Assembly: GCA_003598975.1 (NCBI GenBank)
Contig: QZIJ01000003.1
Coordinates: forward strand, 1 to 61,981
Direction: 5' to 3'
DNA: 61,981 nt
Source: Anaerolineaceae bacterium
GTDB taxonomy: Bacteria; Chloroflexota; Anaerolineae; Anaerolineales; Villigracilaceae
Both the position numbers and the translations under genes were made by a program. A model generated the notes under the pieces. The model was not told the DNA's origin. It made no database searches and worked only from the letters and a program-made list of their open reading frames with translations. This document shows positions 1 through 61,981 of this stretch, one piece after another (position 1 is the stretch's first letter; each line of letters starts with the position of its first letter).

Positions 1-849
1 ATTCCACTTTTCTGGTTCAACCAAATGGACGGGCGCGGCCCCTGGGATCTCGAAGGTTCGATCCGTGAACACCAGGAAGTGATGAGGTGGTACGGCGAAC
101 ACAACATCCCCGTCGAACTCAACGAGCCGCATCACTGGGGCATGCGCGACTCGTCGGACGCGGTCTTCGTCGTCTCCGCGTTTCTCGCCGCCTACAACGC
201 GCGCGCCTTCGGCGTGAAAGATTACATCGCGCAGATGATGTTCAACAGCCCGCCCGGACTTTCCGACGCGATGGACCTCGCGAAGATGTTGACGGTAATG
301 GATCTGGTTTCTCCTCTCGAACGCGACGACTTCAAAATCTGGAAGCAAACCCGCATCGGACTGCTCTCGCATCCACTCGACCCCGAAGCGGCACGCGGCC
401 ACCTGGCCGCCTCCACTTATTTGCAGATGGCGCTCCGTCCGCACATCTACCACATCGTCGGTCACACCGAGGCCGATCACGCCGCGACTGCCGATGACGT
501 GATCGTCGCCAGCCGCATCGCGCGCCGCGCGATTGACAACGCGATGGGCGCGCCCGACCTGACCGCCGACCCCGTGATCGCGCGTCGACGCGCAGAACTC
601 GTCACCGAGGCGGACGCGATTCTCGACGCGATCCGCTCCCTGTCCGGACCCGAAGCGGGTGACCCATTCACCGACGCCGCGACCCTCGCCCGCGCAGTCA
701 CATCCGGTATTCTCGACGCGCCGCAACTCGTCAACAACAAATTCGGCCGCGGACAAGTTCGCACGCGCATCGTGAACGGCGCCTGCGTGAGTGTGGATGG
801 AAACGGAAAACTTATTTCCGAGCGCGAACGAATCGCGAAGTTAAAGTAA
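1..849 (+). CDS. C-terminal part of a B12-dependent mutase-like protein (glutamate mutase E type)
   Basis: The frame is open to the left edge, so the gene is truncated and its start is outside the window; the visible part is 282 residues. The segment with NEPHHWGMRDSSDA, then MMFNSPPGLSDAMDLAKM, and the end with SGILDAPQLVNNKFGRG and VRTRIVNGACVSVD follow the C-terminal pattern I remember for glutamate mutase subunit E (HHxxxG, TExDxA, GIMDIP, NKxxG, DNxGCVR). That family uses adenosylcobalamin bound by a partner subunit to rearrange an amino-acid skeleton. The substrate here is unknown, and a lysine or ornithine aminomutase relative is possible. A cobalamin adenosyltransferase lies at 17.9 kb. 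An opine-type dehydrogenase follows 102 bases downstream. Confidence 0.5.
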   Translation: MPLFWFNQMDGRGPWDLEGSIREHQEVMRWYGEHNIPVELNEPHHWGMRDSSDAVFVVSAFLAAYNARAFGVKDYIAQMMFNSPPGLSDAMDLAKMLTVMDLVSPLERDDFKIWKQTRIGLLSHPLDPEAARGHLAASTYLQMALRPHIYHIVGHTEADHAATADDVIVASRIARRAIDNAMGAPDLTADPVIARRRAELVTEADAILDAIRSLSGPEAGDPFTDAATLARAVTSGILDAPQLVNNKFGRGQVRTRIVNGACVSVDGNGKLISERERIAKLK

Positions 850-863
850 TCGCCAACGGCACA

Positions 864-930
864 GGAATCCGAAAGTTCTACTTTCGGAGAATGTAATAGC
901 GCCTTTTCCGAAGTAGAACTTCGGGAATCC
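864..930. repeat. Tandem pair of small palindromes
   Basis: Two near-identical hairpins, CCGAAAGTTCTACTTTCGG at 869-887 and CCGAAGTAGAACTTCGG at 908-924, sit between the mutase-like gene and the dehydrogenase. The outer sequence GGAATCC is repeated at both ends (864-870, 924-930). It could attenuate transcription between the genes, but there is no clear U-tract. Confidence 0.7.
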
Positions 931-951
931 AGAAAATCGAAGGAGGTTCAC

Positions 952-2058
952 ATGACTCGTAAGCACACCGTAATCGGTGCGGGACATGGCGGAAAGGCCA
1001 TGGCCGCGCACCTGGCGTTGATGGGATTTTCCGTCACGCTCTACAACCGCACTGCCTCACACATCGAGGTCATCAAAAAACGCGGCGGCATCGAATTGGA
1101 CAGTCAGGAGGAGGGCGGCCCGCACGGGTTCGGCAAACTCGCCAAGGTCACATCGGATATCGGCGAGGCGGTCAAACACGCGGAGGTGATTCAGGTCGTC
1201 CTGCCGTCCTCCGCCCACGCCGACATCGCCGCGGCGGCCGCGCCACACTTGAAGGATGGGCAGATCGTCGTCCTGCATCCAGGGCGGACGTGCGGCGCGC
1301 TCGAGTTTGCCAAGGTCATGCGCGACAACGGATGCACGGCAGACGTCACCGTCGCCGAGGCGGAGACCTTCATCTACGCCTCCCGCTCCGACGGTCCCGC
1401 GCAGGCGCGCATTTTCCGCATCAAAGAGGCCGTGCCGCTGGCCGCGCTTCCCGCCAATCGAACAGAGAAAGTGCTGGAAGTCATCAATGAGGCCTATCCC
1501 CAGTTCATTGACGGGGTGGATGTGCTCAACACTGGCCTCAACAATATGGGCGCCATCTTCCATCCCGCACTGACCATGCTCAACATGGGCTGGATCGAGG
1601 CCACGCACGGTGATTACCAGTTTTACATTGACGGCGTGACTCCCTCGGTGGCGCGCATGCTCGAAGTGCTGGACCGCGAGCGCGTGACGGTCGCCTCGTC
1701 GCTGGGCATCCGCGCCCGCACCGCGCTGGAATGGCTGAAATTGGCCTACGATACGGACGGCGAGGATCTGCACGAGGCCATCCATAACCAGCAGGGATAT
1801 TACGGCATCAAAGCGCCCCCCACGCTGAACCACCGTTACATTTTCGAAGATGTGCCGATGAGCCTCGTGCCAATCGCCTCGCTGGGAATGCGTTACGGCG
1901 TTTCGGTGCGCGCCATGGAAAGCATCATCAAGATCGGGAGCATTATCCACCGCACCGATTACTGGCGGCGCGGCCGCACCGTGGAAAAACTCGGCCTCGA
2001 GCAGTGGAGCGTCAGCGAGTTGACGCGCTTCGTGCAGGAAGGTGTGGTCGAGGGGTGA
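952..2058 (+). CDS. NAD/NADP octopine/nopaline (opine) dehydrogenase family protein
   Basis: A 368-residue protein with an N-terminal Rossmann fold (GAGHGG at residues 9-14) and an all-helical C-terminal domain containing NNMGAIFHPALTMLN, the region that carries the catalytic His in opine dehydrogenases. The family reductively joins an amino acid and a 2-oxo acid, or runs the reverse reaction. A strong Shine-Dalgarno sequence (AAGGAGG, seven bases before the ATG) fixes the start. Asparagine synthetase follows after 31 bases, so the two are probably co-transcribed. The real substrates cannot be told from sequence; a ketopantoate-reductase-like role is an alternative. Confidence 0.82.
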   Translation: MTRKHTVIGAGHGGKAMAAHLALMGFSVTLYNRTASHIEVIKKRGGIELDSQEEGGPHGFGKLAKVTSDIGEAVKHAEVIQVVLPSSAHADIAAAAAPHLKDGQIVVLHPGRTCGALEFAKVMRDNGCTADVTVAEAETFIYASRSDGPAQARIFRIKEAVPLAALPANRTEKVLEVINEAYPQFIDGVDVLNTGLNNMGAIFHPALTMLNMGWIEATHGDYQFYIDGVTPSVARMLEVLDRERVTVASSLGIRARTALEWLKLAYDTDGEDLHEAIHNQQGYYGIKAPPTLNHRYIFEDVPMSLVPIASLGMRYGVSVRAMESIIKIGSIIHRTDYWRRGRTVEKLGLEQWSVSELTRFVQEGVVEG

Positions 2059-2089
2059 CCGTTTTTATTTCAAGAGTAGGAGAAAAATC

Positions 2090-3583
2090 ATGTGTGGTAT
2101 CGCTGGAACCTTGCTCAACCCAGCCAATGACAATGTTAAATTGATGATCGAAAGACTATCGCATCGCGGCCCGGACGGACGCGGCGTTCAGAACCTCGAA
2201 GCGGCCACCCTCGGCCATACGCGTCTCGCCATCCTTGATATCGAAGGCGGGCGCCAACCCATGCGATACGAAGATTCATGGATCGCCTTCAACGGCGAAA
2301 TCTACAACTACCGCGACCTGCAAAGCAAATATCTCTCCGATGAAAAAATGAAGGGTCACTCGGACACGGAGGTATTGCTGCATTTGTATCGCACGTTGGG
2401 GCCAAAATTCGTTGAATTGTTGGACGGCATGTTCGCCTTCGTCATCCATGGCAATCGCGAATTCCTGATGGCACGCGACCCGCTGGGCATCAAGCCGCTT
2501 TACTACGGCCCAGGCCTCGAGGATGGGCGTATGTATTTCGCCTCTGAGATCAAGGCGCTCGCGGGACTGGTCGCCTCGGTGACCGAATTCCCTGCAGGGT
2601 TTTGGTTCCACTCCAAACTGGGCTGGAACCGTTTCTACCAGATCGAAGAGACGGTCCAACCGTTCGATGGAAACGAAGCGGAGGCGCTGCCCCTCATCAA
2701 GTCCACGCTGCGCAACGCCGTCCACAAACGCCTGCTGGCAGATGTTCCGGTGGGAGTCAGTTTGAGCGGCGGGCTGGATAGCAGCATCGTCTCCCTGCTG
2801 GCCTGCGAGGGGACCGACCAGCTCCATTCCTTCGCGGTCGGCGTGGAAGGCAGTGAGGATCTCGCCGCCGCCCGTATGATGGCAGGCTTCCTCAAAACGC
2901 AACACCACGAACTGGTTTACACCGCGCAGGATATGGCCGAGGCGCTTCCAGATGTGCTGTATCATCTCGAAACCTTCGATCCCGCCCTGGTGCGCAGTGC
3001 CATCCCGAATTACTTTCTGGCAAAACTCGCTTCGCAACACGTCAAAGTCTTCCTCACCGGCGAAGGCGCGGACGAGGTCTACGCGGGATACGAATATCTT
3101 GGCGGCTACGATTCTCCTGAAGTGTTGCAACAGGAAATGATCTACATCACCGAGGCGTTGCACAACACCAACCTGCAACGCGCTGACCGCATGTCCATGG
3201 CGTTCAGTCTCGAAGCCCGCGTCCCCTTCCTGGACGTGAAGTCGGTCGCGCTCGCCCTGAGCTTTCCTCCCGACTGGAAACTGCACCGCGACCGCGTCCC
3301 CAAGCATCTCTTGCGCCAGGCCTTCGCCGATGACCTGCCCGCGGAGATCGTCAACCGCCCCAAGCAGAAATTCTCCAGCGGCGCGGGTTCCTCCGACCTG
3401 ATCGCACAAATGGCCGAGACCGAGATTCCCGATGAAGAATTCCAGCGCGAGTCCCGCCGGCTGAAAAGTGAATGGGACTACAATTTGCAGAACAAGGAAG
3501 CCTTGCACTATTACAAAACCCTGCGCGAGTTCTACGAAGACAAATGGCTCTTCCCGTCAATGGGAAAGAGCCGCAGTCTGTAG
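2090..3583 (+). CDS. asnB: Glutamine-hydrolysing asparagine synthetase
   Basis: A 497-residue class II amidotransferase. The ATG at 2090 is chosen because it puts the catalytic Cys directly after Met (MCGIAGTLLN); upstream in-frame starts would bury it. The Ntn glutaminase half contains RLSHRGPDGRG and FNGEIYN. The ATP-pyrophosphatase half has the P-loop SLSGGLDSS near residues 224-232 and LTGEGADEVYAGYEY further on. It converts aspartate, glutamine and ATP to asparagine in the cytoplasm. It is somewhat shorter than E. coli AsnB (about 554 residues), mainly at the C-terminus. Its stop codon overlaps the ribosome-binding site of the next gene. Confidence 0.93.
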   Translation: MCGIAGTLLNPANDNVKLMIERLSHRGPDGRGVQNLEAATLGHTRLAILDIEGGRQPMRYEDSWIAFNGEIYNYRDLQSKYLSDEKMKGHSDTEVLLHLYRTLGPKFVELLDGMFAFVIHGNREFLMARDPLGIKPLYYGPGLEDGRMYFASEIKALAGLVASVTEFPAGFWFHSKLGWNRFYQIEETVQPFDGNEAEALPLIKSTLRNAVHKRLLADVPVGVSLSGGLDSSIVSLLACEGTDQLHSFAVGVEGSEDLAAARMMAGFLKTQHHELVYTAQDMAEALPDVLYHLETFDPALVRSAIPNYFLAKLASQHVKVFLTGEGADEVYAGYEYLGGYDSPEVLQQEMIYITEALHNTNLQRADRMSMAFSLEARVPFLDVKSVALALSFPPDWKLHRDRVPKHLLRQAFADDLPAEIVNRPKQKFSSGAGSSDLIAQMAETEIPDEEFQRESRRLKSEWDYNLQNKEALHYYKTLREFYEDKWLFPSMGKSRSL

Positions 3584-3591
3584 GAGACATT

Positions 3592-4164
3592 ATGGAAGGA
3601 TTTGATTGGTATACGTGGGTCGCGTTGCCACTGCTGGTTTTCCTTGCCCGCGTGGTGGATGTCGCGCTCGGCACTATACGCATCATCTTCACCGCGCGTG
3701 GCAAAAAACATCTTGCCCCCCTGCTCGGTTTCGTGGAAGTATTCATCTGGGTCAGCGTCATCGCGGAGATTACAAAGGGCGCGCATAACATCACTGCCTA
3801 TCTGGCCTACGCAGGTGGATTCGCCACCGGCAATTACGTGGGCATGTGGATCGAGGAACGCCTCGCCATCGGGAATCTCGTCGTGCGCGCCATCCTGCCC
3901 GAAAATCAAACCGGTCTGGTCGAGGAACTGCGCGCGGCGGGCTATGGCGTCACCAGTGTGAACGCGTATGGGGCAAAGGGGCCGGTAAAACTCGTTTATA
4001 CTATCGTGAGTCGAAAAGACCTGCCGAATGTGATCGAGACCATCCACAAGATGTATCCAAAAACATTCTTCACCGTGGAGGAATTGCGCTCGGTGGAACA
4101 GGGCGTCTTTCCCGTCCGCGCGACAATTCGGCAGGATACTTTTTTCGGAAGGAAATCCAAATAA
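3592..4164 (+). CDS. UPF0316 / DUF2179 membrane protein
   Basis: A 190-residue protein. The start at 3592 has the SD sequence TAGGAG overlapping the asnB stop codon. Three hydrophobic helices in the first 90 residues (ALPLLVFLARVVDVALG, LLGFVEVFIWVSVIAEI, YLAYAGGFATGNYVGMW) are followed by a soluble domain (ILPENQTGLVEELRAAGYGVT) typical of DUF2179. Function is not known; DUF2179 domains are thought to be small regulatory domains. The CBS gene starts 14 bases after its stop, so it belongs to the same transcription unit. Confidence 0.85.
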   Translation: MEGFDWYTWVALPLLVFLARVVDVALGTIRIIFTARGKKHLAPLLGFVEVFIWVSVIAEITKGAHNITAYLAYAGGFATGNYVGMWIEERLAIGNLVVRAILPENQTGLVEELRAAGYGVTSVNAYGAKGPVKLVYTIVSRKDLPNVIETIHKMYPKTFFTVEELRSVEQGVFPVRATIRQDTFFGRKSK

Positions 4165-4178
4165 CAATTGGAGACCTC

Positions 4179-4640
4179 ATGAACATAGCCTCTTGTATGA
4201 AACGCAACATAATTTCCATCCCCCCGAAGACGACCGTCATCGAAGCGGCCGCGCTGATCGTCAAAAAGCATATCGGCATGCTGCCAATCGTGGATGATAA
4301 GGGCACGCTCGTCGGCATCATCAGCCTGCGCGACCTGCTCACTCTTGAATTGCCCGATTTCGTCGGCTTTGTGGCGGACGTGGATTTCGTCCACGATTTT
4401 GGCGCGGTGGAAGACACGCGCCCCTCGGCAAGGACTTTGAACAAGCCAGTCTCATCCCTGATGCGGGAACCTTTTTCGGTGAATGAGGAATGCGGACTCC
4501 TGCGCGCCTACACCTTGATGTTGCAACACAACCTGCACGATATGCCGGTCGTTTCCAAAGCAGGGAAACTGGTGGGCATCACCTCGCGCGTTGACATCGG
4601 CGCGGCCATCCTGTCGCATTGGCCCAAGGCGGACAAATGA
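4179..4640 (+). CDS. CBS-domain pair protein
   Basis: A 153-residue protein with the start at 4179 after a GGAG sequence. Two CBS motifs are visible: MKRNIISIPPKTTVIEAAAL with HIGMLPIVDDKGTLVGIISL, and MREPFSVNEECGLLRAYTLM with HDMPVVSKAGKLVGITSRVD. Such pairs bind adenine nucleotides and regulate a partner protein. Its stop overlaps the start of the following permease gene (ATGA), so the permease is the likely partner. This is inferred from linkage. Confidence 0.88.
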   Translation: MNIASCMKRNIISIPPKTTVIEAAALIVKKHIGMLPIVDDKGTLVGIISLRDLLTLELPDFVGFVADVDFVHDFGAVEDTRPSARTLNKPVSSLMREPFSVNEECGLLRAYTLMLQHNLHDMPVVSKAGKLVGITSRVDIGAAILSHWPKADK

Positions 4641-5923
4641 CCATGCTTGCCGCCGTCCTCGCTACAATTATTTTTGTCGGGTGCCTGATTCTCATCTTTT
4701 CCGAGAAACTCAACCGCACCATCACCGCCATCGCTGGCGGCGCGTTGATGGTGATTGTTGGAATTGTTTTGGGATTTTATTCAGAGGAGACTGCGCTGAA
4801 AGCCATTGACTTCAACACGCTCGGTCTTTTACTCGGCATGATGATCCTGGTCGCGATGCTGGAGCCAACGGGATTTTTCCAGTATCTGGCCGTTCTTGCC
4901 GCCCGTTCTTCGAAAGGCAAACCCATGCGTCTGTTCATCCTGCTGGGCGTCATCACAACCATCCTTTCGATGTTTTTGGATAACGTGACAACCGTTGTAT
5001 TGATCGCGCCGGTCACCATCCTCATCTGCGAGATCATGGGGATCAACACGCTTCCATTCCTCGTTTCCGAAGCCCTGCTCTCGAATACAGGCGGCGTGGC
5101 AACCCTGGTCGGCGATCCCCCTAATGTGTTGATCGGTTCCGCTGCGGAATTGTCGTTCAACGACTTTTTGATTTATTCCATGCCTATTGTTTTGGTCGCG
5201 TGGGTGGGGGCGTTGTTCTTGTTGCAGTATCTTTTCAAAAAGGAATTATCGAAACGGCCGCGCAGTGTGAAGGCCATTATGCGACTTAACCCCGCAGAGT
5301 CTCTCGATGAGCCATTGGTTGCGCGCAAAATTCTGATCGTGCTCGGCGGCGCGGTGTTGTTCTTTTTTATCCATCACGCCCTGCAAATCAGCCCCTCGGT
5401 GGTGGCGTTGAGCGCGGCCGCGGTGGCGCTTGTCTGGGTGCGTCCCGACATCCACGAAGTTCTCAAGCGCATCGAATGGAGCGTGCTGGTCTTCTTCGGC
5501 GCACTTTTCGTGATGGTCGGCGGGTTGGAAGCAGCCGGGGTCATGGATGCTCTTGTCAGGTTGCTGGCGCGGGCGTCGGACGTGCCGCCAGTCCTCTTTG
5601 GGGTCGCGTTGATCTGGATCGTGGCCGCGCTATCCGCAGTGGTGGACAATGTCCCGGTCACCATTGCGCTGATTCCCGTCATCAAAGGGCTGGAACCAAC
5701 CATGGACATCACGCCGTTATGGTGGGCGCTGGCCTTCGGCGCGGGCTTCGGTGGAAGTGGAACCATCATCGGCTCCACCGCGAACATCATCGTGACTACG
5801 CTGTCGGAGAAAACGCGCACGCCCATCACATCTGCCATCTGGAACAAGCGCGGCCTGCCGGTCATGCTGGTCACGTGCGCTATCGCAAGTATTTTGTTCG
5901 CAATTTTTTACTCCGCATTTTGA
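4637..5923 (+). CDS. ArsB/NhaD superfamily ion permease (P-protein-like)
   Basis: A 428-residue polytopic membrane protein with about ten to eleven helices. Duplicated signature motifs are visible: MFLDNVTTVVLIAP with NTGGVATLVGDPPNVLIGSA in the first half, and VVDNVPVTIALIPV with GSGTIIGSTANIIV in the second. Members exchange Na+ for H+ or export anions such as arsenite or dicarboxylates; the ion here cannot be read from sequence. The start at 4637 is preferred over 4619 because it gives an ATGA overlap with the CBS gene and has an SD-like AAGGCGGA upstream. Two c-di-AMP-receptor-like genes follow, suggesting regulated ion transport. Confidence 0.85.
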   Translation: MTMLAAVLATIIFVGCLILIFSEKLNRTITAIAGGALMVIVGIVLGFYSEETALKAIDFNTLGLLLGMMILVAMLEPTGFFQYLAVLAARSSKGKPMRLFILLGVITTILSMFLDNVTTVVLIAPVTILICEIMGINTLPFLVSEALLSNTGGVATLVGDPPNVLIGSAAELSFNDFLIYSMPIVLVAWVGALFLLQYLFKKELSKRPRSVKAIMRLNPAESLDEPLVARKILIVLGGAVLFFFIHHALQISPSVVALSAAAVALVWVRPDIHEVLKRIEWSVLVFFGALFVMVGGLEAAGVMDALVRLLARASDVPPVLFGVALIWIVAALSAVVDNVPVTIALIPVIKGLEPTMDITPLWWALAFGAGFGGSGTIIGSTANIIVTTLSEKTRTPITSAIWNKRGLPVMLVTCAIASILFAIFYSAF

Positions 5924-5941
5924 GCCTGCCGCCAATCGCGC

Positions 5942-5947
5942 TATAAT
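5942..5947 (+). promoter_or_regulatory. Possible -10 box (TATAAT) before the first receptor gene
   Basis: A perfect TATAAT stands 18 bases after the permease stop and 38 bases before the ATG at 5985. It would give the receptor genes their own transcript. No convincing -35 was identified. Confidence 0.4.
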
Positions 5948-5984
5948 CAGAATGGAATCATTCGAATCGAATGAGGAGCGTGCC

Positions 5985-6323
5985 ATGAATCAATCATCCA
6001 GTCAAAATCTCATACTGGCCGTCGTACAGGAACAGGACCTCGATGCGGCCACGCGCGCATTGGCGGAGGTCGGCGCGCCGGTCACCTTCCTTTCAAGCGC
6101 GGGAGGCTTTCTCGGACGGCACAACGCCACCCTGCTGATTGGCTTGCCTGCCGATAAGGAGGAGCGCGCCCTCGAAATGTTGCGCGAGGTCTGCCGCCAG
6201 CGCGTGGAATATTTAACCCTGCCAATGGAAGGCACGCCCCTGCCCCTGCCCGCGCCCGTCCCCGTGACGGTGGGCGGCGCGACCGTGCTGGCTTTGCCGG
6301 TGGAGAGGTACGAAGAGATTTAA
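5985..6323 (+). CDS. Cyclic-di-AMP receptor-like protein (DarA/PstA family, DUF970), long form
   Basis: A 112-residue cytoplasmic protein of the PII-like family. LILAVVQEQDLDAATRALAE, SSAGGFLGRHNATLLIGLP and the end VGGATVLALPVERYEEI match the start, centre and end of PstA/DarA. It has the full-length loop between the two halves (residues about 78-98, Pro-rich). Compared with remembered family features, the Asn after GGFL is kept but the Arg-x-Thr before it is altered (PVTFL). The ATG at 5985 follows GAGGAG; an upstream ATG at 5952 is only four bases from a TATAAT and is not favoured. The paralogue follows 111 bases downstream. Confidence 0.82.
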   Translation: MNQSSSQNLILAVVQEQDLDAATRALAEVGAPVTFLSSAGGFLGRHNATLLIGLPADKEERALEMLREVCRQRVEYLTLPMEGTPLPLPAPVPVTVGGATVLALPVERYEEI

Positions 6324-6328
6324 TGCGG

Positions 6329-6420
6329 TACACGTATTACACGGATAAGAAAGATTTCACGGATTTTTTAAAGAAAATCCGTGAGACTCCGTCAAATCCG
6401 TGAAATCCGTGTACGGATTT
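6329..6420. repeat. ATCCGTG-rich palindromic repeat
   Basis: The spacer between the two receptor genes is an imperfect inverted repeat built from ACACGGAT, TTTCACGGATTTTT and AAATCCGTG units. A related element fills 42793-42890. The second gene's SD (TAGGAG) comes directly after it. Confidence 0.75.
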
Positions 6421-6434
6421 TAGGAGACGCAGCC

Positions 6435-6698
6435 ATGAAAATGATCATCGTCATCGTCAAAGATCACGACGCCGATCCCGTCACGCAGGCGCTCACCGCC
6501 GAAAATTTCCGCGTCACGCGCATCGCCTCCACAGGCGGATTTTTGCGCGCGGGCGTGGCCACCCTGCTGATCGGTGTGGAAGACGCGGATGTGGACGCGG
6601 CCATCCGCGTCCTGCGCGAAAGCCTCGGCGAGGCCAAACCCGGAGAAAAACGCGCCACCCTCTTCGTCGTCCCGGTGGAACACTACGAACAAGTCTAA
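6435..6698 (+). CDS. Cyclic-di-AMP receptor-like protein (DarA/PstA family), short-loop form
   Basis: An 87-residue protein whose first half (MKMIIVIVKDHDADPVTQAL, then FRVTRIASTGGFLRAGVATL) is very close to remembered PstA sequences, including the Arg-x-Thr and GGFLRAG parts. It lacks the roughly 20-residue loop found in the neighbouring 112-residue paralogue and ends ATLFVVPVEHYEQV. The position usually held by Asn is Val. The two proteins may form hetero-trimers or sense different ligands; that is inference. SD TAGGAG precedes the ATG at 6435, and the lipoprotein gene starts 12 bases after the stop. Confidence 0.82.
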   Translation: MKMIIVIVKDHDADPVTQALTAENFRVTRIASTGGFLRAGVATLLIGVEDADVDAAIRVLRESLGEAKPGEKRATLFVVPVEHYEQV

Positions 6699-6710
6699 CT
6701 TTGGAGTCCC

Positions 6711-7922
6711 ATGAAACCTGTCCGCTTTATCGTTATCGTTCTGTTCGCATCCCTGCTCATTTCCTGCGCGGGACCCACTCCCGCCTCGCAACCGACTCCC
6801 GACGTGAACGCCATCGTCGCACAGACGATGGCCGCGCTGACAGGCGTCGCGCCGCAAGCCACGCCCGCCTCTCCCTCGACTTCGAGCGTGTTGCCGCGTT
6901 CCCTCTACTTCCTCGCCCCCGACGCGGCCGCGCACGCGCAACTCTTCCGCCTCGAACGCGACGGCAAGACGCTCAAACAGATCACCGCCGAACCCGCGGA
7001 CGTGGACACCTTCGATGTGAATCAAAGCGACGGGCGCGTCGTTTACGTCTCCAATAACCAGATGTTGCTCATCAACGCGGATGGCTCAGGGCGGACAATG
7101 CTCCTCGATGGCGGCGTGAAGGATGTCAACAACCCCTTCCTGAATAGCATCCAATCCGCGGTTTGGTCGCCGAACGGCGAGACCATCGCCTACGGCTACG
7201 GCGGACTCAACCTGTATTCGGTCGCGACAGGCGTTTCGAACCGCGTAATCGAAAACCTGCTCGACGACATCGGGAATGGCTTCATCATCCCGCGCGAACT
7301 TTACATCCCCAGCCGTTACTCACCCGATGGGACAAAACTCTCCGTCACGCTCGGCTATTACGAGGGCGCCTCGATGGCGATCTATTATCCCGCGGGGAAT
7401 TCCCTCGTGCGCTTGAGCAATGACCAGGGCGCGCTGATCTGCTGTGGCGAGGAAGTCTGGACGGCAGATGGCGCCGCGCTCTACGCGGCCAATCCCTCGA
7501 TGGGCATGTTCAATTCGGGTCTGTGGAAAGTGGACGCCGCCAACGGACAGACCACCACCCTCATCCCCGGCGACGCGGGGAATGGCACTTTCAATTTCGC
7601 GGATAACCCCCTCCTCGCGCCCGATGGCTGGTTGTATTTCTTCTTCGCCAGCCGTCCCGCGAACGATGAATTCGGCGGACGCGAGTCTCTCCAACTCGTC
7701 CGCGCCGCGGCGGACGGGGTCGCGGGACGAACCGTCCTGCTCCCCGATATCTTCGACCAGATGAACGAGTCGCTCTGGTCGCCCGACGCGAGTTTCGTCA
7801 TCGTCGTCTCCGCGACCAACGACCAGATGTGGCAGGGCGGACAGGCCGAGATCGTCTACTTCGATGGCCGCCCGCGCGTGATGCTCGTCCCCTTTGCAAG
7901 GAATTTGAAGTGGGGGCCATAG
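6711..7922 (+). CDS. Lipoprotein with PD40/TolB-like beta-propeller repeats
   Basis: A 403-residue exported lipoprotein: hydrophobic signal VRFIVIVLFASLLISC with the lipobox Cys at residue 19, then a Pro/Thr/Ser-rich linker (PTPASQPTPDV). The body has repeated propeller blades such as VWSPNGETIAYGY, SRYSPDGTKLSVTLGY and LWSPDASFVIVVSA. Such proteins sit on the outer face of the membrane and often bind proteins or ligands; no enzyme site is visible. It ends the first operon and is followed by a strong terminator. Confidence 0.85.
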   Translation: MKPVRFIVIVLFASLLISCAGPTPASQPTPDVNAIVAQTMAALTGVAPQATPASPSTSSVLPRSLYFLAPDAAAHAQLFRLERDGKTLKQITAEPADVDTFDVNQSDGRVVYVSNNQMLLINADGSGRTMLLDGGVKDVNNPFLNSIQSAVWSPNGETIAYGYGGLNLYSVATGVSNRVIENLLDDIGNGFIIPRELYIPSRYSPDGTKLSVTLGYYEGASMAIYYPAGNSLVRLSNDQGALICCGEEVWTADGAALYAANPSMGMFNSGLWKVDAANGQTTTLIPGDAGNGTFNFADNPLLAPDGWLYFFFASRPANDEFGGRESLQLVRAAADGVAGRTVLLPDIFDQMNESLWSPDASFVIVVSATNDQMWQGGQAEIVYFDGRPRVMLVPFARNLKWGP

Positions 7923-7937
7923 TACTATGAAAGATAG

Positions 7938-7971
7938 AGTCCCCGTTACTCCTGAGGCACGGGGACTTTTT
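7938..7971 (+). terminator. Rho-independent terminator of the first operon
   Basis: Stem AGTCCCCGT (7938-7946) pairs with ACGGGGACT (7959-7967), followed by TTTT. It lies 15 bases after the lipoprotein stop. Confidence 0.88.
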
Positions 7972-8001
7972 CATTGCTTCTGGCTACCATCATAAGTTTA
8001 T

Positions 8002-8029
8002 TTCAACATGGGTTTGGTGAAGGTATAAT
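8002..8029 (+). promoter_or_regulatory. Promoter of the restriction-modification pair (leaderless type)
   Basis: TTCAAC at 8002-8007 and TATAAT at 8024-8029 are separated by 16 bases. Only seven bases lie between TATAAT and the methyltransferase ATG at 8037, leaving no room for a leader or SD. Confidence 0.65.
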
Positions 8030-8036
8030 TCGACCT

Positions 8037-8918
8037 ATGAAAAAAGTTGAATCTCGTTTAATACTTGGAGATTGTCGCGAGGAGCTTGGAAAACTCCCGG
8101 ATAATTCTATTGATTTAATTTTCACTTCGCCTCCGTATGCTGATAGTCGCGCCCACACCTATGGCGGAATTCGTCCAGAGAAATATGTTGATTGGTTTCT
8201 TCCGATTTCAGCGGAACTTTTACGCGTATTGAAACCAACTGGAACTTTTGTTTTGAACATCAAAGAGAAGGTTGTTAATGGAGAACGCCATACTTATGTA
8301 ATAGAACTAATTTTAGAAATGAGAAAACAGGGTTGGCTCTGGACAGAAGAATTTATCTGGCATAAGAAAAATTCTTACCCTGGTAAGTGGCCAAATCGTT
8401 TTCGCGATTCCTGGGAAAGGTTACTGCAATTCAATAAAGATCGTCACTTTTATATGTATCAAGAAGAAGTTATGGTACCAATGGGAGACTGGGCAGATAG
8501 GCGTCTCAAGAACCTAAGTGATACGGATAAGGTGCGAGATCCTTCTCGTGTTGGAAGTGGCTTTGGAAAGCGAATTGCAAACTGGATTGGTAGGGATAAG
8601 GCTTATCCGTCCAATGTTTTGCATATGGCGACTGAGACAAAAAATAGAAACCATAGCGCTGTTTTTCCTGAAGATTTACCAGAATGGTTTGTCAAACTCT
8701 TCACTAAAAAGGGAGATTGGGTGCTGGACCCGTTCATGGGTTCAGGAACAACTGTCTTTGTTGCTCAAAGAATGGAACGAAACTCAGTTGGTATAGAAAT
8801 TTTGCCGGAGTATTTCAACGTGGTTCAGCAAAAAGTAAAGCCTGTTATAGAAGCAAGGCCAGCACAGATGGCTTTGTTAGAAAAGAAGGGAAAATATGAA
8901 GCAAATAAACCCAAATGA
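8037..8918 (+). CDS. Type II site-specific DNA methyltransferase (N4-cytosine/N6-adenine, beta class)
   Basis: A 293-residue enzyme with catalytic motif IV TSPPY at residues 30-34 near the N-terminus and the SAM-binding motif DPFMGSGTT near residues 231-240, the order of the beta class. It modifies the host recognition site. It overlaps the restriction gene by 23 bases. Both genes are clearly more AT-rich than their neighbours and sit between a terminator and a convergent gene, so they were probably acquired. The start at 8037 is chosen because the -10 box lies just before it; an in-frame ATG at 7974 is upstream of the promoter. The recognition sequence cannot be inferred. Confidence 0.9.
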   Translation: MKKVESRLILGDCREELGKLPDNSIDLIFTSPPYADSRAHTYGGIRPEKYVDWFLPISAELLRVLKPTGTFVLNIKEKVVNGERHTYVIELILEMRKQGWLWTEEFIWHKKNSYPGKWPNRFRDSWERLLQFNKDRHFYMYQEEVMVPMGDWADRRLKNLSDTDKVRDPSRVGSGFGKRIANWIGRDKAYPSNVLHMATETKNRNHSAVFPEDLPEWFVKLFTKKGDWVLDPFMGSGTTVFVAQRMERNSVGIEILPEYFNVVQQKVKPVIEARPAQMALLEKKGKYEANKPK

Positions 8919-9627
8919 TGTTGTGAATTTTGTTGAGAAAAATATTGGAGATTTTCATGCGAGACGCGCTGACAGTCTCCGAAATTTGAAATTATCACAA
9001 GTTTTAAAAAGAAAGAACCCATACCTCTTCAAGGCAAAAAACGTAAATGATGCTCATGATCTAGTCAAGTTAATCCTTGATGCTCATTTATCATCCCAAG
9101 AAGAAGCTATTTTTGGAGAATTTCTGGAGGCCCTTGCTATATTTGTGTGCGGGATAGTCTTTGAAGGTAGAAAATCATCCGCAGAGGGGATTGATTTAGA
9201 ATTTAGTCGAGACAATGTTCTCTATATTGTCTCGGTGAAATCTGGACCTAATTGGGGGAATAGCAGTCAGATCAAACGGATGGTCGAGAATTTCAAACAA
9301 GCGAAGCGCATTTTACGTACTGGAAAAAACAAAGCAAATATTCAAGCCGTAAATGGTTGCTGTTACGGGAAAGAAAACCAGCCCGACAAAGGAGATTATC
9401 TAAAACTCTGCGGTCAAGAATTTTGGGAATTCATTTCTGGTGACAACCACCTATTTGTGGAAATTATTGAGCCGTTGGGTTATCGAGCAAAGGAACGGAA
9501 CGAGCAATTCCTTGTAGAATACTCTAGAATCCTAAACCTGTTTACACAAGAGTTCATGAATGATTTCTGCGTGGATGGAAAGATCGATTGGGATAAGCTT
9601 GTGCACTTTAATTCAGGAAAGAAATAA
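8896..9627 (+). CDS. Type II restriction endonuclease, PD-(D/E)xK type
   Basis: A 243-residue protein. GIDLEF (residues 98-103) followed by YIVSVKSGPNWGN (about 110-122) gives the D...(S)VK catalytic arrangement of PD-(D/E)xK nucleases, with an acidic helix (EEAIFGEFLEAL) before it. The SVKSGPNWGN motif recalls type II enzymes of the PmeII/Tsp45I kind, recalled from memory. It would cut the site protected by the overlapping methyltransferase. Codon use is AT-rich. The ATG lies inside the methyltransferase gene, so translation is probably coupled. Confidence 0.8.
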   Translation: MKQINPNDVVNFVEKNIGDFHARRADSLRNLKLSQVLKRKNPYLFKAKNVNDAHDLVKLILDAHLSSQEEAIFGEFLEALAIFVCGIVFEGRKSSAEGIDLEFSRDNVLYIVSVKSGPNWGNSSQIKRMVENFKQAKRILRTGKNKANIQAVNGCCYGKENQPDKGDYLKLCGQEFWEFISGDNHLFVEIIEPLGYRAKERNEQFLVEYSRILNLFTQEFMNDFCVDGKIDWDKLVHFNSGKK

Positions 9628-9646
9628 TCTCCTATACTAAATTACC

Positions 9647-9690
9647 AAAGCCCCTGAACAGACTCGCATCCCTCAGGGGCTTTGTTCATC
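9647..9690. terminator. Terminator between the endonuclease gene and the convergent lipoprotein gene
   Basis: Stem AAAGCCCCTGA (9647-9657) pairs with TCAGGGGCTTT (9673-9683). It can serve both convergent genes. Confidence 0.8.
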
Positions 9691-9693
9691 ACA

Positions 9694-10062
9694 TCAGGGC
9701 GTTACAGTGATCGTGCCAAAGGCTTGACGATCCTTTGAACAATAATACGTGTACACACCAGGGTCGGTCAGCGTGATGGTGAAGGTGACCTCTGGTTGCA
9801 GGAGATCCGTCCCGCCTGTATCCATGATGTTGCCGCTTTCATCCTTACGCTCGATCCAAAGGATGCGATCCTCGTTATCGCGGTTCGTCCACGCGATCTG
9901 CGTCCCCGCTTTAACCTCAACGGATGGACAAAGATCGCCTGTAATGTCCATGCTGATGGCCGGCGGCGTCAACACGGGAGGCTCGGTAGTCACCGCGGAA
10001 CCACAAGCGGTCAACAGGCTCAAAAGAAAAAGACACGCAAACAAAGGCTGGAATATTTTCAT
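9694..10062 (-). CDS. Lipoprotein with a degenerate cupredoxin-like domain
   Basis: A 122-residue protein with signal LFLLSLLTAC (lipobox Cys 20). The rest resembles a plastocyanin fold: VKAGTQIAWTNRDNED near the usual first ligand and PGVYTYYCSKDRQAFGTITV at the usual second ligand loop. The Cys is kept, but the expected His residues and Met are absent (YYCSKDRQAF instead of a CSxH...M pattern), so a type 1 copper site looks unlikely. The start at 10062 is set by the signal peptide and an AAGGA sequence upstream. It is probably a membrane-anchored extracellular protein of unknown role. Confidence 0.72.
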   Translation of the reverse strand: MKIFQPLFACLFLLSLLTACGSAVTTEPPVLTPPAISMDITGDLCPSVEVKAGTQIAWTNRDNEDRILWIERKDESGNIMDTGGTDLLQPEVTFTITLTDPGVYTYYCSKDRQAFGTITVTP

Positions 10063-10120
10063 CGAGGTATCCTTTTGTTGTTGTTTCATCCCAAGACGAG
10101 TAAGGTAATGCCTTTGTTCC

Positions 10121-10162
10121 AAAAAACAAAACCCCTGACCGTCTCCCGACATCAGGGGCTTT
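10121..10162 (-). terminator. Terminator after the endonuclease IV gene
   Basis: On the minus strand the stem CCCCTGA/TCAGGGG (10132-10138, 10152-10158) is followed by a run of T (plus-strand AAAAAACAAAA at 10121-10131). Confidence 0.85.
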
Positions 10163-10204
10163 CACTACCCAACTACGTAACCACGTAACCGTCCAACCAC
10201 CCAA

Positions 10205-11041
10205 CTACTTCCCCCACGCCTTCTTCATCTTCAGCGCGTCCTCCTCCATCACGGGGCTTTCGCACAAAATCCGCCCGCCGCAACCGAACTTCTTCAATGC
10301 CTTGAACAGCGCCTTCAAATCCAAATCCGCCTCGGCCAACGGCAGGTGATTCTTCTCGCCCTTCGGCCCGTACTCGATTCCCGAAAGGTGGATGTGTAAA
10401 CCCGTCAACGCCTGCGCGCCGAGCGCCTCAGCATAGGCCTCCAGCAGGTGAGACCACTCATCGTACGTGTTCACTGTCCCATCGCCGGGACGCGCGTGCA
10501 GGTGTGCGAAATCCAAGCAGGGTTGCACTCCCGCGATCTGCCGCGACATCTCCAGGGTATCATCCAAGGACCCCAGCATGGCCGACTTGCCCATCGTTTC
10601 GGGACGAAGCGTGACCGGGTTCCCCGCCTTGCGCAACTCGACGACGCACTTCTCCAAACGGGGCAACGCCACTTTCATGACCTCGCGCGGGTCGCGGCCA
10701 AAATAGGACCCCGGGTGGAAAACAATATCCGTCGCCCCCGCCAGATGACCGTAGTGAGCCGCGTCCATCAGGCGTTTCCTCGACTTCGGCCACTCGTCCT
10801 TGTCCGCGTTCAAATTGATAAAGTACGGCGCGTGGACGCTGAGCGCGACACCCTGCTCGCCGGCTGTTTTCTTGATCGCCGCGCAGGTCTCCTCGCTGAC
10901 GCGCACCGCCTGCACCCAGCCCAACTCCAGCGCGTCCAACCCGATGGATTTGGAAAACTCAATCGCACCCACGCTTCCGCCCGGCTTCTTGGGCGTCCCC
11001 ATCGGCGAACCGACTGTGCCAAATTTAAACGATAAAGTCAT
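10205..11041 (-). CDS. nfo: Endonuclease IV-like AP endonuclease (TIM barrel)
   Basis: A 278-residue protein with the ordered metal-ligand motifs of endonuclease IV: SVHAPYFINL, FHPGSY, RPETMGK, CLDFAHLHARPGDG, HIHLSG and ICESP. It would bind three Zn ions and cut DNA at abasic sites. SD AAGGAG before the ATG supports the start. It follows the dgkA gene after a 76-base gap and ends at a terminator. A sugar-phosphate isomerase of the same fold is the alternative, but the CLDFAHxHAR motif favours the nuclease. Confidence 0.85.
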   Translation of the reverse strand: MTLSFKFGTVGSPMGTPKKPGGSVGAIEFSKSIGLDALELGWVQAVRVSEETCAAIKKTAGEQGVALSVHAPYFINLNADKDEWPKSRKRLMDAAHYGHLAGATDIVFHPGSYFGRDPREVMKVALPRLEKCVVELRKAGNPVTLRPETMGKSAMLGSLDDTLEMSRQIAGVQPCLDFAHLHARPGDGTVNTYDEWSHLLEAYAEALGAQALTGLHIHLSGIEYGPKGEKNHLPLAEADLDLKALFKALKKFGCGGRILCESPVMEEDALKMKKAWGK

Positions 11042-11117
11042 TTGAATCTCCTTGAGAGGATGCGTCGCACCTGACAGATGGGATTTGTCCTGCGGGTAGG
11101 GTGCGACGCATTCGCGC

Positions 11118-11495
11118 TCACCACGAAATAATTTTTTCCCACAACGGCGGACCCAAGATCAGCAGCCCCACCAGCACCGCGGCCAGCGCGGCAATGAGCA
11201 CGGCCGCCGCCCCCACGTCCTTGCCCGCCTTTGCCAGCGGATGATGCTCCTGCGTCGCCAAGTCCACCACGGCCTCGATAGATGTGTTGATGAACTCCGC
11301 CGCGAAGACCATCGCGATGGTGAGAATGAGGACAGCCCAATCGCGCGTAGGCAGTCCTAACCAGAGACCGACGATGAGAACAAGCGTGGCCACGACTCCG
11401 TGAATCCACGCGTTGCGCTGGGTCTGCATCACGTACCACCAGCCGCGCAACGCGTGTCGGATGGATCGAAGGCGGGAGAGGAGGAAGTTTGTCAT
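11118..11495 (-). CDS. dgkA: Diacylglycerol/undecaprenol kinase family membrane protein
   Basis: A 125-residue protein with three helices (GVVATLVLIVGLWLGL, WAVLILTIAMVFAAEF, AAAVLIAALAAVLVGLLIL) and the family signature AAEFINTSIEAVVD before AKDVGAAAV-like KAGKDVGAAAV. It phosphorylates a membrane lipid alcohol with ATP; Gram-positive-type members act on undecaprenol. It lies next to ybeY and pgpH, an order found in many bacteria. Confidence 0.9.
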   Translation of the reverse strand: MTNFLLSRLRSIRHALRGWWYVMQTQRNAWIHGVVATLVLIVGLWLGLPTRDWAVLILTIAMVFAAEFINTSIEAVVDLATQEHHPLAKAGKDVGAAAVLIAALAAVLVGLLILGPPLWEKIISW

Positions 11496-11509
11496 GGGAG
11501 GAAGAAGAG

Positions 11510-11569
11510 AAAATAAACGTAAAACGTAAAAGCCACGTTCATTACGTTTTACGTTTCACGTTTTATTTT
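11510..11569. repeat. ACGTAAAACGTAA-type palindromic repeat
   Basis: AAAATAAACGTAAAACGTAA (11510-11529) is inverted at 11542-11569. It fills the dgkA-ybeY gap. Related copies are at 51357-51403 and in a coding region at 55686-55718. The GTTTCACGT inside it is only a chance parS half site. Confidence 0.8.
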
Positions 11570-12009
11570 TCATTGATTTTTACATGCCCCAAACCTAACC
11601 CCTCTAATATCTCCCCCTGCGCCATCCACATCTTCGCCTTCTCCTCCTCTTCGGCGTGATCGTGTCCGAGCAGATGCAGAACGCCATGGACGACGAGGAG
11701 CCGCGTCTCATCCGCGAGGGAGTGGCCTGCGGCCTGGGCCTGCGCTTCGGCGCGCTGGACCGAGAGCAGAATGTCGCCGAGGTAACGCGCGCCCGTTTCA
11801 GGGTCCGTTTCGGAGGCGGGGAAGGAGAGCACGTCGGTGGGCGCGTCGATTCCCAAAAAGTCCCGATTGAGGCGGTGAATCTGTTCATCATCGGTGAGGA
11901 CGATAGTCAGGTCGCCTTCGGCAGATTGGTGAGTCAATGCGGCGAGGGCGGCCTGTTCGAGCAGATCAGTTGAAAAGGGCAGGTCGAGGGAGGTTTCGAG
12001 GAAGATCAT
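11563..12009 (-). CDS. ybeY: Endoribonuclease YbeY
   Basis: A 148-residue protein with the Zn-binding motif HGVLHLLGHDH (His 108, 112 and 118), preceded by LNRDFLGIDAPTDVLSFPA and LGDILLS. It takes part in 16S rRNA maturation and ribosome quality control. Its stop overlaps the end of the palindromic repeat. It lies 74 bases after pgpH. Confidence 0.93.
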   Translation of the reverse strand: MIFLETSLDLPFSTDLLEQAALAALTHQSAEGDLTIVLTDDEQIHRLNRDFLGIDAPTDVLSFPASETDPETGARYLGDILLSVQRAEAQAQAAGHSLADETRLLVVHGVLHLLGHDHAEEEEKAKMWMAQGEILEGLGLGHVKINEK

Positions 12010-12015
12010 TTTGGT

Positions 12016-12083
12016 CTGCTAAGAACGTAAAGATTTAATGCTCGTCTTCGCGGTCTTGGTGTGCTTCGCGGTGCAATTTCGCG
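12016..12083. repeat. Palindromic repeat of the CTTCGCGGT family
   Basis: The pgpH-ybeY gap contains TAAGAACGTAAAGATTTAAT followed by CTTCGCGGTCTTGG and GCTTCGCGGT. The same units build the in-frame element at 45391-45457. Confidence 0.6.
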
Positions 12084-14198
12084 TTACTTTCGCGGGATTG
12101 TCGTGATCGGCGATGCGGCGGGCGGCGGCTCAGCCGCGGGATATTGAATGCGCGGATGATACGTGCCGCGCAAAGTGGCAACAAATGATTCGACGATTGC
12201 ATTGAGATCGCGCAGGGTGAGCATGGTGTGATCGAGTTGCCCTTCTTTCTGAACTTGTTCGATCACGCCACGCACGAGAACGCGCATTTCGTCGTCGGTC
12301 TGTGGACTTTTGGCGCGGGCGCGCGCTTCGGCGCCATCCGCGAGCATCAGGATGGCCGTCTCGCGCGAGCGCGGACGCGGACCCGGGTAGCGGAATTTTT
12401 CGATGTCAATTTGCTCGGCATCGCCGTTGGCGTTTTCCAGCGCCTGGTTGTATTGATAACGCGTTAGCATGGTGCCATGATGTTCGAGCATGAAATCCGC
12501 CATGCGGCGCGGCAGGCGATGCTTGCGCGCTAGCGCGACACCGTCGGTGACGTGGCGGATGATGGTGGATGCCACCTCCTCGGGGTCCATATCCTGATGT
12601 GTGTCCATGTGACCCGGCGCCTGGTTCTCGATGAAAAAGGCCGCGTTCTTCGCCTTGCCCACATCGTGAAACAACGCGCCAACACGCGCCAGCAACTGGT
12701 CCGCGCCGATGGCTTCGGCGGCCTGCTCGGCAAGGTTCGCGACCTGCAAACTGTGCTGATACGTGCCAGGCGCGTTGCGGAGGAAGAATTGCAGAAGAGG
12801 ATGGTCAGGACGCGAAATCTCGAGCAGGTGCAAGGCGGTGGCAAGGCCAAGCGATTGCGCCAGGAAATACTGACCGAGGAGCGCGAAGGCCGCGGACAAG
12901 AATCCGTTGCCTGTTGCAGCCAGAAAAAGTTGTGCGATGCCCAGCCAGTCGAGATCGCCAACAGATATACGGAAGGCCATCAGCACGAGGATGCCCGCAC
13001 CCGTCACAGCCGCACCCGCCCAAATGTAATACCAGAAGCGGCGCGCGGGACCAAGCGCGAGCACACCGCTTAGCGAAGTGAAAAGATAATAAGGCAAAAG
13101 ATCGCTGTTGAATCCGTACGCGGCGAGGATGCTCGTCACGATGGAGACGACGATCCCCACCTCCACACCGTACAACGCGGCAAGCAACATGCCCACCGCG
13201 GGAAGCGGATAGAGATATGGAAGCAGGACATTATCGGGAATGGCCAGCCGCGCGCCCGCCAAAAAGACAAGGAAAAGGACCGCGATCACAAACAGACTGC
13301 GCGGCTCGTATAAAAATCCCAATCGTTTGCGACGATAAAAATACAGTGTGGTGAATGCAACCAGCATGAGAGTCAACGCGCCCTTGCCAAGCAGGTCGAG
13401 TGGTTGCGACGTGGAGCGGATCAACCCCAATTCCTGCAGGGCCTCCACCTGTTCCTCGGTGAGACGCCCACCCGCGCGGACGATGGTCTCGCCTGCTTTG
13501 TAGGATGCCATGACCGGTTCGACGGCGTCGCGCGCGGCCACACGCGCGGACTCGGTCAGTTCGGGACTGTGGAGGCTGTTCGCGGTCACGAAGGGCCTTA
13601 CCAGCTCACTGACGAGCGCGGCCTGCGACTCGCTGAGCGAAAAACTGACGAGGGACGGCACACTGCGCCGCACGGTTTCCACATCCGAATCGCGGATGAC
13701 GCCGCGCAGGACGCGTTCGAGCACATTGAGCGATTCTCCGCGCAACGCCGCCCAGCGGTCGTCGCTGAGGGCGAGGATCACTTCGATCGTCTCCGCGGAC
13801 AGTTCGATGTCGGGCAGGGAGGCGAGACGGGCGCGCTTTTGGTCGGTGGTGGTGTTTACGTCCGCGCGCGTCAACGTGATCGAGTCCAGCGTGTCGCGCA
13901 GTTTTCCCATCTGCTGACGGGAGATGGACGGGTCGGGAGGCGTGAAAACGGGCGGGACGGAATCGTAGGCGGCCTGCCGCTTTCGTTCGGTGAGAACGGC
14001 ACTTTCGAAGGAGGCGTCACTGGGGGCGACGTAATCGCGTGGCGAGATGTCCCCCGCGTGGAGTGGAGAGGCGTCGGGGCGCAGGGCATCGGGCAGGAGG
14101 GCGAGCGCGCTGAAGGAAGCCGCGGCCACGACCACGAGCAGGATGATGCGAAAGGTGTTGAGGCGCGCACTCGAACGAGGCGCATTGAGATCAATCAC
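12084..14198 (-). CDS. pgpH: 7TM-HD phosphodiesterase (PgpH type, c-di-AMP)
   Basis: A 704-residue protein: one N-terminal helix (residues about 18-38), a large extracytoplasmic domain (40-265), about seven helices (270-465) and a cytoplasmic HD domain. The HD domain shows NAPGTYQHSLQVANLAE, ALFHDVGK (HD near 512), HxxxH-type IIRHVTDG and FMLEHHGT. PgpH proteins hydrolyse c-di-AMP to pApA. The start is a GTG at 14198, two bases after the yqeY stop, so translation is probably coupled. Together with two DarA/PstA-like genes at 6.0-6.7 kb it supports c-di-AMP signalling in this organism. Confidence 0.9.
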   Translation of the reverse strand: MIDLNAPRSSARLNTFRIILLVVVAAASFSALALLPDALRPDASPLHAGDISPRDYVAPSDASFESAVLTERKRQAAYDSVPPVFTPPDPSISRQQMGKLRDTLDSITLTRADVNTTTDQKRARLASLPDIELSAETIEVILALSDDRWAALRGESLNVLERVLRGVIRDSDVETVRRSVPSLVSFSLSESQAALVSELVRPFVTANSLHSPELTESARVAARDAVEPVMASYKAGETIVRAGGRLTEEQVEALQELGLIRSTSQPLDLLGKGALTLMLVAFTTLYFYRRKRLGFLYEPRSLFVIAVLFLVFLAGARLAIPDNVLLPYLYPLPAVGMLLAALYGVEVGIVVSIVTSILAAYGFNSDLLPYYLFTSLSGVLALGPARRFWYYIWAGAAVTGAGILVLMAFRISVGDLDWLGIAQLFLAATGNGFLSAAFALLGQYFLAQSLGLATALHLLEISRPDHPLLQFFLRNAPGTYQHSLQVANLAEQAAEAIGADQLLARVGALFHDVGKAKNAAFFIENQAPGHMDTHQDMDPEEVASTIIRHVTDGVALARKHRLPRRMADFMLEHHGTMLTRYQYNQALENANGDAEQIDIEKFRYPGPRPRSRETAILMLADGAEARARAKSPQTDDEMRVLVRGVIEQVQKEGQLDHTMLTLRDLNAIVESFVATLRGTYHPRIQYPAAEPPPAASPITTIPRK

Positions 14199-14200
14199 GG

Positions 14201-14644
14201 CTATTGAAGCAGTTCCTTAACTATCGCGCTGATGGCGTCGTTTGGAGCGCGTCCCGCCACCTTGGGCATGACCGTCTTCATCACCTTGCCCATGTCACTG
14301 ATGGAGGCCGCGCCCGCCTCGGCAATCGCAGCCTGGACGAGTTCGCGCAGTTCCTCGGCGGGCATGGCCGCGGGCAGGAAGGTTTCGAGGATGGCGATCT
14401 CGGCTTCGTTGGCTGAAGCGAGGTCGGGACGATTGGCTTTCTTCGCTTCATCCAGCGCTTCGCGGCGATTCTTGATCTCCTTCTGGATGAGTGCCATGAC
14501 CGCTGCGTCGTCGAGCACGATGCGCTTGTCCACTTCCACCTGTTTGATGGCGGCCAGTGCCATGCGGAGGGTATCTTTGCGCGTCATGTCACCCGATTTC
14601 ATGGCGGTTTTAAGGGATTCGTTAAGTTGAGTTTTGATGTCCAT
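14201..14644 (-). CDS. yqeY: GatB/YqeY domain protein
   Basis: A 147-residue protein covering the whole YqeY family: MDIKTQLNESLKTAMKSGD, then RKDTLRMALAAIKQVEVDKR and the C-terminal GKVMKTVMPKVAGRAPND. The domain is also found in the amidotransferase subunit GatB and may interact with tRNA. The start at 14644 fits both the family N-terminus and a TATAAT box seven bases upstream. Confidence 0.93.
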   Translation of the reverse strand: MDIKTQLNESLKTAMKSGDMTRKDTLRMALAAIKQVEVDKRIVLDDAAVMALIQKEIKNRREALDEAKKANRPDLASANEAEIAILETFLPAAMPAEELRELVQAAIAEAGAASISDMGKVMKTVMPKVAGRAPNDAISAIVKELLQ

Positions 14645-14651
14645 GGGAAAC

Positions 14652-14657
14652 ATTATA
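14652..14657 (-). promoter_or_regulatory. -10 box of yqeY-pgpH (leaderless type)
   Basis: TGCTATAAT (extended -10) on the minus strand ends seven bases before the ATG at 14644. No SD can fit. Confidence 0.7.
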
Positions 14658-14675
14658 GCAGAGGTGGGAGGGGAG

Positions 14676-14703
14676 AAAAAAAGTCCCGCCGCGAGGGCGG
14701 GAC
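14676..14703 (-). terminator. Terminator of the DUF2971 gene
   Basis: GTCCCGCC/GGCGGGAC stem (14683-14690, 14696-14703) followed on the minus strand by a T run (plus-strand A run at 14676-14682). Confidence 0.9.
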
Positions 14704-14735
14704 AAATCTGTAACCGAGAATTGTAATTACTGAAA

Positions 14736-15500
14736 TTATCTTCGAAATGGAATTTCTGAAAGACGAATATTGACTTCAGAGAAACCATTATATTGGAGTA
14801 GGCTTTGAACCGCATTCAAACGGATTCCAGTATGATTTCCCGGTCCAATGATAATCTCGCGAAGGCACTCTGGCGGAAAGGTTATGACAAGGTATGGAAT
14901 TGGGCCCATTGAAGACGAACGGAATTGTGTCGGAGGGTTCTGTGCCGACAAATCAAACAGTGTTTCTTGTTTCAAGATACGCCACTCACGTTCCTCAGAA
15001 AAGCTTGGATGCTTCACACGTGCCAAACGTGGCAATAACCATTCGGAAGTATGCCATTCGACAACTCCCGGGTGAGCAGTAGGCTGTGCAGCATCTCTAA
15101 TTTCCTTAGAAAAAAATTCCGCTGGATTTGCGATTCCGTATTGCACAGGCACAACTTCACCAATATTCAGAGATCTTAGCTTCTCTATGTCAAAACCAAG
15201 AGCATACCCTTGATCAGCACCGTATCCTCGCCATTGACTGAGTAGGTCACCATCCTCACAAAAACACGCGACGAACATACGGAAGTACAGTAATGAGTGT
15301 CCCGCAATGCGATACCCTCCATCCTCAAGTGGCGGCAAGTTGAGTTTTTGTATCTCAGCAAAGTATATATCTTTTGCGTACGAAAGCTCAGCCCCATCAT
15401 TTAAGAATTGACAGTCGGATGCCCACAATTCGCGATGGGTGATAATGCCAATGATGCCTGAGATTGTCGTATAGTGGTAGATTATGGAATTGTTTGCCAT
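14736..15500 (-). CDS. DUF2971 domain protein
   Basis: A 254-residue protein that starts with IIYHYTTISGIIGIITHREL and LWASDCQFLNDGAELSYAKD, the typical DUF2971 opening. Function is unknown. It is notably AT-rich compared with its flanks and has its own terminator, so it was probably acquired. Homologues are scattered in accessory regions of bacterial genomes; a role in phage defence has been suspected for some but is not shown here. No other start gives a better N-terminus. Confidence 0.8.
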   Translation of the reverse strand: MANNSIIYHYTTISGIIGIITHRELWASDCQFLNDGAELSYAKDIYFAEIQKLNLPPLEDGGYRIAGHSLLYFRMFVACFCEDGDLLSQWRGYGADQGYALGFDIEKLRSLNIGEVVPVQYGIANPAEFFSKEIRDAAQPTAHPGVVEWHTSEWLLPRLARVKHPSFSEEREWRILKQETLFDLSAQNPPTQFRSSSMGPIPYLVITFPPECLREIIIGPGNHTGIRLNAVQSLLQYNGFSEVNIRLSEIPFRR

Positions 15501-15580
15501 GTCGAATATCCATTTGTCGGTTTACAAAATAATAAGGCGCCTAAACAATTAACTCTTCGGCATTATATCTGAGAGTTTCT

Positions 15581-16087
15581 TTAATCCGCCTTCACAAACC
15601 CCTCATACTCCCCAGGCATTTCAATTCCGAACCGTTCGCAAAGCGCCTTCACGTCGCGATAATCGTTCTCGTCCAACTTGTATCCCGTGTGGAATTTGAC
15701 CAGCCACTCGGGCGCGATGCACTTGACAGGGAATCCGTTGATCGATCCCATCCCGTTCCAGGAATCGAGGGGATATTTCACGCCGAAGATATGATTTCCC
15801 GCCTCGTCGAAGGTGCAAGAGTGGAGGTCAATCTCGTGTCCCGCGTCATCGCCGAGGACGAAGTTGCATTCCCACGAGTCGTCGCGCGCCACGTCTTTGT
15901 AGCCGCGCGCTTCGAGCAACGCGCGGACTTGCGGCACGTCCTTGTGCAGGAGCGCGATGTCGAGGTCCGCGTGGGGACGCGTTTGGTGGCCGAGCAACGC
16001 GTCCACGCCCCAGCCGCCGTCAAGGATGACTTGGATGTGATGCTGGTCGAGAAGTCGCGCGAACGAGATGACATCGTCCGCGCTCAT
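15581..16087 (-). CDS. Nucleotidyltransferase of the lincosamide/aminoglycoside adenylyltransferase type
   Basis: A 168-residue protein with GGWGVDALLGHQTRPHADLD (residues 24-43): the GG(W) motif and the DxD metal site of the pol-beta superfamily. A second acidic residue follows in HEIDLHSC. Relatives adenylylate lincosamide or aminoglycoside drugs, but many chromosomal copies have unknown substrates, so resistance should not be assumed. The ATG at 16087 is chosen; a TTG at 16129 would overlap the upstream methyltransferase gene by 29 bases. Confidence 0.75.
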   Translation of the reverse strand: MSADDVISFARLLDQHHIQVILDGGWGVDALLGHQTRPHADLDIALLHKDVPQVRALLEARGYKDVARDDSWECNFVLGDDAGHEIDLHSCTFDEAGNHIFGVKYPLDSWNGMGSINGFPVKCIAPEWLVKFHTGYKLDENDYRDVKALCERFGIEMPGEYEGFVKAD

Positions 16088-16100
16088 TTCGGAGTGAATT

Positions 16101-16976
16101 TCAGGCACTGCCAATCCGTTTCTCCGCAAGTTTTAGATACTCTTCATTGACTTCATACCCCACAAAATGACGTCCTGCTTTTAACGCGGCGAGCGCGGTT
16201 TGTCCGCTCCCCATAAATGGATCGAGGATGACTTCTCCGCTGAAGGTGTAAAGTTGGATGAGGCGATATGGCAGTTCCACGGGATACGGCGCGGGGTGGC
16301 CGATCTTGCGCGCAGATTCCGCGCCAAAGGTCCACACCGATTTGGTGAATTCCAGAAACTCATCTTTCGAGATGGTGCTCTCGCGCCCGTCCACTTTTTC
16401 GCGGCGGAAACTTCCCTTCGAGAAAATGAGGATGTATTCGTGCGTATCGCGCAAAGTGGGATTGGTGGCCGATTGCCACGAGCCCCACGCGGTAGAACTG
16501 CTGGCCGAGGCGCCCTTATCCCAGATGATCTCGCCGCGCATCAGAAAGCCCAGGTCGAGCATATCCGCGATCAGCATGGCGTGGAGAGGGATGTACGGCT
16601 TGCGTCCGAGATTCGCCACGTTGATGCAGGCGCGTCCGCCGGGGACGAGCACGCGGTACGTCTCCGCCCAGACGCGTTTGAGAAAGCCTAAAAATTCCTC
16701 GAGCGAGAGGTCTTCGTCGTAATCCTTGCCCACGTTGTACGGCGGCGAGGTGACCATGAGATGCACGCTCGCGTCGGGCAGGTCTTTCATTGACTCGGAT
16801 GATGCGTGGACGATGAAATCCAGCCGCTCCGCGGCGACGGGATTCTCCACATACGCCTCCTCCTGACCTTTGGGCTGGTCCGCGTAGAGACGCGCGGAGT
16901 AGAACGCTGACGCATCGTGTCCGACGCGTCCGGGCGAGCCGAAGGAGGAGGTTTTGGTTGGTTTGCGAGGAGACAT
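16101..16976 (-). CDS. Orphan beta-class DNA methyltransferase
   Basis: A 291-residue enzyme with motif IV TSPPY (residues 76-80) and SAM motif DPFMGSGQT (252-260). TRDHEY-type text LRDTHEYILIFSKG fits the family. No restriction endonuclease is adjacent: the neighbours are a nucleotidyltransferase and a HET-C-like gene. It may be a solitary regulatory or protective methylase. Base composition is like the chromosome, unlike the methyltransferase at 8.0 kb, and the two proteins are only distantly related. Confidence 0.87.
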   Translation of the reverse strand: MSPRKPTKTSSFGSPGRVGHDASAFYSARLYADQPKGQEEAYVENPVAAERLDFIVHASSESMKDLPDASVHLMVTSPPYNVGKDYDEDLSLEEFLGFLKRVWAETYRVLVPGGRACINVANLGRKPYIPLHAMLIADMLDLGFLMRGEIIWDKGASASSSTAWGSWQSATNPTLRDTHEYILIFSKGSFRREKVDGRESTISKDEFLEFTKSVWTFGAESARKIGHPAPYPVELPYRLIQLYTFSGEVILDPFMGSGQTALAALKAGRHFVGYEVNEEYLKLAEKRIGSA

Positions 16977-17066
16977 GGGGAAGACCAGTTATCAGTTTTC
17001 AGTGACCAGTGAGGCTCGTATTGCGTGGTGCGTAATTTACCTGTGTACGTGTGTACTTGTACCTGT

Positions 17067-17693
17067 TTACCTGTCTACAAAACGCCCGCGCAGTTCTGAC
17101 GATAGCGAGTTAACCGTCTTATCGAACTCAATCCTCGTCCGCTTCACCGCGGCATGGAAGACGTAATCGAAGTGAGCGCTGGTTTCATGTCCGTCGTGGT
17201 TCATGTGCGCGTGCGAATCCGTAGGCAGATGGGGCAGGATGAACTTCCGCAGGAACGGGACGAACGCCAGCACTTCCAAAGGATAATAAAGTTTACCAGA
17301 GTGCAGGTCGGGGTGGCTGAGAATCTCGGAGGAAACAGGGTCCACTTCCTCGGGCGCGGGAGGCGTCCCTGCCTCGAAGCGGGAAAGCCAGCGGGGGATG
17401 TAGTCGGTATGGGCGTAGAAATCCTGCGCGGGATGAATCATCCGCCCGAAGGCCTGCCATGCGGAGGGCGCGTCGCCGCGTTCGAGCGCGGGGCCGATAT
17501 GGGCGCGTTGTTCTTCGATATACGCGTAGGATTCTTGAAACTGGTCGTTATCGAAGTGAAAGTGATCGTGGCCAAGTTGATAACGCAAGCCGTCCTGCGC
17601 GATGTTGGCGCGGATGATTTTTTCAAGGGCGCGCGAACTGACTTCCGTAGCGATAGCCCGACGGGTGATTTCGATGTGGTGAGGGATGAGCAT
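17067..17693 (-). CDS. HET-C / zinc phospholipase C-like protein
   Basis: A 208-residue, His-rich protein. HDHFHFDN (residues 42-49), AFGRMIHPAQDFYAHTDYIP (81-100) and a late HMNHDGHETSAHF segment resemble the metal-binding helices of Het-C and bacterial zinc phospholipase C proteins. No signal peptide is visible, so it may be cytoplasmic. Its ATG comes two bases after the stop of the small cyclase-tail gene, so both are probably on one transcript. Substrate is unknown. Confidence 0.6.
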   Translation of the reverse strand: MLIPHHIEITRRAIATEVSSRALEKIIRANIAQDGLRYQLGHDHFHFDNDQFQESYAYIEEQRAHIGPALERGDAPSAWQAFGRMIHPAQDFYAHTDYIPRWLSRFEAGTPPAPEEVDPVSSEILSHPDLHSGKLYYPLEVLAFVPFLRKFILPHLPTDSHAHMNHDGHETSAHFDYVFHAAVKRTRIEFDKTVNSLSSELRGRFVDR

Positions 17694-17695
17694 CG

Positions 17696-17887
17696 CTACT
17701 TCAACCCCGCGAAGCGATAGACTTGCACGGGCTGTTCGCGGCCGCGTACGCCGATGGATTCGAGCGGTTCGGCGTTGACTTTATCAGCAACGAAATCGCA
17801 GGTCGTCTCCTGGAGCAGACTCTCGCCCGGCGCGGCGGCCAGCGGCACGAGATGGCGCAACCATGCAGAGCGCGTTTTAGAATCCAT
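17696..17887 (-). CDS. Microgene encoding a class III cyclase C-terminal tail
   Basis: A 63-residue reading frame. The second half (LLQETTCDFVADKVNAEPLE, then IGVRGREQPVQVYRFAGL) matches the conserved end of class III adenylate/guanylate cyclase domains, which usually reads ...LKGKxxPVxVYR. The catalytic part is missing, and upstream DNA is a divergent gene, so this is either a remnant or a small stand-alone protein. It has a TATAAT box six bases before its ATG and couples to the HET-C-like gene, which argues for expression. Confidence 0.55.
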   Translation of the reverse strand: MDSKTRSAWLRHLVPLAAAPGESLLQETTCDFVADKVNAEPLESIGVRGREQPVQVYRFAGLK

Positions 17888-17893
17888 GTCTTG

Positions 17894-17899
17894 ATTATA
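17894..17899 (-). promoter_or_regulatory. -10 box of the cyclase-tail/HET-C unit (leaderless type)
   Basis: TATAAT on the minus strand ends six bases before the ATG at 17887. Confidence 0.65.
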
Positions 17900-17907
17900 C
17901 GCCAGAG

Positions 17908-17913
17908 TATAAT
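17908..17913 (+). promoter_or_regulatory. -10 box of the cobalamin adenosyltransferase gene (leaderless type)
   Basis: TATAAT ends six bases before the ATG at 17920. With the minus-strand box at 17894-17899 it forms a very compact divergent promoter of 32 bases between the two ATGs. Confidence 0.65.
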
Positions 17914-17919
17914 TGCCCC

Positions 17920-18465
17920 ATGGATTTTTACACTCGAACTGGCGACGATGGGACGACCGGCCTGCTGGGTGAGGGACGCGTCCCCAAGACTCACCCGCGC
18001 ATCGAGGCGCTCGGCGCGCTCGACGAATCCACCGCGACGTTGGGGCTGGCGCGTGCCCAGGCGCGTGATCCACGCTCAAGCGGAATCCTGCTCGAAGCCC
18101 AACGTGATTTGTATAAGTTGATGGCCGAGGTGGCCGCCACCGCGGAGACCGCCGAACAATTCCACTTCATCGACGCGGCGCGCGTGAACTGGATTGAATC
18201 TCAAATCGAGAATCTATCCGCCACGATGACAATGCCGCGCGAATTCATCCTGCCTGGCGACAGTCTGGCGGGCGCGGCTCTTTCGATGGCGCGGGCGGTC
18301 ATCCGCCGCGCCGAACGCCGCGTGGTGGAGTTGCTCGATGCAAAGGAAATCTCGAACCCCGAACTGGTGCGTTACCTCAATCGCCTGTCCTCGCTGTGCT
18401 TCATTTTGGAATTGGTCGAGAACGCCGCGGCGGGAAAAGACACCACTTTGGCAAAAGATTCCTAA
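17920..18465 (+). CDS. ATP:cob(I)alamin adenosyltransferase, PduO type
   Basis: A 181-residue protein. FYTRTGDDGTTGLLGEGRV at the N-terminus is the ATP-binding loop, followed by RIEALGALDESTATLGLAR; later MARAVIRRAERRVVEL and NPELVRYLNRLSSLCFILE are the trimer-interface helices of the family. It makes adenosylcobalamin, the cofactor required by mutases such as the one at the left edge of the window. The start is fixed by the conserved N-terminus and by a -10 box six bases upstream. Confidence 0.93.
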   Translation: MDFYTRTGDDGTTGLLGEGRVPKTHPRIEALGALDESTATLGLARAQARDPRSSGILLEAQRDLYKLMAEVAATAETAEQFHFIDAARVNWIESQIENLSATMTMPREFILPGDSLAGAALSMARAVIRRAERRVVELLDAKEISNPELVRYLNRLSSLCFILELVENAAAGKDTTLAKDS

Positions 18466-18535
18466 CCACAAAGGGCACGAAGTCCACAAAGGAGAAATCT
18501 TCGTTTACTTCGTGTCTTTGTATTTAAAAAAAGGA
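18463..18535. repeat. Palindromic repeat of the CACAAAG/CTTTGTG family
   Basis: ACCACAAAGGGCACGAAGT near 18466 is inverted as ACTTCGTGTCTTTGT near 18515. It fills the gap before the DUF554 gene and begins inside the adenosyltransferase stop codon. Confidence 0.75.
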
Positions 18536-18542
18536 TTTCACC

Positions 18543-19289
18543 ATGAATGGAACCATCCTCAACATCGCCAGCGTCCTCATCGGCGGGATTATCGGCCTGC
18601 TGTTCGGGGCGCGCATCCCCGAACGGTTCAAGTCCACCATCATTGCGGGCATGGGACTGTTCACGTTCGCGATGGGCGTGCAGATGTTCCTCGGCACCGA
18701 AAATCCCCTCATCGTGCTGGGCGCGCTCATCCTCGGCGCGTTGTTTGGCGAGTGGTGGCGCATCGAAGACGGACTCCACGACCTCGGTGCGTTCCTCGAA
18801 AAACGCTTCGGCCGCGATGACTCAGCCGAAGGCTCGGCCAGATTCATCCGCGGCTTTCTCACCGCCTCCCTGCTCTTCTGCGTGGGCCCGATGACCGTCC
18901 TCGGCTCCATCCAGGATGGATTGACCGGGAACTTCGAACTGCTGGCGGTCAAATCGGTGCTGGATGGGTTCGCGGCGCTGGCGCTCGCGTCCACGCTGGG
19001 AATGGGGGTGCTCTTTTCCGCACTGACGGTGCTGGTCATTCAGGGAGGCATCAGCATGCTGGCGGCCCAATTTGGCGCGGCCGTTTTCGGGTCCGGGCTG
19101 AACGAGGCCGCGCAGGAGGCGATCCGCAATGATCCGCGCGTCCTTGAGATGACCGCCACTGGCGGTGTGTTGTTAATGGGACTGGCGGTCAGCAGTCTGT
19201 TGGAAATCAAGAAGATCCGCGTCGGCAATTTCCTGCCTGCGCTGTTCATTGCCCCGCTGATTGTTTGGATTCTCAGCCTGATACCGTAA
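18543..19289 (+). CDS. DUF554 family membrane protein
   Basis: A 248-residue protein with about seven helices, starting NGTILNIASVLIGGIIGLLFG and containing GALFGEWWRIEDGL and FCVGPMTVLGSIQDGLTGNFE, which are DUF554 (YdfK-like) signatures. The role is unknown; a small-molecule transporter is a guess. SD AAAGGA precedes the ATG. A bidirectional terminator follows. Confidence 0.9.
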   Translation: MNGTILNIASVLIGGIIGLLFGARIPERFKSTIIAGMGLFTFAMGVQMFLGTENPLIVLGALILGALFGEWWRIEDGLHDLGAFLEKRFGRDDSAEGSARFIRGFLTASLLFCVGPMTVLGSIQDGLTGNFELLAVKSVLDGFAALALASTLGMGVLFSALTVLVIQGGISMLAAQFGAAVFGSGLNEAAQEAIRNDPRVLEMTATGGVLLMGLAVSSLLEIKKIRVGNFLPALFIAPLIVWILSLIP

Positions 19290-19304
19290 CGGGCAGGCAA
19301 CAAA

Positions 19305-19337
19305 AAACGGCGCTCCACTTGGAAGCGCCGTTTCGTT
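19305..19337. terminator. Bidirectional terminator
   Basis: AAACGGCGCT (19305-19314) pairs with AGCGCCGTTT (19324-19333); A and T runs flank it. It separates the DUF554 gene from the convergent DsbA-like gene. Confidence 0.88.
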
Positions 19338-19348
19338 TCCTGTCAATG

Positions 19349-20098
19349 TTACTCGGCCGTGGCGAGGGCGGCCTCGATTGCGGCGACGACATCGTCATAG
19401 CTCGGAACGAGGTTGGCCCCATTGGGGTTCACCACCAGGATACCGTTCACGAAAACGGAGGGGGTGCTGTTGACTCCCAAACTGATGCCGTCCGCGAAGT
19501 CCTGGTCAATTTGTGCTTTGTAAGTGTTGGCGTTGAAGCAGGCCTCGAAGTCCTTCATCTCCAGGCCCAGGGACTCGCCGAACGCGAGCAGGCGGCGGTC
19601 GGAAAATGCGCCAATGTTCTCGCCGTTCCAGTTGGCAAAGAGGATGGACTTGTAGTCCCAGAAGCGTCCCTGTTCACCAGCGCACATGCTGGCGTTGGCC
19701 GCCTGGTCCGATTCGCTGGAGGCGGAGTAATCGTCAATGAAGGGATAGTGATGGAACATGTAGTAGACCTTGCCCGTGGCAATGTAATTCTGGATCAGCA
19801 GGGATTCCACATCCTCGCTGAAGTTCTTGCAGGCAGGGCATTGAAAGTCTTCCCACGTTTCCAGTTTCACCGGGGCGTCTGGATCGCCCATCGCATTCAT
19901 TTTATTCTGGGGATACGCGCCCGGCGCGATGGAGACCACATCACCGACCGGCTTGATGTTGGGGTAGATGAATAAAAACGCCAGGAGCAACGCACCGACG
20001 ATCACAGCGCCGATGCTGAAGATGCGCGTGCGTTGCTGTTCACGCTGACGTTTCTCGCGTAATTGCTGGCGTTTGCTCTTTCCCTGTTCGTTAGGCAT
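19349..20098 (-). CDS. Membrane-anchored DsbA-like thiol-disulfide oxidoreductase
   Basis: A 249-residue protein: basic cytoplasmic N-terminus (residues 1-25), one helix (27-46), then a DsbA/thioredoxin_4 domain outside the membrane. The active site CPAC is at residues 87-90 after ETWEDFQ, and the cis-Pro loop is NSTPSVFVNG. It would oxidise or isomerise disulfides in exported proteins. SD AAGGAG precedes the ATG. Confidence 0.9.
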   Translation of the reverse strand: MPNEQGKSKRQQLREKRQREQQRTRIFSIGAVIVGALLLAFLFIYPNIKPVGDVVSIAPGAYPQNKMNAMGDPDAPVKLETWEDFQCPACKNFSEDVESLLIQNYIATGKVYYMFHHYPFIDDYSASSESDQAANASMCAGEQGRFWDYKSILFANWNGENIGAFSDRRLLAFGESLGLEMKDFEACFNANTYKAQIDQDFADGISLGVNSTPSVFVNGILVVNPNGANLVPSYDDVVAAIEAALATAE

Positions 20099-20207
20099 GT
20101 TGATATTCCTTCTCCTTCTCGATTAAGTGGCGGAATTTTGCCACGTAAAAATTGATTTGTCCAGAGAAAAACTCAGGCAGTCTTAACCTGCATCGATAGA
20201 AAACAGA

Positions 20208-20260
20208 AGTGCGCCGCACCAGGCCGATCAGATTTTCTTTCGGACAAGATACGGCGCACT
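20208..20260. repeat. Intergenic hairpin
   Basis: AGTGCGCCG (20208-20216) pairs with CGGCGCACT (20252-20260) between the hydrolase gene and the DsbA-like gene. It may slow or stop minus-strand transcripts, but it has no T run. Confidence 0.55.
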
Positions 20261-20268
20261 CACGCAGA

Positions 20269-21108
20269 TCAGTTCTTAACCTGCGCGTCCAGCCACTGGA
20301 TGTATGTCGCCAGCACATCCGCCTTCTCTGGCTCGTTGTGCGGCTCGTGGTAGAGACCATCGAAGCGCTTCAGCGTGACCAGTCCTTGCGGCGCGAGACG
20401 GGCGAATTCCTCGCTTCCACGCGGGAAGGCAATGGTGTCGCCGCTGCAATAGGCCAGCAGCAACGGGACGGCGAGTTTGGATGTATTCTGGAAGACCAGG
20501 TCCGTGATGACGAGACCCGCCTTGCCAAACCCTGTGGTGATCTTGTTATGTACCAACGGGTCGTTGACATAATCGTTCACCACCTGCGGGTCGCGGCTGA
20601 GGGCGGCGGTATCCAAATCGCTCGCCAGGGTGACTGTCGGTGCAAGAGAGCCGAGCACCTTTGCCAACATCAATTTGGCTTTTTGCTCGTGAATGGCCGT
20701 CCGCAGGCCGGGCGAGGAGACGATGAGTCCTTTCACATCCACTTTGTGCGTCACCGCGTAGGAGAGGGTGAGCAGGCCACCCAAACTGTGACCGTACAAG
20801 AAGCGCGGCGCAGACGGATATCGTTTGGCCGCGTCTGTCACGAAGGCTTCGATGTCCTTGAAGAAGGCCTCGGCGGAGGGAGCATGTCCGCGCAGGCCGC
20901 CTGATTTTCCATGGCCGCGCAGGTCGAATCCCAGCATGGCGTACCCCGCTTCCGCGAACGCCGCGCCGACGTGTTCGTAGCGTCCGATGTGCTCGCCCAA
21001 CCCGTGGAGGAGGCACACCACACCTTTCGGCTCTTTTTCAGGCGCCCAGCCTTTCGAGTACACATTCAACCCGTCGAAGGATGTCCACTCCCACTCAAAC
21101 GTTTTCAT
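20269..21108 (-). CDS. Alpha/beta hydrolase, monoacylglycerol-lipase-like
   Basis: A 279-residue serine hydrolase. LLHGLGEHIGRYEHVGAAF (oxyanion region), FDLRGHGKSGG and GHSLGG with Ser 108 are typical of lysophospholipase/monoacylglycerol lipase proteins. The acid is likely in YCSGDTIAFP and the His in LYHEPHNEP. It has no signal peptide and is probably cytoplasmic. SD AAGGAG precedes the ATG. Confidence 0.87.
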   Translation of the reverse strand: MKTFEWEWTSFDGLNVYSKGWAPEKEPKGVVCLLHGLGEHIGRYEHVGAAFAEAGYAMLGFDLRGHGKSGGLRGHAPSAEAFFKDIEAFVTDAAKRYPSAPRFLYGHSLGGLLTLSYAVTHKVDVKGLIVSSPGLRTAIHEQKAKLMLAKVLGSLAPTVTLASDLDTAALSRDPQVVNDYVNDPLVHNKITTGFGKAGLVITDLVFQNTSKLAVPLLLAYCSGDTIAFPRGSEEFARLAPQGLVTLKRFDGLYHEPHNEPEKADVLATYIQWLDAQVKN

Positions 21109-21138
21109 TTTATTCTCCTTGTTTTTTGCGGCAACTGG

Positions 21139-21180
21139 AGAAACCCGTTTTCTGGCAGAAACCAGGTTTCTGGTTTCCTC
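21139..21180. repeat. AACCAGGTTTCT-type palindromic repeat
   Basis: GAGAAACCCGTTTTCTGGCA and GAAACCAGGTTTCTGGTTTC lie between two minus-strand genes. Related copies are at 52381-52412, 60061-60095 and 61555-61572. Confidence 0.65.
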
Positions 21181-21775
21181 ATGAGGTAATTACCTTGAAC
21201 TCGCACTGTCCCGCGCCATTGGCGCGGCAGGAAGTTTCTGTCATGTCGTATTCGCGGCCCGCGGCCCAGAAGAGGGACTCGCGTATTAACCCCATGGTCA
21301 CCCAACAGATGGGTTCATCATCGTGTTGTTCGTGCGTCGTGGGCGAGACGTGATCCACGAGAAGCAGGTCGAGATCGAGCGTGTGGACGGTGATGTCGCC
21401 CGCCTTGAACGAGAGCAGGCGCACCAGCAGATCTAATGCAGGCTTGGGACGCGCGGCCGTGGCCAGTGTGCGCGCCAGCGGGATTTTCGGCTTGAGCGTT
21501 AACGAGGCTTCGTCGAGCAGGCGTTTCCAGAATTGCGCGCCCACGCGCAGGAGGATGCCGCGCGCGCCGCGTCCGTAGTAGACGCGCAGGGCTTGCTGGA
21601 GTCCCGCGTAGGCCTCGGCGGCCGCGGAGGCGTCCAAGCGCGCGACCGCCGCGGGGTCCGCGAGAAGAAGCGAGAGTCCCGCTTTGTCCAGTACGATAGA
21701 CAGGTTATCCGCGCCCAGTTCCGTGGAGACAGTCTGCACGAAGGCGCGCAGGAGGCGCGGAGAAAAATCAGGCAT
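21179..21775 (-). CDS. V4R-like domain protein, second copy
   Basis: A 198-residue protein starting MPDFSPRLLRAFVQTVSTEL. The final third (MGLIRESLFWAAGREYDMTE, then CRANGAGQCEFKV) is typical of the V4R (4-vinyl reductase) domain, which binds small hydrophobic molecules in known members. The region LQQALRVYYGRGARGILLRVG is shared with the upstream paralogue. It overlaps that gene by eight bases, so both copies arise from one operon. It has fewer Cys/His residues than the paralogue. Confidence 0.68.
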   Translation of the reverse strand: MPDFSPRLLRAFVQTVSTELGADNLSIVLDKAGLSLLLADPAAVARLDASAAAEAYAGLQQALRVYYGRGARGILLRVGAQFWKRLLDEASLTLKPKIPLARTLATAARPKPALDLLVRLLSFKAGDITVHTLDLDLLLVDHVSPTTHEQHDDEPICWVTMGLIRESLFWAAGREYDMTETSCRANGAGQCEFKVITS

Positions 21776-22388
21776 CCTTCGCCTCTCCCACTTCGAAGCG
21801 GCAGTAGGGATCGCTCTTGGCAAGGCAATGTGTTTCAGTGATGACATGCTCGCGTCCTGTAGCCCAGCGCACGGCCTCGCCAATGGAGCCGATGTAAAGG
21901 TGACAGATGGGTTTGTCGCTGGTGCGGCTGTGGCAGATGGCGCAGGTGGATTCAATGAAGGCCACGCGCTCGCCGCTGTCGTCCACCCAGGCTTCCACTT
22001 GTGCGTTGCTTTTCTTGAGCGCCCCCACCATGCTGTTGAGAATGAACTTGATGCGCTGTCGTTCTGGCAGGAGTTTGAGCGCCGCGCCCGCGATGCCGAG
22101 CAGGGCGGCTTGTTCGCGCACGGCATATTCGAAGGAGGCCTTGCCAACGCGTTTTAAGATTCCTGGCCCGCCGCGTCCGTAAAATTCCTCGATGGCCGCG
22201 TTCAGGCGCGCGTATTGCGAGGCCTGAATGGATGGGTTCATATCGTCGGGCGGGAAGTTTCCGATGAAGCGTTCCAGTCCGCTGGTACGCAATACGGCGT
22301 TCAGGCCATTCTCACCCATCACTTCCTGCGCGGCAATCAGCGCCTGCCGCACCAGCGCGTTGACAATGACCGCATCTTTCCTTGGCAT
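21768..22388 (-). CDS. V4R-like domain protein, first copy
   Basis: A 206-residue protein with an N-terminal helical half (IEEFYGRGGPGILKRVGKASF) and a C-terminal V4R-type half (STCAICHS, KPICHLYIGSIGEAVRWATG, ETHCLAKSDPYCRFEV). The Cys/His cluster is suited to bind a metal, as in other V4R proteins. Strong SD AAGGAGG precedes the ATG. It lies in the order XRE regulator, TPR, GNAT, V4R, V4R with overlaps, so the five probably act together; the process is unknown. Confidence 0.68.
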   Translation of the reverse strand: MPRKDAVIVNALVRQALIAAQEVMGENGLNAVLRTSGLERFIGNFPPDDMNPSIQASQYARLNAAIEEFYGRGGPGILKRVGKASFEYAVREQAALLGIAGAALKLLPERQRIKFILNSMVGALKKSNAQVEAWVDDSGERVAFIESTCAICHSRTSDKPICHLYIGSIGEAVRWATGREHVITETHCLAKSDPYCRFEVGEAKDA

Positions 22389-22389
22389 G

Positions 22390-23253
22390 TCAGCCTCCTT
22401 GATTCACCTGGTAACGAAACACGGAATATTCCTCGCCCGTGCGGGCAAACCCCATTTTTTGATAGAGCGCCATCGACGAGCGATTATCATTTTGGGTGTT
22501 GACAGTGATCAGACCCGCGCCGCGCCGCCGCATTTGACGGATGAGGTCACCGACAAGCGCCGCGCCCAGGCCGAATCCCTGCGCCTCTTTTCGGACCGCG
22601 AGGCGGGCGAGGTGGCACCCATCCGGCTTCCCCGTGGACAGTTGGTAGCCGAGCAGGCCTCCCGAAGATTCGATCACGGCGGCGGAAATGGATTGGGAGA
22701 AGGCGCGGCGCAGGCTATCGAGGGAGATACGCCAGAGCGGGTCGAAGGCGTCGGTATCAACTTGTCCCACCGCAGGCAGGTCAGATTCTTTCATGGGGCG
22801 CAGGAGAAGTCCCTCTGGCAGGGAGGGCGGCAACGCGGGGCGTCCGCGCCATTCGAGCATGACGATGTTTTGAATCCAATCGAAGTCGGTGTGATGCATT
22901 AATTCACGCATCCAGCCATGCAGGGCGATCACACCCACCTGCGCGCCGCCCAACCGCTGAATCTCCACGCGCGCCAAACCCCACAGCGCGGACCAGGCAT
23001 CCATTGCAGAGACCGTTCCCCCGTAGGCAAAGAGGCGCACCCAGGCAACACCGGGCGGGTCGGGCGGGCAGGCCAGTACGGCCAGGGCGCGTCCGTTCTC
23101 CTCGATCAGCCAGAAATATGGCGAACCCAGCCAATCGAGCGGCGGATGCCAGTCGAGATGACGATGGGCATGGTTCTGAAAAAAGATCAGATTGGAGATG
23201 GCCTGACGATCCTGCACTCCCGCAGGTCGAACCTGGAGATCGAGTCCGATCAT
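22390..23253 (-). CDS. GNAT-family N-acetyltransferase
   Basis: A 287-residue protein with a degenerate N-terminal half and a C-terminal GNAT fold: LARLAVRKEAQGFGLGAALV (acetyl-CoA loop, Q/RxxGxG/A type) and NDNRSSMALYQKMGF. The substrate is unknown. Its start overlaps the TPR gene stop by four bases (ATGA) and its stop is one base before the V4R start. Confidence 0.85.
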   Translation of the reverse strand: MIGLDLQVRPAGVQDRQAISNLIFFQNHAHRHLDWHPPLDWLGSPYFWLIEENGRALAVLACPPDPPGVAWVRLFAYGGTVSAMDAWSALWGLARVEIQRLGGAQVGVIALHGWMRELMHHTDFDWIQNIVMLEWRGRPALPPSLPEGLLLRPMKESDLPAVGQVDTDAFDPLWRISLDSLRRAFSQSISAAVIESSGGLLGYQLSTGKPDGCHLARLAVRKEAQGFGLGAALVGDLIRQMRRRGAGLITVNTQNDNRSSMALYQKMGFARTGEEYSVFRYQVNQGG

Positions 23254-23771
23254 GGTTTGAAGCGAAGGAGGAATTTCAGGAAGCGTTGCCAGAGACTGGG
23301 TTTTTCCACCGCACCAAGCGAACCGAGCATCTCCATTCCCGCTTCGCTGAGTTTCCCCTGCTTCAGGCGAATGGCGGCGGCGGATTTTAACACCAGGGCG
23401 CGCATATCTTTTTCCCCCATCTTATCGAACAATTCGGCGGCGCGCTCGTAAAGCATCAGGGCTTCATCGTAACGTTTGAGCGCGTCCAATGCGGCGGCCT
23501 GGTTGCCAAACGCCATGGCCTGCTTTGTCACGTCCGCGTGCGATTCGAAGATTTGGTCGGTGCCCGCCGCGGCGTCCAGGGCTTGTTGCGGCTGGTTGTT
23601 CTTCAGCAGGGCCACACTGTGGTTGTTGTCCATCTCCGCGGCGTGCAGACGGTCGCGGCCGAGGGTGTATCCACGCGATGCCTCTTCAAAGAGATGCGCG
23701 GCCTCGGCGTAACGCGCGGCGGCGAAGGCGCGCTTCCCCTCTTCGGCTAGTTGATGTGGTTCTTTTTCCAT
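23250..23771 (-). CDS. TPR protein
   Basis: A 173-residue protein with helical pairs of TPR type: AEEGKRAFAAARYAEAAHLF, NNHSVALLKNNQPQQALDAA, FGNQAAALDALKRYDEALML and LKSAAAIRLKQGKLSEAGME. It is probably a protein-binding scaffold. It follows the XRE regulator by 46 bases. Confidence 0.82.
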   Translation of the reverse strand: MEKEPHQLAEEGKRAFAAARYAEAAHLFEEASRGYTLGRDRLHAAEMDNNHSVALLKNNQPQQALDAAAGTDQIFESHADVTKQAMAFGNQAAALDALKRYDEALMLYERAAELFDKMGEKDMRALVLKSAAAIRLKQGKLSEAGMEMLGSLGAVEKPSLWQRFLKFLLRFKP

Positions 23772-23781
23772 GATGAGAGAC

Positions 23782-23815
23782 CTTACCCCGGTCCTCTCCT
23801 TTCAGGAGAGGGGGG
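23782..23815. repeat. CCTCTCC-type hairpin repeat
   Basis: CCTCTCCTTTCAGGAGAGG with flanking CCCC/GGGG sits between the XRE and TPR genes. A related element at 38799-38833 encodes the C-terminus of the polymerase. Confidence 0.65.
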
Positions 23816-23817
23816 AA

Positions 23818-24495
23818 TTAGAAGGTGATGTCGAGCAGGCCCTCGGCCACCGAGCGCAGTCGGTCGGTGGACATGCTGCTGAGTTTGCGCGCCAGTTCGA
23901 GGTAGGGGATGTTGACGGGCTGGCTGGCGAAGGCGCGCAAGTCGGATGGAAGTTTGAGGAAGTCGTGGATGGCTTTCTGGTCGCTCATCCACTGGCCGAC
24001 GGGGCCGCTCTGGTCGAAGAGTTCGTCCACGCGACTGTCGAGCGCGCCAAGCAGGATCTCGAGGTCGGGCACCGGGATGGGACGCTCGCCCAGTTCGAAG
24101 GCTTTCAATCGGCTGGAGGTAATGCCCGTTTCCTGCGAAAGTTCGCGCACCGATTTGTTGACCTTCTCGCGCGTCTGACGCAGTAACGCGCCAATCATCC
24201 TCTGACGGACGAGGAGTAGCCGCGGCAGGTCGAGCGGCGCGGTGGAAGGTTGATCGTCCGAGATGGCTTCGTTGCCCCAGAAGTGATTGATGGGTAGTTT
24301 CAGAAAATAAACCAGCACTTCCAGTTCAGGCAACGAGGGTGAACGGCGACCCTCTTCATAGGATTTGAAGATGCCCTTCGTCACGCCAACGGCTTCGGCG
24401 CACTCCTGTAAAGTCTTACGCGAGGCCAGGCGTGCATCCCGAATGAGGACGCCTAGTTTCTTGGTGCGGATGGTGATCTGGGAACGAGTGTCCAT
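23818..24495 (-). CDS. Regulator with two XRE-type helix-turn-helix domains
   Basis: A 225-residue cytoplasmic protein. The first HTH (residues about 12-68) includes SRKTLQECAEAVGVTKGIFK and SYEEGRRSPSLPELEVL; the second (98-150) includes NKSVRELSQETGITSSRLK and AFELGERPIPVPDLEIL. A helical C-terminus follows with no known enzyme. It has its own promoter and heads the TPR-GNAT-V4R genes, which it may control. Confidence 0.87.
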   Translation of the reverse strand: MDTRSQITIRTKKLGVLIRDARLASRKTLQECAEAVGVTKGIFKSYEEGRRSPSLPELEVLVYFLKLPINHFWGNEAISDDQPSTAPLDLPRLLLVRQRMIGALLRQTREKVNKSVRELSQETGITSSRLKAFELGERPIPVPDLEILLGALDSRVDELFDQSGPVGQWMSDQKAIHDFLKLPSDLRAFASQPVNIPYLELARKLSSMSTDRLRSVAEGLLDITF

Positions 24496-24527
24496 GACGA
24501 TTCCTTGAATTGCAGGTTAGTGTTCGG

Positions 24528-24533
24528 ATTATA
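24528..24533 (-). promoter_or_regulatory. -10 box of the XRE regulator gene
   Basis: TATAAT on the minus strand lies 32 bases before the ATG at 24495, and an AAGGA sequence stands before that ATG. This is an ordinary leadered arrangement. Confidence 0.55.
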
Positions 24534-24558
24534 CTGCCTCTTGGTTTAATCTTTAGAT

Positions 24559-25890
24559 TCACTCGCGGCGGCGCGGGCGATTGCCCAGCATCTCGGAGAG
24601 GTTGGCGCCAAAGACTTCGGGCCCGAGTTTCAAACCAGCAGCCTCGAGGCGCGGGGAGAAGATCGGGCGGATGCCAGTCGGTTTGAGTTCCCCGAGGATT
24701 TTTCCGCCTTCAGCCACCCCAGTCTGATCGAACTTGAACACATCCGTCAGCACCACCGTATCGCCTTCCATGCCGGCCACCTCGGTGATGGCCGTCACTT
24801 TGCGTGTGCCATCCTTCAGGCGCGACTGTTGAACAATGAGGTCCACTGCCGAGGCGATTTGCTGGCGGACAACCTTGAGGGGCAGGTCCATGCCGGCCAT
24901 CATGACCAACGTCTCCAGGCGCGCGAGCGCGTCGCGCGGCGAGTTGGCGTGGACAGTGGTGAGCGAGCCGTCGTGGCCGGTGTTCATGGCCTGCAACATA
25001 TCCAGCGCTTCGCCACCGCGGCACTCGCCCACCACAATACGGTCGGGACGCATCCGCAGAGAATTCCGCACCAGGTCGCGAACGGTCATCGCACCGTGAC
25101 CATCGGTTCCGGCAAGCTTGGTCTCCAGCCGCAATACGTGATCCTGCTGGAGTTGCAGTTCGGCGGAATCCTCAATAGTGACAATGCGCTCATTTTCGGG
25201 AATATAACTGGAAAGGGCGTTCAGCAGGGTGGTCTTGCCCGAACCCGTCCCACCCGAAATGATGAGGTTGAGCCGCGCCAGCACGCAGGCGCGCAGGAAA
25301 GTCGCCATATTTTCGGTCAACGATCCATATTCGATCAGTTGCAGAATGCCGAGCCTATCCTTCGGGAATTTTCGAATGGTGATGGAAGGGCCGTCCATCG
25401 CCACAGGAGGGATGATGGCGTTGACGCGCGAGCCGTCCGGCAGTCGCGCGTCCACCGCGGGATTGTCGGCATCCACGCGGCGGCCAAGCGGCAGGATGAT
25501 CTTGTCAATCACGCGCAAAACATGCTGGTCGTTCTCGAAAACGATCGGGGTTTTAGTCAACTTTCCCTTTTTTTCCACATAGACGCTCTTCGCGCTGTTG
25601 ACCATCACTTCGCTGACTTCGGGGTCGTTGAGCAACGGCTGGATGGGACCATAGCCCAGCACCTCGTTCAAAACATCCTGGGTCAATTGCTGACGAACCG
25701 CATCGGGCAGTTTCAACTGCGAGCGTTCGTAGACTTCGGCGACGCCCTGGGTCACATACTCTGTCTGTTTGCCGGGGGGAATCTCCTGCCCTTCGAGCGC
25801 GCGGGACAGGTTTTCAATGAGGTAATTTTTGAATTTGACCATATCCGCGGCGGTCAGACTGGGGGGCGGCTGATTCTTGAGCGTGGTCAT
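24559..25890 (-). CDS. cpaF: Tad/Flp pilus assembly ATPase CpaF
   Basis: A 443-residue secretion ATPase: Walker [13 protein letters not shown], Asp box, and Walker B/His region [16 protein letters not shown] with [12 protein letters not shown]. The N-terminal half ([20 protein letters not shown], then [15 protein letters not shown]) is typical of CpaF/TadA. It powers assembly of Flp pili at the inner face of the membrane. Its start overlaps the small upstream gene by four bases. TadB/TadC genes are not in this window; a pilin gene is at 61.7 kb. Confidence 0.94.
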
Positions 25891-26171
25891 TTGTCTCTCT
25901 CCTCGGGCATCACCCAGACAATCCGGTCGCGGCGAACCGCCAAAAAGTCCGCGCGGCGAACGGTCTTTCCATCCGCATCGAGAATGCTGACATCCGTCAT
26001 CGCGAGAAAGGGTTCATCAAGGTCCAGTTCAGTTTTCAAACGCTGGTCGGGACGAATGTGAATCCTGCCAATCAGTTGGTGCGTGACAGTTTGCAGGATA
26101 ACCTGAACGGGGACTTTGGTAACCACCTCAGTAAACACTTTTCCCTTTTCATCTTCAAATTCAAAACTCAT
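25887..26171 (-). CDS. Small unknown protein between cpaE and cpaF
   Basis: A 94-residue protein, MSFEFEDEKGKVFTEVVTKV at the start, rich in beta-strand-like segments, with LIGRIHIRPDQRLKTELD and LAVRRDRIVWVMPEE. I recognise no family. A near-perfect SD (AAGGAGG) is placed inside the end of cpaE, and the gene overlaps cpaE by 11 bases and cpaF by four, so it is strongly coupled to pilus expression. No membrane segment or signal peptide is seen. Confidence 0.78.
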   Translation of the reverse strand: MSFEFEDEKGKVFTEVVTKVPVQVILQTVTHQLIGRIHIRPDQRLKTELDLDEPFLAMTDVSILDADGKTVRRADFLAVRRDRIVWVMPEERDK

Positions 26172-27378
26172 AGGAACCTCCTTGCTGTGATTCGGCGCGC
26201 ACGCGGCCTGCATGGGTAATCATTTGCAGGGCGACCTCTTTGAGTATCATGGACGCGGTGTCGTTGGGGAATTTGGAGGCAAAAGGCACATTCTGGCTGT
26301 TCGCCATGAGGAGGTTTCCAACCAGGTGGGGCAATGCCGATTGAACTGTCAGGCCAAGTGTACCTTCCACTTCCGCTTTGGAAATGCTCTCGAAGCCCAC
26401 CGCACGATTAAGGATGGTAAAAATGTGATCCTTCGACAACCCCTTGGATTGCAGGTATTGCCAGACGACGCGGCTCAAGCGGACGGTGCCCATGTCTGGA
26501 CTGACGGGCATGGCGATCAGGTCGGCCTGCTGGATGATGGGCAGGATGATCTGGGAAAGAGCGCGTCCAACATCAATGAAGACGAAATCAAAGGCGGCCT
26601 GCAGAGATTGAACGATCTGTCCGATGCGGTCGGCCCGCAGGCTGGCCGCGCTTTCGGGATCGGGCGAACCCGCCACAAGGTGGAATTTCCAGGCGGGCAG
26701 TTTGGGCAGGTTTTCGCGGAAGAAGGCTTCGTCTGTTTTTGCGGGCGGCATGGCCGCGAGGGTGACCAGGTTCATTCCACCGTCATAGCCGACGATGGAT
26801 GCGATGGAGCCGATGGGCAGGACGCTGTCGAGTACGACCACGCGCGCCCTGGGTTGGTGCAGAAAAATGTTCATCGCCAGGTTGGCGCACAGGGATGAGG
26901 CGCCTGTCCCCCCTTTGGCGCTGATGAAAATAATCAGCAATCCGCCTTTTTGTTTCGCTGTCAAAGGAGCAGTCTGCTCAAGTGTGGATGGAGTTTCGTC
27001 TGGCCGGGAGGCAAGCCACAGTTCGATGGCATCCATCAAGGCAGGGATGTCATTTGCGGATTTGTAAAAGTATTCGTTGAAGCCTGCTTCGCGGCAGGCG
27101 GCCTCGCGCGCCGGGTTGGGATCACTGCTGAGGGCGATGGCAGGGATGGAGGCGCTACGCGCGTCGGCACGGAGTTTGTGGATAAGTTCCTCGCCCGGCA
27201 GGTCGGACAGTTTGGGATCAACCAGGATCAGGTCCGGGTGGTCGCGCCAGGCAAAGATCAGGCCTTCCCTACCAAGCGAGGTCTCGAGCACGCGGCAGTC
27301 CTTCTGTTCCAATAAACGCGCAAGGAAATTTCGGCTGGCGCCATCCCCATCCACGATTAGAGCGGTCTTTTCGGCCAT
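26161..27378 (-). CDS. cpaE: CpaE-like protein: receiver domain plus MinD/ParA-type ATPase
   Basis: A 405-residue protein. Residues 4-120 form a response-regulator-like domain (ALIVDGDGASRNFLARLL, PDLILVDPKLSDLPGEEL) in which the usual acidic pair is altered (VDGDG), so phosphorylation is uncertain. Residues 145-400 form a ParA/MinD ATPase with the deviant Walker A KGGTGASSL and VLDSVLPIGSIAS. CpaE proteins place the Tad pilus machine in the cell. It is 15 bases after the OmpR-type regulator gene. Confidence 0.9.
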   Translation of the reverse strand: MAEKTALIVDGDGASRNFLARLLEQKDCRVLETSLGREGLIFAWRDHPDLILVDPKLSDLPGEELIHKLRADARSASIPAIALSSDPNPAREAACREAGFNEYFYKSANDIPALMDAIELWLASRPDETPSTLEQTAPLTAKQKGGLLIIFISAKGGTGASSLCANLAMNIFLHQPRARVVVLDSVLPIGSIASIVGYDGGMNLVTLAAMPPAKTDEAFFRENLPKLPAWKFHLVAGSPDPESAASLRADRIGQIVQSLQAAFDFVFIDVGRALSQIILPIIQQADLIAMPVSPDMGTVRLSRVVWQYLQSKGLSKDHIFTILNRAVGFESISKAEVEGTLGLTVQSALPHLVGNLLMANSQNVPFASKFPNDTASMILKEVALQMITHAGRVRAESQQGGSYEF

Positions 27379-27393
27379 GGCGGCCTCCTACCT

Positions 27394-28089
27394 TTAATTT
27401 TCGAGTGGCGGCATCAGGTAACCCAAACCCGAGCGCGTGACGATATGACGCGGGTTGTGAGGGTCATCCTCCAGTTTTTGGCGCAGGCGGGCAATGCTCA
27501 CCCATAGAATTTCCTTGTCGGCTTTGTATTCAGGCCCCCAAACGCTGGTGAGCAGTTCTTCGGATGTAAGAATTTTTCCGAGGTTGTGTGCAAATTGCAA
27601 TAGCAGGCGGTATTCGGTGGCGGAAAGGGAGACATCCTGCTCGCCGCGCCAGACTTCGGCGCGCGCAAAGTCGATGCGCAGGTTGTCGTGGGTGAAGAAG
27701 CGCGCCTGTCCGCTTTCGGAGGGGAGTTGGGCGCGGCGGAGGACTGCGCGGACGCGCGCCAGCAGTTCGGTGGCGGAGAAGGGTTTGACGAGGTAGTCGT
27801 CGGCGCCGAGGTCAAGACCGCGCACGCGGTCCTGTTCTTCACCCTTGGCGGTGAGGATGATAATGGGAACGCTGGAAAATTCGCGGATACGCTGGGTGGC
27901 GCCAAACCCGTCGAGACGGGGCATCATGATGTCGAGCAGGATCAGGTCAATGGGCTGGGAGGAAAAAACATCCACGGCCTGCTGACCATCCTGTGCGGTG
28001 ACCACTTCGTAGCCTTCGGTGCGAAGGTTTGCTTCCAAGAGTCGCAGGTATCGCGGTTCGTCATCTACAATCAGAACTCGTTTTGCCAT
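27394..28089 (-). CDS. OmpR-family response regulator
   Basis: A 231-residue protein with a receiver domain (RVLIVDDEPRYLRLLEANL, phospho-Asp in LILLDIMMPRLDG, switch Lys in DYLVKPF) and a winged-helix DNA-binding domain (LSATEYRLLLQFAHNLGKIL, then VWGPEYKADKEILWVSIARL). It lies in one operon with two histidine kinases and probably takes its phosphate from one or both, and may act on the pilus genes. Confidence 0.93.
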   Translation of the reverse strand: MAKRVLIVDDEPRYLRLLEANLRTEGYEVVTAQDGQQAVDVFSSQPIDLILLDIMMPRLDGFGATQRIREFSSVPIIILTAKGEEQDRVRGLDLGADDYLVKPFSATELLARVRAVLRRAQLPSESGQARFFTHDNLRIDFARAEVWRGEQDVSLSATEYRLLLQFAHNLGKILTSEELLTSVWGPEYKADKEILWVSIARLRQKLEDDPHNPRHIVTRSGLGYLMPPLEN

Positions 28090-28107
28090 GGTGTTCTCCT
28101 TTTTGGT

Positions 28108-29313
28108 TCACGTTTCAGAAGGCGCGACCGCTTCGAGCGGTAGTTGGATGTGGAAGGTGGTTCCCCGCTCGAGAGCGGATTCCACCCAAATCTTACCATG
28201 ATGCGCCATGATGATCTGGTGACAAATATAAAGTCCCAATCCAGTGCCAGTGCTGACAATGTGTTCGCCGGGCACGCGGTAGAAGCGTTCAAAGATCATG
28301 GCCTGGTGTTCAGGGGGAATACCGGGACCATGGTCTGCAAAGTGGACGTGCAGTGTGTCTCTATCCTGCCTTAGACTAATTTCGAGGGGGGAGCCGGGCG
28401 CGTATTTGATGGCGTTGCTGAACAGGTTCTCGAAGACGCGCGTCAGGTGGATGTTATCGCCGGGGATGGGCGGGACCGGCCCGAAGTCCAGCGTGACCGA
28501 GAGGCCGGGGTGGCGTTGTTTGATACGCAGGACCGCGTCGCGGATGAGGGCGTCCATCCGCATGGGCTGGAATTTAAATTGCAGGGTATTGCTTTGCAGG
28601 CGGGCAGATTCGAGCAGGTCTTCGATCAGTTGCGTCAGGCGGTCAGCTTCCTCCTCGATGATGGTGAGGAATTCGCGCTGGGTGTTGACGTCCCAACTGG
28701 TATCCTGACGAAGCAGAGTGGTGGAATAGCCTTTGATGAAGCCGAGCGGCGTGCGAAGTTCGTGCGAGATGGTGGCGAGGAAGTCATCCTGCAGGCGGAT
28801 GCGGCGCTGGACTTCGTCCAACTGGTGGTAGGTATCCTGCCAGGCGCGGCGTTCGAACAGGCAGGACATCCACGTGGAGGCCAGTGCGGCCACCTGGAGG
28901 TGTTCATCGGAAAATTCGGGACCGCCAAAGCGGACAAAGACCGCCGCGCCACTCAACTGCGCGCCTTCGTACAATGGCATGCCCAGCAGGTGGGAAAGGT
29001 CGAGGCGGTCGGTGTGTGGTTTATATTTGTGCGGCGGAGTCTGGAGGACAATGTGCCCGTGCGTGAGGACTTCCGCCGCGATGCGATCTCCCCAGGCCGC
29101 GTCGGCTTCCGCGTTCTTGCCGCGTCCAAGTGCGCGGGCGTAGACAACTTCGAGGGCATTGGTTTTTGGATCGGTCAGATAAACGGCCAGGTTATCGAAC
29201 ACAATGAAGGGACGCAATTCCATGGTCAGCGCTTCGAGCGCGGATTTCCAATCTGCCTGAACGGCGGCCTTTTGGAAGAGTGTGAACAGGGAATTGAGCG
29301 CCTCGGCGTTCAT
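28108..29313 (-). CDS. Soluble GAF-domain sensor histidine kinase
   Basis: A 401-residue kinase without membrane helices. A GAF-like domain covers about residues 10-165; HisKA has ISHELRTPLGFIKGY; the ATPase domain has NLFSNAIKYAPG, DHGPGIP and GTGLGLYI. The ligand is unknown. Its start overlaps the stop of the MshEN kinase gene by four bases. Confidence 0.9.
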   Translation of the reverse strand: MNAEALNSLFTLFQKAAVQADWKSALEALTMELRPFIVFDNLAVYLTDPKTNALEVVYARALGRGKNAEADAAWGDRIAAEVLTHGHIVLQTPPHKYKPHTDRLDLSHLLGMPLYEGAQLSGAAVFVRFGGPEFSDEHLQVAALASTWMSCLFERRAWQDTYHQLDEVQRRIRLQDDFLATISHELRTPLGFIKGYSTTLLRQDTSWDVNTQREFLTIIEEEADRLTQLIEDLLESARLQSNTLQFKFQPMRMDALIRDAVLRIKQRHPGLSVTLDFGPVPPIPGDNIHLTRVFENLFSNAIKYAPGSPLEISLRQDRDTLHVHFADHGPGIPPEHQAMIFERFYRVPGEHIVSTGTGLGLYICHQIIMAHHGKIWVESALERGTTFHIQLPLEAVAPSET

Positions 29314-30350
29314 TCGTTCTCCCTACCTTCCTCGGCAATGGTCAGCAGAGGGAATTTGAACGTGGAGCCTTTCCCATCCATGGATTGGACTTCGAGCATC
29401 GAACCATGCGCCTCCACGATCTGGCGGACGAGGGAAAGGCCGATGCCCGTCCCGCCGTATTTGCGGGTGGAGGAACTGTCCAGCTGGTGGAACGGCTCGA
29501 AGATCTCCTCGACGCGCTGGGGCGGGATGCCGATGCCCGTATCAGTGACGGAAACGATGACCAGATTGGCCGTCTCGCGTTGCACGTTCAAGACCACGCG
29601 TCCGCCCGAGGAGGTGAACTTGACCGCGTTATCCAGCAGTTGACTCAACGCCCAGGCGATCTTTTGCGAATCGGCCTGGACCAGCGGTAGATTCTTGTCC
29701 AACACGGCATGGACGGTGACGCCGCGGTCCCTGGCTTTCTGTTCGACAGATTTAACGCTGATGTTCGCCAGCCGCGCAATGTCCACGGCTTCCAGTTTCA
29801 GGCTTAATTCACCGCGTGAGGCCAGTGAGAACATGATCAAGTCGTCAATCAAACCTTCCAACCGCACCGTGGATTGCTGGCTGACCTGCATGGCGTGTTT
29901 TTGTTCGGGCGTGATCGGTCCCAAAGATTCGCTCACCATCAATTCGATGTACCCCTTCACATGAGTCAGCGGCGTTCTTAACTCGTGCGAAATATTCGAG
30001 ACGAAATTTGCCTTCATCTGGCTGAGTTCGGAGAGCCGCTCCAGCGCGCTCTGTAATTCCGCCGTGCGCTGTTGCACACGCTGTTCCAGACTGCGATTCG
30101 CCGCCTGTAACGCGTTCCGCAACTGGATGATCTGCTCGGTCACCACCTGATCCAACGAGGATTGCTTGAGCAGGCCCAATTCGATCAGCGCCTGTCCCAA
30201 CAGACAGGCCTTGCCCTGCGCGATCTGATCCTGCTGATAGGCCAGCGCGGCCTGAAGATCCTGCTCACGGATGAAGCCCTTCTGCACGAGCGAATCGCCC
30301 AGGCGCGTTACAAGCATTTCAGGGCTGAGATGAAGTGGCTGTGTAGTCAT
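29310..30350 (-). CDS. MshEN-domain sensor histidine kinase
   Basis: A 346-residue kinase without membrane helices. Residues about 12-70 (RLGDSLVQKGFIREQDLQAA, then LLGQALIELGLLKQSSLDQV) carry the two tandem LGxxLxxxGxI motifs of the MshEN domain, which binds c-di-GMP in the pilus ATPase MshE. A coiled coil (residues 75-115) connects to HisKA (ISHELRTPLTHVKGYIEL) and an ATPase domain (LLDNAVKFTSSGG, DTGIGIP, GTGIGLSLV). The start at 30350 gives an ATGA overlap with the amidohydrolase and has SD GGAGG; the longer upstream frame is antisense-like noise. c-di-GMP sensing is inferred from the motif. Confidence 0.85.
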   Translation of the reverse strand: MTTQPLHLSPEMLVTRLGDSLVQKGFIREQDLQAALAYQQDQIAQGKACLLGQALIELGLLKQSSLDQVVTEQIIQLRNALQAANRSLEQRVQQRTAELQSALERLSELSQMKANFVSNISHELRTPLTHVKGYIELMVSESLGPITPEQKHAMQVSQQSTVRLEGLIDDLIMFSLASRGELSLKLEAVDIARLANISVKSVEQKARDRGVTVHAVLDKNLPLVQADSQKIAWALSQLLDNAVKFTSSGGRVVLNVQRETANLVIVSVTDTGIGIPPQRVEEIFEPFHQLDSSSTRKYGGTGIGLSLVRQIVEAHGSMLEVQSMDGKGSTFKFPLLTIAEEGRENE

Positions 30351-31972
30351 GCGGACCTCCAAACCCATTCCCCTCCCACCATCGTGGCAGATGACTGCAT
30401 CGCAAGCAATTCCTCTGCGGGACAAGTGAACGGGTCTTTTTCCAGAACGATGAGATCGGCGAGACAGCCCGGGGCCAATCGGCCCAGACGGGATTCGGTG
30501 CCCGCCGCGTACGCCGCTCCTATTGTATACGCTTCGACAGCCTCGCGCGCGCTCAATTTTTCCTCGGGGACCCACCCCGCAGACTCCGCCGACTCGTCCG
30601 CGCGTCGACGCGTGACCGCGGCATACAGACCGAGGAACGGGTTCGGCGATTCTACGGGCGCATCCGACCCGAAGGCGAGACGCGCGCCGTGCGCGAGTTG
30701 AGTCCGCCAGGCATACGCGAGTCGGACGCGTTCGCCCCAGTAGCGATCCGCCATGTGCATATCCGAGGTGGCGTGGATGGGCTGCATCGAGGCGATCACG
30801 TCCAATTGCGCGAGACGCGCCGCATCGTCGGGATGTAACACCTGCACATGTTCGATGCGGTGACGATGATGTGCGAGGCCGTGTGCGCGTTCGTAGCCGC
30901 GCAACTGCTCGTACGCGTCCAGCACTTCGTGATTCGCCCTGTCGCCGATCGCGTGGACGGTCATCGCCAGTCCCACATCGGCGGCGCGGCGGGCGATCTC
31001 GAAGAGATGCTCGCCGTCCATGTTGAGGATGCCGCGGTTTTCTGGCTCGCCCAGGTACGGCTGGAACATGGCCGCCGTGCGCGGACCGAGCGCGCCATCC
31101 ACGAAGGCTTTCACGTTGCCGATACGCAGACGATGATCGCCGAAGCCACTGCGCAAACCGAGTTCGTGCGCGTGGTCGAGATCGTCCACGGGGATGTTTT
31201 TGACGACGCGCAATTTGAGTTCACCGCGCTGATGCAATTGCTGGAGAGCCATGAAGCAAATGCGGCGGTCGAAATCGTGGACGCCCGTCAGTCCCATCTT
31301 CCATAGAATCGTCTGCGCGGCACGGATGGACTCGACGACCGCGTCCACGCTCGGTTGCGGAATCTTCGCGCTGACCAAATCCATCGCGGTTTCGAGCAGG
31401 ATACCCGTCGGCTGTCCGTGCTCGTCGCGTTGGATTTCGCCATTTTCAGGATTCGGCGTGGCTGACGTGATGCCTGCCAATTTCAAGGCGGCAGTGTTCA
31501 CCCACGCGGCGTGGAGGGACTTCGCGGTGAGATAAACGGGGTGGTTGGGAGCGATGGAGTCGAGGTCACTTGCAGAAGGCCAAAGAGATTTACCGCTAAG
31601 ATCGCCATTGAAATTCTTTGCGGTCTTGGCGGTTAATTCTCCCCACTGGTTTTGATTCCAACCATGACCCATAATCCATGCATCATTTCCCACGGTCTTC
31701 ACGCGCTCCGCCACGCGGCGCAGACATTCCTCCAGCGTGGACGTTTCGCAGTCAATTTTTTGCAGGCCCAGGGCGTAATACTGCAGGTGAATGTGCGCGT
31801 CGGTGAGACCAGGCAAGACGACGCGCCCGCCGAGGTCAAATTTCTCGGCGCGGGAGTCGAGCAGTTCATCGCCGCCAACCGCGACGATCTCGCCGCGGTC
31901 AATCAACAGCGCGGAGGCTGTCTCTTGCGCGGGGTTGAGGGTGCGAATGCGGGCGTTACAGATAAGTTTCAT
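30347..31972 (-). CDS. YtcJ-like metal-dependent amidohydrolase
   Basis: A 541-residue protein of the amidohydrolase superfamily: LTDAHIHLQYYALG (metal HxH), MTVHAIGDRANHEVLDAYE, RIEHVQVL and FGSDAPVESPNPF (catalytic Asp). Family members hydrolyse N-acyl or formamide bonds; the substrate is not known. The start at 31972 is chosen because the conserved part begins MKLICNARIRTL; the 32 codons before it lie in a repeat. An in-frame palindromic element inserts ELTAKTAKNFNGDLSGK after the GHGWNQNQWG segment. It is the first gene of the chain leading to cpaF, joined by overlaps. Confidence 0.88.
   Translation of the reverse strand: MKLICNARIRTLNPAQETASALLIDRGEIVAVGGDELLDSRAEKFDLGGRVVLPGLTDAHIHLQYYALGLQKIDCETSTLEECLRRVAERVKTVGNDAWIMGHGWNQNQWGELTAKTAKNFNGDLSGKSLWPSASDLDSIAPNHPVYLTAKSLHAAWVNTAALKLAGITSATPNPENGEIQRDEHGQPTGILLETAMDLVSAKIPQPSVDAVVESIRAAQTILWKMGLTGVHDFDRRICFMALQQLHQRGELKLRVVKNIPVDDLDHAHELGLRSGFGDHRLRIGNVKAFVDGALGPRTAAMFQPYLGEPENRGILNMDGEHLFEIARRAADVGLAMTVHAIGDRANHEVLDAYEQLRGYERAHGLAHHRHRIEHVQVLHPDDAARLAQLDVIASMQPIHATSDMHMADRYWGERVRLAYAWRTQLAHGARLAFGSDAPVESPNPFLGLYAAVTRRRADESAESAGWVPEEKLSAREAVEAYTIGAAYAAGTESRLGRLAPGCLADLIVLEKDPFTCPAEELLAMQSSATMVGGEWVWRSA
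31586..31639. repeat. In-frame palindromic element inside the amidohydrolase gene
   Basis: TTTACCGCTAAGATCGCC and GGCGGTTAA form an imperfect inverted repeat that is translated as ELTAKTAKNFNGDLSGK. The peptide start ELTAKxAKN is shared with the element at 45391-45457. Confidence 0.75.
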
Positions 31973-32030
31973 GTTTAAGATTGAAAGTTGAAAATTACCG
32001 GTCGCAGAAATTGAATCTTCAACCTTCAAC

Positions 32031-32882
32031 TCACAACAATCTCTCCAACAGCGTATCCAATTCTTCATCCGAGTAATAATAGATCGTCACCGCGCCGCCC
32101 TTCTTGCCGTGCTTGAGCGCGACCTTCGTGCCGAGGCTGGCGCGCAGTTTTCGTTCGATGTCCAGCACATCTGCGGAGGCGCGCGACTTGGCCTTGGTCT
32201 TTGGTTTCTCGCCTCCCAACTTGCGGACGAGTCCCTCGGTCTGCCGCACAGAGAGATACAGTTTCAACACGGTCTGCAACGCGGCTTCCTGTGCCTTGGC
32301 AGAGGTGAGTCCCAGCAGGGCGCGCGCATGGCCTTCGGTGATCTGCCCGTCTACAAGAACCTGCTTCACCTTCGCGGAGAGTCCCAGCAGGCGCAGGGTG
32401 TTGGTCACCGTCACGCGGCTCTTGCCTACGCGCGCGGCCACCTGTTCCTGCGAAAGCCCAAAATCCTGCACGAGATGATGATACGCCTCAGCCTCCTCGA
32501 GCGGATTCAAATCCGCGCGCTGGACGTTTTCGATCAGCGCAAGTTCCAGCAATTGACGGTCACTGGCCTGCCGCACGATGACGGGGACGGTCTTCAATCC
32601 CGCGAGTTTCGCGGCCTGTAAACGACGTTCCCCCGCGATCAGGGTGAAATTCCCGCCGCGCGCCGGCGAGACGATCAACGGCTGGATGATTCCATGCTCG
32701 CGAATGGACGCGGCCAACTCCTCGAGTTCCCCCGCGTCAAACTGGACCCGCGGCTGGCGCGGGTTCCGCGCGATAGACTCCACTGAGGCTTGCTGGACGC
32801 CTCCCGCGACAGGCCGAGAATCCGAATCGCCGCCGGGGATGAGGGCGTCGAGTCCTTTACCGAGTCCAGTTCGTTGAGGCAT
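32031..32882 (-). CDS. parB: Chromosome-partitioning protein ParB
   Basis: A 283-residue ParB/Spo0J protein: N-terminal RTGLGKGLDALIPGGD, the CTP-binding motif ERRLQAAKLAGLKTVPVIV (GERR), ALIENVQRADLNPLEEAEAY and an HTH (LSQEQVAARVGKSRVTVTNT). It would load on parS sites and slide as a CTP clamp. No parS was found nearby. SD AAGGAG precedes the ATG. Confidence 0.95.
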   Translation of the reverse strand: MPQRTGLGKGLDALIPGGDSDSRPVAGGVQQASVESIARNPRQPRVQFDAGELEELAASIREHGIIQPLIVSPARGGNFTLIAGERRLQAAKLAGLKTVPVIVRQASDRQLLELALIENVQRADLNPLEEAEAYHHLVQDFGLSQEQVAARVGKSRVTVTNTLRLLGLSAKVKQVLVDGQITEGHARALLGLTSAKAQEAALQTVLKLYLSVRQTEGLVRKLGGEKPKTKAKSRASADVLDIERKLRASLGTKVALKHGKKGGAVTIYYYSDEELDTLLERLL

Positions 32883-32905
32883 GTAATGCTCCTTAATATC
32901 GTGAA

Positions 32906-32950
32906 GTGGGATGGCATCCCGCTTAGTCTGTGCGGACTACCAGTCCGCAC
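32906..32950. repeat. Two hairpins between parA and parB
   Basis: GTGGGATGGCATCCCGC at 32906-32922 and GTGCGGACTACCAGTCCGCAC without its last base at 32930-32949 are both near-perfect palindromes. Similar hairpins are at 59984-60029. Confidence 0.7.
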
Positions 32951-32956
32951 CACATA

Positions 32957-33733
32957 TTAAATCTTGACTCCATCACCCTTCAACACTTCGCGGGCAAGGG
33001 CTTCGTACGCCTTCGCGCCCGTGGACGAGGGCGCGTAGGCCGAGATGGGCAATCCATACGAGGGCGCTTCCGCAAGACGGATACTGCGCGGGATGACAGC
33101 ATGAAAAGCCTGTTTGGGAAAATGCTTATTGACTTCGTTCACCACGTCTGCGGAGAGGTTGGCGCGGGGATCGAACATCGTCAGCACCACGCCGCGCACT
33201 TTCAGGTCAGGATAAAGAGCCGTGCGGACGCGGTGGATCGTCTGCGTGAGTTGGCCGAGTCCCTCGAGGGCCAGGTACTCGCATTGGACGGGAATCACCA
33301 CCCCGTCGCGCGCTGCAACGAGTCCGTTCACGGTCAGGAGTCCGAGCGAGGGCGGACAGTCGATCAGGATGTAATCGTAGCGGCCGTCCAATTTTTCGAG
33401 CGCGAGTTTGAGGCGCATCTCGCGCGCCAACTCGTTGACCAGTTCCACTTCCGCGCCCGCCAGCGCCGGTGATGACGGCAGGACGGACATCTTGAGCCGT
33501 TCGTTGTGAAGCGGAAGCGAATCGGACGGAAGGAGATCGAGCAGGACTTCGTAGGTGCCGCCCGCGACGGTGGTTTTGTCCACGCCGAGGGAGGAGGTGG
33601 CGTTGGCCTGCGGGTCGAGGTCCACGATGAGGACGCGCTGGCCGAGTTGCGCCATGTACGCGCCGAGGTTGATGGCAGTGGTGGTTTTGCCCACACCGCC
33701 TTTTTGGTTGACAAAGGTGTAGATGCGAGTCAT
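32957..33733 (-). CDS. parA: Chromosome-partitioning ATPase ParA (Soj)
   Basis: A 258-residue protein: deviant Walker A NQKGGVGKTTTAINLGAYMA, VLIVDLDPQANATSSLG, DYILIDCPPSLGLLTVNGL and the C-terminal PRSIRLAEAPSYGLPI. It forms ATP-dependent patterns with ParB for chromosome segregation. The pair lies directly upstream of the pilus-signalling operon rather than beside gidA/gidB genes. Confidence 0.95.
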   Translation of the reverse strand: MTRIYTFVNQKGGVGKTTTAINLGAYMAQLGQRVLIVDLDPQANATSSLGVDKTTVAGGTYEVLLDLLPSDSLPLHNERLKMSVLPSSPALAGAEVELVNELAREMRLKLALEKLDGRYDYILIDCPPSLGLLTVNGLVAARDGVVIPVQCEYLALEGLGQLTQTIHRVRTALYPDLKVRGVVLTMFDPRANLSADVVNEVNKHFPKQAFHAVIPRSIRLAEAPSYGLPISAYAPSSTGAKAYEALAREVLKGDGVKI

Positions 33734-33816
33734 TTCAATTTTTGATTTCCGATTGATGATTTATGATTGGAGATTGGTTATTGATGCATGGTGATAAAGG
33801 AAAAAATATTTTAATC

Positions 33817-34401
33817 TTAATTGTCGGCGTAATCTTCGAAATTTTGTGGCGTTTTCCATTCTTTTATTTTCTTGTACGCATCATCGACAAATAAATATAC
33901 AATTGAAGCTAAGATAACATAAATAATGCCCTGGATTGGGAAGGCGACATAAGAAAACGCGTCCATGTCTCCAATTGGATGTGCCCAATAATAGATATCG
34001 CCATTCTTATCAAAACCATAAATAAGAGCAACAGATTGAGGACCGAAACTTTGACAAACAGAAACAGATTGCACCAGCCAGTTTGTGGATGGGACACGCC
34101 TACCACAACCGATTGAATTGAAAATGTTATCATCATTATCTGGAGCATCTTCGTGCTTTTGCCAGCAATCCTTGTCACATTCCATTGGGGTAAAAGGGGT
34201 TGTAGTGTTCGATGGGTAATGATACACGCTTCCTGCTGTTGTCTTTATCCATACTCCTTCATTAATCGCAACAATTGATTGGGGTTTTTCAGGACTATCA
34301 ACAATTCTTTTCCACGAAATAAAGAAACCTTGCACATATATATGAGCAACTATCAGTCCGCCGAGTATTCCTACACCTAAAAAAAATAAGAACTTTTTCA
34401 T
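33817..34401 (-). CDS. AT-rich unknown membrane protein
   Basis: A 194-residue protein with an N-terminal helix (FLFFLGVGILGGLIVAHIYV) and a C-terminal helix (IQGIIYVILASIVYLFV); the middle (residues 25-160) has several Cys and Trp and is probably outside the cell. No family recognised. It is clearly AT-rich beside GC-rich neighbours. The start at 34401 fits the signal helix and a TAAAAT box seven bases upstream. Confidence 0.7.
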   Translation of the reverse strand: MKKFLFFLGVGILGGLIVAHIYVQGFFISWKRIVDSPEKPQSIVAINEGVWIKTTAGSVYHYPSNTTTPFTPMECDKDCWQKHEDAPDNDDNIFNSIGCGRRVPSTNWLVQSVSVCQSFGPQSVALIYGFDKNGDIYYWAHPIGDMDAFSYVAFPIQGIIYVILASIVYLFVDDAYKKIKEWKTPQNFEDYADN

Positions 34402-34408
34402 AAGAATG

Positions 34409-34414
34409 ATTTTA
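34409..34414 (-). promoter_or_regulatory. -10 box (TAAAAT) seven bases before an ATG (leaderless type)
   Basis: On the minus strand TAAAAT ends seven bases before the ATG at 34401. Confidence 0.5.
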
Positions 34415-34470
34415 GAAGCCAAGGTTCTGCGACAATGCCAAACTACATCCACATTCCCTTTCGCCAATAA

Positions 34471-35319
34471 TCACTGAAGCACTTCAACCAAACAAGATTG
34501 GATTTCCTGCTCGGTAGGGATTCCGTCCAGTCCCACGCGAGTCACAGAGTGGGATGCGATCAGGGTGGCGAAGCGGGCGGCTTCCCAGGGGTCGCGGGTG
34601 GTGTAGAGGCGGATGAAGAACGCGGTGGCAAAGATGTCGCCCGCGCCTGTGGCGTCGGCTTCGGAAAATTTCGGCGCGTTGATGCGGCGTCGGTCGCCGT
34701 GCCAGTGGAGCACGCATCCCGCCGCGCCCTCGGTGACGGCTAGAATGCGTGTGTGCTGTGCGATGCGTTCCACCTGCTCCATGTCACCGCCCACATCTTC
34801 GAGGCTGATGACGACCGCGCCCGCGGCTTCGAGCGCGAATGAGTCTTCCCATTGAACGGGATGGACGCGGCCCGTTTCGTCCCAAGCGCGCATCCAACCT
34901 TGCGCGGTCAAACCGAGCAGGTCTGGAGAGAATCCTTTCGGGAGGATGGGGCTGACTTCATTCGCAATCGGGCCGATATGAATAGTACCCGCGCGTCGCC
35001 AAATTTCGGGAACATGGACAAAGTCAATCGGCGTGGCGCGATGATGCAAAATTTGCTTCCTGCCCTCGGCAGAATAAGTGTTTTCAAAGGTTGTACTGTG
35101 TTCAGAGGGGATCATAATCGTCGGGATGCCGTCCAACGCGGCGAGAGGGACGTCCGCGCCCGCGCTGGTCACGATGCCGACGCGCAATCCGAGGGCGCGG
35201 GCAGTCAACGCGGAGAAGGCAACCGTTCCACCAAGACGCGCGCCCGAGGGAGTCAAATCGCGGGCGATATGGCCGATTACGAGGTAGTCCACGGGTTCGA
35301 GCGGGACGAGGGAAAGCAT
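34471..35319 (-). CDS. PfkB-family carbohydrate kinase
   Basis: A 282-residue ribokinase-fold protein: RLGGTVAFSALTARALGLRV near the N-terminus and DATGAGDIFATAFFIRL with the catalytic Asp near the C-terminus. It is a little shorter than most family members (about 300-330). The sugar or nucleoside substrate is unknown. A TATAAT box six bases before the ATG sets the start. Confidence 0.87.
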   Translation of the reverse strand: MLSLVPLEPVDYLVIGHIARDLTPSGARLGGTVAFSALTARALGLRVGIVTSAGADVPLAALDGIPTIMIPSEHSTTFENTYSAEGRKQILHHRATPIDFVHVPEIWRRAGTIHIGPIANEVSPILPKGFSPDLLGLTAQGWMRAWDETGRVHPVQWEDSFALEAAGAVVISLEDVGGDMEQVERIAQHTRILAVTEGAAGCVLHWHGDRRRINAPKFSEADATGAGDIFATAFFIRLYTTRDPWEAARFATLIASHSVTRVGLDGIPTEQEIQSCLVEVLQ

Positions 35320-35325
35320 GATGGA

Positions 35326-35331
35326 ATTATA
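35326..35331 (-). promoter_or_regulatory. -10 box of the PfkB kinase gene (leaderless type)
   Basis: TATAAT on the minus strand ends six bases before the ATG at 35319. Confidence 0.7.
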
Positions 35332-35417
35332 CCTGAGGTCGGATTGCGGGCTTCCAGTCCGCCCGGGGCACTCCGCAGTTTTCGGATAGTTTTTTGTTCA
35401 ACCCCTTTTTAATGGGA

Positions 35418-36194
35418 TTATTGCCCCGGCCGATACGGGATGGAATCGGCAAACTCGGCCAGCGCGTTTGCCACCTCTGTGGGCTGTTCGAGCATCACCA
35501 TGTGTCCCGCGCCGGGGAAGGTGACAAGACGCGCGCCAGTGATGCGGTCGCGTAGGAATTCGGAATATTTCACGGGGGTCAGGATGTCGTCTGTGCCGCA
35601 GAGGATGAGAGTCGGCATGGAAATTTCGCCGAGACGCGCCATCACGTCAAATTCGTTGCAGGCGAGAAAGTCGCCATGCAGGACAGAGGGACGAATCTCC
35701 GCCATCCGTTGGGCGGCCAGTTCCTTCATCCGCGGGTTGACCGAGGGGCTGAACGCGGCCTCATTGACCAAGTTGACCGCCGTCGGGAAGGTGGCTTCGC
35801 TGGATGTGCCTTCCAAAATCTGGGAAGCCACGCGCAGACGCGCGCCGCTTCCCACCAGACCGAGGCCGAGGACGCGTTTCGGAAAGTCCAGCGCAAGCGT
35901 GAGGGCGATGGCGCTTCCCATCGAGTGACCAATGAGGACGGCCGCGTTCAGGCGCGCCGCGTCCAGGAACTCCACAACGATGCTGACATAATCCGCAATG
36001 GACTGGCTTCCGATGCCACCCGATTTTCCGTGACCGGGCAAGTCGAGGGCAAAGATGCGCTGACCAATGATGCGCCGCACTTGCGGCGGCCAGTGTAAAT
36101 GAGTCCCGCCCGCGCCGTGGATAAAAACCAGCGGCGGCCGCGAGACATTTTCCGCCCCGTGGGAAAAGTAAAAGATGTGATTGAGGGTTGGCAT
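35418..36194 (-). CDS. Alpha/beta hydrolase
   Basis: A 258-residue protein with VFIHGAGGTHLHWPPQV (oxyanion loop), LDLPGHGKSGG and GHSMGS (nucleophile Ser 91). The acid is in LCGTDDILTPV and the His in FPGAGHMVMLEQP. It resembles small esterases or C-C hydrolases; substrate unknown. It starts 34 bases after the histidine kinase stop and may be co-transcribed. Confidence 0.88.
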   Translation of the reverse strand: MPTLNHIFYFSHGAENVSRPPLVFIHGAGGTHLHWPPQVRRIIGQRIFALDLPGHGKSGGIGSQSIADYVSIVVEFLDAARLNAAVLIGHSMGSAIALTLALDFPKRVLGLGLVGSGARLRVASQILEGTSSEATFPTAVNLVNEAAFSPSVNPRMKELAAQRMAEIRPSVLHGDFLACNEFDVMARLGEISMPTLILCGTDDILTPVKYSEFLRDRITGARLVTFPGAGHMVMLEQPTEVANALAEFADSIPYRPGQ

Positions 36195-36228
36195 GGGAGA
36201 ATTTATTAGTACCGCGACTTATGTCGCT

Positions 36229-37974
36229 CTACTTCTTGTGATGCAGACGATCCGCGGCTTCTTCCGTCAACGGGATATAGACCTGGACGCGCGTCCCCTT
36301 GCCCGGGGCGGAGTCGATGTTGAGCAGGCCGTTCACCAGTTCCGTGCGTTCGCGCAGGTTGACCATCCCCAGACTGCCGCGTTTGTCGTAGGCTTTATCC
36401 ACGGCTTTCACATCGAAGCCGATGCCATCATCCACGATATCAAGCAGGGCGATGCCTTGTTCCAATTGGCCAAGACGGACGGTGATAGTGAGTGCATTGG
36501 CATGTTTGCGAGCATTATTGACCGCTTCCTCGATGATGTAAAAAATGACGCCTTGTTTTCCCATCTCCAGTTGGTTGGTCAATTTCGAGTCGACATTGAC
36601 AATTACGTTCTGGCTGAAGGTTTCGCGCATTTTCTCGGCCATGGCCTGTAATGCGGCGGCCAGTCCCTGCGACTCGAGGATGAGCGGCCTCAGTGTAAAC
36701 AGCATGTGGCGGATTTCTTTTGTGGTGCGATGGGCCAGGTCTTCGAGTTTGACCAACTCATCGGATGCCATGGCAGGATTACGGTCCAGCATGCGACGCG
36801 CCAGATTGATTCGCATCGCCATCGCCGCGACGGATTGGGTCGGACCGTCGTGCAGGTCACGCGCCAGTTTCTTGCGCGCCTCCTCGTGAACCTCCACCAT
36901 GCGGTTTTTCTCCTCGACCAGGTCCTGGTAGAGACGCGCGTTCTGGATGGCAATCACCGATTGCCGGCCGATGATCTCCAACATGCTGACACGGTCTGGC
37001 GTGAAGTATTGCGGGTCGGGATGCGCGAACAGCATGGCGCCGTACACGTTGAAGCCGCTGCGCAGGGGGAAGCAGTAGACGGAAGTACAGGCGCGCAGGG
37101 CGATAATGCGGCTGAGTTCCGGGTCGTAGCCAATATCGTTGGAAAGGACCGCTTCGCCCTCGTCCACCACTCTTTTCAGCAGGCCTTCCGCGCCGAGTAG
37201 GCTCACCTTTTGGTCGGCATTGGTGAAGCGTCGCGCCGAGCCAATGCGGAGTTTGTCTCCCTTGAAAAGCAGCACCGCGCTGACGAGTTTCCCGTCATCG
37301 CCCGCCTCGGGGTCGGCGTTGAGGGCGGTGTGACCCATGTCAAGAGCGGAGTCGAGCACGCGCTTGTAACTGAGTGTGGCCGTCAGCGTGGATGTCAATT
37401 CGTAAATGGCGCGCATGCGTTCGCTTTCGATGTGCCATGTGCGTTCCTGCTCGCGCAGGCGTTTCTCGCGCGCCAGGTGCAAATACACGGCCAGTTTATT
37501 TCCAAGAAAACCAAACAACGCACCCAGAATCAGCGTGGCCGCCATCGAAAGGAGCACGGGCAGGTTCACGGTGAATGCGCGCGTCTCCAGCCAGGCGCTC
37601 CCATATTGGATGGCGGCAAAAAGGACCGCGATGATCAGGGTTCCTTTCAACTCGAAATACACAGAGGCGGTCAGGATGGGCAGGATGGGAGACCAGGACG
37701 CGGGGCCTGCCAGGCCACCCTGCAAAAAGAAAAAGATGGCAGTGAAGACAACATCCACACCCAGGCCGATCTGACGGTGCCAGGTCATGCGCGCGTTCGT
37801 GGCCGCGAAGAAGGTCATGGCCACGTTCCAGAGCAGGAGCGCGATCAACGGCCAGGCCGTTGCCAGCGTCAACTCGCCGCCCAGTCCAAGCGAGACGAGC
37901 AGTCCCGCCTGCGTAATCCAACGCAGGGAGATGACAAACCAATCGGCGATGTAGGGAGAATCGAACGTGCGCAT
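36229..37974 (-). CDS. Membrane histidine kinase of the NarL-partner type (HisKA_3) with GAF
   Basis: A 581-residue protein: five to six helices in the first 165 residues, a GAF domain (about 205-350), HisKA_3 with ARDLHDGPTQSVAAMAMRIN and an ATPase domain with EEAVNNARKHANAL and DDGIGFDV. Such kinases pair with LuxR/NarL-type regulators, none of which is in this window, so it is an orphan here. A TATCAT box seven bases before the ATG suggests a leaderless mRNA. Confidence 0.9.
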   Translation of the reverse strand: MRTFDSPYIADWFVISLRWITQAGLLVSLGLGGELTLATAWPLIALLLWNVAMTFFAATNARMTWHRQIGLGVDVVFTAIFFFLQGGLAGPASWSPILPILTASVYFELKGTLIIAVLFAAIQYGSAWLETRAFTVNLPVLLSMAATLILGALFGFLGNKLAVYLHLAREKRLREQERTWHIESERMRAIYELTSTLTATLSYKRVLDSALDMGHTALNADPEAGDDGKLVSAVLLFKGDKLRIGSARRFTNADQKVSLLGAEGLLKRVVDEGEAVLSNDIGYDPELSRIIALRACTSVYCFPLRSGFNVYGAMLFAHPDPQYFTPDRVSMLEIIGRQSVIAIQNARLYQDLVEEKNRMVEVHEEARKKLARDLHDGPTQSVAAMAMRINLARRMLDRNPAMASDELVKLEDLAHRTTKEIRHMLFTLRPLILESQGLAAALQAMAEKMRETFSQNVIVNVDSKLTNQLEMGKQGVIFYIIEEAVNNARKHANALTITVRLGQLEQGIALLDIVDDGIGFDVKAVDKAYDKRGSLGMVNLRERTELVNGLLNIDSAPGKGTRVQVYIPLTEEAADRLHHKK

Positions 37975-37981
37975 CTTTTGT

Positions 37982-37987
37982 ATGATA
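37982..37987 (-). promoter_or_regulatory. -10-like box (TATCAT) seven bases before an ATG
   Basis: On the minus strand TATCAT ends seven bases before the ATG at 37974. Confidence 0.45.
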
Positions 37988-38031
37988 CCCGAAAAAATGC
38001 GGGCAGGATTTGGGCGGACGTTACAGGTGGA

Positions 38032-38781
38032 TTACGGTTTGGGCCTCTCGGCCTGAATTTCGTATCCCATTCTCTTCAAAGCAGAACCAAACCGTTCGGT
38101 CATGACTTTCTGTTGCTCCGCGTCATAGGATTGGCGGAAGCGCCCGATCTTGCCCTTGTAGAAATGCAGACCCTGCTGACTGTCATTCGCGCCGGGACGA
38201 TACTGCTCGATCACTTTCTGGACCTCGGAGTGGGTCCCGTCCAATTTGAGGAATCCAAGCAGACGGGTTATCTCGCCATCGTAATTCATCAGCAGGTCTT
38301 CGTAGCGGGCGATGAGGGGAGTCTTTTCCTGCATCCACTTCTCCCAGATGTGGACATACTCGGTCATGAAGTCGAGCGTCTGCTGGAAATCGGTCAGATG
38401 CGAAAAGGCATTGGGACGCCCCTTCGAAATGGCGCGCTGGCCGAAATCGAAGGCGGAGAGCATGGCGTCGCGTGGGTCGCGGTAGATGTAGGTGACGCGC
38501 AGCAGGCCGACTCGCTCGAGAAGCCGCGACCAGGCCGAGGGTCCCGCGTGAGCCTTGATGACGAAGGTGTTGCCCATCAGCGCGGGGGCGGTCACCATCG
38601 CCAGTCGGCGCGCGGAAAGCACGCCGATGTTGCAGTTCACCTCAGTCAATATTTTTTGCAGGCGATATTTCTCGCGAATGGCACGTGCGTCGGCGCAGCC
38701 CGTGGTCGCCATCAGGTCATGGATAACGTTGTAATGCCATCCCGATCCCGCGCGCGGCATCCCGACAGACAAAACAATCAT
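38032..38781 (-). CDS. Sulfotransferase-domain protein, first
   Basis: A 249-residue protein with the PAPS 5'-phosphosulfate loop PRAGSGWHYN near residues 9-18 and the 3'-phosphate motif YIYRDPRDAMLSAF. Later FYKGKIGRFRQSYDAEQ matches the conserved Gly-Arg region before the C-terminus. It would transfer sulfate from PAPS to a hydroxyl or amine; the acceptor is unknown but its position suggests a surface glycan. Its start overlaps the polymerase stop by four bases. Confidence 0.82.
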   Translation of the reverse strand: MIVLSVGMPRAGSGWHYNVIHDLMATTGCADARAIREKYRLQKILTEVNCNIGVLSARRLAMVTAPALMGNTFVIKAHAGPSAWSRLLERVGLLRVTYIYRDPRDAMLSAFDFGQRAISKGRPNAFSHLTDFQQTLDFMTEYVHIWEKWMQEKTPLIARYEDLLMNYDGEITRLLGFLKLDGTHSEVQKVIEQYRPGANDSQQGLHFYKGKIGRFRQSYDAEQQKVMTERFGSALKRMGYEIQAERPKP

Positions 38782-40208
38782 GAATTCTCCTTGACGTTCC
38801 CCTCTCCCACTGGGAGAGGGGCAAGGGGTGAGGATGGTGATGCAAATCCCGCCACGATTCCAGGGATGATCCAGATATTTGGCGTGGCAAGCGAGTCCTG
38901 GGTCACATTATACAGGGCAATCGCAAGCCACGCAAAAAGCGCGGCGACGCCGAGAAATCGTAAAAAGCCCTCGCGTCGCAGGAGATCGAGTGCGGCGGCT
39001 AGTGTGGAAAACAAAAACACAAAAAACAAAACGAAACCGACCAGCCCCGTTTCGGCCAGCAGGCGGATGTATAGATTCTTCGGATTGGGAAAGAGCCTGC
39101 TTTGCGGGTTCAACTGTTTCGCGATCTCTGGGACGGTGGTGAGAGTCCAGTCGGGTAGGTTATCGTAAATCCAGAAGCCGCTGGCGCCGAGTCCTACACC
39201 CATGAGGGGATGTTCCTCGAAGGCGGCCAGCGCGCCTGTGGCGTAGGCGCTCCGTCCGCCCGCGTTGATGTCGGTCAGGTATTCGCTCAGGCTGTCTGCG
39301 GAGGTGTCCCACAGGCGGCGGAAATAATTTTTCTGACCGAGGAAGAATACCGCGCCCGACAGAACGCCGATGGCGGCCGCGATCATCACGAGGCGCAATA
39401 ACCAGCCGCGGCGGAACCCGCCAAAGAACCACGTCCACGCCGCGCGCAGGTGGCCGCGTCCGACGAGGAGGAAAACCAGCCCCGCGACACCGACGCCAAT
39501 GAGCAATCCGCCGCGCGAGTAGGTGGCGAGGAGCGTCAGCGTGGACAAGGCCAGTAAAACAGGTTCCAGCCATTTCATGCGCGTGAGGCGGATGTTCGTC
39601 AGCAGCGCGGCGAAGAGAATCGGCAGGTACATCGTCACGATCTGGCCCGCGAGCCACGAGGGTTCGTAAGCCATCCCTGAGATTCGATTCGTGCGGACGA
39701 GTTCGCGCATCGAGAAGGCCAACTGCCAATGAGTGACCATTTCTTTTTCGAGCAGGGGCGTGTAAAACGTGATGGCTTGCAGGCCGCACCATACCAGGTC
39801 GAGGCCGAGGCCCGCGAGCATCCAGCGCAATGTGAATTTGACTTCGGCTTCATCGCGGTTCATCCAACTGGCGGAGACGAAGAACCCCAGCCCGATGACG
39901 AGGGTGACCAGGGCGCGGACGGCGCGTCCAAAAAATTCCTGCCCGCGCAGGGGGATCGGGTCAATCAGGACTCCGAGGCTGGTCGCCGCGAAGACGGCGG
40001 CCGCGAACGCCGTGAGGAGAATCACACTCCCCGTCCACGGGAAGGGACGTTCGCGGCGAATAGCTTGAATCAGCAAAAGAGGAATGAGCAACGCCAGCGG
40101 ATAGAGCGCCAGCGGACGAACGTAGGTAGTCTCGCCGAGAAACGGGAACCAGCGAAAACTGGTGACAGGCAGCGACACCAGCGCCACGCCCCAAAGAATT
40201 TTCACCAT
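38778..40208 (-). CDS. O-antigen ligase/polymerase-like membrane protein (Wzy/WaaL fold)
   Basis: A protein of about 476 residues with 11-12 helices and a large outside loop before the last ones (GVGLGASGFWIYDNLPDW), as in Wzy/WaaL. The start is uncertain: 40208 (MVKILWG) is chosen because the codons before it, up to 40259, come from repeats (ACGGAG units and the hairpin at 40247-40265); 40238 is the alternative. The last codons (LAPLPVGEGN) come from the repeat at 38799-38833, so both ends are shaped by repeats. Confidence 0.82.
   Translation of the reverse strand: MVKILWGVALVSLPVTSFRWFPFLGETTYVRPLALYPLALLIPLLLIQAIRRERPFPWTGSVILLTAFAAAVFAATSLGVLIDPIPLRGQEFFGRAVRALVTLVIGLGFFVSASWMNRDEAEVKFTLRWMLAGLGLDLVWCGLQAITFYTPLLEKEMVTHWQLAFSMRELVRTNRISGMAYEPSWLAGQIVTMYLPILFAALLTNIRLTRMKWLEPVLLALSTLTLLATYSRGGLLIGVGVAGLVFLLVGRGHLRAAWTWFFGGFRRGWLLRLVMIAAAIGVLSGAVFFLGQKNYFRRLWDTSADSLSEYLTDINAGGRSAYATGALAAFEEHPLMGVGLGASGFWIYDNLPDWTLTTVPEIAKQLNPQSRLFPNPKNLYIRLLAETGLVGFVLFFVFLFSTLAAALDLLRREGFLRFLGVAALFAWLAIALYNVTQDSLATPNIWIIPGIVAGFASPSSPLAPLPVGEGNVKENS
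38799..38833. repeat. Hairpin repeat forming the polymerase C-terminus
   Basis: CCCCTCTCCCA and TGGGAGAGGGG are perfect arms (38799-38809, 38811-38821) followed by CAAGGGGTGAGG. It is translated as SSPLAPLPVGEG in the polymerase. Confidence 0.75.
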
Positions 40209-40246
40209 AGAGTTCACGGAGAACACGGAGTTTTTCATGGTTGTGG

Positions 40247-40265
40247 GGCGGATTGCCAATCCGCC
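40247..40265. repeat. GGCGGATT palindrome
   Basis: A 19-base palindrome GGCGGATTGCCAATCCGCC lies between the Wzz-like and polymerase genes. A near copy is at 59984-60002. Confidence 0.8.
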
Positions 40266-40901
40266 TTACTGCTTTCGGAAAAACAAAACAGCGAACGCGC
40301 CGAGGAACCACGCGGCGACTGTCCCGGCGAGCAGGTACGCGCTGAGCGGCGCGCTTCTCTGTCTGGGCAGGTCCGCGGCTTGGGTGACTTCGATTCGGAT
40401 GAAGGAGTTCAGTCCGCTTTGCGAGTTGACGTTGGCCTGTGCCGCGTCCACAAACGATTGCGCCCACGTGGAGACGAGAGACTCGGCGCGTTGTGCGTTG
40501 GCATCGTCCGCGTAGAAATGCCAGCCTGCCTCGGCGGGTTGACTGAGTTGCAACTTCCCCTCGCGCAGTTCGCGGACGGTCACTTTGCCATCCGCATCCG
40601 CGACCTTTTGCAAGACCGCGTCCGACCAGGCGATCTCCTCCAGTTTGCGCGTCTCGCGTTCGAGATAGTAGAACTGCTGGCGGTCGGTTTCCTGCGGCCA
40701 GGCCTGCTCGAGGTTAAAGTCCACGTTGACAACGGCGCGCGCCCGATACAGCGGCGGCGCAACGAAATAGATCGCCGCGCTGACAAGTCCGCCGAGCAAG
40801 GCGGCAAGGAGCCAGAAACGCCATGCGCGGAGGAGGCGGATGAGGTCATCGAGGGATGGAGGACGAAAGATGAAAGATGAAAGAGGAAAGATGGAGGACA
40901 T
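40266..40901 (-). CDS. Wzz-like polysaccharide chain-length/co-polymerase protein
   Basis: A 211-residue protein with the two-helix Wzz layout: helix 1 (FWLLAALLGGLVSAAIYFV), an external domain starting PPLYRARAVVNVDF, and helix 2 (AYLLAGTVAAWFLGAFAVLF) at the C-terminus. There is no tyrosine kinase domain. It lies beside the polymerase, as expected. The first 15 codons (SSIFPLSSFIF) come from a run of AAAGATGAAAGA repeats; no other in-frame start is available before the first helix. Confidence 0.75.
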   Translation of the reverse strand: MSSIFPLSSFIFRPPSLDDLIRLLRAWRFWLLAALLGGLVSAAIYFVAPPLYRARAVVNVDFNLEQAWPQETDRQQFYYLERETRKLEEIAWSDAVLQKVADADGKVTVRELREGKLQLSQPAEAGWHFYADDANAQRAESLVSTWAQSFVDAAQANVNSQSGLNSFIRIEVTQAADLPRQRSAPLSAYLLAGTVAAWFLGAFAVLFFRKQ

Positions 40902-40905
40902 AGTT
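40859..40905. repeat. AAAGATGAAAGA short tandem repeat
   Basis: Near-tandem units of GAAAGATGAAAGATGAAAGA at 40864-40895 encode the N-terminus of the Wzz-like protein. Confidence 0.6.
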
Positions 40906-40976
40906 TGATAGTTTGGTAGTTACGAAGTCCGACTGCGTGTTGCGTAATTATAAGCGACTCAACAGTGAACGCACTG

Positions 40977-41085
40977 CCCTGAGCGGAGGGTGTTCTTCCC
41001 GAAGTCGAAGGGCAAATCCTCAGGAAACAATTGTTGCTTTGGTTACCCATCCTTCGACTTCACTTCGTTCCGCTCAGGACGGCGG
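40977..41085. repeat. Inverted pair of CCTGAGCGGA...GTCGAAGG repeats
   Basis: CCCTGAGCGGAGGGTG...GAAGTCGAAGGGC at 40978-41012 and its inverted relative CATCCTTCGACTTC...CCGCTCAGGAC at 41048-41080 flank a short centre. This is the intergenic form of the family found in frame at 43802-43858, 55341-55390 and 56001-56055. Confidence 0.8.
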
Positions 41086-41086
41086 T

Positions 41087-41884
41087 TTACTTCACGCCGA
41101 GTCGCTTCCTAAATCTCCAACTCCACAACGGCGCAATCAGTTTGCGAATGTAGTATTTCGCGACGATCGGAGAGAAGAATGGGCCACCATCGCGATAATG
41201 GACGCGGAGCATCTCAGGCCAGCAACGGTCATCGGCGGCGATGGTCTTGCCCGAAGTGTGGATACGGAAGTTCGCCCACGTCTGCCCCGCGAGATATTTC
41301 AATTCGGAGCGCGAAGCAATGCGCGTCCAAAGATCGTAGTCCATCGCGAAATAAAATGACGGGTCGAGCGGGCCAATCTGTTTCCACAAATCGGCGCGGA
41401 AGAACATGGTCTGTTGCGGGATGTGGACGTAGCCGCGGCGCAGTCGCGTCAGGTCGGTCTGCGCGGCGGGGAATTTGCCGATCACGCGTCCCTCTTCATT
41501 GATGTAATTGCAGTCGGCGTAGACCATCCCCACTTCGGAGTGCTCGATCAAATATTTCACGGCCTGTCCAACGGCGCGCGGCTCGTAGGTGTCGTCAGAA
41601 TTCAGCCATGCCAAAACCTTTCCCGTTGCACGTGCGAATCCCTTGTTGATGGCATCCGTCTGGCCGCGATCTTTTTCGCTGACCCACCAGGCGAGTCGGT
41701 CGGCGTATTTTTTGATCACGTCCACCGAGCCGTCGGTCGAGCCGCCGTCCACGATGAGGTATTCGATGCGCGGATAATCCTGCGAAAGCACGGATTGAAT
41801 CGTCGCTTCCAAGAATCGCGCCTGATTGAACGATGGCGTCACAATCGAAACAGTGGGCAGGGCAACAGGTTTCATCAGTCCCAT
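41087..41884 (-). CDS. Family 2 glycosyltransferase, first
   Basis: A 265-residue GT-A enzyme: VSIVTPSFNQARFLEATIQS, YLIVDGGSTDGSVDV, GQTDAINKGFARATG and the DxD-type site WLNSDDTYEP. It transfers a sugar from a nucleotide donor to a surface glycan precursor. It is closely similar in its first 120 residues to the protein at 46561-47490. It overlaps the sulfotransferase gene by 10 bases. Confidence 0.92.
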   Translation of the reverse strand: MGLMKPVALPTVSIVTPSFNQARFLEATIQSVLSQDYPRIEYLIVDGGSTDGSVDVIKKYADRLAWWVSEKDRGQTDAINKGFARATGKVLAWLNSDDTYEPRAVGQAVKYLIEHSEVGMVYADCNYINEEGRVIGKFPAAQTDLTRLRRGYVHIPQQTMFFRADLWKQIGPLDPSFYFAMDYDLWTRIASRSELKYLAGQTWANFRIHTSGKTIAADDRCWPEMLRVHYRDGGPFFSPIVAKYYIRKLIAPLWSWRFRKRLGVK

Positions 41885-42792
41885 TTCACGTCGGCGTAAA
41901 AAAGGCTCGCCACGTCTTCGGTTAAATCGCGGACGCGCGCAATTTCATCGGGTGCGAGTCGCTTCTTCCAATTTTCGAGATTGGCGCGGCTGTCCAGTTT
42001 GACGGAATGCGTTTTGCGACTCGACAACTCGACGGGATTTTCACTACTCGACGAGTTGCGGATCGTCTCCTGGACTTTGGCGGTGTATGCCATTCCAAGC
42101 GACGCATACGCCTGCGCGAATCCCGCGACGGGATTGAGCGAAAGGTCCTCGTGGCGGACGATGAACATGGACGGAACGCGCGTCTTATCCGCGTGAACGA
42201 CGCGGTAGACCATCCGCCAGAGAAGCGCGGACTGGCCGATGATGTCATCGTGCGGGATCCGCTCCATGTCCGCGCGGAAAGGTTCGAGATGGTCGCGCAT
42301 CAGCAGGGGCTGATCAAGCAAGTCTTTGAAGTCGAATGGCCAGTTGAGTTTTTTGAGACTGCTCGCAAACCCCGCGGGGTGACGGATGGTGACAATGACG
42401 CGGCAGTTGAGTCGCTCGGCGAACCACGGAAGCGAGAAAACCGCGAACGGGTCTTTGAGCAAAGCAGGTTGACGCGCCACGCGTCCACGCAGGAAGATGC
42501 TCAGGTCGCGTCCCATGCGGAGGATGTCGCGACGCGAGCGAAGCGATTTGAGTTCCGCCGACAATCCATACCGAAGCGCGAGAGTCTTTTGAAAGGCGGG
42601 GAGATAATTCTCTTCATTCTCGCGCGTGATGTACTGATACCACTGGCGGACAGGCGCGGCCATCACCCCAGGCCGATGGGACACATTGAGCGGCTCGCTA
42701 ACGTAGGCGAATCCGCCCGCGGCCAGCATTTTGCCGACCCAGGTGGTACCTGTGCGATGCGCGCCTGTGACGAGGAGTGGTTGATTGGTCAT
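41875..42792 (-). CDS. Sulfotransferase-domain protein, second
   Basis: A 305-residue protein with the PAPS loop TGAHRTGTTWVGKML near the N-terminus and the 3'-phosphate region VIVTIRHPAGFASSLKK. The motifs are the bacterial sulfotransferase_3 type. The start at 42792 is taken because the upstream codons lie in a palindromic repeat. Together with the protein at 38.0 kb it suggests that the glycan made here is sulfated; this is inference. Confidence 0.78.
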   Translation of the reverse strand: MTNQPLLVTGAHRTGTTWVGKMLAAGGFAYVSEPLNVSHRPGVMAAPVRQWYQYITRENEENYLPAFQKTLALRYGLSAELKSLRSRRDILRMGRDLSIFLRGRVARQPALLKDPFAVFSLPWFAERLNCRVIVTIRHPAGFASSLKKLNWPFDFKDLLDQPLLMRDHLEPFRADMERIPHDDIIGQSALLWRMVYRVVHADKTRVPSMFIVRHEDLSLNPVAGFAQAYASLGMAYTAKVQETIRNSSSSENPVELSSRKTHSVKLDSRANLENWKKRLAPDEIARVRDLTEDVASLFYADVKWD

Positions 42793-42890
42793 GAAAAATC
42801 TGTACACAGATTTCACGGATTTGACGGATGCTCACGGATTTCTTTTAAAAAAATCTGTGCAAATCTCTCTTGTCCGTGTAATCCGTGTAC
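42793..42890. repeat. ATCCGTG-rich palindromic repeat, second copy
   Basis: CAGATTTCACGGATTTGACG and ATCCGTGTAC units in inverted order fill the gap before the second sulfotransferase. The related copy is at 6329-6420. Confidence 0.75.
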
Positions 42891-42897
42891 CAAAGAA

Positions 42898-44355
42898 TTA
42901 CGGACTTTCCTGCGACGCGGAGATGGTGTCCACGCCGTAGACGATGGCCGCGCAATAGTTGATCCAATGACCTGGGCGCGGGCCGAGGTCATTGACGTTG
43001 GCGATGCCTGGCAGTTTCCAGGTGACGATGTTCTCCTCGCCAGAGGCGGCCAGTTCGCGAATGGACGCGTCGCGCGCGTCCCACTGGGCGGCGCGGGACT
43101 GGTATTCGGGAATCAACTTGTAATTGTTGCGAATCGTCCACAGCGGGTAGAGCGCGAGAACGAACAACGCGAGGGGAACAAGAGTCGCCGTCCAGCGCGG
43201 GAGGGGGGTACGCGCAGCCAATAGTCCGAGCAACCCGCCCAACGTCAGGAGGGACGCGGCGAGGAGGACATGCGCGGGGAAGCGGACGCGGTCCACGGGA
43301 AAGGATTGTCCGTACGCGCTGGGGGCAAACGCGGCGACGATCAACAGGTAGGTCAGAATCGGAATCAAAATGAATCCCAGCCAGGCGCGGCGAGACAGGG
43401 AGAAATCGTTCGATTTGGAATAAAGATAGGCGAGCGCCGCGCCCGAAGCAAACGTGAAGCCAAGTGGAATTTTGAGCAGGCGCGCGGCTTCGGTGAGGAA
43501 TTGCACCGCATAGGTGAAGGAGCGCAGGATTACATCCAGCATGGACGGCGTGGCTGTGCCATCGAGTCGGATGGCGTTGGCAGGCGTGATGAACATGCCG
43601 ATCATCGCGAGTAGTGCGCCCACGAGCGTGGCAGTGATGAGTACGAGCGCGGCGCGGCGAGTGGGAGTTTTGTTCCAGAGAAAATTGACAACCAGCGCCA
43701 GGCCAAGAATGGAAATGTGCAACGCGCCCGCAGTCTCGGAGAGTCCGCCCGCGAAGAACGCGCCGAAGAAGAGGGTGGTGATGGTTGCCAATAACCCGTA
43801 GTCCAGAGCGGAGGGTCGAGACGTTCCGTCGAGATCCGTAGTCGAAGGACGGTTTACGGAGATTCGCGCTCTTCGAAAAATCCCCGCGAAGAGGAAGGAG
43901 TAGATGACGAGCGGCAGGAAATACGTCATCAGCCCAGGCCGCCATTGCACGGACTGAAACAGGTTGGGCGCGGTGTAATAAGAAACCAGCGCGACGATTT
44001 CGGCTAGCAGGATGCCCGTCCAAAGATCCCAGCGGATTTTGAAGAGACGCGCCGATTCGTACAGCAACCACGTCAACCCCGCGAGCCAAAGCAGGAGAGA
44101 CCCCACCGCGAGTATGGCGACGCCGCGCGGGCCAAACAGGTCGGTGAACCACGCCGCTATTTCGTTAGAGAATCGATTCGACGTGTACCAATACTTGATA
44201 AGGCTGGCCGTCAGCGGATCGTAGCCGATCAGGCGCGCCGAAATGCAGTAGTCATCGCCGATGGGACGGATGAACGCGGCGATATACGCGTAGATGGAAA
44301 GCGCTGCGGCGGATGTGAGGGCGAAGAGTTTGGTGAGGAGGGAGAAGAGTTTCAA
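42898..44355 (-). CDS. DUF6056-like polytopic membrane protein
   Basis: A 485-residue protein with about 11-12 helices. The start (FIRPIGDDYCISARL) with an acidic DDY pair after helix 1 and WYTSNRFSNEIAAWF resembles DUF6056 and GT-C proteins, where the acidic pair is catalytic. It is likely a polyprenyl-phosphate-sugar-dependent glycosyltransferase, but this is not certain. An in-frame repeat adds RPSTTDLDGTSRPSALD in a loop between helices. Confidence 0.68.
   Translation of the reverse strand: MKLFSLLTKLFALTSAAALSIYAYIAAFIRPIGDDYCISARLIGYDPLTASLIKYWYTSNRFSNEIAAWFTDLFGPRGVAILAVGSLLLWLAGLTWLLYESARLFKIRWDLWTGILLAEIVALVSYYTAPNLFQSVQWRPGLMTYFLPLVIYSFLFAGIFRRARISVNRPSTTDLDGTSRPSALDYGLLATITTLFFGAFFAGGLSETAGALHISILGLALVVNFLWNKTPTRRAALVLITATLVGALLAMIGMFITPANAIRLDGTATPSMLDVILRSFTYAVQFLTEAARLLKIPLGFTFASGAALAYLYSKSNDFSLSRRAWLGFILIPILTYLLIVAAFAPSAYGQSFPVDRVRFPAHVLLAASLLTLGGLLGLLAARTPLPRWTATLVPLALFVLALYPLWTIRNNYKLIPEYQSRAAQWDARDASIRELAASGEENIVTWKLPGIANVNDLGPRPGHWINYCAAIVYGVDTISASQESP
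43802..43858. repeat. In-frame GAGCGGAGGG...GTCGAAGG element in the DUF6056-like gene
   Basis: AGAGCGGAGGGTCGAGACG and GTAGTCGAAGGACGG match the family ends at 56010-56053. It is translated from the minus strand as RPSTTDLDGTSRPSALD. Confidence 0.8.
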
Positions 44356-44414
44356 AGGAGATTCCGTAAAACATAAAGCGTAAAACGAAATGGGTATGGC
44401 GCGAGGCGAGAGGG

Positions 44415-45995
44415 TTAACGAGAAGTTTGAAGATCGTAGATGATGTAGCCATCACCCTCCGCAAAAATTGCGAATTCAGAAAGCCGCGTTTGCAAGTCGG
44501 GCTGGCGTTTGAGGTCGGCGAGGTCGGTGACGAGGAAAATATCTTTGTTTTTGGTGAGGCGGTCGAAATATTTTTCGAAGGTTTGTCCGCCGCCGCGCAG
44601 AGCATGATACTCGATGTCGGACGAATCGGGCCAGTTGGCCGCGCCTGTCCAACCCCAGTAAGCCAGCGGCAGGCCGTAGTCCTGTGTCAGCGCGACGACG
44701 CGGTGGCCGCGCACCGTCTCACCGATTTGATTCCAGAACGCGGCCTGGGGACGATAGTCCGCGGACTTCAAGGCGACGCGGGAGGTCCAGAGCGCGGCGA
44801 GCAGGCAGAAGGTCAGGATGGAGGCGGCGAGGACTCGCGTCACGCGTGACCGTTCAGCGGCCTCCGTCATGCGGACGAGGATCGCGTCCGCGAGCGGAGT
44901 CAACGTCAGCGCGGCGATGGGGATGAGCGGTAGGCTGTAGTAATCGTGAGTCGAAATGTGGTAGTCGAAGAAAATTGCAAAGGCGAGGTAGGCGCCCCAC
45001 AGTCCGAGCAGGAACGAGCGCGTGGGTTTAGAGTCTACGAGGAGGAGGCCGAGGAGCGCAAGCGCGAAGGTGAAGAGACCGAGAACGTTGTCGAGCATCC
45101 CTGCCCAGCCGAGATAAAAGTTGGGCAAAAGGAAAAGTTCGGGCATGAAGCGTCCGCCGAATTGCTGACCGAGGAAGCCGCGTGAGAGTCCGTAGACCAC
45201 CCAGCCGAGTCCAGGAAGGATGCCGAGCGCGGCCATCGTCCACACTTGCTTGTTGCGGAGGAGGTCGCGTAGAGAAGCGCGTCCGAGCATCGCGCCCAGC
45301 GCACCGCCGATGACGAAGAAAGCCGCGTTGAGTTTGACGAAGATGGCAACGCCGCCGAGGAGACTCGCAAGAATCACCAAAAACCAATTTGAACCGCGAA
45401 GGTCGCCAAGATTTAATTCTTTCTTCGCGTTCTTTGCGTGCTTCGCGGTTAATTCTGAATTGTGTTCCATTCCAATATTTTTCGCCCAGCGATTGACTGC
45501 CCACCAGAAACCGAGGATGAGCGCGACCATCAACGGGTCGGGTTGGAAGGAGCGGCTGGCGATGACGGCGTAGTGCAGGAGGAGGTAGAAGGCGATTGTG
45601 AAAAGTGCGGCGTCTCTCGAGAAGATGTCGCGGGCGAGGAGATAGATAAAAATCCCACCGATCAGCCAGAAAAGGCTGGAATAAATTCGCGCCACCCAAA
45701 GTTGTTCGCCTGTGAATTTCCACGTGAAGACGGTGAGACGCTCGATGATTTCGGGTTCGATTGTGGCGCGCAGTTTTCCCTGCTGGATGGCGAACTCGCG
45801 TTGCTCCGCGGGCGCGTTGGGAAGCGTCTCGTAGTACATGCCGCGCGCTTTGAGCGCTGAGAAGAGTTGACGTGTGGGATGGAAGTCCAGCGGCAGGTCG
45901 GTAAGATCGTAGAGACGAATGCCGATGGCCGCGACGAAGATGACGATGAGGATCAGCGTGTGAAATCGGCCAAAGAGGGAGCGAGAATTGTCCAT
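44415..45995 (-). CDS. GT39/ArnT-like membrane glycosyltransferase, first
   Basis: A 526-residue GT-C protein with about 12 helices. The first loop has GIRLYDLTDLPLDFHPTRQL, with the acidic residues typical of the catalytic loop, and the YSSLFWLIGGIFIYLLARDI region matches PMT/ArnT proteins. It would use a lipid-linked sugar donor outside the membrane. An in-frame palindrome adds ELTAKHAKNAKKELNLG. It is a paralogue of the gene at 47549-49063 (shared LDFxPxRQL). Confidence 0.83.
   Translation of the reverse strand: MDNSRSLFGRFHTLILIVIFVAAIGIRLYDLTDLPLDFHPTRQLFSALKARGMYYETLPNAPAEQREFAIQQGKLRATIEPEIIERLTVFTWKFTGEQLWVARIYSSLFWLIGGIFIYLLARDIFSRDAALFTIAFYLLLHYAVIASRSFQPDPLMVALILGFWWAVNRWAKNIGMEHNSELTAKHAKNAKKELNLGDLRGSNWFLVILASLLGGVAIFVKLNAAFFVIGGALGAMLGRASLRDLLRNKQVWTMAALGILPGLGWVVYGLSRGFLGQQFGGRFMPELFLLPNFYLGWAGMLDNVLGLFTFALALLGLLLVDSKPTRSFLLGLWGAYLAFAIFFDYHISTHDYYSLPLIPIAALTLTPLADAILVRMTEAAERSRVTRVLAASILTFCLLAALWTSRVALKSADYRPQAAFWNQIGETVRGHRVVALTQDYGLPLAYWGWTGAANWPDSSDIEYHALRGGGQTFEKYFDRLTKNKDIFLVTDLADLKRQPDLQTRLSEFAIFAEGDGYIIYDLQTSR
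45391..45457. repeat. In-frame palindromic element in the first GT39-like gene
   Basis: AACCGCGAAGGTCGCCAAG is inverted as CTTCGCGGTTAATTC at the other end. The minus strand reads ELTAKHAKNAKKELNLGDL in the protein. The intergenic relative is at 12016-12083. Confidence 0.82.
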
Positions 45996-46046
45996 TTGAA
46001 TAGCCCGCCTATTTTAACTTAGTTTTGCCCCCCATTCCGTTCCTGC

Positions 46047-46532
46047 CTATTGCGGATAAGTTAATTCCATATAGATTACCCCACAACTTGCAACAATACA
46101 AAGTTGAGAAAAAATTCGCGAAATCAGGAAGGGCAAATCAGTAACTAAAAAATTTGCTTTTGACCAATAGATTCCTATGATAATGGGGGCAACGGTTATC
46201 AATGCAAACATAGACTCAATGAGAGCTAATCGCACAAATGAAAATCGCGGTAGCTTCTTTTGAGATAAAGAGACTGTGTTCAAATTGTTGTTGTTGTAAA
46301 CGTTAAACCTCTTTACTATATTCAAGGTATTTAAGATCAAACGATACCCTACATAAAGGGACAAGGTTATTACAACGATTAAGTCTGATGAATCTCCAAA
46401 TATTCCCGAAAATTCTAGACCATTGTTACCTTTAGGCGTTAGAAGCCCATAATTGACACCCAACCCAAGCAATAAAATAATGATGACCAATTTAACAATC
46501 ATGCGTAATGCGTATCCAAATTTTGCTTGCAT
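46047..46532 (-). CDS. AT-rich unknown membrane protein
   Basis: A 161-residue protein with four helices (IVKLVIIILLLGLGVNYGLL, SDLIVVITLSLYVGYRLIL, ALIESMFALITVAPIIIGIY, ISRIFSQLCIVASCGVIYM) and an Asn-rich loop (NVYNNNNLN). No family recognised. It is AT-rich and inserted between a GT39-like gene and a GT2 gene. SD GGGAGA precedes the ATG. Confidence 0.68.
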   Translation of the reverse strand: MQAKFGYALRMIVKLVIIILLLGLGVNYGLLTPKGNNGLEFSGIFGDSSDLIVVITLSLYVGYRLILNTLNIVKRFNVYNNNNLNTVSLSQKKLPRFSFVRLALIESMFALITVAPIIIGIYWSKANFLVTDLPFLISRIFSQLCIVASCGVIYMELTYPQ

Positions 46533-46560
46533 AATTCTTTCTCCCAGTAGTGATACTGCG

Positions 46561-47490
46561 CTATCTGCCGTATCGAGATTTTCGTTGACTGAGAATACCC
46601 TCGCGCATTTTTTTCAATCCTGCCAAATTCAGCAACGCGGAGCCAAGCAGGTTGAGACGAGCAAGGGCGGTGGGCGGGTGGATGAACAGCGCCCGCGTCC
46701 ATGCCGCGAGACTGGCGGCAGACTGACCACCGTCGAGGAGGTAACGCGCGTCCACGCGGTGGGCGGAGGCGGTGGCGCGGCGTTTGATTCTTGCAAGGGC
46801 AGGAGCGAGATAATTATCTCGCTCTACAAATTCCAAAATGCGGAAGGCTTCGCGGCCAAACTCGCTGGCTTTGGCGCGATTTTTTGCTTCGGCATGATAA
46901 CGCGCCGCGGCCCACGTCTGCGGAACGTGGAGAATCTTCCCCAGACAGGCTATACGAAGCCAGAGATGGTGATCGAGCAGGAAATGGTAGGAGAGGTCGA
47001 GTCCGCCCGCTTTTTCGAAGGCAAATCGGCGCATGAAGACGGTAGGTTGTCCGATGATCTGGAAGGAGAGCAAATCTTCGAGCGTGAGTTGGCGATAACG
47101 GAGGGTGTTGAAGGTCTGACCGTGTTCGTCCACGGCAAGCATGTCCGCGTAGACGAGGATGATTTCGGGATTCTCGTTGAAAACCTTCACCGCCGCTCTG
47201 ACCGCACCAGGTAAATAATAATCGTCCGAGTTGAGCCAGGCGACGATTTCACCTTTGGCGCGCGCCATGCCTTTATTAATGGCCTCGGCCTGTCCCGAGT
47301 CTTTTTCGCTGACCCAATACGCCAAACGCGAGGCGTACTTTTTAATGATGTCGGCAGAGCCATCGGTCGAGCCGCCGTCAATGACGAGGTACTCGATGTC
47401 CGCGTGATCCTGATTTAGGACAGATTGGATGGTCTGTTCCAAATAGGATGCCTGGTTGAAAGACGGAGTGATGATGGAAACGCGGGTCAT
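46561..47490 (-). CDS. Family 2 glycosyltransferase, second
   Basis: A 309-residue GT-A enzyme: VSIITPSFNQASYLEQTIQS, YLVIDGGSTDGSADI, GQAEAINKGMARAKG, WLNSDDYYLP. The first 120 residues match the enzyme at 41.1 kb closely, but the C-terminal 100 residues differ (YLAPALARIKRRATASAHRV). The two probably arose by duplication and act on different acceptors or donors of the same glycan. Confidence 0.92.
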   Translation of the reverse strand: MTRVSIITPSFNQASYLEQTIQSVLNQDHADIEYLVIDGGSTDGSADIIKKYASRLAYWVSEKDSGQAEAINKGMARAKGEIVAWLNSDDYYLPGAVRAAVKVFNENPEIILVYADMLAVDEHGQTFNTLRYRQLTLEDLLSFQIIGQPTVFMRRFAFEKAGGLDLSYHFLLDHHLWLRIACLGKILHVPQTWAAARYHAEAKNRAKASEFGREAFRILEFVERDNYLAPALARIKRRATASAHRVDARYLLDGGQSAASLAAWTRALFIHPPTALARLNLLGSALLNLAGLKKMREGILSQRKSRYGR

Positions 47491-47502
47491 ATCAAATCGT
47501 AG

Positions 47503-47543
47503 GGGCGACGTTCCGTCGCCCAGGGCGGGGAGATCCCGCCCCT
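47503..47543. repeat. Two GC-rich palindromes
   Basis: GGGCGACGTTCCGTCGCCC at 47503-47521 and GGGCGGGGAGATCCCGCCC at 47523-47541 fill the gap between the GT2 and GT39-like genes. Confidence 0.8.
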
Positions 47544-47548
47544 ACAGA

Positions 47549-49063
47549 TTATGGGTGTAAATCATACAGCATAAACCCGTTCCCCTCTGCCGCGATGGGA
47601 TAACCGTCGAGAATCTTTTTTAGGTCGGGTTGTTTGTCGAGTTGGTTGAAGGCCGTCACCAAAAAATATTCCTTGCCCACAGTCAACTCGTCGAATCGCG
47701 CGGCGAGGTCACGCTCGGAATTGCGCGTCGCGGCCAGGTCGGTGCTGAGCGGCCACAGCGTCACCTTGCGCCAGCCCCACAGCATCAGCCGATAGCCGTA
47801 ATCCTGCGTCAGCCCGATCGTGTCCGCGTCGGCGGGGATGGATTGACCAACGGACTCCCAAAACGCGGGTTCGTGACGAAAATCTTCGGAGACCAAAACG
47901 GACCGCGCCACCCATGACTGGTATCCGACTAACGCGAGAATTACTGCGATGAAAGCGGCGCGTCGCGCGAGACTTTGAGCGGACGCGGCCTCGAGGATCG
48001 GATTCAACACGGACGCGAGTCCCAGCGCAAGGATGGGGATGAGTTGAATATGGTAGTAACTGTGTGTGTACATCTGGAACGGGAGCGTCAGCCCGTAGGC
48101 CTCGTAACCGATCCACAAGCCGATGAGCAGCCAGCGCAGGCGCGGCGGCGCGAGGAACACGCCCGCAACGCTCGCGAAGATGACCGTCAGCCCGAAGAGA
48201 CTGCCGATGAACCCCAGCCAGTCCGCGTAGAAGTGAATGCTGGTGATGAGTTTGAAGAGCGCCACCGACCAGCTGAAAAAGTATTCGGTGGAGCGGTTCG
48301 AGTTGAGGAAAACGTAAAATATCAGCGCAGGGAGAACCATCAGCGCGGCCATTGCCCAGACCTGTGTCGATTTCCAAAAATCTTTTCGGAGGGTGAATAA
48401 TACCAGCGCAATTGCCGCCACACCGACAAAGAATGCGATAACGATTTTGACGAGGGCGGCGAAGCCGAGGAAAATCCCCGCGAGGAGGGCGAAGCGCCAG
48501 GAAATCGGGAATCGGGAATTGGCAGATTGGGAATCGTGAATTGTGGATTCTGACCAGCGATAGAGAAAATAAATGCCGATGACGAAAGCGGAGGTCATCA
48601 GCGGGTCGGGTTGGAAGGAGCGGCTGGCTTGAACGGAGAACGGCAGGACGAGGTAGAACGTCAACGCGGCGAGGGCAGACCACTCCGAGGTGGCGCGGCG
48701 GATGAGATCATAGAGGGCAAGTCCCGCAAGGAGCCAGAAGAGAGTCCCCCAGAGACGCGGGGCGGCGTAGTTCTCTCCGCCAGTGAAGCGATAGGTGACC
48801 GCGACGAGCGATTCGATGATGGGCGGCTCGTACTGTCCCACCGAGCGGCGGAAGGATTCGGTGAGGGCGAGAGTCTTCGCGTCCGTGTCGGGGAGGAGGC
48901 GGAAGTAGATGTCGCGGGCAACGAGAGAGTTTCGGAGTTGGCGCGAAGGTTGGAAGTCGAGCGGAGGGTCCGTCAGGTCAAGGAGTCGGAGGAGTCCGCC
49001 GAGGGCGAGGAGGAGGATCAAGGCGGCGCGGACGGCGAGGGGTCGGGGAGGAAGCAAGGGCAT
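47549..49063 (-). CDS. GT39/ArnT-like membrane glycosyltransferase, second
   Basis: A 504-residue GT-C protein with 11-12 helices; after helix 1 comes LLDLTDPPLDFQPSRQLRNS, then VTYRFTGGENYAAPRLWG. It is similar along its length to the gene at 44.4 kb. An in-frame repeat adds STIHDSQSANSRFPIS between helices. The likely role is adding a lipid-linked sugar to an exported glycan or protein. Confidence 0.83.
   Translation of the reverse strand: MPLLPPRPLAVRAALILLLALGGLLRLLDLTDPPLDFQPSRQLRNSLVARDIYFRLLPDTDAKTLALTESFRRSVGQYEPPIIESLVAVTYRFTGGENYAAPRLWGTLFWLLAGLALYDLIRRATSEWSALAALTFYLVLPFSVQASRSFQPDPLMTSAFVIGIYFLYRWSESTIHDSQSANSRFPISWRFALLAGIFLGFAALVKIVIAFFVGVAAIALVLFTLRKDFWKSTQVWAMAALMVLPALIFYVFLNSNRSTEYFFSWSVALFKLITSIHFYADWLGFIGSLFGLTVIFASVAGVFLAPPRLRWLLIGLWIGYEAYGLTLPFQMYTHSYYHIQLIPILALGLASVLNPILEAASAQSLARRAAFIAVILALVGYQSWVARSVLVSEDFRHEPAFWESVGQSIPADADTIGLTQDYGYRLMLWGWRKVTLWPLSTDLAATRNSERDLAARFDELTVGKEYFLVTAFNQLDKQPDLKKILDGYPIAAEGNGFMLYDLHP
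48500..48555. repeat. In-frame GGGAATTGG-type element in the second GT39-like gene
   Basis: AATCGGGAATCGGGAATTGG followed by GATTGGGAATCGTGAATTG is translated on the minus strand as STIHDSQSANSRFPIS. Similar A/T/G-rich stretches are seen between genes, for example at 33735-33785. Confidence 0.75.
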
Positions 49064-49159
49064 GGAGGGAGAAGAGGCGAGTTAGGAGATAGGGGTTAGG
49101 AGTTAGGAAATGCGAGTCGAGCAGGAAATCCAAAGCGAAAAACGTAAAACGTAATGAGG

Positions 49160-49981
49160 CTAGAAGAGGGAATTGTAGTCCACTTTGGGGAAGATAGTGA
49201 GTTTGCCGCCGACGGTGGCGTCGAGGACTTCGCGGCCTGCGGATTCGTAGGCTTGGCGGGCGAAGCGGTAGCCGATCTCGGAGGTGTCGAGGTCGGGGAG
49301 TTGCCAGCGGAAGCCTTTGCCGAAGTAGGCCGCGGAGAAGTGGTTGGGATCGTCGCCGTCAGAGACGACGGTCTTGTTGGCGTCGCCTTTGCTGGCGAAG
49401 TTGTGATCCACGCCGACGAGAATAACCTGCTCGAAGCCCATGTGGAAGGCGAGTTGGAGGGCGACGTTGGTGACGGTGGCGCCTTCCCAGACGCGGCCGC
49501 GAACGTCGCGGGTAAAGCGAGGGCCCGTGTAGGTGGTGTAAAGGAATGTTGGTAGTTGGTGGTTGGTGGTTGGCGGCAGGTTCTTAAAGTGGACATGTGA
49601 GCGCCAGGCGAGGAATTTGGGGAGGTCGAGCGCCGCCATTTCCTCCGCGCACTGTTCGATGACGAGGTCGTTGATGGAGACGAGGCAGGAGGTGGTGAAG
49701 CCGAGTTCGGGGAACATCAGGTAGATGCGGTTCATCCCGAAGGTGAATTCGTTTTTGAGCTTGGTGAGGTCAGTCTGCTTGAGTGACGGTCCGTTGCCGA
49801 TGATGAAGGCGCGCTGGCCTTTGTGCTTGTCCTTGAGCGCGGCAAGCCGAAGAATGCTCTCGCGCCGCCACGGATGCAAATACGCGGACGGGAGTTGCGG
49901 CAGGCGGCGAATCCCGTCGTAGGTGTTTTTGACGGTTTGGAGGAGGGAGGCGGGGAGGAGGGTGGTGAGGGTTTGTTTCAT
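49160..49981 (-). CDS. DUF115 / MptE-like protein (Maf-type glycosyltransferase relative)
   Basis: A 273-residue protein. KGQRAFIIGNGPSLKQTDL, FTFGMNRIYLMFPELGFTTS and ILVGVDHNFASKGDANKTV match the DUF115 domain, found in MptE-like pterin enzymes and in Maf proteins that transfer nonulosonic acids. The glycan context and the CMP-sugar synthetase at 56.4 kb favour a transferase role. The start at 49981 is chosen; the 35 codons upstream come from a repeat. An in-frame repeat adds PPTTNHQLPTF in mid-protein. Confidence 0.75.
   Translation of the reverse strand: MKQTLTTLLPASLLQTVKNTYDGIRRLPQLPSAYLHPWRRESILRLAALKDKHKGQRAFIIGNGPSLKQTDLTKLKNEFTFGMNRIYLMFPELGFTTSCLVSINDLVIEQCAEEMAALDLPKFLAWRSHVHFKNLPPTTNHQLPTFLYTTYTGPRFTRDVRGRVWEGATVTNVALQLAFHMGFEQVILVGVDHNFASKGDANKTVVSDGDDPNHFSAAYFGKGFRWQLPDLDTSEIGYRFARQAYESAGREVLDATVGGKLTIFPKVDYNSLF
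49544..49585. repeat. In-frame TTGGTGG-type element in the DUF115 gene
   Basis: A tandem GGTAGTTGGTGGTTGGTGGT stretch, read on the minus strand as PPTTNHQLPTF, interrupts a conserved segment between HVHFKN and LYTTYTG. Confidence 0.72.
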
Positions 49982-50028
49982 GGGGAGGAGAGGAAAGATG
50001 GGAGTAATTGGTAAATGGTAATTGGTTA

Positions 50029-50526
50029 TTAAAAAAGATGAGGGGCATATTGTTTGATCTGTTGTCCAAGTTCGGAGTCGCGCCAATTTTCAAAAAACAA
50101 AGAAACCGGAATGCAATTTGTCCTCTCCATTCTAAACAACCACCTGAAAGGAATTCTATTCTTAACGTTATTTGACTTGGTAACAATACACTCCGTCTTT
50201 CTACGAAGATAAGAAGGATCGTTTCCAATACGATTCAAATCACCCCATTCAGAGTAAACCATGTAAGAGAAAGCATGATATTCTATGCCTGTGGGTGACA
50301 ACAGAAGTTTTTCATAATTAACACGAAAAAGACTCTCTGCTATTGAATAAACTTCGTATAAGATTATGTAAGGCAGTAAACAAAATAACTGAAAAGTTCG
50401 CAACTCGTCTTGAAGTAACCCAAAAACGCCCAAGATAATTACCAAACACAAAATTAAAACATTGACAACGATAGAAGTTTTCTCGTGGCTTATCTTCTTT
50501 AGCTTTAATCGGAATTCTTTTTTCAT
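50029..50526 (-). CDS. AT-rich unknown membrane protein
   Basis: A 165-residue protein with two adjacent helices (SIVVNVLILCLVIILGVFGL, FQLFCLLPYIILYEVYSI) and a basic, soluble C-terminal half (SYLRRKTECIVTKSNNVKNR). No family recognised; the layout resembles small PH-domain-like membrane proteins. It is AT-rich. The start at 50526 is set by GGAG upstream. It separates the DUF115 gene from the SDR gene. Confidence 0.68.
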   Translation of the reverse strand: MKKEFRLKLKKISHEKTSIVVNVLILCLVIILGVFGLLQDELRTFQLFCLLPYIILYEVYSIAESLFRVNYEKLLLSPTGIEYHAFSYMVYSEWGDLNRIGNDPSYLRRKTECIVTKSNNVKNRIPFRWLFRMERTNCIPVSLFFENWRDSELGQQIKQYAPHLF

Positions 50527-50574
50527 TAATTCGTCTCCATAATTACGATACAAGAACGGAGTAACTCTCTGTTA

Positions 50575-51336
50575 TCACTCCGTACTCAACCTCGCCGTCG
50601 CGCCTCCATCCACCACCAGTGCCTGACCTGTCATGAAGGAGGATTGCTCATTGTCCGCGAGGAAGTAAATGGCGTGGGCGATCTCTTCGGGGCGACCGAC
50701 CTTCCCGCTGACGGTTTTGCGCGCCAGGTTGTCGAGCCGCTCCTGCATGTCGCCGTGACCGACGTGGCCGCGGCCGAGGCCCGCGCGGAGCATGGGAGTG
50801 TCCACCGCGCCAGGGAGGATGGCGTTGACGCGGATATTGTCCACGGCGAATTCGATGGCCATGGCACGCGTCAGGGCGAGCATGCCGCCCTTGGATGCGG
50901 CGTAGGCGGCGATGTTAGCGGAGGTCTGAATGGCATGGACAGAGGAGACGTTGACGATCGCCCCACCCTCGCCCGCCTTCAGCAACGGGTGCGCCAGTTT
51001 AACGCCGAGGAACACCGAGCGCAAATTGGCGGCCATGACCGCGTCCCATTCTTCGACGGTGGTTTCGACGAGCGGCTTGGCGATCTGCATGGCGGCGTTG
51101 TTGACCAGCGCGTCGAGCGAGTCGGTGAATCCGCGCGCCTTCGCGAAGATGGCGGCGATCTCGTCCGCGTGGGAGATGTCGGATTGGATGAAGAGGCCGT
51201 TGGCAGGGAAACCTTCGCCGAAGGGATTACGGTCCACGCCGATGACGCGCCAGCCTTTTTCGGTAAAGAGAGTCGTGGTCGCGCGGCCGATCCCGCCTGC
51301 GACGCCTGTGATGAGGATGGTTTTTGGTTGAGTCAT
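50575..51336 (-). CDS. Short-chain dehydrogenase/reductase (SDR)
   Basis: A 253-residue classical SDR: ITGVAGGIGRATTTLF (cofactor loop), NNAAMQIAKPL, active-site Ser in IVNVSSVHAI and YAASKGG (Tyr/Lys), and AILPGAVDTPML. An acidic residue after the second strand (GVDRNP) suggests NAD(H). It may make or modify a sugar or acid in the glycan region; a general metabolic role is equally possible. SD GGAGAG precedes the ATG. Confidence 0.9.
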   Translation of the reverse strand: MTQPKTILITGVAGGIGRATTTLFTEKGWRVIGVDRNPFGEGFPANGLFIQSDISHADEIAAIFAKARGFTDSLDALVNNAAMQIAKPLVETTVEEWDAVMAANLRSVFLGVKLAHPLLKAGEGGAIVNVSSVHAIQTSANIAAYAASKGGMLALTRAMAIEFAVDNIRVNAILPGAVDTPMLRAGLGRGHVGHGDMQERLDNLARKTVSGKVGRPEEIAHAIYFLADNEQSSFMTGQALVVDGGATARLSTE

Positions 51337-51356
51337 AATTCTCTCCGTGATATAAC

Positions 51357-51403
51357 GAAAACGTAAAACGTAAGGGCAATTTACGTTTTACGCATTGCGT
51401 TTT
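51357..51403. repeat. ACGTAAAACGTAA-type palindromic repeat
   Basis: AAAACGTAAAACGTAA (51358-51373) is inverted as TTACGTTTTACG (51381-51392) and extended by GCGTTTTA. It ends inside the stop codon of the downstream dehydrogenase gene. Confidence 0.82.
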
Positions 51404-52361
51404 ACTTGTCGCTCAATCCATTTTCCACAAATCCCAACCCCTCCAGCAAATTCCGTATCGTATTCCAATGCACCCGCTCCCATGCGGCGGGACTGGAGTT
51501 GGCGTTGTGCGGGGCGAGCATGACGTTGTCCATTTTGAGGAGCGGACTGTCGTGCGGCAGAGGCTCGAACTCGAACACATCCAGCGCGGCGCCACCGATC
51601 TGACCTGATTGGAGCGCGGCGACCAGTGCGGATTCGTCCACGATGGGGCCGCGGGCGGTGTTGATGACGACAGCAGAGGGCTTCATCTTGGCGAGCGTCT
51701 TTGCGTTGACAAGGTGATGGCTGGTGGGATTCAAATCGCAGTTGAGGGAGATGAAGTCAGATGCAGAGAGTAGAGAGTCGAGAGTGGTCATCTCGATTCC
51801 AGATTCAGTGATGAAGACATGGTCAATTTCGATGATGTCTGTTCCCAGAACTTTCATGCCGAAGGCTTTGGCGCGACGAGTGACTGCCTTGCCAATGTTG
51901 CCAACGCCGATCACGCCGAGGGTACACTCGCTGAGAGTCTTGCCTGGAATTTTTTCCCATTCGCCGCGCTTCATGGCCGCGTCCATCCACGGGCCGCGGC
52001 GGACGAAGGCCAGCATGTAGCCGAGGACGGTGTCCGCGACGGGGGTGGTAAACGCGTTCGGCGTGCGACCCACCCGAACGTTCAGGCGGGACGCGGCCGC
52101 GCTGTCAATCGAGTCGATACCCGTCCCCCACTTCGAGATGACTTTCAGCCGCGGCGCGCAGGCTTCGAGCACGCGCGCAGTGTAACGGTCATCGCCACAG
52201 ATCGCGCCGTCGAATTGACCGGCGTACTTCAGCAGGTCGGCTTCCTCCATGCGCTCCTGCACATCGGGAACGATCAGGTCAATCCCATATTTATCGAAGG
52301 CGGATTTGAAACGATCCAAAAATGGGATCATGTAGGGGGCGGTCATCAAAACGGTGGGCAT
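51402..52361 (-). CDS. D-2-hydroxyacid dehydrogenase (phosphoglycerate dehydrogenase-like)
   Basis: A 319-residue protein: GVIGVGNIGKAVTRRAKAFG with GTDIIE (NAD site), INTARGPIVDESALVAAL (Arg), a Glu-containing DVFEFEPLPHDSPLL and a late His in LAPHNANSSPA. It interconverts 2-oxo and D-2-hydroxy acids. The substrate is unknown. It precedes the SDR gene on the same strand by 65 bases. Confidence 0.9.
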   Translation of the reverse strand: MPTVLMTAPYMIPFLDRFKSAFDKYGIDLIVPDVQERMEEADLLKYAGQFDGAICGDDRYTARVLEACAPRLKVISKWGTGIDSIDSAAASRLNVRVGRTPNAFTTPVADTVLGYMLAFVRRGPWMDAAMKRGEWEKIPGKTLSECTLGVIGVGNIGKAVTRRAKAFGMKVLGTDIIEIDHVFITESGIEMTTLDSLLSASDFISLNCDLNPTSHHLVNAKTLAKMKPSAVVINTARGPIVDESALVAALQSGQIGGAALDVFEFEPLPHDSPLLKMDNVMLAPHNANSSPAAWERVHWNTIRNLLEGLGFVENGLSDK

Positions 52362-52380
52362 GGTTTCTCCAGGTGATAAA

Positions 52381-52412
52381 CTAGGTTTCTGGCAAGGACC
52401 TGGTTTATTGAT
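52381..52412. repeat. AGGTTTCTGG...CCTGGTTT repeat
   Basis: CTAGGTTTCTGGCA and GACCTGGTTTATTG lie between the dehydrogenase and sulfatase-fold genes; a degenerate member of the family at 60061-60095. Confidence 0.5.
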
Positions 52413-52420
52413 GTTTGTGC

Positions 52421-54244
52421 TCAGCGCAAGGAACTGACATCATATCCGTTTTTTTCGAGATATGCCAAGATTTCGGCGCGGATCTCCTCCTGCGGCGGCA
52501 GAATTTGTGGTTCGCAGGGTGCGGTATGGCCGATCAAATTGTTGACAGTGAATTTGTTTTCCTGCACATTCAGTTCGTAGTATTTTTGGCAGATGATGAA
52601 CACCACGGATTTTATTTGAAAAAATGGCGGTTTGATCTTCTTCGGGGAACCCGCAATGATGCTGATGATCTCGCGTGTTGGGGACACTTCGGAATCAAGG
52701 AAGGTCGATCCGCTCATCCAGGCGGGTTTTTCGAGGCCGAGATAATCCAGCAGAGTGACTGGCACGTCAATCACCTGCAAGTTGTTAGTACGCGACCCCG
52801 CATGGGCTTGCTCAGGAAAACGGATGATGATGGGGATGCGTTTGTTAACCGCGTACATAAAACCATGATCGGTATACACCACCAGGATGGTGTTCTCAAG
52901 TTGGCCTGTCTCTTCGAGGTGCTGGTAGACGCGTTCCACGCTTCCGTCAAAACTGAGGATGGCATCCTGGTATCGTTCTCTGTCCCACTCTTCGTCCGTT
53001 TCGCTTGTGGAAAACACGTGACGACTGGATGAGAAATGCGGTCCGTGTGTGTCCATGAAATGGGCAAAGATGAAGAGCGGGTGGTTGGCCTGATCAAGCA
53101 AGTCCTCGATCTGCTGGACGCGCTGTTCGTCAGTCATGCGCGCAGTGGGATCATCGACTTCCTTGATCGCGTTATGCATATCGCGGATAAAGAATATGTG
53201 GAGCAGGCGTTCTTCGGCACGATCCAACACGGTGATGACAAATTGAGTGGAAGGTGAATTGCCCAGCATTTTTTGGATCACATTGGCCGCAGGTTGGTCC
53301 GGGGAACGGCTATTGACGATATCGAAACCGTCCAGCAGGTTTTGCTTCCCCGCGTCAACATACTCGTGGACGCCGATCTCGACCGTCTGGTATCCGTGGG
53401 CTTTGAGAATGGCTGGCAGGTGCTCGAACGAGTCATCGCCCGTGAGAGTATCGGGATAGCGGAAGACCTGCACATCCATGGGATATTTCCCCGTGAGCAT
53501 GGCTGTGGTGGAGCCAGTGGTGCTTGAGGAATTGACAAACGCGTTTTCCGCAATCAGCGACTCGGATGCCAATTTCTCGAGGAAGGGGGTGGTCTCTTTG
53601 GTGTATCCATACACGGAAAGGTAGGCCGCGCTGAGTCCGTCACCACCGATGATGATGATGTTGGGATATTTTTGTGTAGTCGTTGCGCTTTCGCCATACG
53701 TGGAGATCTTTTGGCTGGTGGGAAGCGTTACAGTCAGGATGGCGATGATCGAAACGGCGAGCAGGCCAAACGTCGGGACAGAAGCGGGCCTCCTTCGCTT
53801 GAAGCCGCGAACATGAATCCTGTACGTCATCCAAGCCAGGAAGAGCAGGAAGCCGACCAAGTATGGTATTCGCCAATTACCAGTGGCTGTGGCAATGCCA
53901 AACTTAAAAACCGTGTAGGTGAAGTTGTCGAAAAGAATGAGGGCGTTTACAGAGGCGATGAAGGCGGGCACAAGGCAAGCGAGATAGGCGAGTCGCCGCT
54001 GGGCCGTATCTCTGGTGAACAGGGATGGCACGAGAAGCGAGAAAAGAACGATCAATGCCGCCAGTGCAATCGTCCCACCTGTGACGAAAAGAATGCGTAC
54101 TTTCTCGAACAGGCTGAGAAGGGAAAGCGCGGACGGCTTGGTAACGAAGAATATCCACTCCATCAAGGCATAGAAAAACGCGTTGAGGATGGTCGCAATG
54201 ATAAGTGCAGACAGATTGAGTTGAGGCTGTTTGGCGGAAGACAT
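52421..54244 (-). CDS. Membrane protein with a sulfatase/phosphoglycol-transferase-type domain
   Basis: A 607-residue protein: five helices (residues 1-175), then an alkaline-phosphatase-superfamily domain: NIIIIGGDGLSAAYLSVYGY (metal Asp), nucleophile region NSSSTTGSTTAMLTGKYP, FAHFMDTHGPHF and VVYTDHG. There is no C/SxPxR sulfatase signature, so the nucleophile is probably Thr or Ser as in phosphoethanolamine or phosphoglycerol transferases (LtaS-like). The ATG at 54244 lies seven bases after a TAAAAT box; a GTG at 54250 is possible. Confidence 0.82.
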   Translation of the reverse strand: MSSAKQPQLNLSALIIATILNAFFYALMEWIFFVTKPSALSLLSLFEKVRILFVTGGTIALAALIVLFSLLVPSLFTRDTAQRRLAYLACLVPAFIASVNALILFDNFTYTVFKFGIATATGNWRIPYLVGFLLFLAWMTYRIHVRGFKRRRPASVPTFGLLAVSIIAILTVTLPTSQKISTYGESATTTQKYPNIIIIGGDGLSAAYLSVYGYTKETTPFLEKLASESLIAENAFVNSSSTTGSTTAMLTGKYPMDVQVFRYPDTLTGDDSFEHLPAILKAHGYQTVEIGVHEYVDAGKQNLLDGFDIVNSRSPDQPAANVIQKMLGNSPSTQFVITVLDRAEERLLHIFFIRDMHNAIKEVDDPTARMTDEQRVQQIEDLLDQANHPLFIFAHFMDTHGPHFSSSRHVFSTSETDEEWDRERYQDAILSFDGSVERVYQHLEETGQLENTILVVYTDHGFMYAVNKRIPIIIRFPEQAHAGSRTNNLQVIDVPVTLLDYLGLEKPAWMSGSTFLDSEVSPTREIISIIAGSPKKIKPPFFQIKSVVFIICQKYYELNVQENKFTVNNLIGHTAPCEPQILPPQEEIRAEILAYLEKNGYDVSSLR

Positions 54245-54251
54245 GAGCACG

Positions 54252-54257
54252 ATTTTA
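54252..54257 (-). promoter_or_regulatory. -10 box (TAAAAT) seven bases before an ATG (leaderless type)
   Basis: On the minus strand TAAAAT ends seven bases before the ATG at 54244. Confidence 0.5.
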
Positions 54258-54296
54258 CAACACTCTGCTGTGGAAGGCGCGCACGCAGTTTTATCC

Positions 54297-56354
54297 CTAC
54301 TTGCAATACCATTCCAGCGCAGATGATTCCATTTCAGGCGTCAACATTCCCGCTTCCGCCATATTTGTCAAAATCGCGCAGGCCTGGTTTCCCAGAAACG
54401 CGTCTGCGCGGAGGATGGACGAGAGCTTCTTCAAATCTTTTTCGCGTTCGAGAACCGCGTAGGCTTGCATGAACGGCATCCACTCCACGCTGTCCGCGGG
54501 ATAAAAGCCGAGTCGTAGCGCCTCATCACCCAACGTGGCGACGCGTTCCCAATCTTCCATCTGACGTGCCAGGGATGCCTGCTGATAGTACCAGCACCAG
54601 CCGTGTTCGGGTTCGGGACCGAAGGCGGCCACGAGCGGAACGGGCGACTGCCCCTCTGTGACCACGTTCCCAATCTTCGATTCCGCCGCGACCAGCATGA
54701 TACGCGGATCGTCGCTCACGGACAGTTCGGGCTGGGAACCGTCCAAAACGCGAACGCAACTGCCGACATCCGCCTGAGCAATAATGAGCATATTGCCATA
54801 GTCCATGACAACGTGTGTGTTGCGGCGGTCGGGTTCGTCCACGCCTCTGCCTGTCAGGATGCGCGTCAGGTTTTCGGGAGTCAGCAACACCGCGCCGATG
54901 GGCGCCTCGATGGGTTGCGCGGTCTGTGGTTCGGGATGATAGATCAAATTGGCCGCGCCCCACAGGAAATAATCTTCTTGAATCGAGGCAGGGAATTGCG
55001 CGGCGAGCGTCGTCCCGTCCTTCATCTGCGGGACGCGCCACGAAACCTGCCACCAGAAATTTTTAACCGCGTCCGCTTCTTTAGCAATGTTGACCGCGTT
55101 GGCATAATGCGTGAGAACGGCGAGTCCCGTGAGCAGGCCGACCAATCCCCAGCGCAGACGCGCCGACGAAAGGTAACCGAGCGTCGCCACCACCGCCATC
55201 GCCGCGCCCGCCGCGCTTGCCAGCGTGTAGCGCGACAGCGAGAAAAATTCCACGTGACGGTTGACGAGGATGACGGGGATCAGTCCCGCGGCCGCGCTGA
55301 CGAGTCCGACCCAGAACATTTCGGCGCGCCAATCATCATGCGCTTCGACTGCAGCTTCCGACGCTTCGCGTCTCCAGCCTCCGCTCAGTGCGATGACCAC
55401 ACCCGCGGCAACCGCGAAGGCCAGCGCGAAGCCGATCCACGTTTCGGAGAGACGCAGGTTGAACGCCAGATGATACAGCGGCACGCCCCAGGCGAGGAAG
55501 ATCACGTTGATTGTGTCTTGAACAAATCGCGCCAGCCACCAAAATCCCGTTTGCAGCGGGGACGAAAACAGCGCGCCGAATTGGAGTCCCACGTCCGTGG
55601 CGTTGCGCTCGCTGGTGAAGAAGAAGAGCCGCCAGATGAGGAAGGTGAGGGGGCCGAGGATAAAGGGGATGGAGGAGATGATAGTGCGAGAAACGTAATG
55701 CGTAAAACGTAATGTGGAATTGGTATCACGGCGAACAACAATGAAGATGACAAGCAGGCGGAGAACTTCGAGGCCGAGATAATATTCGATCAGGCCGAGA
55801 TAGATCCACGCGAGGAAGAAGGATAGGATAAGATAAGTGCCTTTGAGCGCGAGTTTTGGCGTTTTCAGCGCGGCGACGGTGAGGGCGAGGGAGGTCATCG
55901 CCGCGAAGAGACTGACGATCTGCGATTGGTAGTCAATGGGGTTGGGTTGGGAGAGGAAGCCAGGATAAATGAGGAAGAGGAGGGTGGTGAGGAGATTCGC
56001 TGTCCTGAGCGGAGGGTTGAGACGCGAAGCGTTGAGACCCGCAGTCGAAGGGCGAACGGGCCACACCTGATTCAACAGCCACAACAAACTAACCGCGCTG
56101 AGGAAGCGGAACACATACGCGCTGACGTGATACGGAAGCGGGTCGTCGCCGAACAACTCATAGGCGGGACCCAACACATAGGCCCGCATGGGACGGTCGC
56201 GTTCGTAGGCGAGGGCAAAGTAGTCCGCGCCCTGGACGTGCGCGCCGTACATCAAGTACCAATCATCGTTGGCGTAGGTGAAGCGTCCGATGAAGGGGAG
56301 ATACGTCAGCGCGGAGGCGATGAGTAGGAGGAGATACGGAAGAAAGCGCTTCAT
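54297..56354 (-). CDS. GT-C-like polytopic membrane protein with three repeat-coded insertions
   Basis: A 685-residue protein: about ten helices (residues 1-430) and a soluble C-terminal part (430-685). TYANDDWYLMYGAHVQGADY after helix 1 has the acidic loop expected of GT-C glycosyltransferases. No precise family was recognised. Three in-frame repeat elements add RPSTAGLNASRLNPPLR, STLRFTHYVSRT and GGWRREASEAAVEA, all in loops between hydrophobic stretches. Its start overlaps the stop of the CMP-sugar synthetase gene by four bases. Confidence 0.72.
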   Translation of the reverse strand: MKRFLPYLLLLIASALTYLPFIGRFTYANDDWYLMYGAHVQGADYFALAYERDRPMRAYVLGPAYELFGDDPLPYHVSAYVFRFLSAVSLLWLLNQVWPVRPSTAGLNASRLNPPLRTANLLTTLLFLIYPGFLSQPNPIDYQSQIVSLFAAMTSLALTVAALKTPKLALKGTYLILSFFLAWIYLGLIEYYLGLEVLRLLVIFIVVRRDTNSTLRFTHYVSRTIISSIPFILGPLTFLIWRLFFFTSERNATDVGLQFGALFSSPLQTGFWWLARFVQDTINVIFLAWGVPLYHLAFNLRLSETWIGFALAFAVAAGVVIALSGGWRREASEAAVEAHDDWRAEMFWVGLVSAAAGLIPVILVNRHVEFFSLSRYTLASAAGAAMAVVATLGYLSSARLRWGLVGLLTGLAVLTHYANAVNIAKEADAVKNFWWQVSWRVPQMKDGTTLAAQFPASIQEDYFLWGAANLIYHPEPQTAQPIEAPIGAVLLTPENLTRILTGRGVDEPDRRNTHVVMDYGNMLIIAQADVGSCVRVLDGSQPELSVSDDPRIMLVAAESKIGNVVTEGQSPVPLVAAFGPEPEHGWCWYYQQASLARQMEDWERVATLGDEALRLGFYPADSVEWMPFMQAYAVLEREKDLKKLSSILRADAFLGNQACAILTNMAEAGMLTPEMESSALEWYCK
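55341..55390. repeat. In-frame GAGCGGAGG...GTCGAAG element, inverted orientation
   Basis: On the minus strand this reads CTGAGCGGAGGCTGGAGACG...GCAGTCGAAG and codes GGWRREASEAAVEA. It matches the element at 56001-56055 at about 40 of 50 positions, but lies in the opposite direction relative to the gene. Confidence 0.85.
55686..55718. repeat. In-frame ACGTAAAACGTAA element
   Basis: AAACGTAATGCGTAAAACGT followed by AATG is translated on the minus strand as STLRFTHYVSRT. The intergenic relatives are at 11510-11569 and 51357-51403. Confidence 0.82.
56001..56055. repeat. In-frame CCTGAGCGGAGGG...GTCGAAGGG element
   Basis: TCCTGAGCGGAGGGTTGAGA and CGCAGTCGAAGGGCG bound a centre with GCGAAGCG. The minus strand codes RPSTAGLNASRLNPPLR. 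Confidence 0.85.
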
Positions 56355-57010
56355 TTCCGTGCCGCCAGAAAATCGCAGATGGCGAAATCGAGTTCCTCGT
56401 CAATATCCCAGGCTTCTTCAGCGGGAATCTCGAACATCAGCGGCTTGTCTCCGATGCGGTGGTGCTTGCGGACGAGGTTCTCGCGCGTGAACAGGTACAG
56501 GCAGGAATTCTCCTCGTAGACGGGAGGCAGGTCTTGCGTCTGGATCAGTTCGAGCGGATTGTGGTTGATGGCGCGGCCGTCCTTGTCATAGAGGCGGGTT
56601 TGGAGGCGCGTCACCGAGAAGAGCGAATCGTATTTGGGGAAATCTGTAAAAAAAGTTTGGATGGCGCGGGAGACGGTTTCAGGTTTGAGCAGCGGGTTCG
56701 TGCTATGCGTTTGCAGGTAGAAGTCCGCTTGCACCTGCGCCGTGTCGTGGAGCAGGATGTCATTCATCGGGACGTCGTCGGCGCGGAGATGCTCGGGGCG
56801 GGGGACCAACTTCACGGTCGGGAAGAAGCAGCGCACGCCGTCCATCACAGGCTCGGAGTCGGTGTCCACCATCACCGTCTCGATCTCAGGGACGGCGAGC
56901 AGGGTCTCGAGGATGTGGTGAAAAAGCGGCTTGCCCGCCAACGGACGGTAATTTTTGCCAGGCACGCGCTGGCTGTGATGGCGCATGGGAACGAGAGCGG
57001 CAAGTTTCAT
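56351..57010 (-). CDS. CMP-acylneuraminate (CMP-nonulosonate) synthetase-like cytidylyltransferase
   Basis: A 219-residue protein: ALVPMRHHSQRVPGKNYRPL (CTP loop, RxxSxRxPxKN type), GKPLFHHILETLL, VMVDTDSEPV and LQTHSTNPLLKPETV. It activates a sugar acid such as a nonulosonic acid or Kdo with CTP; the sugar is not known. The start at 57010 agrees with the family N-terminus and with a TATAAT box seven bases upstream. It is the first gene of a two-gene unit with the GT-C-like protein. Confidence 0.85.
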   Translation of the reverse strand: MKLAALVPMRHHSQRVPGKNYRPLAGKPLFHHILETLLAVPEIETVMVDTDSEPVMDGVRCFFPTVKLVPRPEHLRADDVPMNDILLHDTAQVQADFYLQTHSTNPLLKPETVSRAIQTFFTDFPKYDSLFSVTRLQTRLYDKDGRAINHNPLELIQTQDLPPVYEENSCLYLFTRENLVRKHHRIGDKPLMFEIPAEEAWDIDEELDFAICDFLAARK

Positions 57011-57017
57011 GGGGGGG

Positions 57018-57023
57018 ATTATA
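57018..57023 (-). promoter_or_regulatory. -10 box of the CMP-sugar synthetase gene (leaderless type)
   Basis: TATAAT on the minus strand is followed by seven C and then the ATG at 57010. Confidence 0.7.
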
Positions 57024-57080
57024 CCGAATTGCCCCTTGAAAAGGAGATGGCCACTTTGCCAGTGACCGTCGCACATGATT

Positions 57081-57644
57081 TTAGTATGTTAGATTTTCGA
57101 TCTTCTCGATTTTGCCTTTTTGATAAGCATATACTCCAAGCAAGATGCTGATAAAAGTTACAAAAACTGGAAACCAAGAAATGGAGTAGTTGTATATTGT
57201 CAACTGCCAATCATCACCGCAAATTATTGGTTCAGGTGCAAGCCAAACTGAAAGGCCAATAAATCCAAACAAGAACAATGCCCATAATGCGAATTCTGCG
57301 TTCGAAGATTTTTTTGATTCAAACTTCAAGAAATAATAATGCCCTATGAACATTGGCAACATTCGAAACATCCCGTTCCAAATGCTGTCAGCTTCGGTAA
57401 GCCAAATTGGAGGCAATGAAATAAGGTTTTTTATCGGCAGACAAGTCCATGTGTCGATTACTCCAAAGAAGTGCGTTCTTGGTATGACGATATGGGATGT
57501 AACACCCGAAGAATCTTTTAAAGCAATATAGAGATAAACCCATGGAAGAAATAATCCCAGCGTACCAAGAATGAGAGCAAAAATCGCTGCAATATTTGGT
57601 CGAAGCGGAATAGCGGAGACCAACTTCTGGAAAAATGTTTTCAT
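57081..57644 (-). CDS. AT-rich unknown membrane protein
   Basis: A 187-residue protein with four helices (IAAIFALILGTLGLFLPWVY, LPMFIGHYYFL, ALWALFLFGFIGLSVWLA, FPVFVTFISILLGVYAY) and an outside loop containing TWTCLPIKNLIS. No family recognised. It is AT-rich and stands alone beside the large repeat-rich gap. SD GGGAGG precedes the ATG. Confidence 0.68.
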   Translation of the reverse strand: MKTFFQKLVSAIPLRPNIAAIFALILGTLGLFLPWVYLYIALKDSSGVTSHIVIPRTHFFGVIDTWTCLPIKNLISLPPIWLTEADSIWNGMFRMLPMFIGHYYFLKFESKKSSNAEFALWALFLFGFIGLSVWLAPEPIICGDDWQLTIYNYSISWFPVFVTFISILLGVYAYQKGKIEKIENLTY

Positions 57645-57975
57645 GAAAGCCTCCCGATGGAATTGTGACGCGATGGAGAGTCTCTTCTTTTAAATTGCAA
57701 GGCGATTATATCCCTCATCAGCGCGAATGGAGTCCGAAGGACTTCGTATGTGAGTATGTGAGAACGGGGATTCATCCCCGTTCGGATCGCCAGTGTCGCG
57801 AACGCGCGTTGAAACAGGACAACCATCCAGACACGCGCCCCTTCAAGGCGCAGCCCGCGCGCCTGGAAACGAATCCCGCCCGACACGCGTCATCCAAGCC
57901 TCGGCCCCACCCCGACGTAAACGTCGGGGCTGATATACAAAGGCCTTCGGCCTAATCAGGTAAAATCAAACCGCC
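57645..57975. other. 331-base gene-free, palindrome-rich spacer
   Basis: No credible gene. It holds perfect small hairpins: AACGGGGATTCATCCCCGTT (57763-57782), CCCCGACGTAAACGTCGGGG (57910-57929) and AGGCCTTCGGCCT (57941-57953), plus TCCGAAGGA (57733-57741). A TAAAAT box nine bases before the next ATG may be its promoter. A minus-strand frame across the region is rejected as repeat translation. Confidence 0.7.
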
Positions 57976-59973
57976 ATGCTCGAAAAACTCCTCTTCATCC
58001 TCTGGCTACTCACCTGGACACTCGGCGGCCTGCTCCTCGCCTCCGCGGCCTTCCATCTTCCGCGGCGCCTCACCTTCGGTGTCGGCCTGACTCTCGGCGC
58101 GGTGACGCAAGTCTGGTTCGCCAACCTCTTTGGATTCTTCCTCCCCGCGCCCGCCGCGTTTTGGACTGGAGCGCTACTCACCCTCGCGCTGGGATTAATT
58201 TTCTCCTGGCCACTCAATTTCGATAAACTTCGCCAACTGATTCCCACATCCTGGGGACAAATCCTCGCGCTTCTCTTCCTCACCTACCTCTTCACCGCCA
58301 TCGGCCGTGGCCTGCTGCTCTTTGAAGATTACCAAAACCTGCCCACCATCTCGCTCATGGCGCGCGGCGACATCCCGCCGACCTTCGCCCTCGACCCCAA
58401 CGTCCGCTTCGGGTATCACTACCTCATGCTACTCTTCGCCGCGCAAGTCACCCTACTCAGCGGCATCGTCCCGTGGAACGCGCTCGACCTTACCCGCGGC
58501 TTCTTCTTTGCGCCGACTCTCCTGCTCACCTACCTCTGGGTCGGGCGCATGACGCGCTCCCGCCTCGCCGCGTACGCGGGCGCGCTCTTCGCGGCCTTTG
58601 CGGGCGGCGCTCGCTGGCTCTTGCTGCTCCTCCCCATCACTTGGGTCGCGTCCCTCTCGCAAAGCATCACCCTGCTCGGTTCCGCCGCTCAATCCGTCCC
58701 CGACCTCGCGCGCGGCCTCCTCCTCCCTTGGGCCATCAACGGCGGCGCGCCCCTGCCCTTCCCGTTCGCGTTCGTCAACGGCATCACGCCCCCGCTCATC
58801 CTCTCGCACGGCGGCTCGGGCATGATGGTCTCCGCGCTCACCGTCCTGATTCTCATCGTCTATCGTTTCGTCCGCGATTGGCGCGGCGGCCTCGTCATGG
58901 TCGTCCTCCTCGCCGCGCTCGCCAACCTCAGCGAACACGCCTACCTCGCCGCGTTCTTCGGCCTCGGGCTCGCGCTCCTCTTCCATTGGATTCGGACTCG
59001 CTCCATCAAAATTCCGCGGGACTTCCTTCCCTGGATCGGACTGGGCGCGGCCTCGGGATTTTTCGCGGCCTTCCAAGGCGGAGTCCTGACCGAGATCGTC
59101 CGCGGCCTTCTCGGACCTCGCGCGGGTGCGGTCTCCCAGGCCTCTTACTTCACTGTCGGCTTTTCCCTCAACCCGCGTCCGACGGTCATCTCTGGTCACC
59201 TCGGTCTCCTCGATCTGACGAATCCGCGTCAGCTCGTCGTTGCCCTCTTCGAGATCGGACCCATCCTGCTCGCGCTTCCCATCGTTGCGGTCTGGGGATG
59301 GAAGATGCTCAAAGCCCATCGCTGGTGGGACGCGGCCCTCGTCTTCGGCGGCGTAATGGGCATTGCCTCGCTCTTTTTGCAATACGAAGGCTCCGCAGGC
59401 GTGACAGCCACATCGCGTCTCTTTGGCGACCTGCTCACCCCGCTGACGTTATTCGCCGTCCCTCTCTTGTGGACATGGGCAAAGTCACGCTCCGTTCGCG
59501 TGAAGCAGACCCTTCTCTTGCTCGGCTTCGTCACCATCTTCGGTGGACTGATTCTCTTCGGCATCGAAATGACCGCCGCGCAAAAACCTGTTCTACCGCT
59601 GGCGATGCAACCGATGGACATCCAAATCTACAACGAGTATTGGGACAAGCTCGAACCCGATGCGCTAGTCTTCGACACTCTCCCCGCCCGCGCGGTGACC
59701 ATCTTCGGCCGCTTCACCGACTCGAACGAGACGTGGTACGTGCCCAAGCAATCATGGATTGCGCTCGCGCAGAATCCCTTCCTCCGCGACCTGCGCGCCG
59801 CAGGCTACGATTATTTCTATTACAGCCTGATCAATTGGGAAAGTTTCTCCCCCGAAGTGCAATCCGCCCTCGAAGACTCCTGCGTCAAACTCGTCGTCCA
59901 AGCCGATGGCATCCGCAGTGATACCTTGCGTCCCTCATGGGTGCGTCTGGTGGATATTCGAGGGTGTGAGTAA
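57976..59973 (+). CDS. Large polytopic membrane protein, glycosyltransferase-C-like
   Basis: A 665-residue protein with about 14 helices and a soluble end (residues 545-665). RGDIPPTFALDPNVRFGYHY after the early helices has acidic and aromatic residues of the kind seen in GT-C catalytic loops. PMDIQIYNEYWDKLEPDALV in the C-terminal part resembles tails of DUF2298/GT39-like proteins. It is the only plus-strand gene of the right third. It carries no recognisable repeat insertion, unlike the minus-strand paralogues. Confidence 0.65.
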   Translation: MLEKLLFILWLLTWTLGGLLLASAAFHLPRRLTFGVGLTLGAVTQVWFANLFGFFLPAPAAFWTGALLTLALGLIFSWPLNFDKLRQLIPTSWGQILALLFLTYLFTAIGRGLLLFEDYQNLPTISLMARGDIPPTFALDPNVRFGYHYLMLLFAAQVTLLSGIVPWNALDLTRGFFFAPTLLLTYLWVGRMTRSRLAAYAGALFAAFAGGARWLLLLLPITWVASLSQSITLLGSAAQSVPDLARGLLLPWAINGGAPLPFPFAFVNGITPPLILSHGGSGMMVSALTVLILIVYRFVRDWRGGLVMVVLLAALANLSEHAYLAAFFGLGLALLFHWIRTRSIKIPRDFLPWIGLGAASGFFAAFQGGVLTEIVRGLLGPRAGAVSQASYFTVGFSLNPRPTVISGHLGLLDLTNPRQLVVALFEIGPILLALPIVAVWGWKMLKAHRWWDAALVFGGVMGIASLFLQYEGSAGVTATSRLFGDLLTPLTLFAVPLLWTWAKSRSVRVKQTLLLLGFVTIFGGLILFGIEMTAAQKPVLPLAMQPMDIQIYNEYWDKLEPDALVFDTLPARAVTIFGRFTDSNETWYVPKQSWIALAQNPFLRDLRAAGYDYFYYSLINWESFSPEVQSALEDSCVKLVVQADGIRSDTLRPSWVRLVDIRGCE

Positions 59974-59983
59974 GGTGATGTGG

Positions 59984-60029
59984 GGCGGATTGGCAATCCG
60001 CCAACTCACCAGCGGGATGTCATCCCGCT
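59984..60029. repeat. Two palindromes after the large membrane protein gene
   Basis: GGCGGATTGGCAATCCGCC at 59984-60002 and AGCGGGATGTCATCCCGCT at 60011-60029. They match hairpins at 40247-40265 and 32906-32922. Confidence 0.8.
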
Positions 60030-60060
60030 CCATGTATCAAACCCTTCGTGTAACACATTG

Positions 60061-60095
60061 CAGAACCCAGGTTTCTCGGAGAAACCTGGGTTCTG
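60061..60095. repeat. Perfect 17-base-arm palindrome
   Basis: CAGAACCCAGGTTTCTC and GAGAAACCTGGGTTCTG are perfect inverted arms around a single G. A half copy is at 61555-61572, on the other side of the next gene. Confidence 0.88.
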
Positions 60096-60098
60096 TTA

Positions 60099-61538
60099 CT
60101 ACACAAACTTAATCCGCCGCGCCGCGTACCAGACCATGCGCATCAGCAACATGCCGTGTTTCCAGCGTGAGATGTTGGTTGTGCCATACGTTCGCTCGCG
60201 GTAGCGGATGGGGAGGTCAACGATCTTGAGATTCAGTTTTGCCGCGCCGAAGATCAGGTCAAAGTCACCGAAGGGGTCGAAATCGCCGAAGTAGGCGCGG
60301 TTGGCGGCGATGCGCTCGTAGTCTTTTTTCCATAACACTTTCGTGCCGCACAACGTATCTTTGATGGGCTGTCCGAGCAGGGAGGTGAACGCCCAACTGA
60401 AGAATTTGTTGCCGAGGAAGTTCAACCCGCGCATGGCCTGTTTTTCCATCGGGTAGACCAGCCGCACGCCGTTGATGAATTCGCCGCGTCCCGAACGCAG
60501 GGCCTCGTAGAAACGCGGCAAATCTTCGGGCGGGACGGTGAGGTCGGCGTCGAGGATCATCAGGATGTCGCCAGAGGCCGCGTCGAAGCCCGCGCGGATC
60601 GCGTCCGCTTTGCCGATGCCCGATTGACGAAGAACGCGGCTTGACGTCGAAGGATGCGAAGCGATCTCGCGTTCGATGGCCGCGTAGGTGTCATCCTTGG
60701 AATGTCCCTCAACGAAGATCAACTCGGTAGCGCGTCCCATTTTGGGAGTCCGCTCGAAGATGGCGTTGATGTTTCCCGCCTCATTACGCGCCGCGATGAC
60801 GACTGACACGCTCGGTTCTTCCACGGGGACGGGTTGCGGGCGCGCGATGATGAAGTTCGCCAGGGCGAGATCGCGGAAGACCGGCAGGCGGACGAGGAAG
60901 CGGTTGCAGAAAGCCGCCAACAGCGGGATGGGAAGCGGGAAGAGGATCTCGCGCCAGTCGCGGATGGTCTCGAATCCCGCCAGGTTTAACATGCCGCGCA
61001 AGTCGTCGGTGGTAAGCCAGTTCTGATCGAGCATCGGCGCGGCGAGTCGGACGCGTTGTGCGAGGGTGAGGATGGTCTGCCAAAGGTTGCTGTACACGTT
61101 GATGATGACGCGCGTCTGCGGCGTGCATAGCGGACGGATCTGCTCGAGGGCGCGTTGCACGTCCCAGGCGTCGTTGACGAAGTCGGAAAGGATGATAACG
61201 TCGAACGTCTCGTGGACGAACGACAGGTCGTGCGCGTCGGCGTGGACGAATTCAAGGTTGGGATGGCGCGCTGAGGCGCGGTTGACCATCTCGGAGGAAA
61301 AGTCCACGCCGAGGCCGCGTGCGGGTTCAACGGAGGCGAGCAGTTCGCCGAATCCGCTTCCAATTTCAAGGACGCTTTGTCCTGGGCTGACGAGGAAGCG
61401 ATAGACTTCCTTGAGGCGTTTGTGATACGAGCCGCCCCAGCCGCGCCACGCGTCGCGCATGCGCGCCACCTTGTCCCATTGAGCGATGCGGGTTTGCTGG
61501 TAGGTTTGTCCTGCGGAATCGAAGAGGGGATGATTCAT
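60099..61538 (-). CDS. Fusion of SAM-dependent methyltransferase and family 2 glycosyltransferase
   Basis: A 479-residue protein. Residues 40-190 are a methyltransferase (VLEIGSGFGELLASVEPARG motif I, VHADAHDL, DVIILSDFVNDAWD). Residues 245-440 are a DPMS-like GT2 domain (VSVVIAARNEAGNINAIFER, LIFVEGHSKDDTYAAI, GKADAIRAGFDAASGDILM, ILDADLTVPPEDL), followed by YGTTNISRWKHGMLL. It probably makes a lipid-linked sugar or a methylated glycan part. The ATG at 61538 is seven bases after a TAAAAT box; the longer frame begins in a repeat. Confidence 0.85.
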   Translation of the reverse strand: MNHPLFDSAGQTYQQTRIAQWDKVARMRDAWRGWGGSYHKRLKEVYRFLVSPGQSVLEIGSGFGELLASVEPARGLGVDFSSEMVNRASARHPNLEFVHADAHDLSFVHETFDVIILSDFVNDAWDVQRALEQIRPLCTPQTRVIINVYSNLWQTILTLAQRVRLAAPMLDQNWLTTDDLRGMLNLAGFETIRDWREILFPLPIPLLAAFCNRFLVRLPVFRDLALANFIIARPQPVPVEEPSVSVVIAARNEAGNINAIFERTPKMGRATELIFVEGHSKDDTYAAIEREIASHPSTSSRVLRQSGIGKADAIRAGFDAASGDILMILDADLTVPPEDLPRFYEALRSGRGEFINGVRLVYPMEKQAMRGLNFLGNKFFSWAFTSLLGQPIKDTLCGTKVLWKKDYERIAANRAYFGDFDPFGDFDLIFGAAKLNLKIVDLPIRYRERTYGTTNISRWKHGMLLMRMVWYAARRIKFV

Positions 61539-61545
61539 AAGGCTG

Positions 61546-61551
61546 ATTTTA
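61546..61551 (-). promoter_or_regulatory. -10 box (TAAAAT) of the fusion gene (leaderless type)
   Basis: On the minus strand TAAAAT ends seven bases before the ATG at 61538. Confidence 0.5.
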
Positions 61552-61554
61552 CAG

Positions 61555-61572
61555 CAGAACCCAGGTTTCTCG
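61555..61572. repeat. Half copy of the AACCCAGGTTTCT palindrome
   Basis: CAGAACCCAGGTTTCTCG matches the left arm of 60061-60095; the right arm is missing. Confidence 0.75.
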
Positions 61573-61605
61573 TCCCCATCCAATCAACTTTTCCCCTTTT
61601 AAGAT

Positions 61606-61637
61606 AAGGGCTGTCTACCCCCTTTTAGACAGCCCTT
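61606..61637 (-). terminator. Hairpin after the Flp pilin gene
   Basis: AAGGGCTGTCTA (61606-61617) pairs perfectly with TAGACAGCCCTT (61626-61637), 16 bases after the pilin stop on the minus strand. The T run is weak. Confidence 0.7.
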
Positions 61638-61652
61638 TCGTGCTAATTCGTA

Positions 61653-61808
61653 CTAAAAGGAGGACAAACTATCGTTGAGCGTGCTGAAAATATTGCCGAT
61701 GATCGGGCCGAGTAGCATGAGCACAGCAATGACAACAATAGCGACCAGAACAAGAATGAGCGCGTACTCCACCAAGCCTTGACCCTTTTCGGTCAGTCGG
61801 ATGTTCAT
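61653..61808 (-). CDS. flp: Flp/Fap-type pilin
   Basis: A 51-residue protein: short basic leader (MNIRLTEKG), then QGLVEYALILVLVAIVVIAV, the Flp pilin core with Gly-Leu-Val-Glu-Tyr, and a short tail ending STLNDSLSSF. The Glu-Tyr after the cleavage region is the class signature. A very strong SD (AAAGGAGGTG) and a nearby hairpin show a well-expressed gene. It is the likely substrate of the Tad machine encoded at 24-28 kb. Confidence 0.9.
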   Translation of the reverse strand: MNIRLTEKGQGLVEYALILVLVAIVVIAVLMLLGPIIGNIFSTLNDSLSSF

Positions 61809-61981
61809 CGTTTTCACCTCCTTTCATGTTGGGATAAAAAACTTTAGCACAATCTATAATAAAACACAACTTCCAAATTTGACAGACTCTGTAACACAAG
61901 CGGTGGGTATGGAAGTGAATTGAAAGAAAGACGGGCTTCTTGTAAGATGGTGAGTGTCGAAGTCGCCACAGACAAGGAGCC

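Follow-up and report, generated by a model that had tools for sequence, protein, structure and literature searches.

How do short repeats of the kind that fill spacers come to be read as protein without breaking the genes that hold them? The question is raised by the window (the whole stretch of DNA analysed, 61,981 nucleotides of an Anaerolineaceae genome), where eight such elements lie in six genes. All eight are present on the minus strand inside open genes, and all are read in frame; a sequence-only reading had placed these eight correctly but spoke of at least seven. Several kinds of short repeat found in spacers also sit inside genes and leave these intact, here and in relatives.

Elements of the window and their hosts

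The elements and three intergenic relatives are:

31586..31639, minus strand: element a, from hairpin family A (unit ACCGCNAAG), peptide LTAKTAKNFNGDLSG, in an amidohydrolase (30347-31972)
43802..43858, minus strand: element b, family B (CCTTCGACT...CCTCCGCTC), peptide NRPSTTDLDGTSRPSALDY, in a DUF6056 protein (42898-44355)
45391..45457, minus strand: element c, hairpin family A, peptide ELTAKHAKNAKKELNLGDLRG, in a PMT_2 protein (44415-45995)
48500..48555, minus strand: element d, array with period 7 (ATTCCCG/GGGAATC type), peptide IHDSQSANSRFPI, in a PMT protein (47549-49063)
49544..49585, minus strand: element e, period-7 array (CCAACCA), peptide PTTNHQLP, in an MptE-like protein (49160-49981)
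55341..55390, minus strand: element f3, family B in opposite orientation, peptide SGGWRREASEAAVEA, in a 685-aa protein (54297-56354)
55686..55718, minus strand: element f2, ACGTTTTACGCATTACGTTT, 7-nt units by inspection, peptide RFTHYVSR, in the same 685-aa protein
56001..56055, minus strand: element f1, family B, peptide RPSTAGLNASRLNPPLRT, in the same 685-aa protein
12018..12072, minus strand: intergenic family A copy (sequence match)
40902..41086, no strand assigned: spacer stretch containing CTTCGACT/GCTCAGGA elements that resemble family B, matched by genus locus L117
51381..51410, plus strand: spacer array of ACGTTTTACG, akin to element f2 (sequence match)

Pfam assigns two hosts to PMT-type families and one each to DUF6056, MptE-like and amidohydrolase families, and places one in no family. 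Because of these assignments, the claim that five of the six hosts are glycan proteins or membrane glycosyltransferases is borne out only in part. The label palindromic, given earlier to all elements, fits two: those at 31.6 kb (z -2.8) and 45.4 kb (z -3.7) fold better than their shuffles, whereas the other six give folding z values of -0.3 to +0.8. These six comprise three made of 7-nt tandem units and three from a family with shuffle-level folding. With two of eight folding better than shuffles, a single palindromic family for all elements is ruled out.

Copies elsewhere in the genome

Copies were sought in 754 kb of the genome, window included (E<=0.01), with 50 dinucleotide shuffles per element that gave means of 0-0.04 matches. 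Element a has four other matches, three of them intergenic, and element c has 22, some double at one place and most of them intergenic among the 14 listed. The single further matches of elements b and f3 lie in window genes, as do both of those of f1; d has one genic match and f2 one intergenic match, and e has no direct match elsewhere in these 754 kb. Presence in spacers is therefore direct for the elements at 31.6, 45.4 and 55.7 kb and weak at 56.0 kb (f1, E 3e-4), where the family is also represented in spacer 40902-41086; elements d and e (48.5 and 49.5 kb) are tied to spacers by class only, as period-7 arrays. Across the whole 3.94-Mb assembly (E<=0.001), element c has 24 matches at 23 places, itself included, of which four lie within called genes, where chance would put about 20.6; one of the four is just seven codons away from a called start. 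Thus, family A is depleted inside genes. In the same assembly, all four matches of f1 are genic, three of them in the window; family B is scarce outside genes, with its looser relative in the spacer at 40902-41086. The expectation that every one of the repeats is common elsewhere is not supported: family B has four close copies, and element e is without a direct match in the 754 kb. Two further pattern matches to family B look like chance. A literal CTTCGACTNCGCTCAG search of the window with three mismatches found five occurrences against 2.9 expected, which is chance level, and an Rfam scan of 30000-57500 gave no family reaching its gathering score.

Filled loops in related species

Two homologues of solved structure lack the peptide of element a, as do two of eight genus members, so that it behaves as an insertion. 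Gaps of this kind had been predicted for these peptides in general, and the main test that could have refuted the earlier reading thus came out in favour of insertion. At this site, three of the eight members carry family A, three a CCCTCTCCC hairpin in either orientation and two nothing; family A is here probably common to species by descent. The amidohydrolase AlphaFold model was poor (mean pLDDT 49, eight sequences) and was not used.

In the PMT-like glycosyltransferase that holds element d, one loop has six or more residues in 19 of 30 aligned family members, with several unrelated repeat types, and 0-2 residues in the other 11, whereas 1 of 30 homologues reaches six or more residues at any other internal block. 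A single internal site thus receives nearly all large insertions. In the predicted model (mean pLDDT 90) it is a loop, and element d falls between helices 152-179 and 187-205. No inner stop occurs among the matches listed in 53 of 61 family genomes. In one genome (G011) the gene is in four pieces, and a frame shift is possible there.

Other sites also differ between sisters. Element b is common to G002 and absent from five other aligned genus members, and in the G007 orthologue of the element e host a TCAGTCA-type peptide adjoins the position of e. The f3 site has the same filling in G002 and an unrelated hairpin in G004, G006 and G007; the f2 site has similar units in G002 and other arrays in other sisters; the f1 site holds the CGTCATTGCGAG family in G002 and G004, and CCAATTA arrays after an apparent decayed CGTCATTGCGAG copy in G006 and G007. 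As sister species have different repeats in one loop, repeat DNA apparently becomes new protein segments repeatedly. The fillings b and f3 (in common with G002) and the CGTCATTGCGAG copy at f1 are inherited by descent, and species counts are therefore not event counts.

Between orthologues of G000 and G007, 8 of 19 indels of seven or more residues match intergenic repeats, compared with 38 of 1140 random pieces of the same genes (p 2e-7) and 2 of 1140 codon-shuffled inserts (p 4e-14), p values that are approximate because one gene holds 4 of the 19 indels and the controls were not drawn independently. At closer range, Mfd has a 21-nt in-frame difference between two strains that are 98% alike there. 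About 124 kb of G006 and G007 could be compared in pieces 96.8-99.5% alike (one 6.3-kb piece at 89%), with six gaps of 15 nt or more inside pieces, all of 15-21 nt, and six breaks between pieces. One break has a CGTCATTGCGAG copy within a 1.16-kb stretch present only in G006, but the copy is not there as a simple insert. With gaps this short and no clean whole-hairpin insertion in these 124 kb, insertion ends, and therefore any target-site duplication, could not be read.

Extent across the genome

The phenomenon, described earlier for 25 kb, is not confined to them. Genic segments matching intergenic DNA number 47 in the sample of this genome and 37 in that of a sister, against 0 and 1 with reversed intergenic DNA, some of the 47 and 37 being ordinary gene homology. 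Repeat-like segments occur in 66 of 835 sampled genes, including those for Mfd and glycyl-tRNA synthetase. The automatic search recovers four of the eight named elements (c, d, e and f1) and therefore misses true elements, while ordinary homology or low-complexity sequence accounts for some of its 93 segments. Hosts with six or more predicted TM segments are slightly in excess (12/66 vs 81/835 genes, p 0.03), those with four or more (12/66 vs 133/835, p 0.6) or eight or more (5/66 vs 38/835, p 0.2) are not. On these counts a preference for membrane glycosyltransferases is mostly local to the region and was rejected as a cause. Avoidance of predicted membrane segments was not significant (4 of 25 vs 6.4 expected).

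Among tandem periods of 4-13, period 7 is the commonest within genes in the samples of two species, although 7 is not a multiple of three. Period-7 arrays of at least 21 nt number 30 and 22 in genes and 17 and 24 between genes, and one shuffle per sample gave none; genic arrays of periods 6 and 9 number 5 and 12. Genic arrays thus make up 52 of 93, at densities 3.4 and 4.7 times below those of spacers. The majority of the arrays are short, with 3-5 units, and imperfectly repeated. Genic heptamers lie in the stop-free orientation in 27 of 33 one-sided cases, largely because an open frame forces it. The CCAATTA array occurs in other phyla too, exact in many cyanobacteria, and 8 of 82 such arrays examined lie within ORFs of 200 or more residues.

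A matching repeat stands on both sides of 9 of 25 Y1-transposase genes, long repeats as well as hairpins being counted, and of 5 of 300 control genes (p 3e-8); the AGACTTC family (L127, L121) was read by eye and is outside the nine. NCBIfam REP_Tyr_transpos matches 8 of 10 such proteins, seven of the eight below the curated cut-off. In sister species, REP-type transposase genes are flanked or adjoined by other hairpin families of the genus. The same families also lie in frame in genes of this genome, with only two credible genic copies; the L099 match in that genic search looks like chance. These transposase-linked families differ from those of the window. In this genome itself, one copy resembling family B is at most 250 nt from a long Y1 gene (L117).

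Origin of the fillings

The account that we consider probable is that repeats insert or expand everywhere and that selection keeps the frame-preserving copies in tolerant loops. The genome has short repeats of many unrelated kinds, hairpins of REP-like form as well as tandem arrays of 7-nt units. It would gain or lengthen them regardless of genes, and genic copies would persist only where the frame is kept, the orientation is stop-free and the loop is dispensable. Heptamers could keep the frame as three units (21 nt, 7 residues), with all three phases read. Hairpins may be moved by REP-associated transposases, as the genus neighbourhood of families other than those of the window suggests, and heptamers may change by slippage or template switching. 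Dispensable loops would be few and therefore filled more than once, and fillings would become lineage-specific protein segments, often from different repeats in each species. The repeats, their in-frame placement, homologues free of the peptide, unrelated fillings, the depletion of family A in genes and one genic 21-nt step are direct observations.

Growth of loops by local slippage of low-complexity DNA, with no copying from elsewhere, is unlikely. It would suit the dominance of period-7 arrays, three of them window elements, and the 21-nt difference between strains, but family A copies far apart in the genome are alike over up to ~65 nt, several species have CCCTCTCCC and CGTCATTGCGAG hairpins at one and the same site, and other phyla have the same CCAATTA array. 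Phase variation, in which gain or loss of one heptamer would switch surface-glycan genes off and on, is very improbable: several hosts are of envelope type and a 7-nt unit shifts the frame, yet most arrays are short and imperfect, several hosts are housekeeping genes, and the matches to gene d listed in 53 of 61 family genomes have no inner stop, with a frame shift possible in G011, where the gene is in four pieces. Just as hard to credit is a role of the peptides as functional linkers under selection for sequence. Their retention in proteins such as glycyl-tRNA synthetase would fit, whereas sister species differ at the same site in sequence, length and family, and many homologues have no peptide. 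An assembly or binning artefact can practically be set aside, since several sisters, G007 with about four contigs among them, have fillings at these sites too, even though the window's own genome is in 149 contigs and 84% complete.

Beyond insertion or expansion followed by selection, a wider reading is possible, if tentative. Many conserved proteins of some lineages may have "landing loops" continually re-filled by active short repeats, with a three-heptamer module (21 nt, 7 residues) as main currency, a general and ongoing route from non-coding DNA to protein that could take in cyanobacteria and candidate phyla as well as Anaerolineae. To our knowledge, the case for protein gain from selfish or slipping repeats has so far been intracellular bacteria and scattered REP examples. 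As single loops have several unrelated fillings across sisters, rate, tolerance and fate could become measurable. For annotation, repeat-derived peptides are a possible source of error in homology-based gene calling and in structure prediction.

Comparison with known systems

Related kinds of element are already known: Rickettsia palindromic elements (RPEs), intragenic REPs and the STRR of cyanobacteria, a class of heptameric repeat. The likeness to RPEs proposed earlier, like in-frame survival and the presence of several unrelated families, is upheld. RPEs, with counterparts in Wolbachia, are likewise short repeats that lie in spacers and in frame in genes and are missing from homologues (in part after PMC3733652). 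Here, too, the peptide is a gap in homologues, and spacer copies accompany in-frame genic ones, clearly for family A; for family B the close copies are genic and the spacer relative is looser. Unlike RPEs, the set includes many unrelated families, most window elements are non-palindromic without a stable hairpin, sister species differ in the family that occupies a given site, and the host lineage is probably free-living. The set is therefore not classed as RPE.

Di Nocera et al. (2013; PMC3733652) describe GTAG/CGTC-tagged REPs within coding sequence, with repair genes, uvrA for one, among the hosts of many. Two Xanthomonas species have different REPs at about one site of recB, and an association with RAYTs is described. 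Genic REPs and differing fillings at one site are shared here, and the RAYT association is shared by other hairpin families of the genus in sister species. Unlike those tagged hairpins, 7-nt arrays are a large class here, and unrelated fillings are found at sites in several genes.

Heptameric repeats described earlier are GGGAATC in Xanthomonas and Nostoc (PMC4692102) and TAACTGA in Beggiatoaceae (PMC4679880), both mostly non-coding. The present arrays share the 7-nt unit, GGGAATC being that of element d, and like STRR they are dispersed tandem units in several copies (d and e by array search, f2 by inspection). They differ in place: STRR are usually, if not by strict definition, mainly intergenic, whereas here 52 of the 93 sampled arrays are genic, at a density below that of spacers.

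Repeats read in frame in the window

All eight repeat segments that a sequence-only reading had placed in frame inside genes do lie there, on the minus strand of six open genes, and their translation is stop-free. Elements and their sites are named a to f3 and fall into groups as follows:

31.6 kb (a) and 45.4 kb (c), minus strand: family A, units of type ACCGCNAAG with an inverted end
43.8 kb (b), 55.3 kb (f3) and 56.0 kb (f1), minus strand: family B, CTTCGACT...CTCCGCTCAG
48.5 kb (d) and 49.5 kb (e), minus strand: 7-nt tandem arrays, by period-7 repeat count
55.7 kb (f2), minus strand: 7-nt ACGTTTT-like units, by inspection

The palindromic character proposed for these elements holds for the two family A members, which fold better than shuffles, but not for the others. 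The proposal that the same repeats also fill spacers stands in part, a direct spacer match being absent for the 48.5 and 49.5 kb elements. In 754 kb of the window's genome (G000), the element at 45.4 kb yields 22 further matches (shuffle average, 0.02), and the family B matches are the window's own three copies. Genome-wide, family A gives 24 matches in 23 places (E ≤ 0.001); four lie in called genes, one beside a called start, against about 20.6 expected from a coding fraction of 0.857. Family B (query 55996–56060) gives four matches genome-wide, all in genes. Other repeats were also seen: intergenic CACGGATT-type repeats, mutually inverted, at 42795–42852 and 6364–6421 of the window, with ten further genome matches, and a CRISPR-like repeat, GTTTCAATCCACGCTCCCAATGAAGGGAGCGAC, with about 40 copies in the G000 sample.

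Turnover at host sites

The peptides were predicted to be gaps in homologues, and this is borne out at the amidohydrolase (site a): its variable block is without extra residues in sister genomes G003 and G005, and the solved homologues 3igh and 3icj have an 18-residue gap at the peptide position. Across the eight genomes of the genus that were searched, site a carries family A in G000, G006 and G007, a CTCACCCC/CCCTCTCCC hairpin in G004 and G002 (two copies in G002), and the same hairpin on the opposite strand in G001. Site f1, in a 685-aa protein, holds family B in G000, the CGTCATTGCGAG family in G002 and G004 (followed in G002 by CCCAATTA units), and five residues in the paralogues L017–L019. 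In G006 and G007, CCAATTA arrays follow an apparently decayed CGTCATTGCGAG copy at f1, and the CGTCATTGCGAG copy may therefore be ancestral. Site f3 has family B in common between G000 and G002 and an unrelated GAATCCGAAAGT hairpin in G004, G006 and G007; site b has family B in G000 and G002, among seven aligned. Fillings thus change from one sister species to another. Some fillings are common by descent, and the species with a filling do not each represent an independent event. Probably, repeats insert or expand irrespective of genes, and frame-keeping copies are retained in tolerant loops. Elsewhere, G006 differs from G007 by 1.16 kb (L188, 4546–5706) that contains a CGTCATTGCGAG copy.

Gene d, encoding a PMT-like glycosyltransferase, has matches in 53 of 61 family genomes. 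Among the best 30 loci, which were aligned, one site has at least six residues in 19 and 0–2 residues in 11. Heptamers (GGGAATC, CCAATTA), the CCCTCTCCC hairpin in either orientation and the CGTCATTGCGAG family are among its fillings, and some fillings are not assignable to any named repeat family. In a confident model (mean pLDDT 90), this site forms a loop that separates two long helices; the loop blocks average 77 and 76, their surroundings 96–98. The best structural matches of the model, which is of GT-C type, are OST and ArnT.

Repeats in genes genome-wide

Searching genes with intergenic DNA yielded 120 matches in 47 gene segments of G000 and 115 in 37 of sister genome G007; reversed intergenic DNA gave zero and one, respectively. 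Of 558 G000 genes, 102 had a match in the G007 stretches compared, and 58 pairs were retained (60% identity, half covered). These pairs contain 19 internal indels of at least seven residues across 22,049 columns. Intergenic repeats match eight of the 19 (E ≤ 1e-3); in two control sets of 1140 each, the same holds for 38 random pieces drawn from these genes and for 2 codon-shuffled inserts. Counting intergenic matches and tandem arrays together, 93 repeat-like segments occur in 66 of 835 genes (at least 150 residues; first and last 20 codons excluded). Hosts include Mfd (L070:3693–7148, with five such segments detected), a radical SAM protein and the glycyl-tRNA synthetase beta subunit, whose segment aligns with a six-residue gap in its best solved homologue; in G007, the UvrA orthologue carries an insert of 19 residues. 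Hosts are weakly enriched for proteins predicted to have at least six membrane segments; with the cut-off at four or eight there is no enrichment.

Period-7 arrays

Period-7 arrays of at least 21 nt number 30 in genes and 17 between genes in G000, and 22 and 24 in G007; a single codon- or block-shuffled version of each sample gave none. Their density per kb is 3.4 and 4.7 times higher in spacers than in genes. In genes, arrays of period 6 (3 + 2 in G000 + G007) and period 9 (7 + 5) are fewer. A set of three 7-nt units preserves the frame and encodes a seven-residue repeat, such as NYQLPIT. Over about 124 kb of aligned pieces, G006 and G007 show six gaps of 15–21 nt; three measure 21 nt, including one inside the reading frame of Mfd, where the array differs between these near-identical genomes (L186 near 4676, G006).

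The same count found no period-7 array in 150 kb of E. coli K-12 and none in 72 kb from six genomes that represent other families within the order and class. Other genera of the same family have 25 arrays in 399 kb, in stretches partly picked near known matches. Two more distant genomes have eight in 24 kb, and the trait therefore extends beyond this family. Other parts of the phylum also include heptamer-rich genomes: L374, from another family, has seven arrays in 12 kb.

Of 301 phylum genomes, 9 contain a 22-nt CCAATTA array, all nine among this family's 18; the reversed pattern occurs in none of the 301. An ORF from an 'uncultured Anaerolineae' record shares 77% identity with a stretch of G007, which suggests the lineage name. 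A species-wide collection holds at least 120 stretches with the array. Among the 80 matches listed, cyanobacteria predominate, with Anaerolineae and other Chloroflexi, a Parabeggiatoa, Bacteroidota, Stahlbacteria, WOR-3 and Falkowbacteria also represented, and 8 of 82 arrays at these loci lie inside ORFs of at least 200 residues. Long ORFs with arrays were noted at L220, L226, L251 and L204 (Stahlbacteria, Falkowbacteria, WOR-3 and Microseira records).

Candidate agents of repeat movement

The eight genus genomes all have Y1-transposase matches (25, of which 23 are above the Pfam cut-off). A matching repeat lies on both sides within 250 nt of 9 of the 25 genes vs 5 of 300 control genes, some of the nine pairs being long repeats and not hairpins. 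Hairpins of GTGACAGTCAC lie on both sides of L125 (G002; among the nine) and adjoin L120 (G004); AGACTTC hairpins, identified by eye, lie on both sides of L127 (G001) and adjoin L121 (G005). Hairpins also occur within L127 (about 1530–1590) and L121 (about 1655–1700), the latter of the same family as one adjoining the gene. Of ten Y1-transposase proteins compared, eight match REP_Tyr_transpos, only one of these exceeding its cut-off, and two match IS200. Since such repeats flank or adjoin REP-type transposase genes, REP-type mobilisation of the GTGACAGTCAC and AGACTTC families is likely; for families A and B it is possible. Both former families occur in frame in ordinary G000 genes, as KTSEVSETSEV in an FAD-binding subunit and VTVTPEVTVT in a 321-aa protein. 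For period-7 arrays, slippage or template switching would be the simplest agent of change.

Comparison with known systems

No description of Chloroflexota protein loops being re-occupied by heptamer arrays or by mixed repeats was found in the open literature, which leaves out most subscription papers; this is weak evidence of absence. Heptamer repeats are already known (PMC4692102, PMC4679880); the second paper reports that, among longer simple repeats, those with 7-nt units are the most common and that contact with the polymerase may promote slippage. RPEs and intragenic REPs, with hosts such as uvrA and recB, are likewise already described (PMC3733652).
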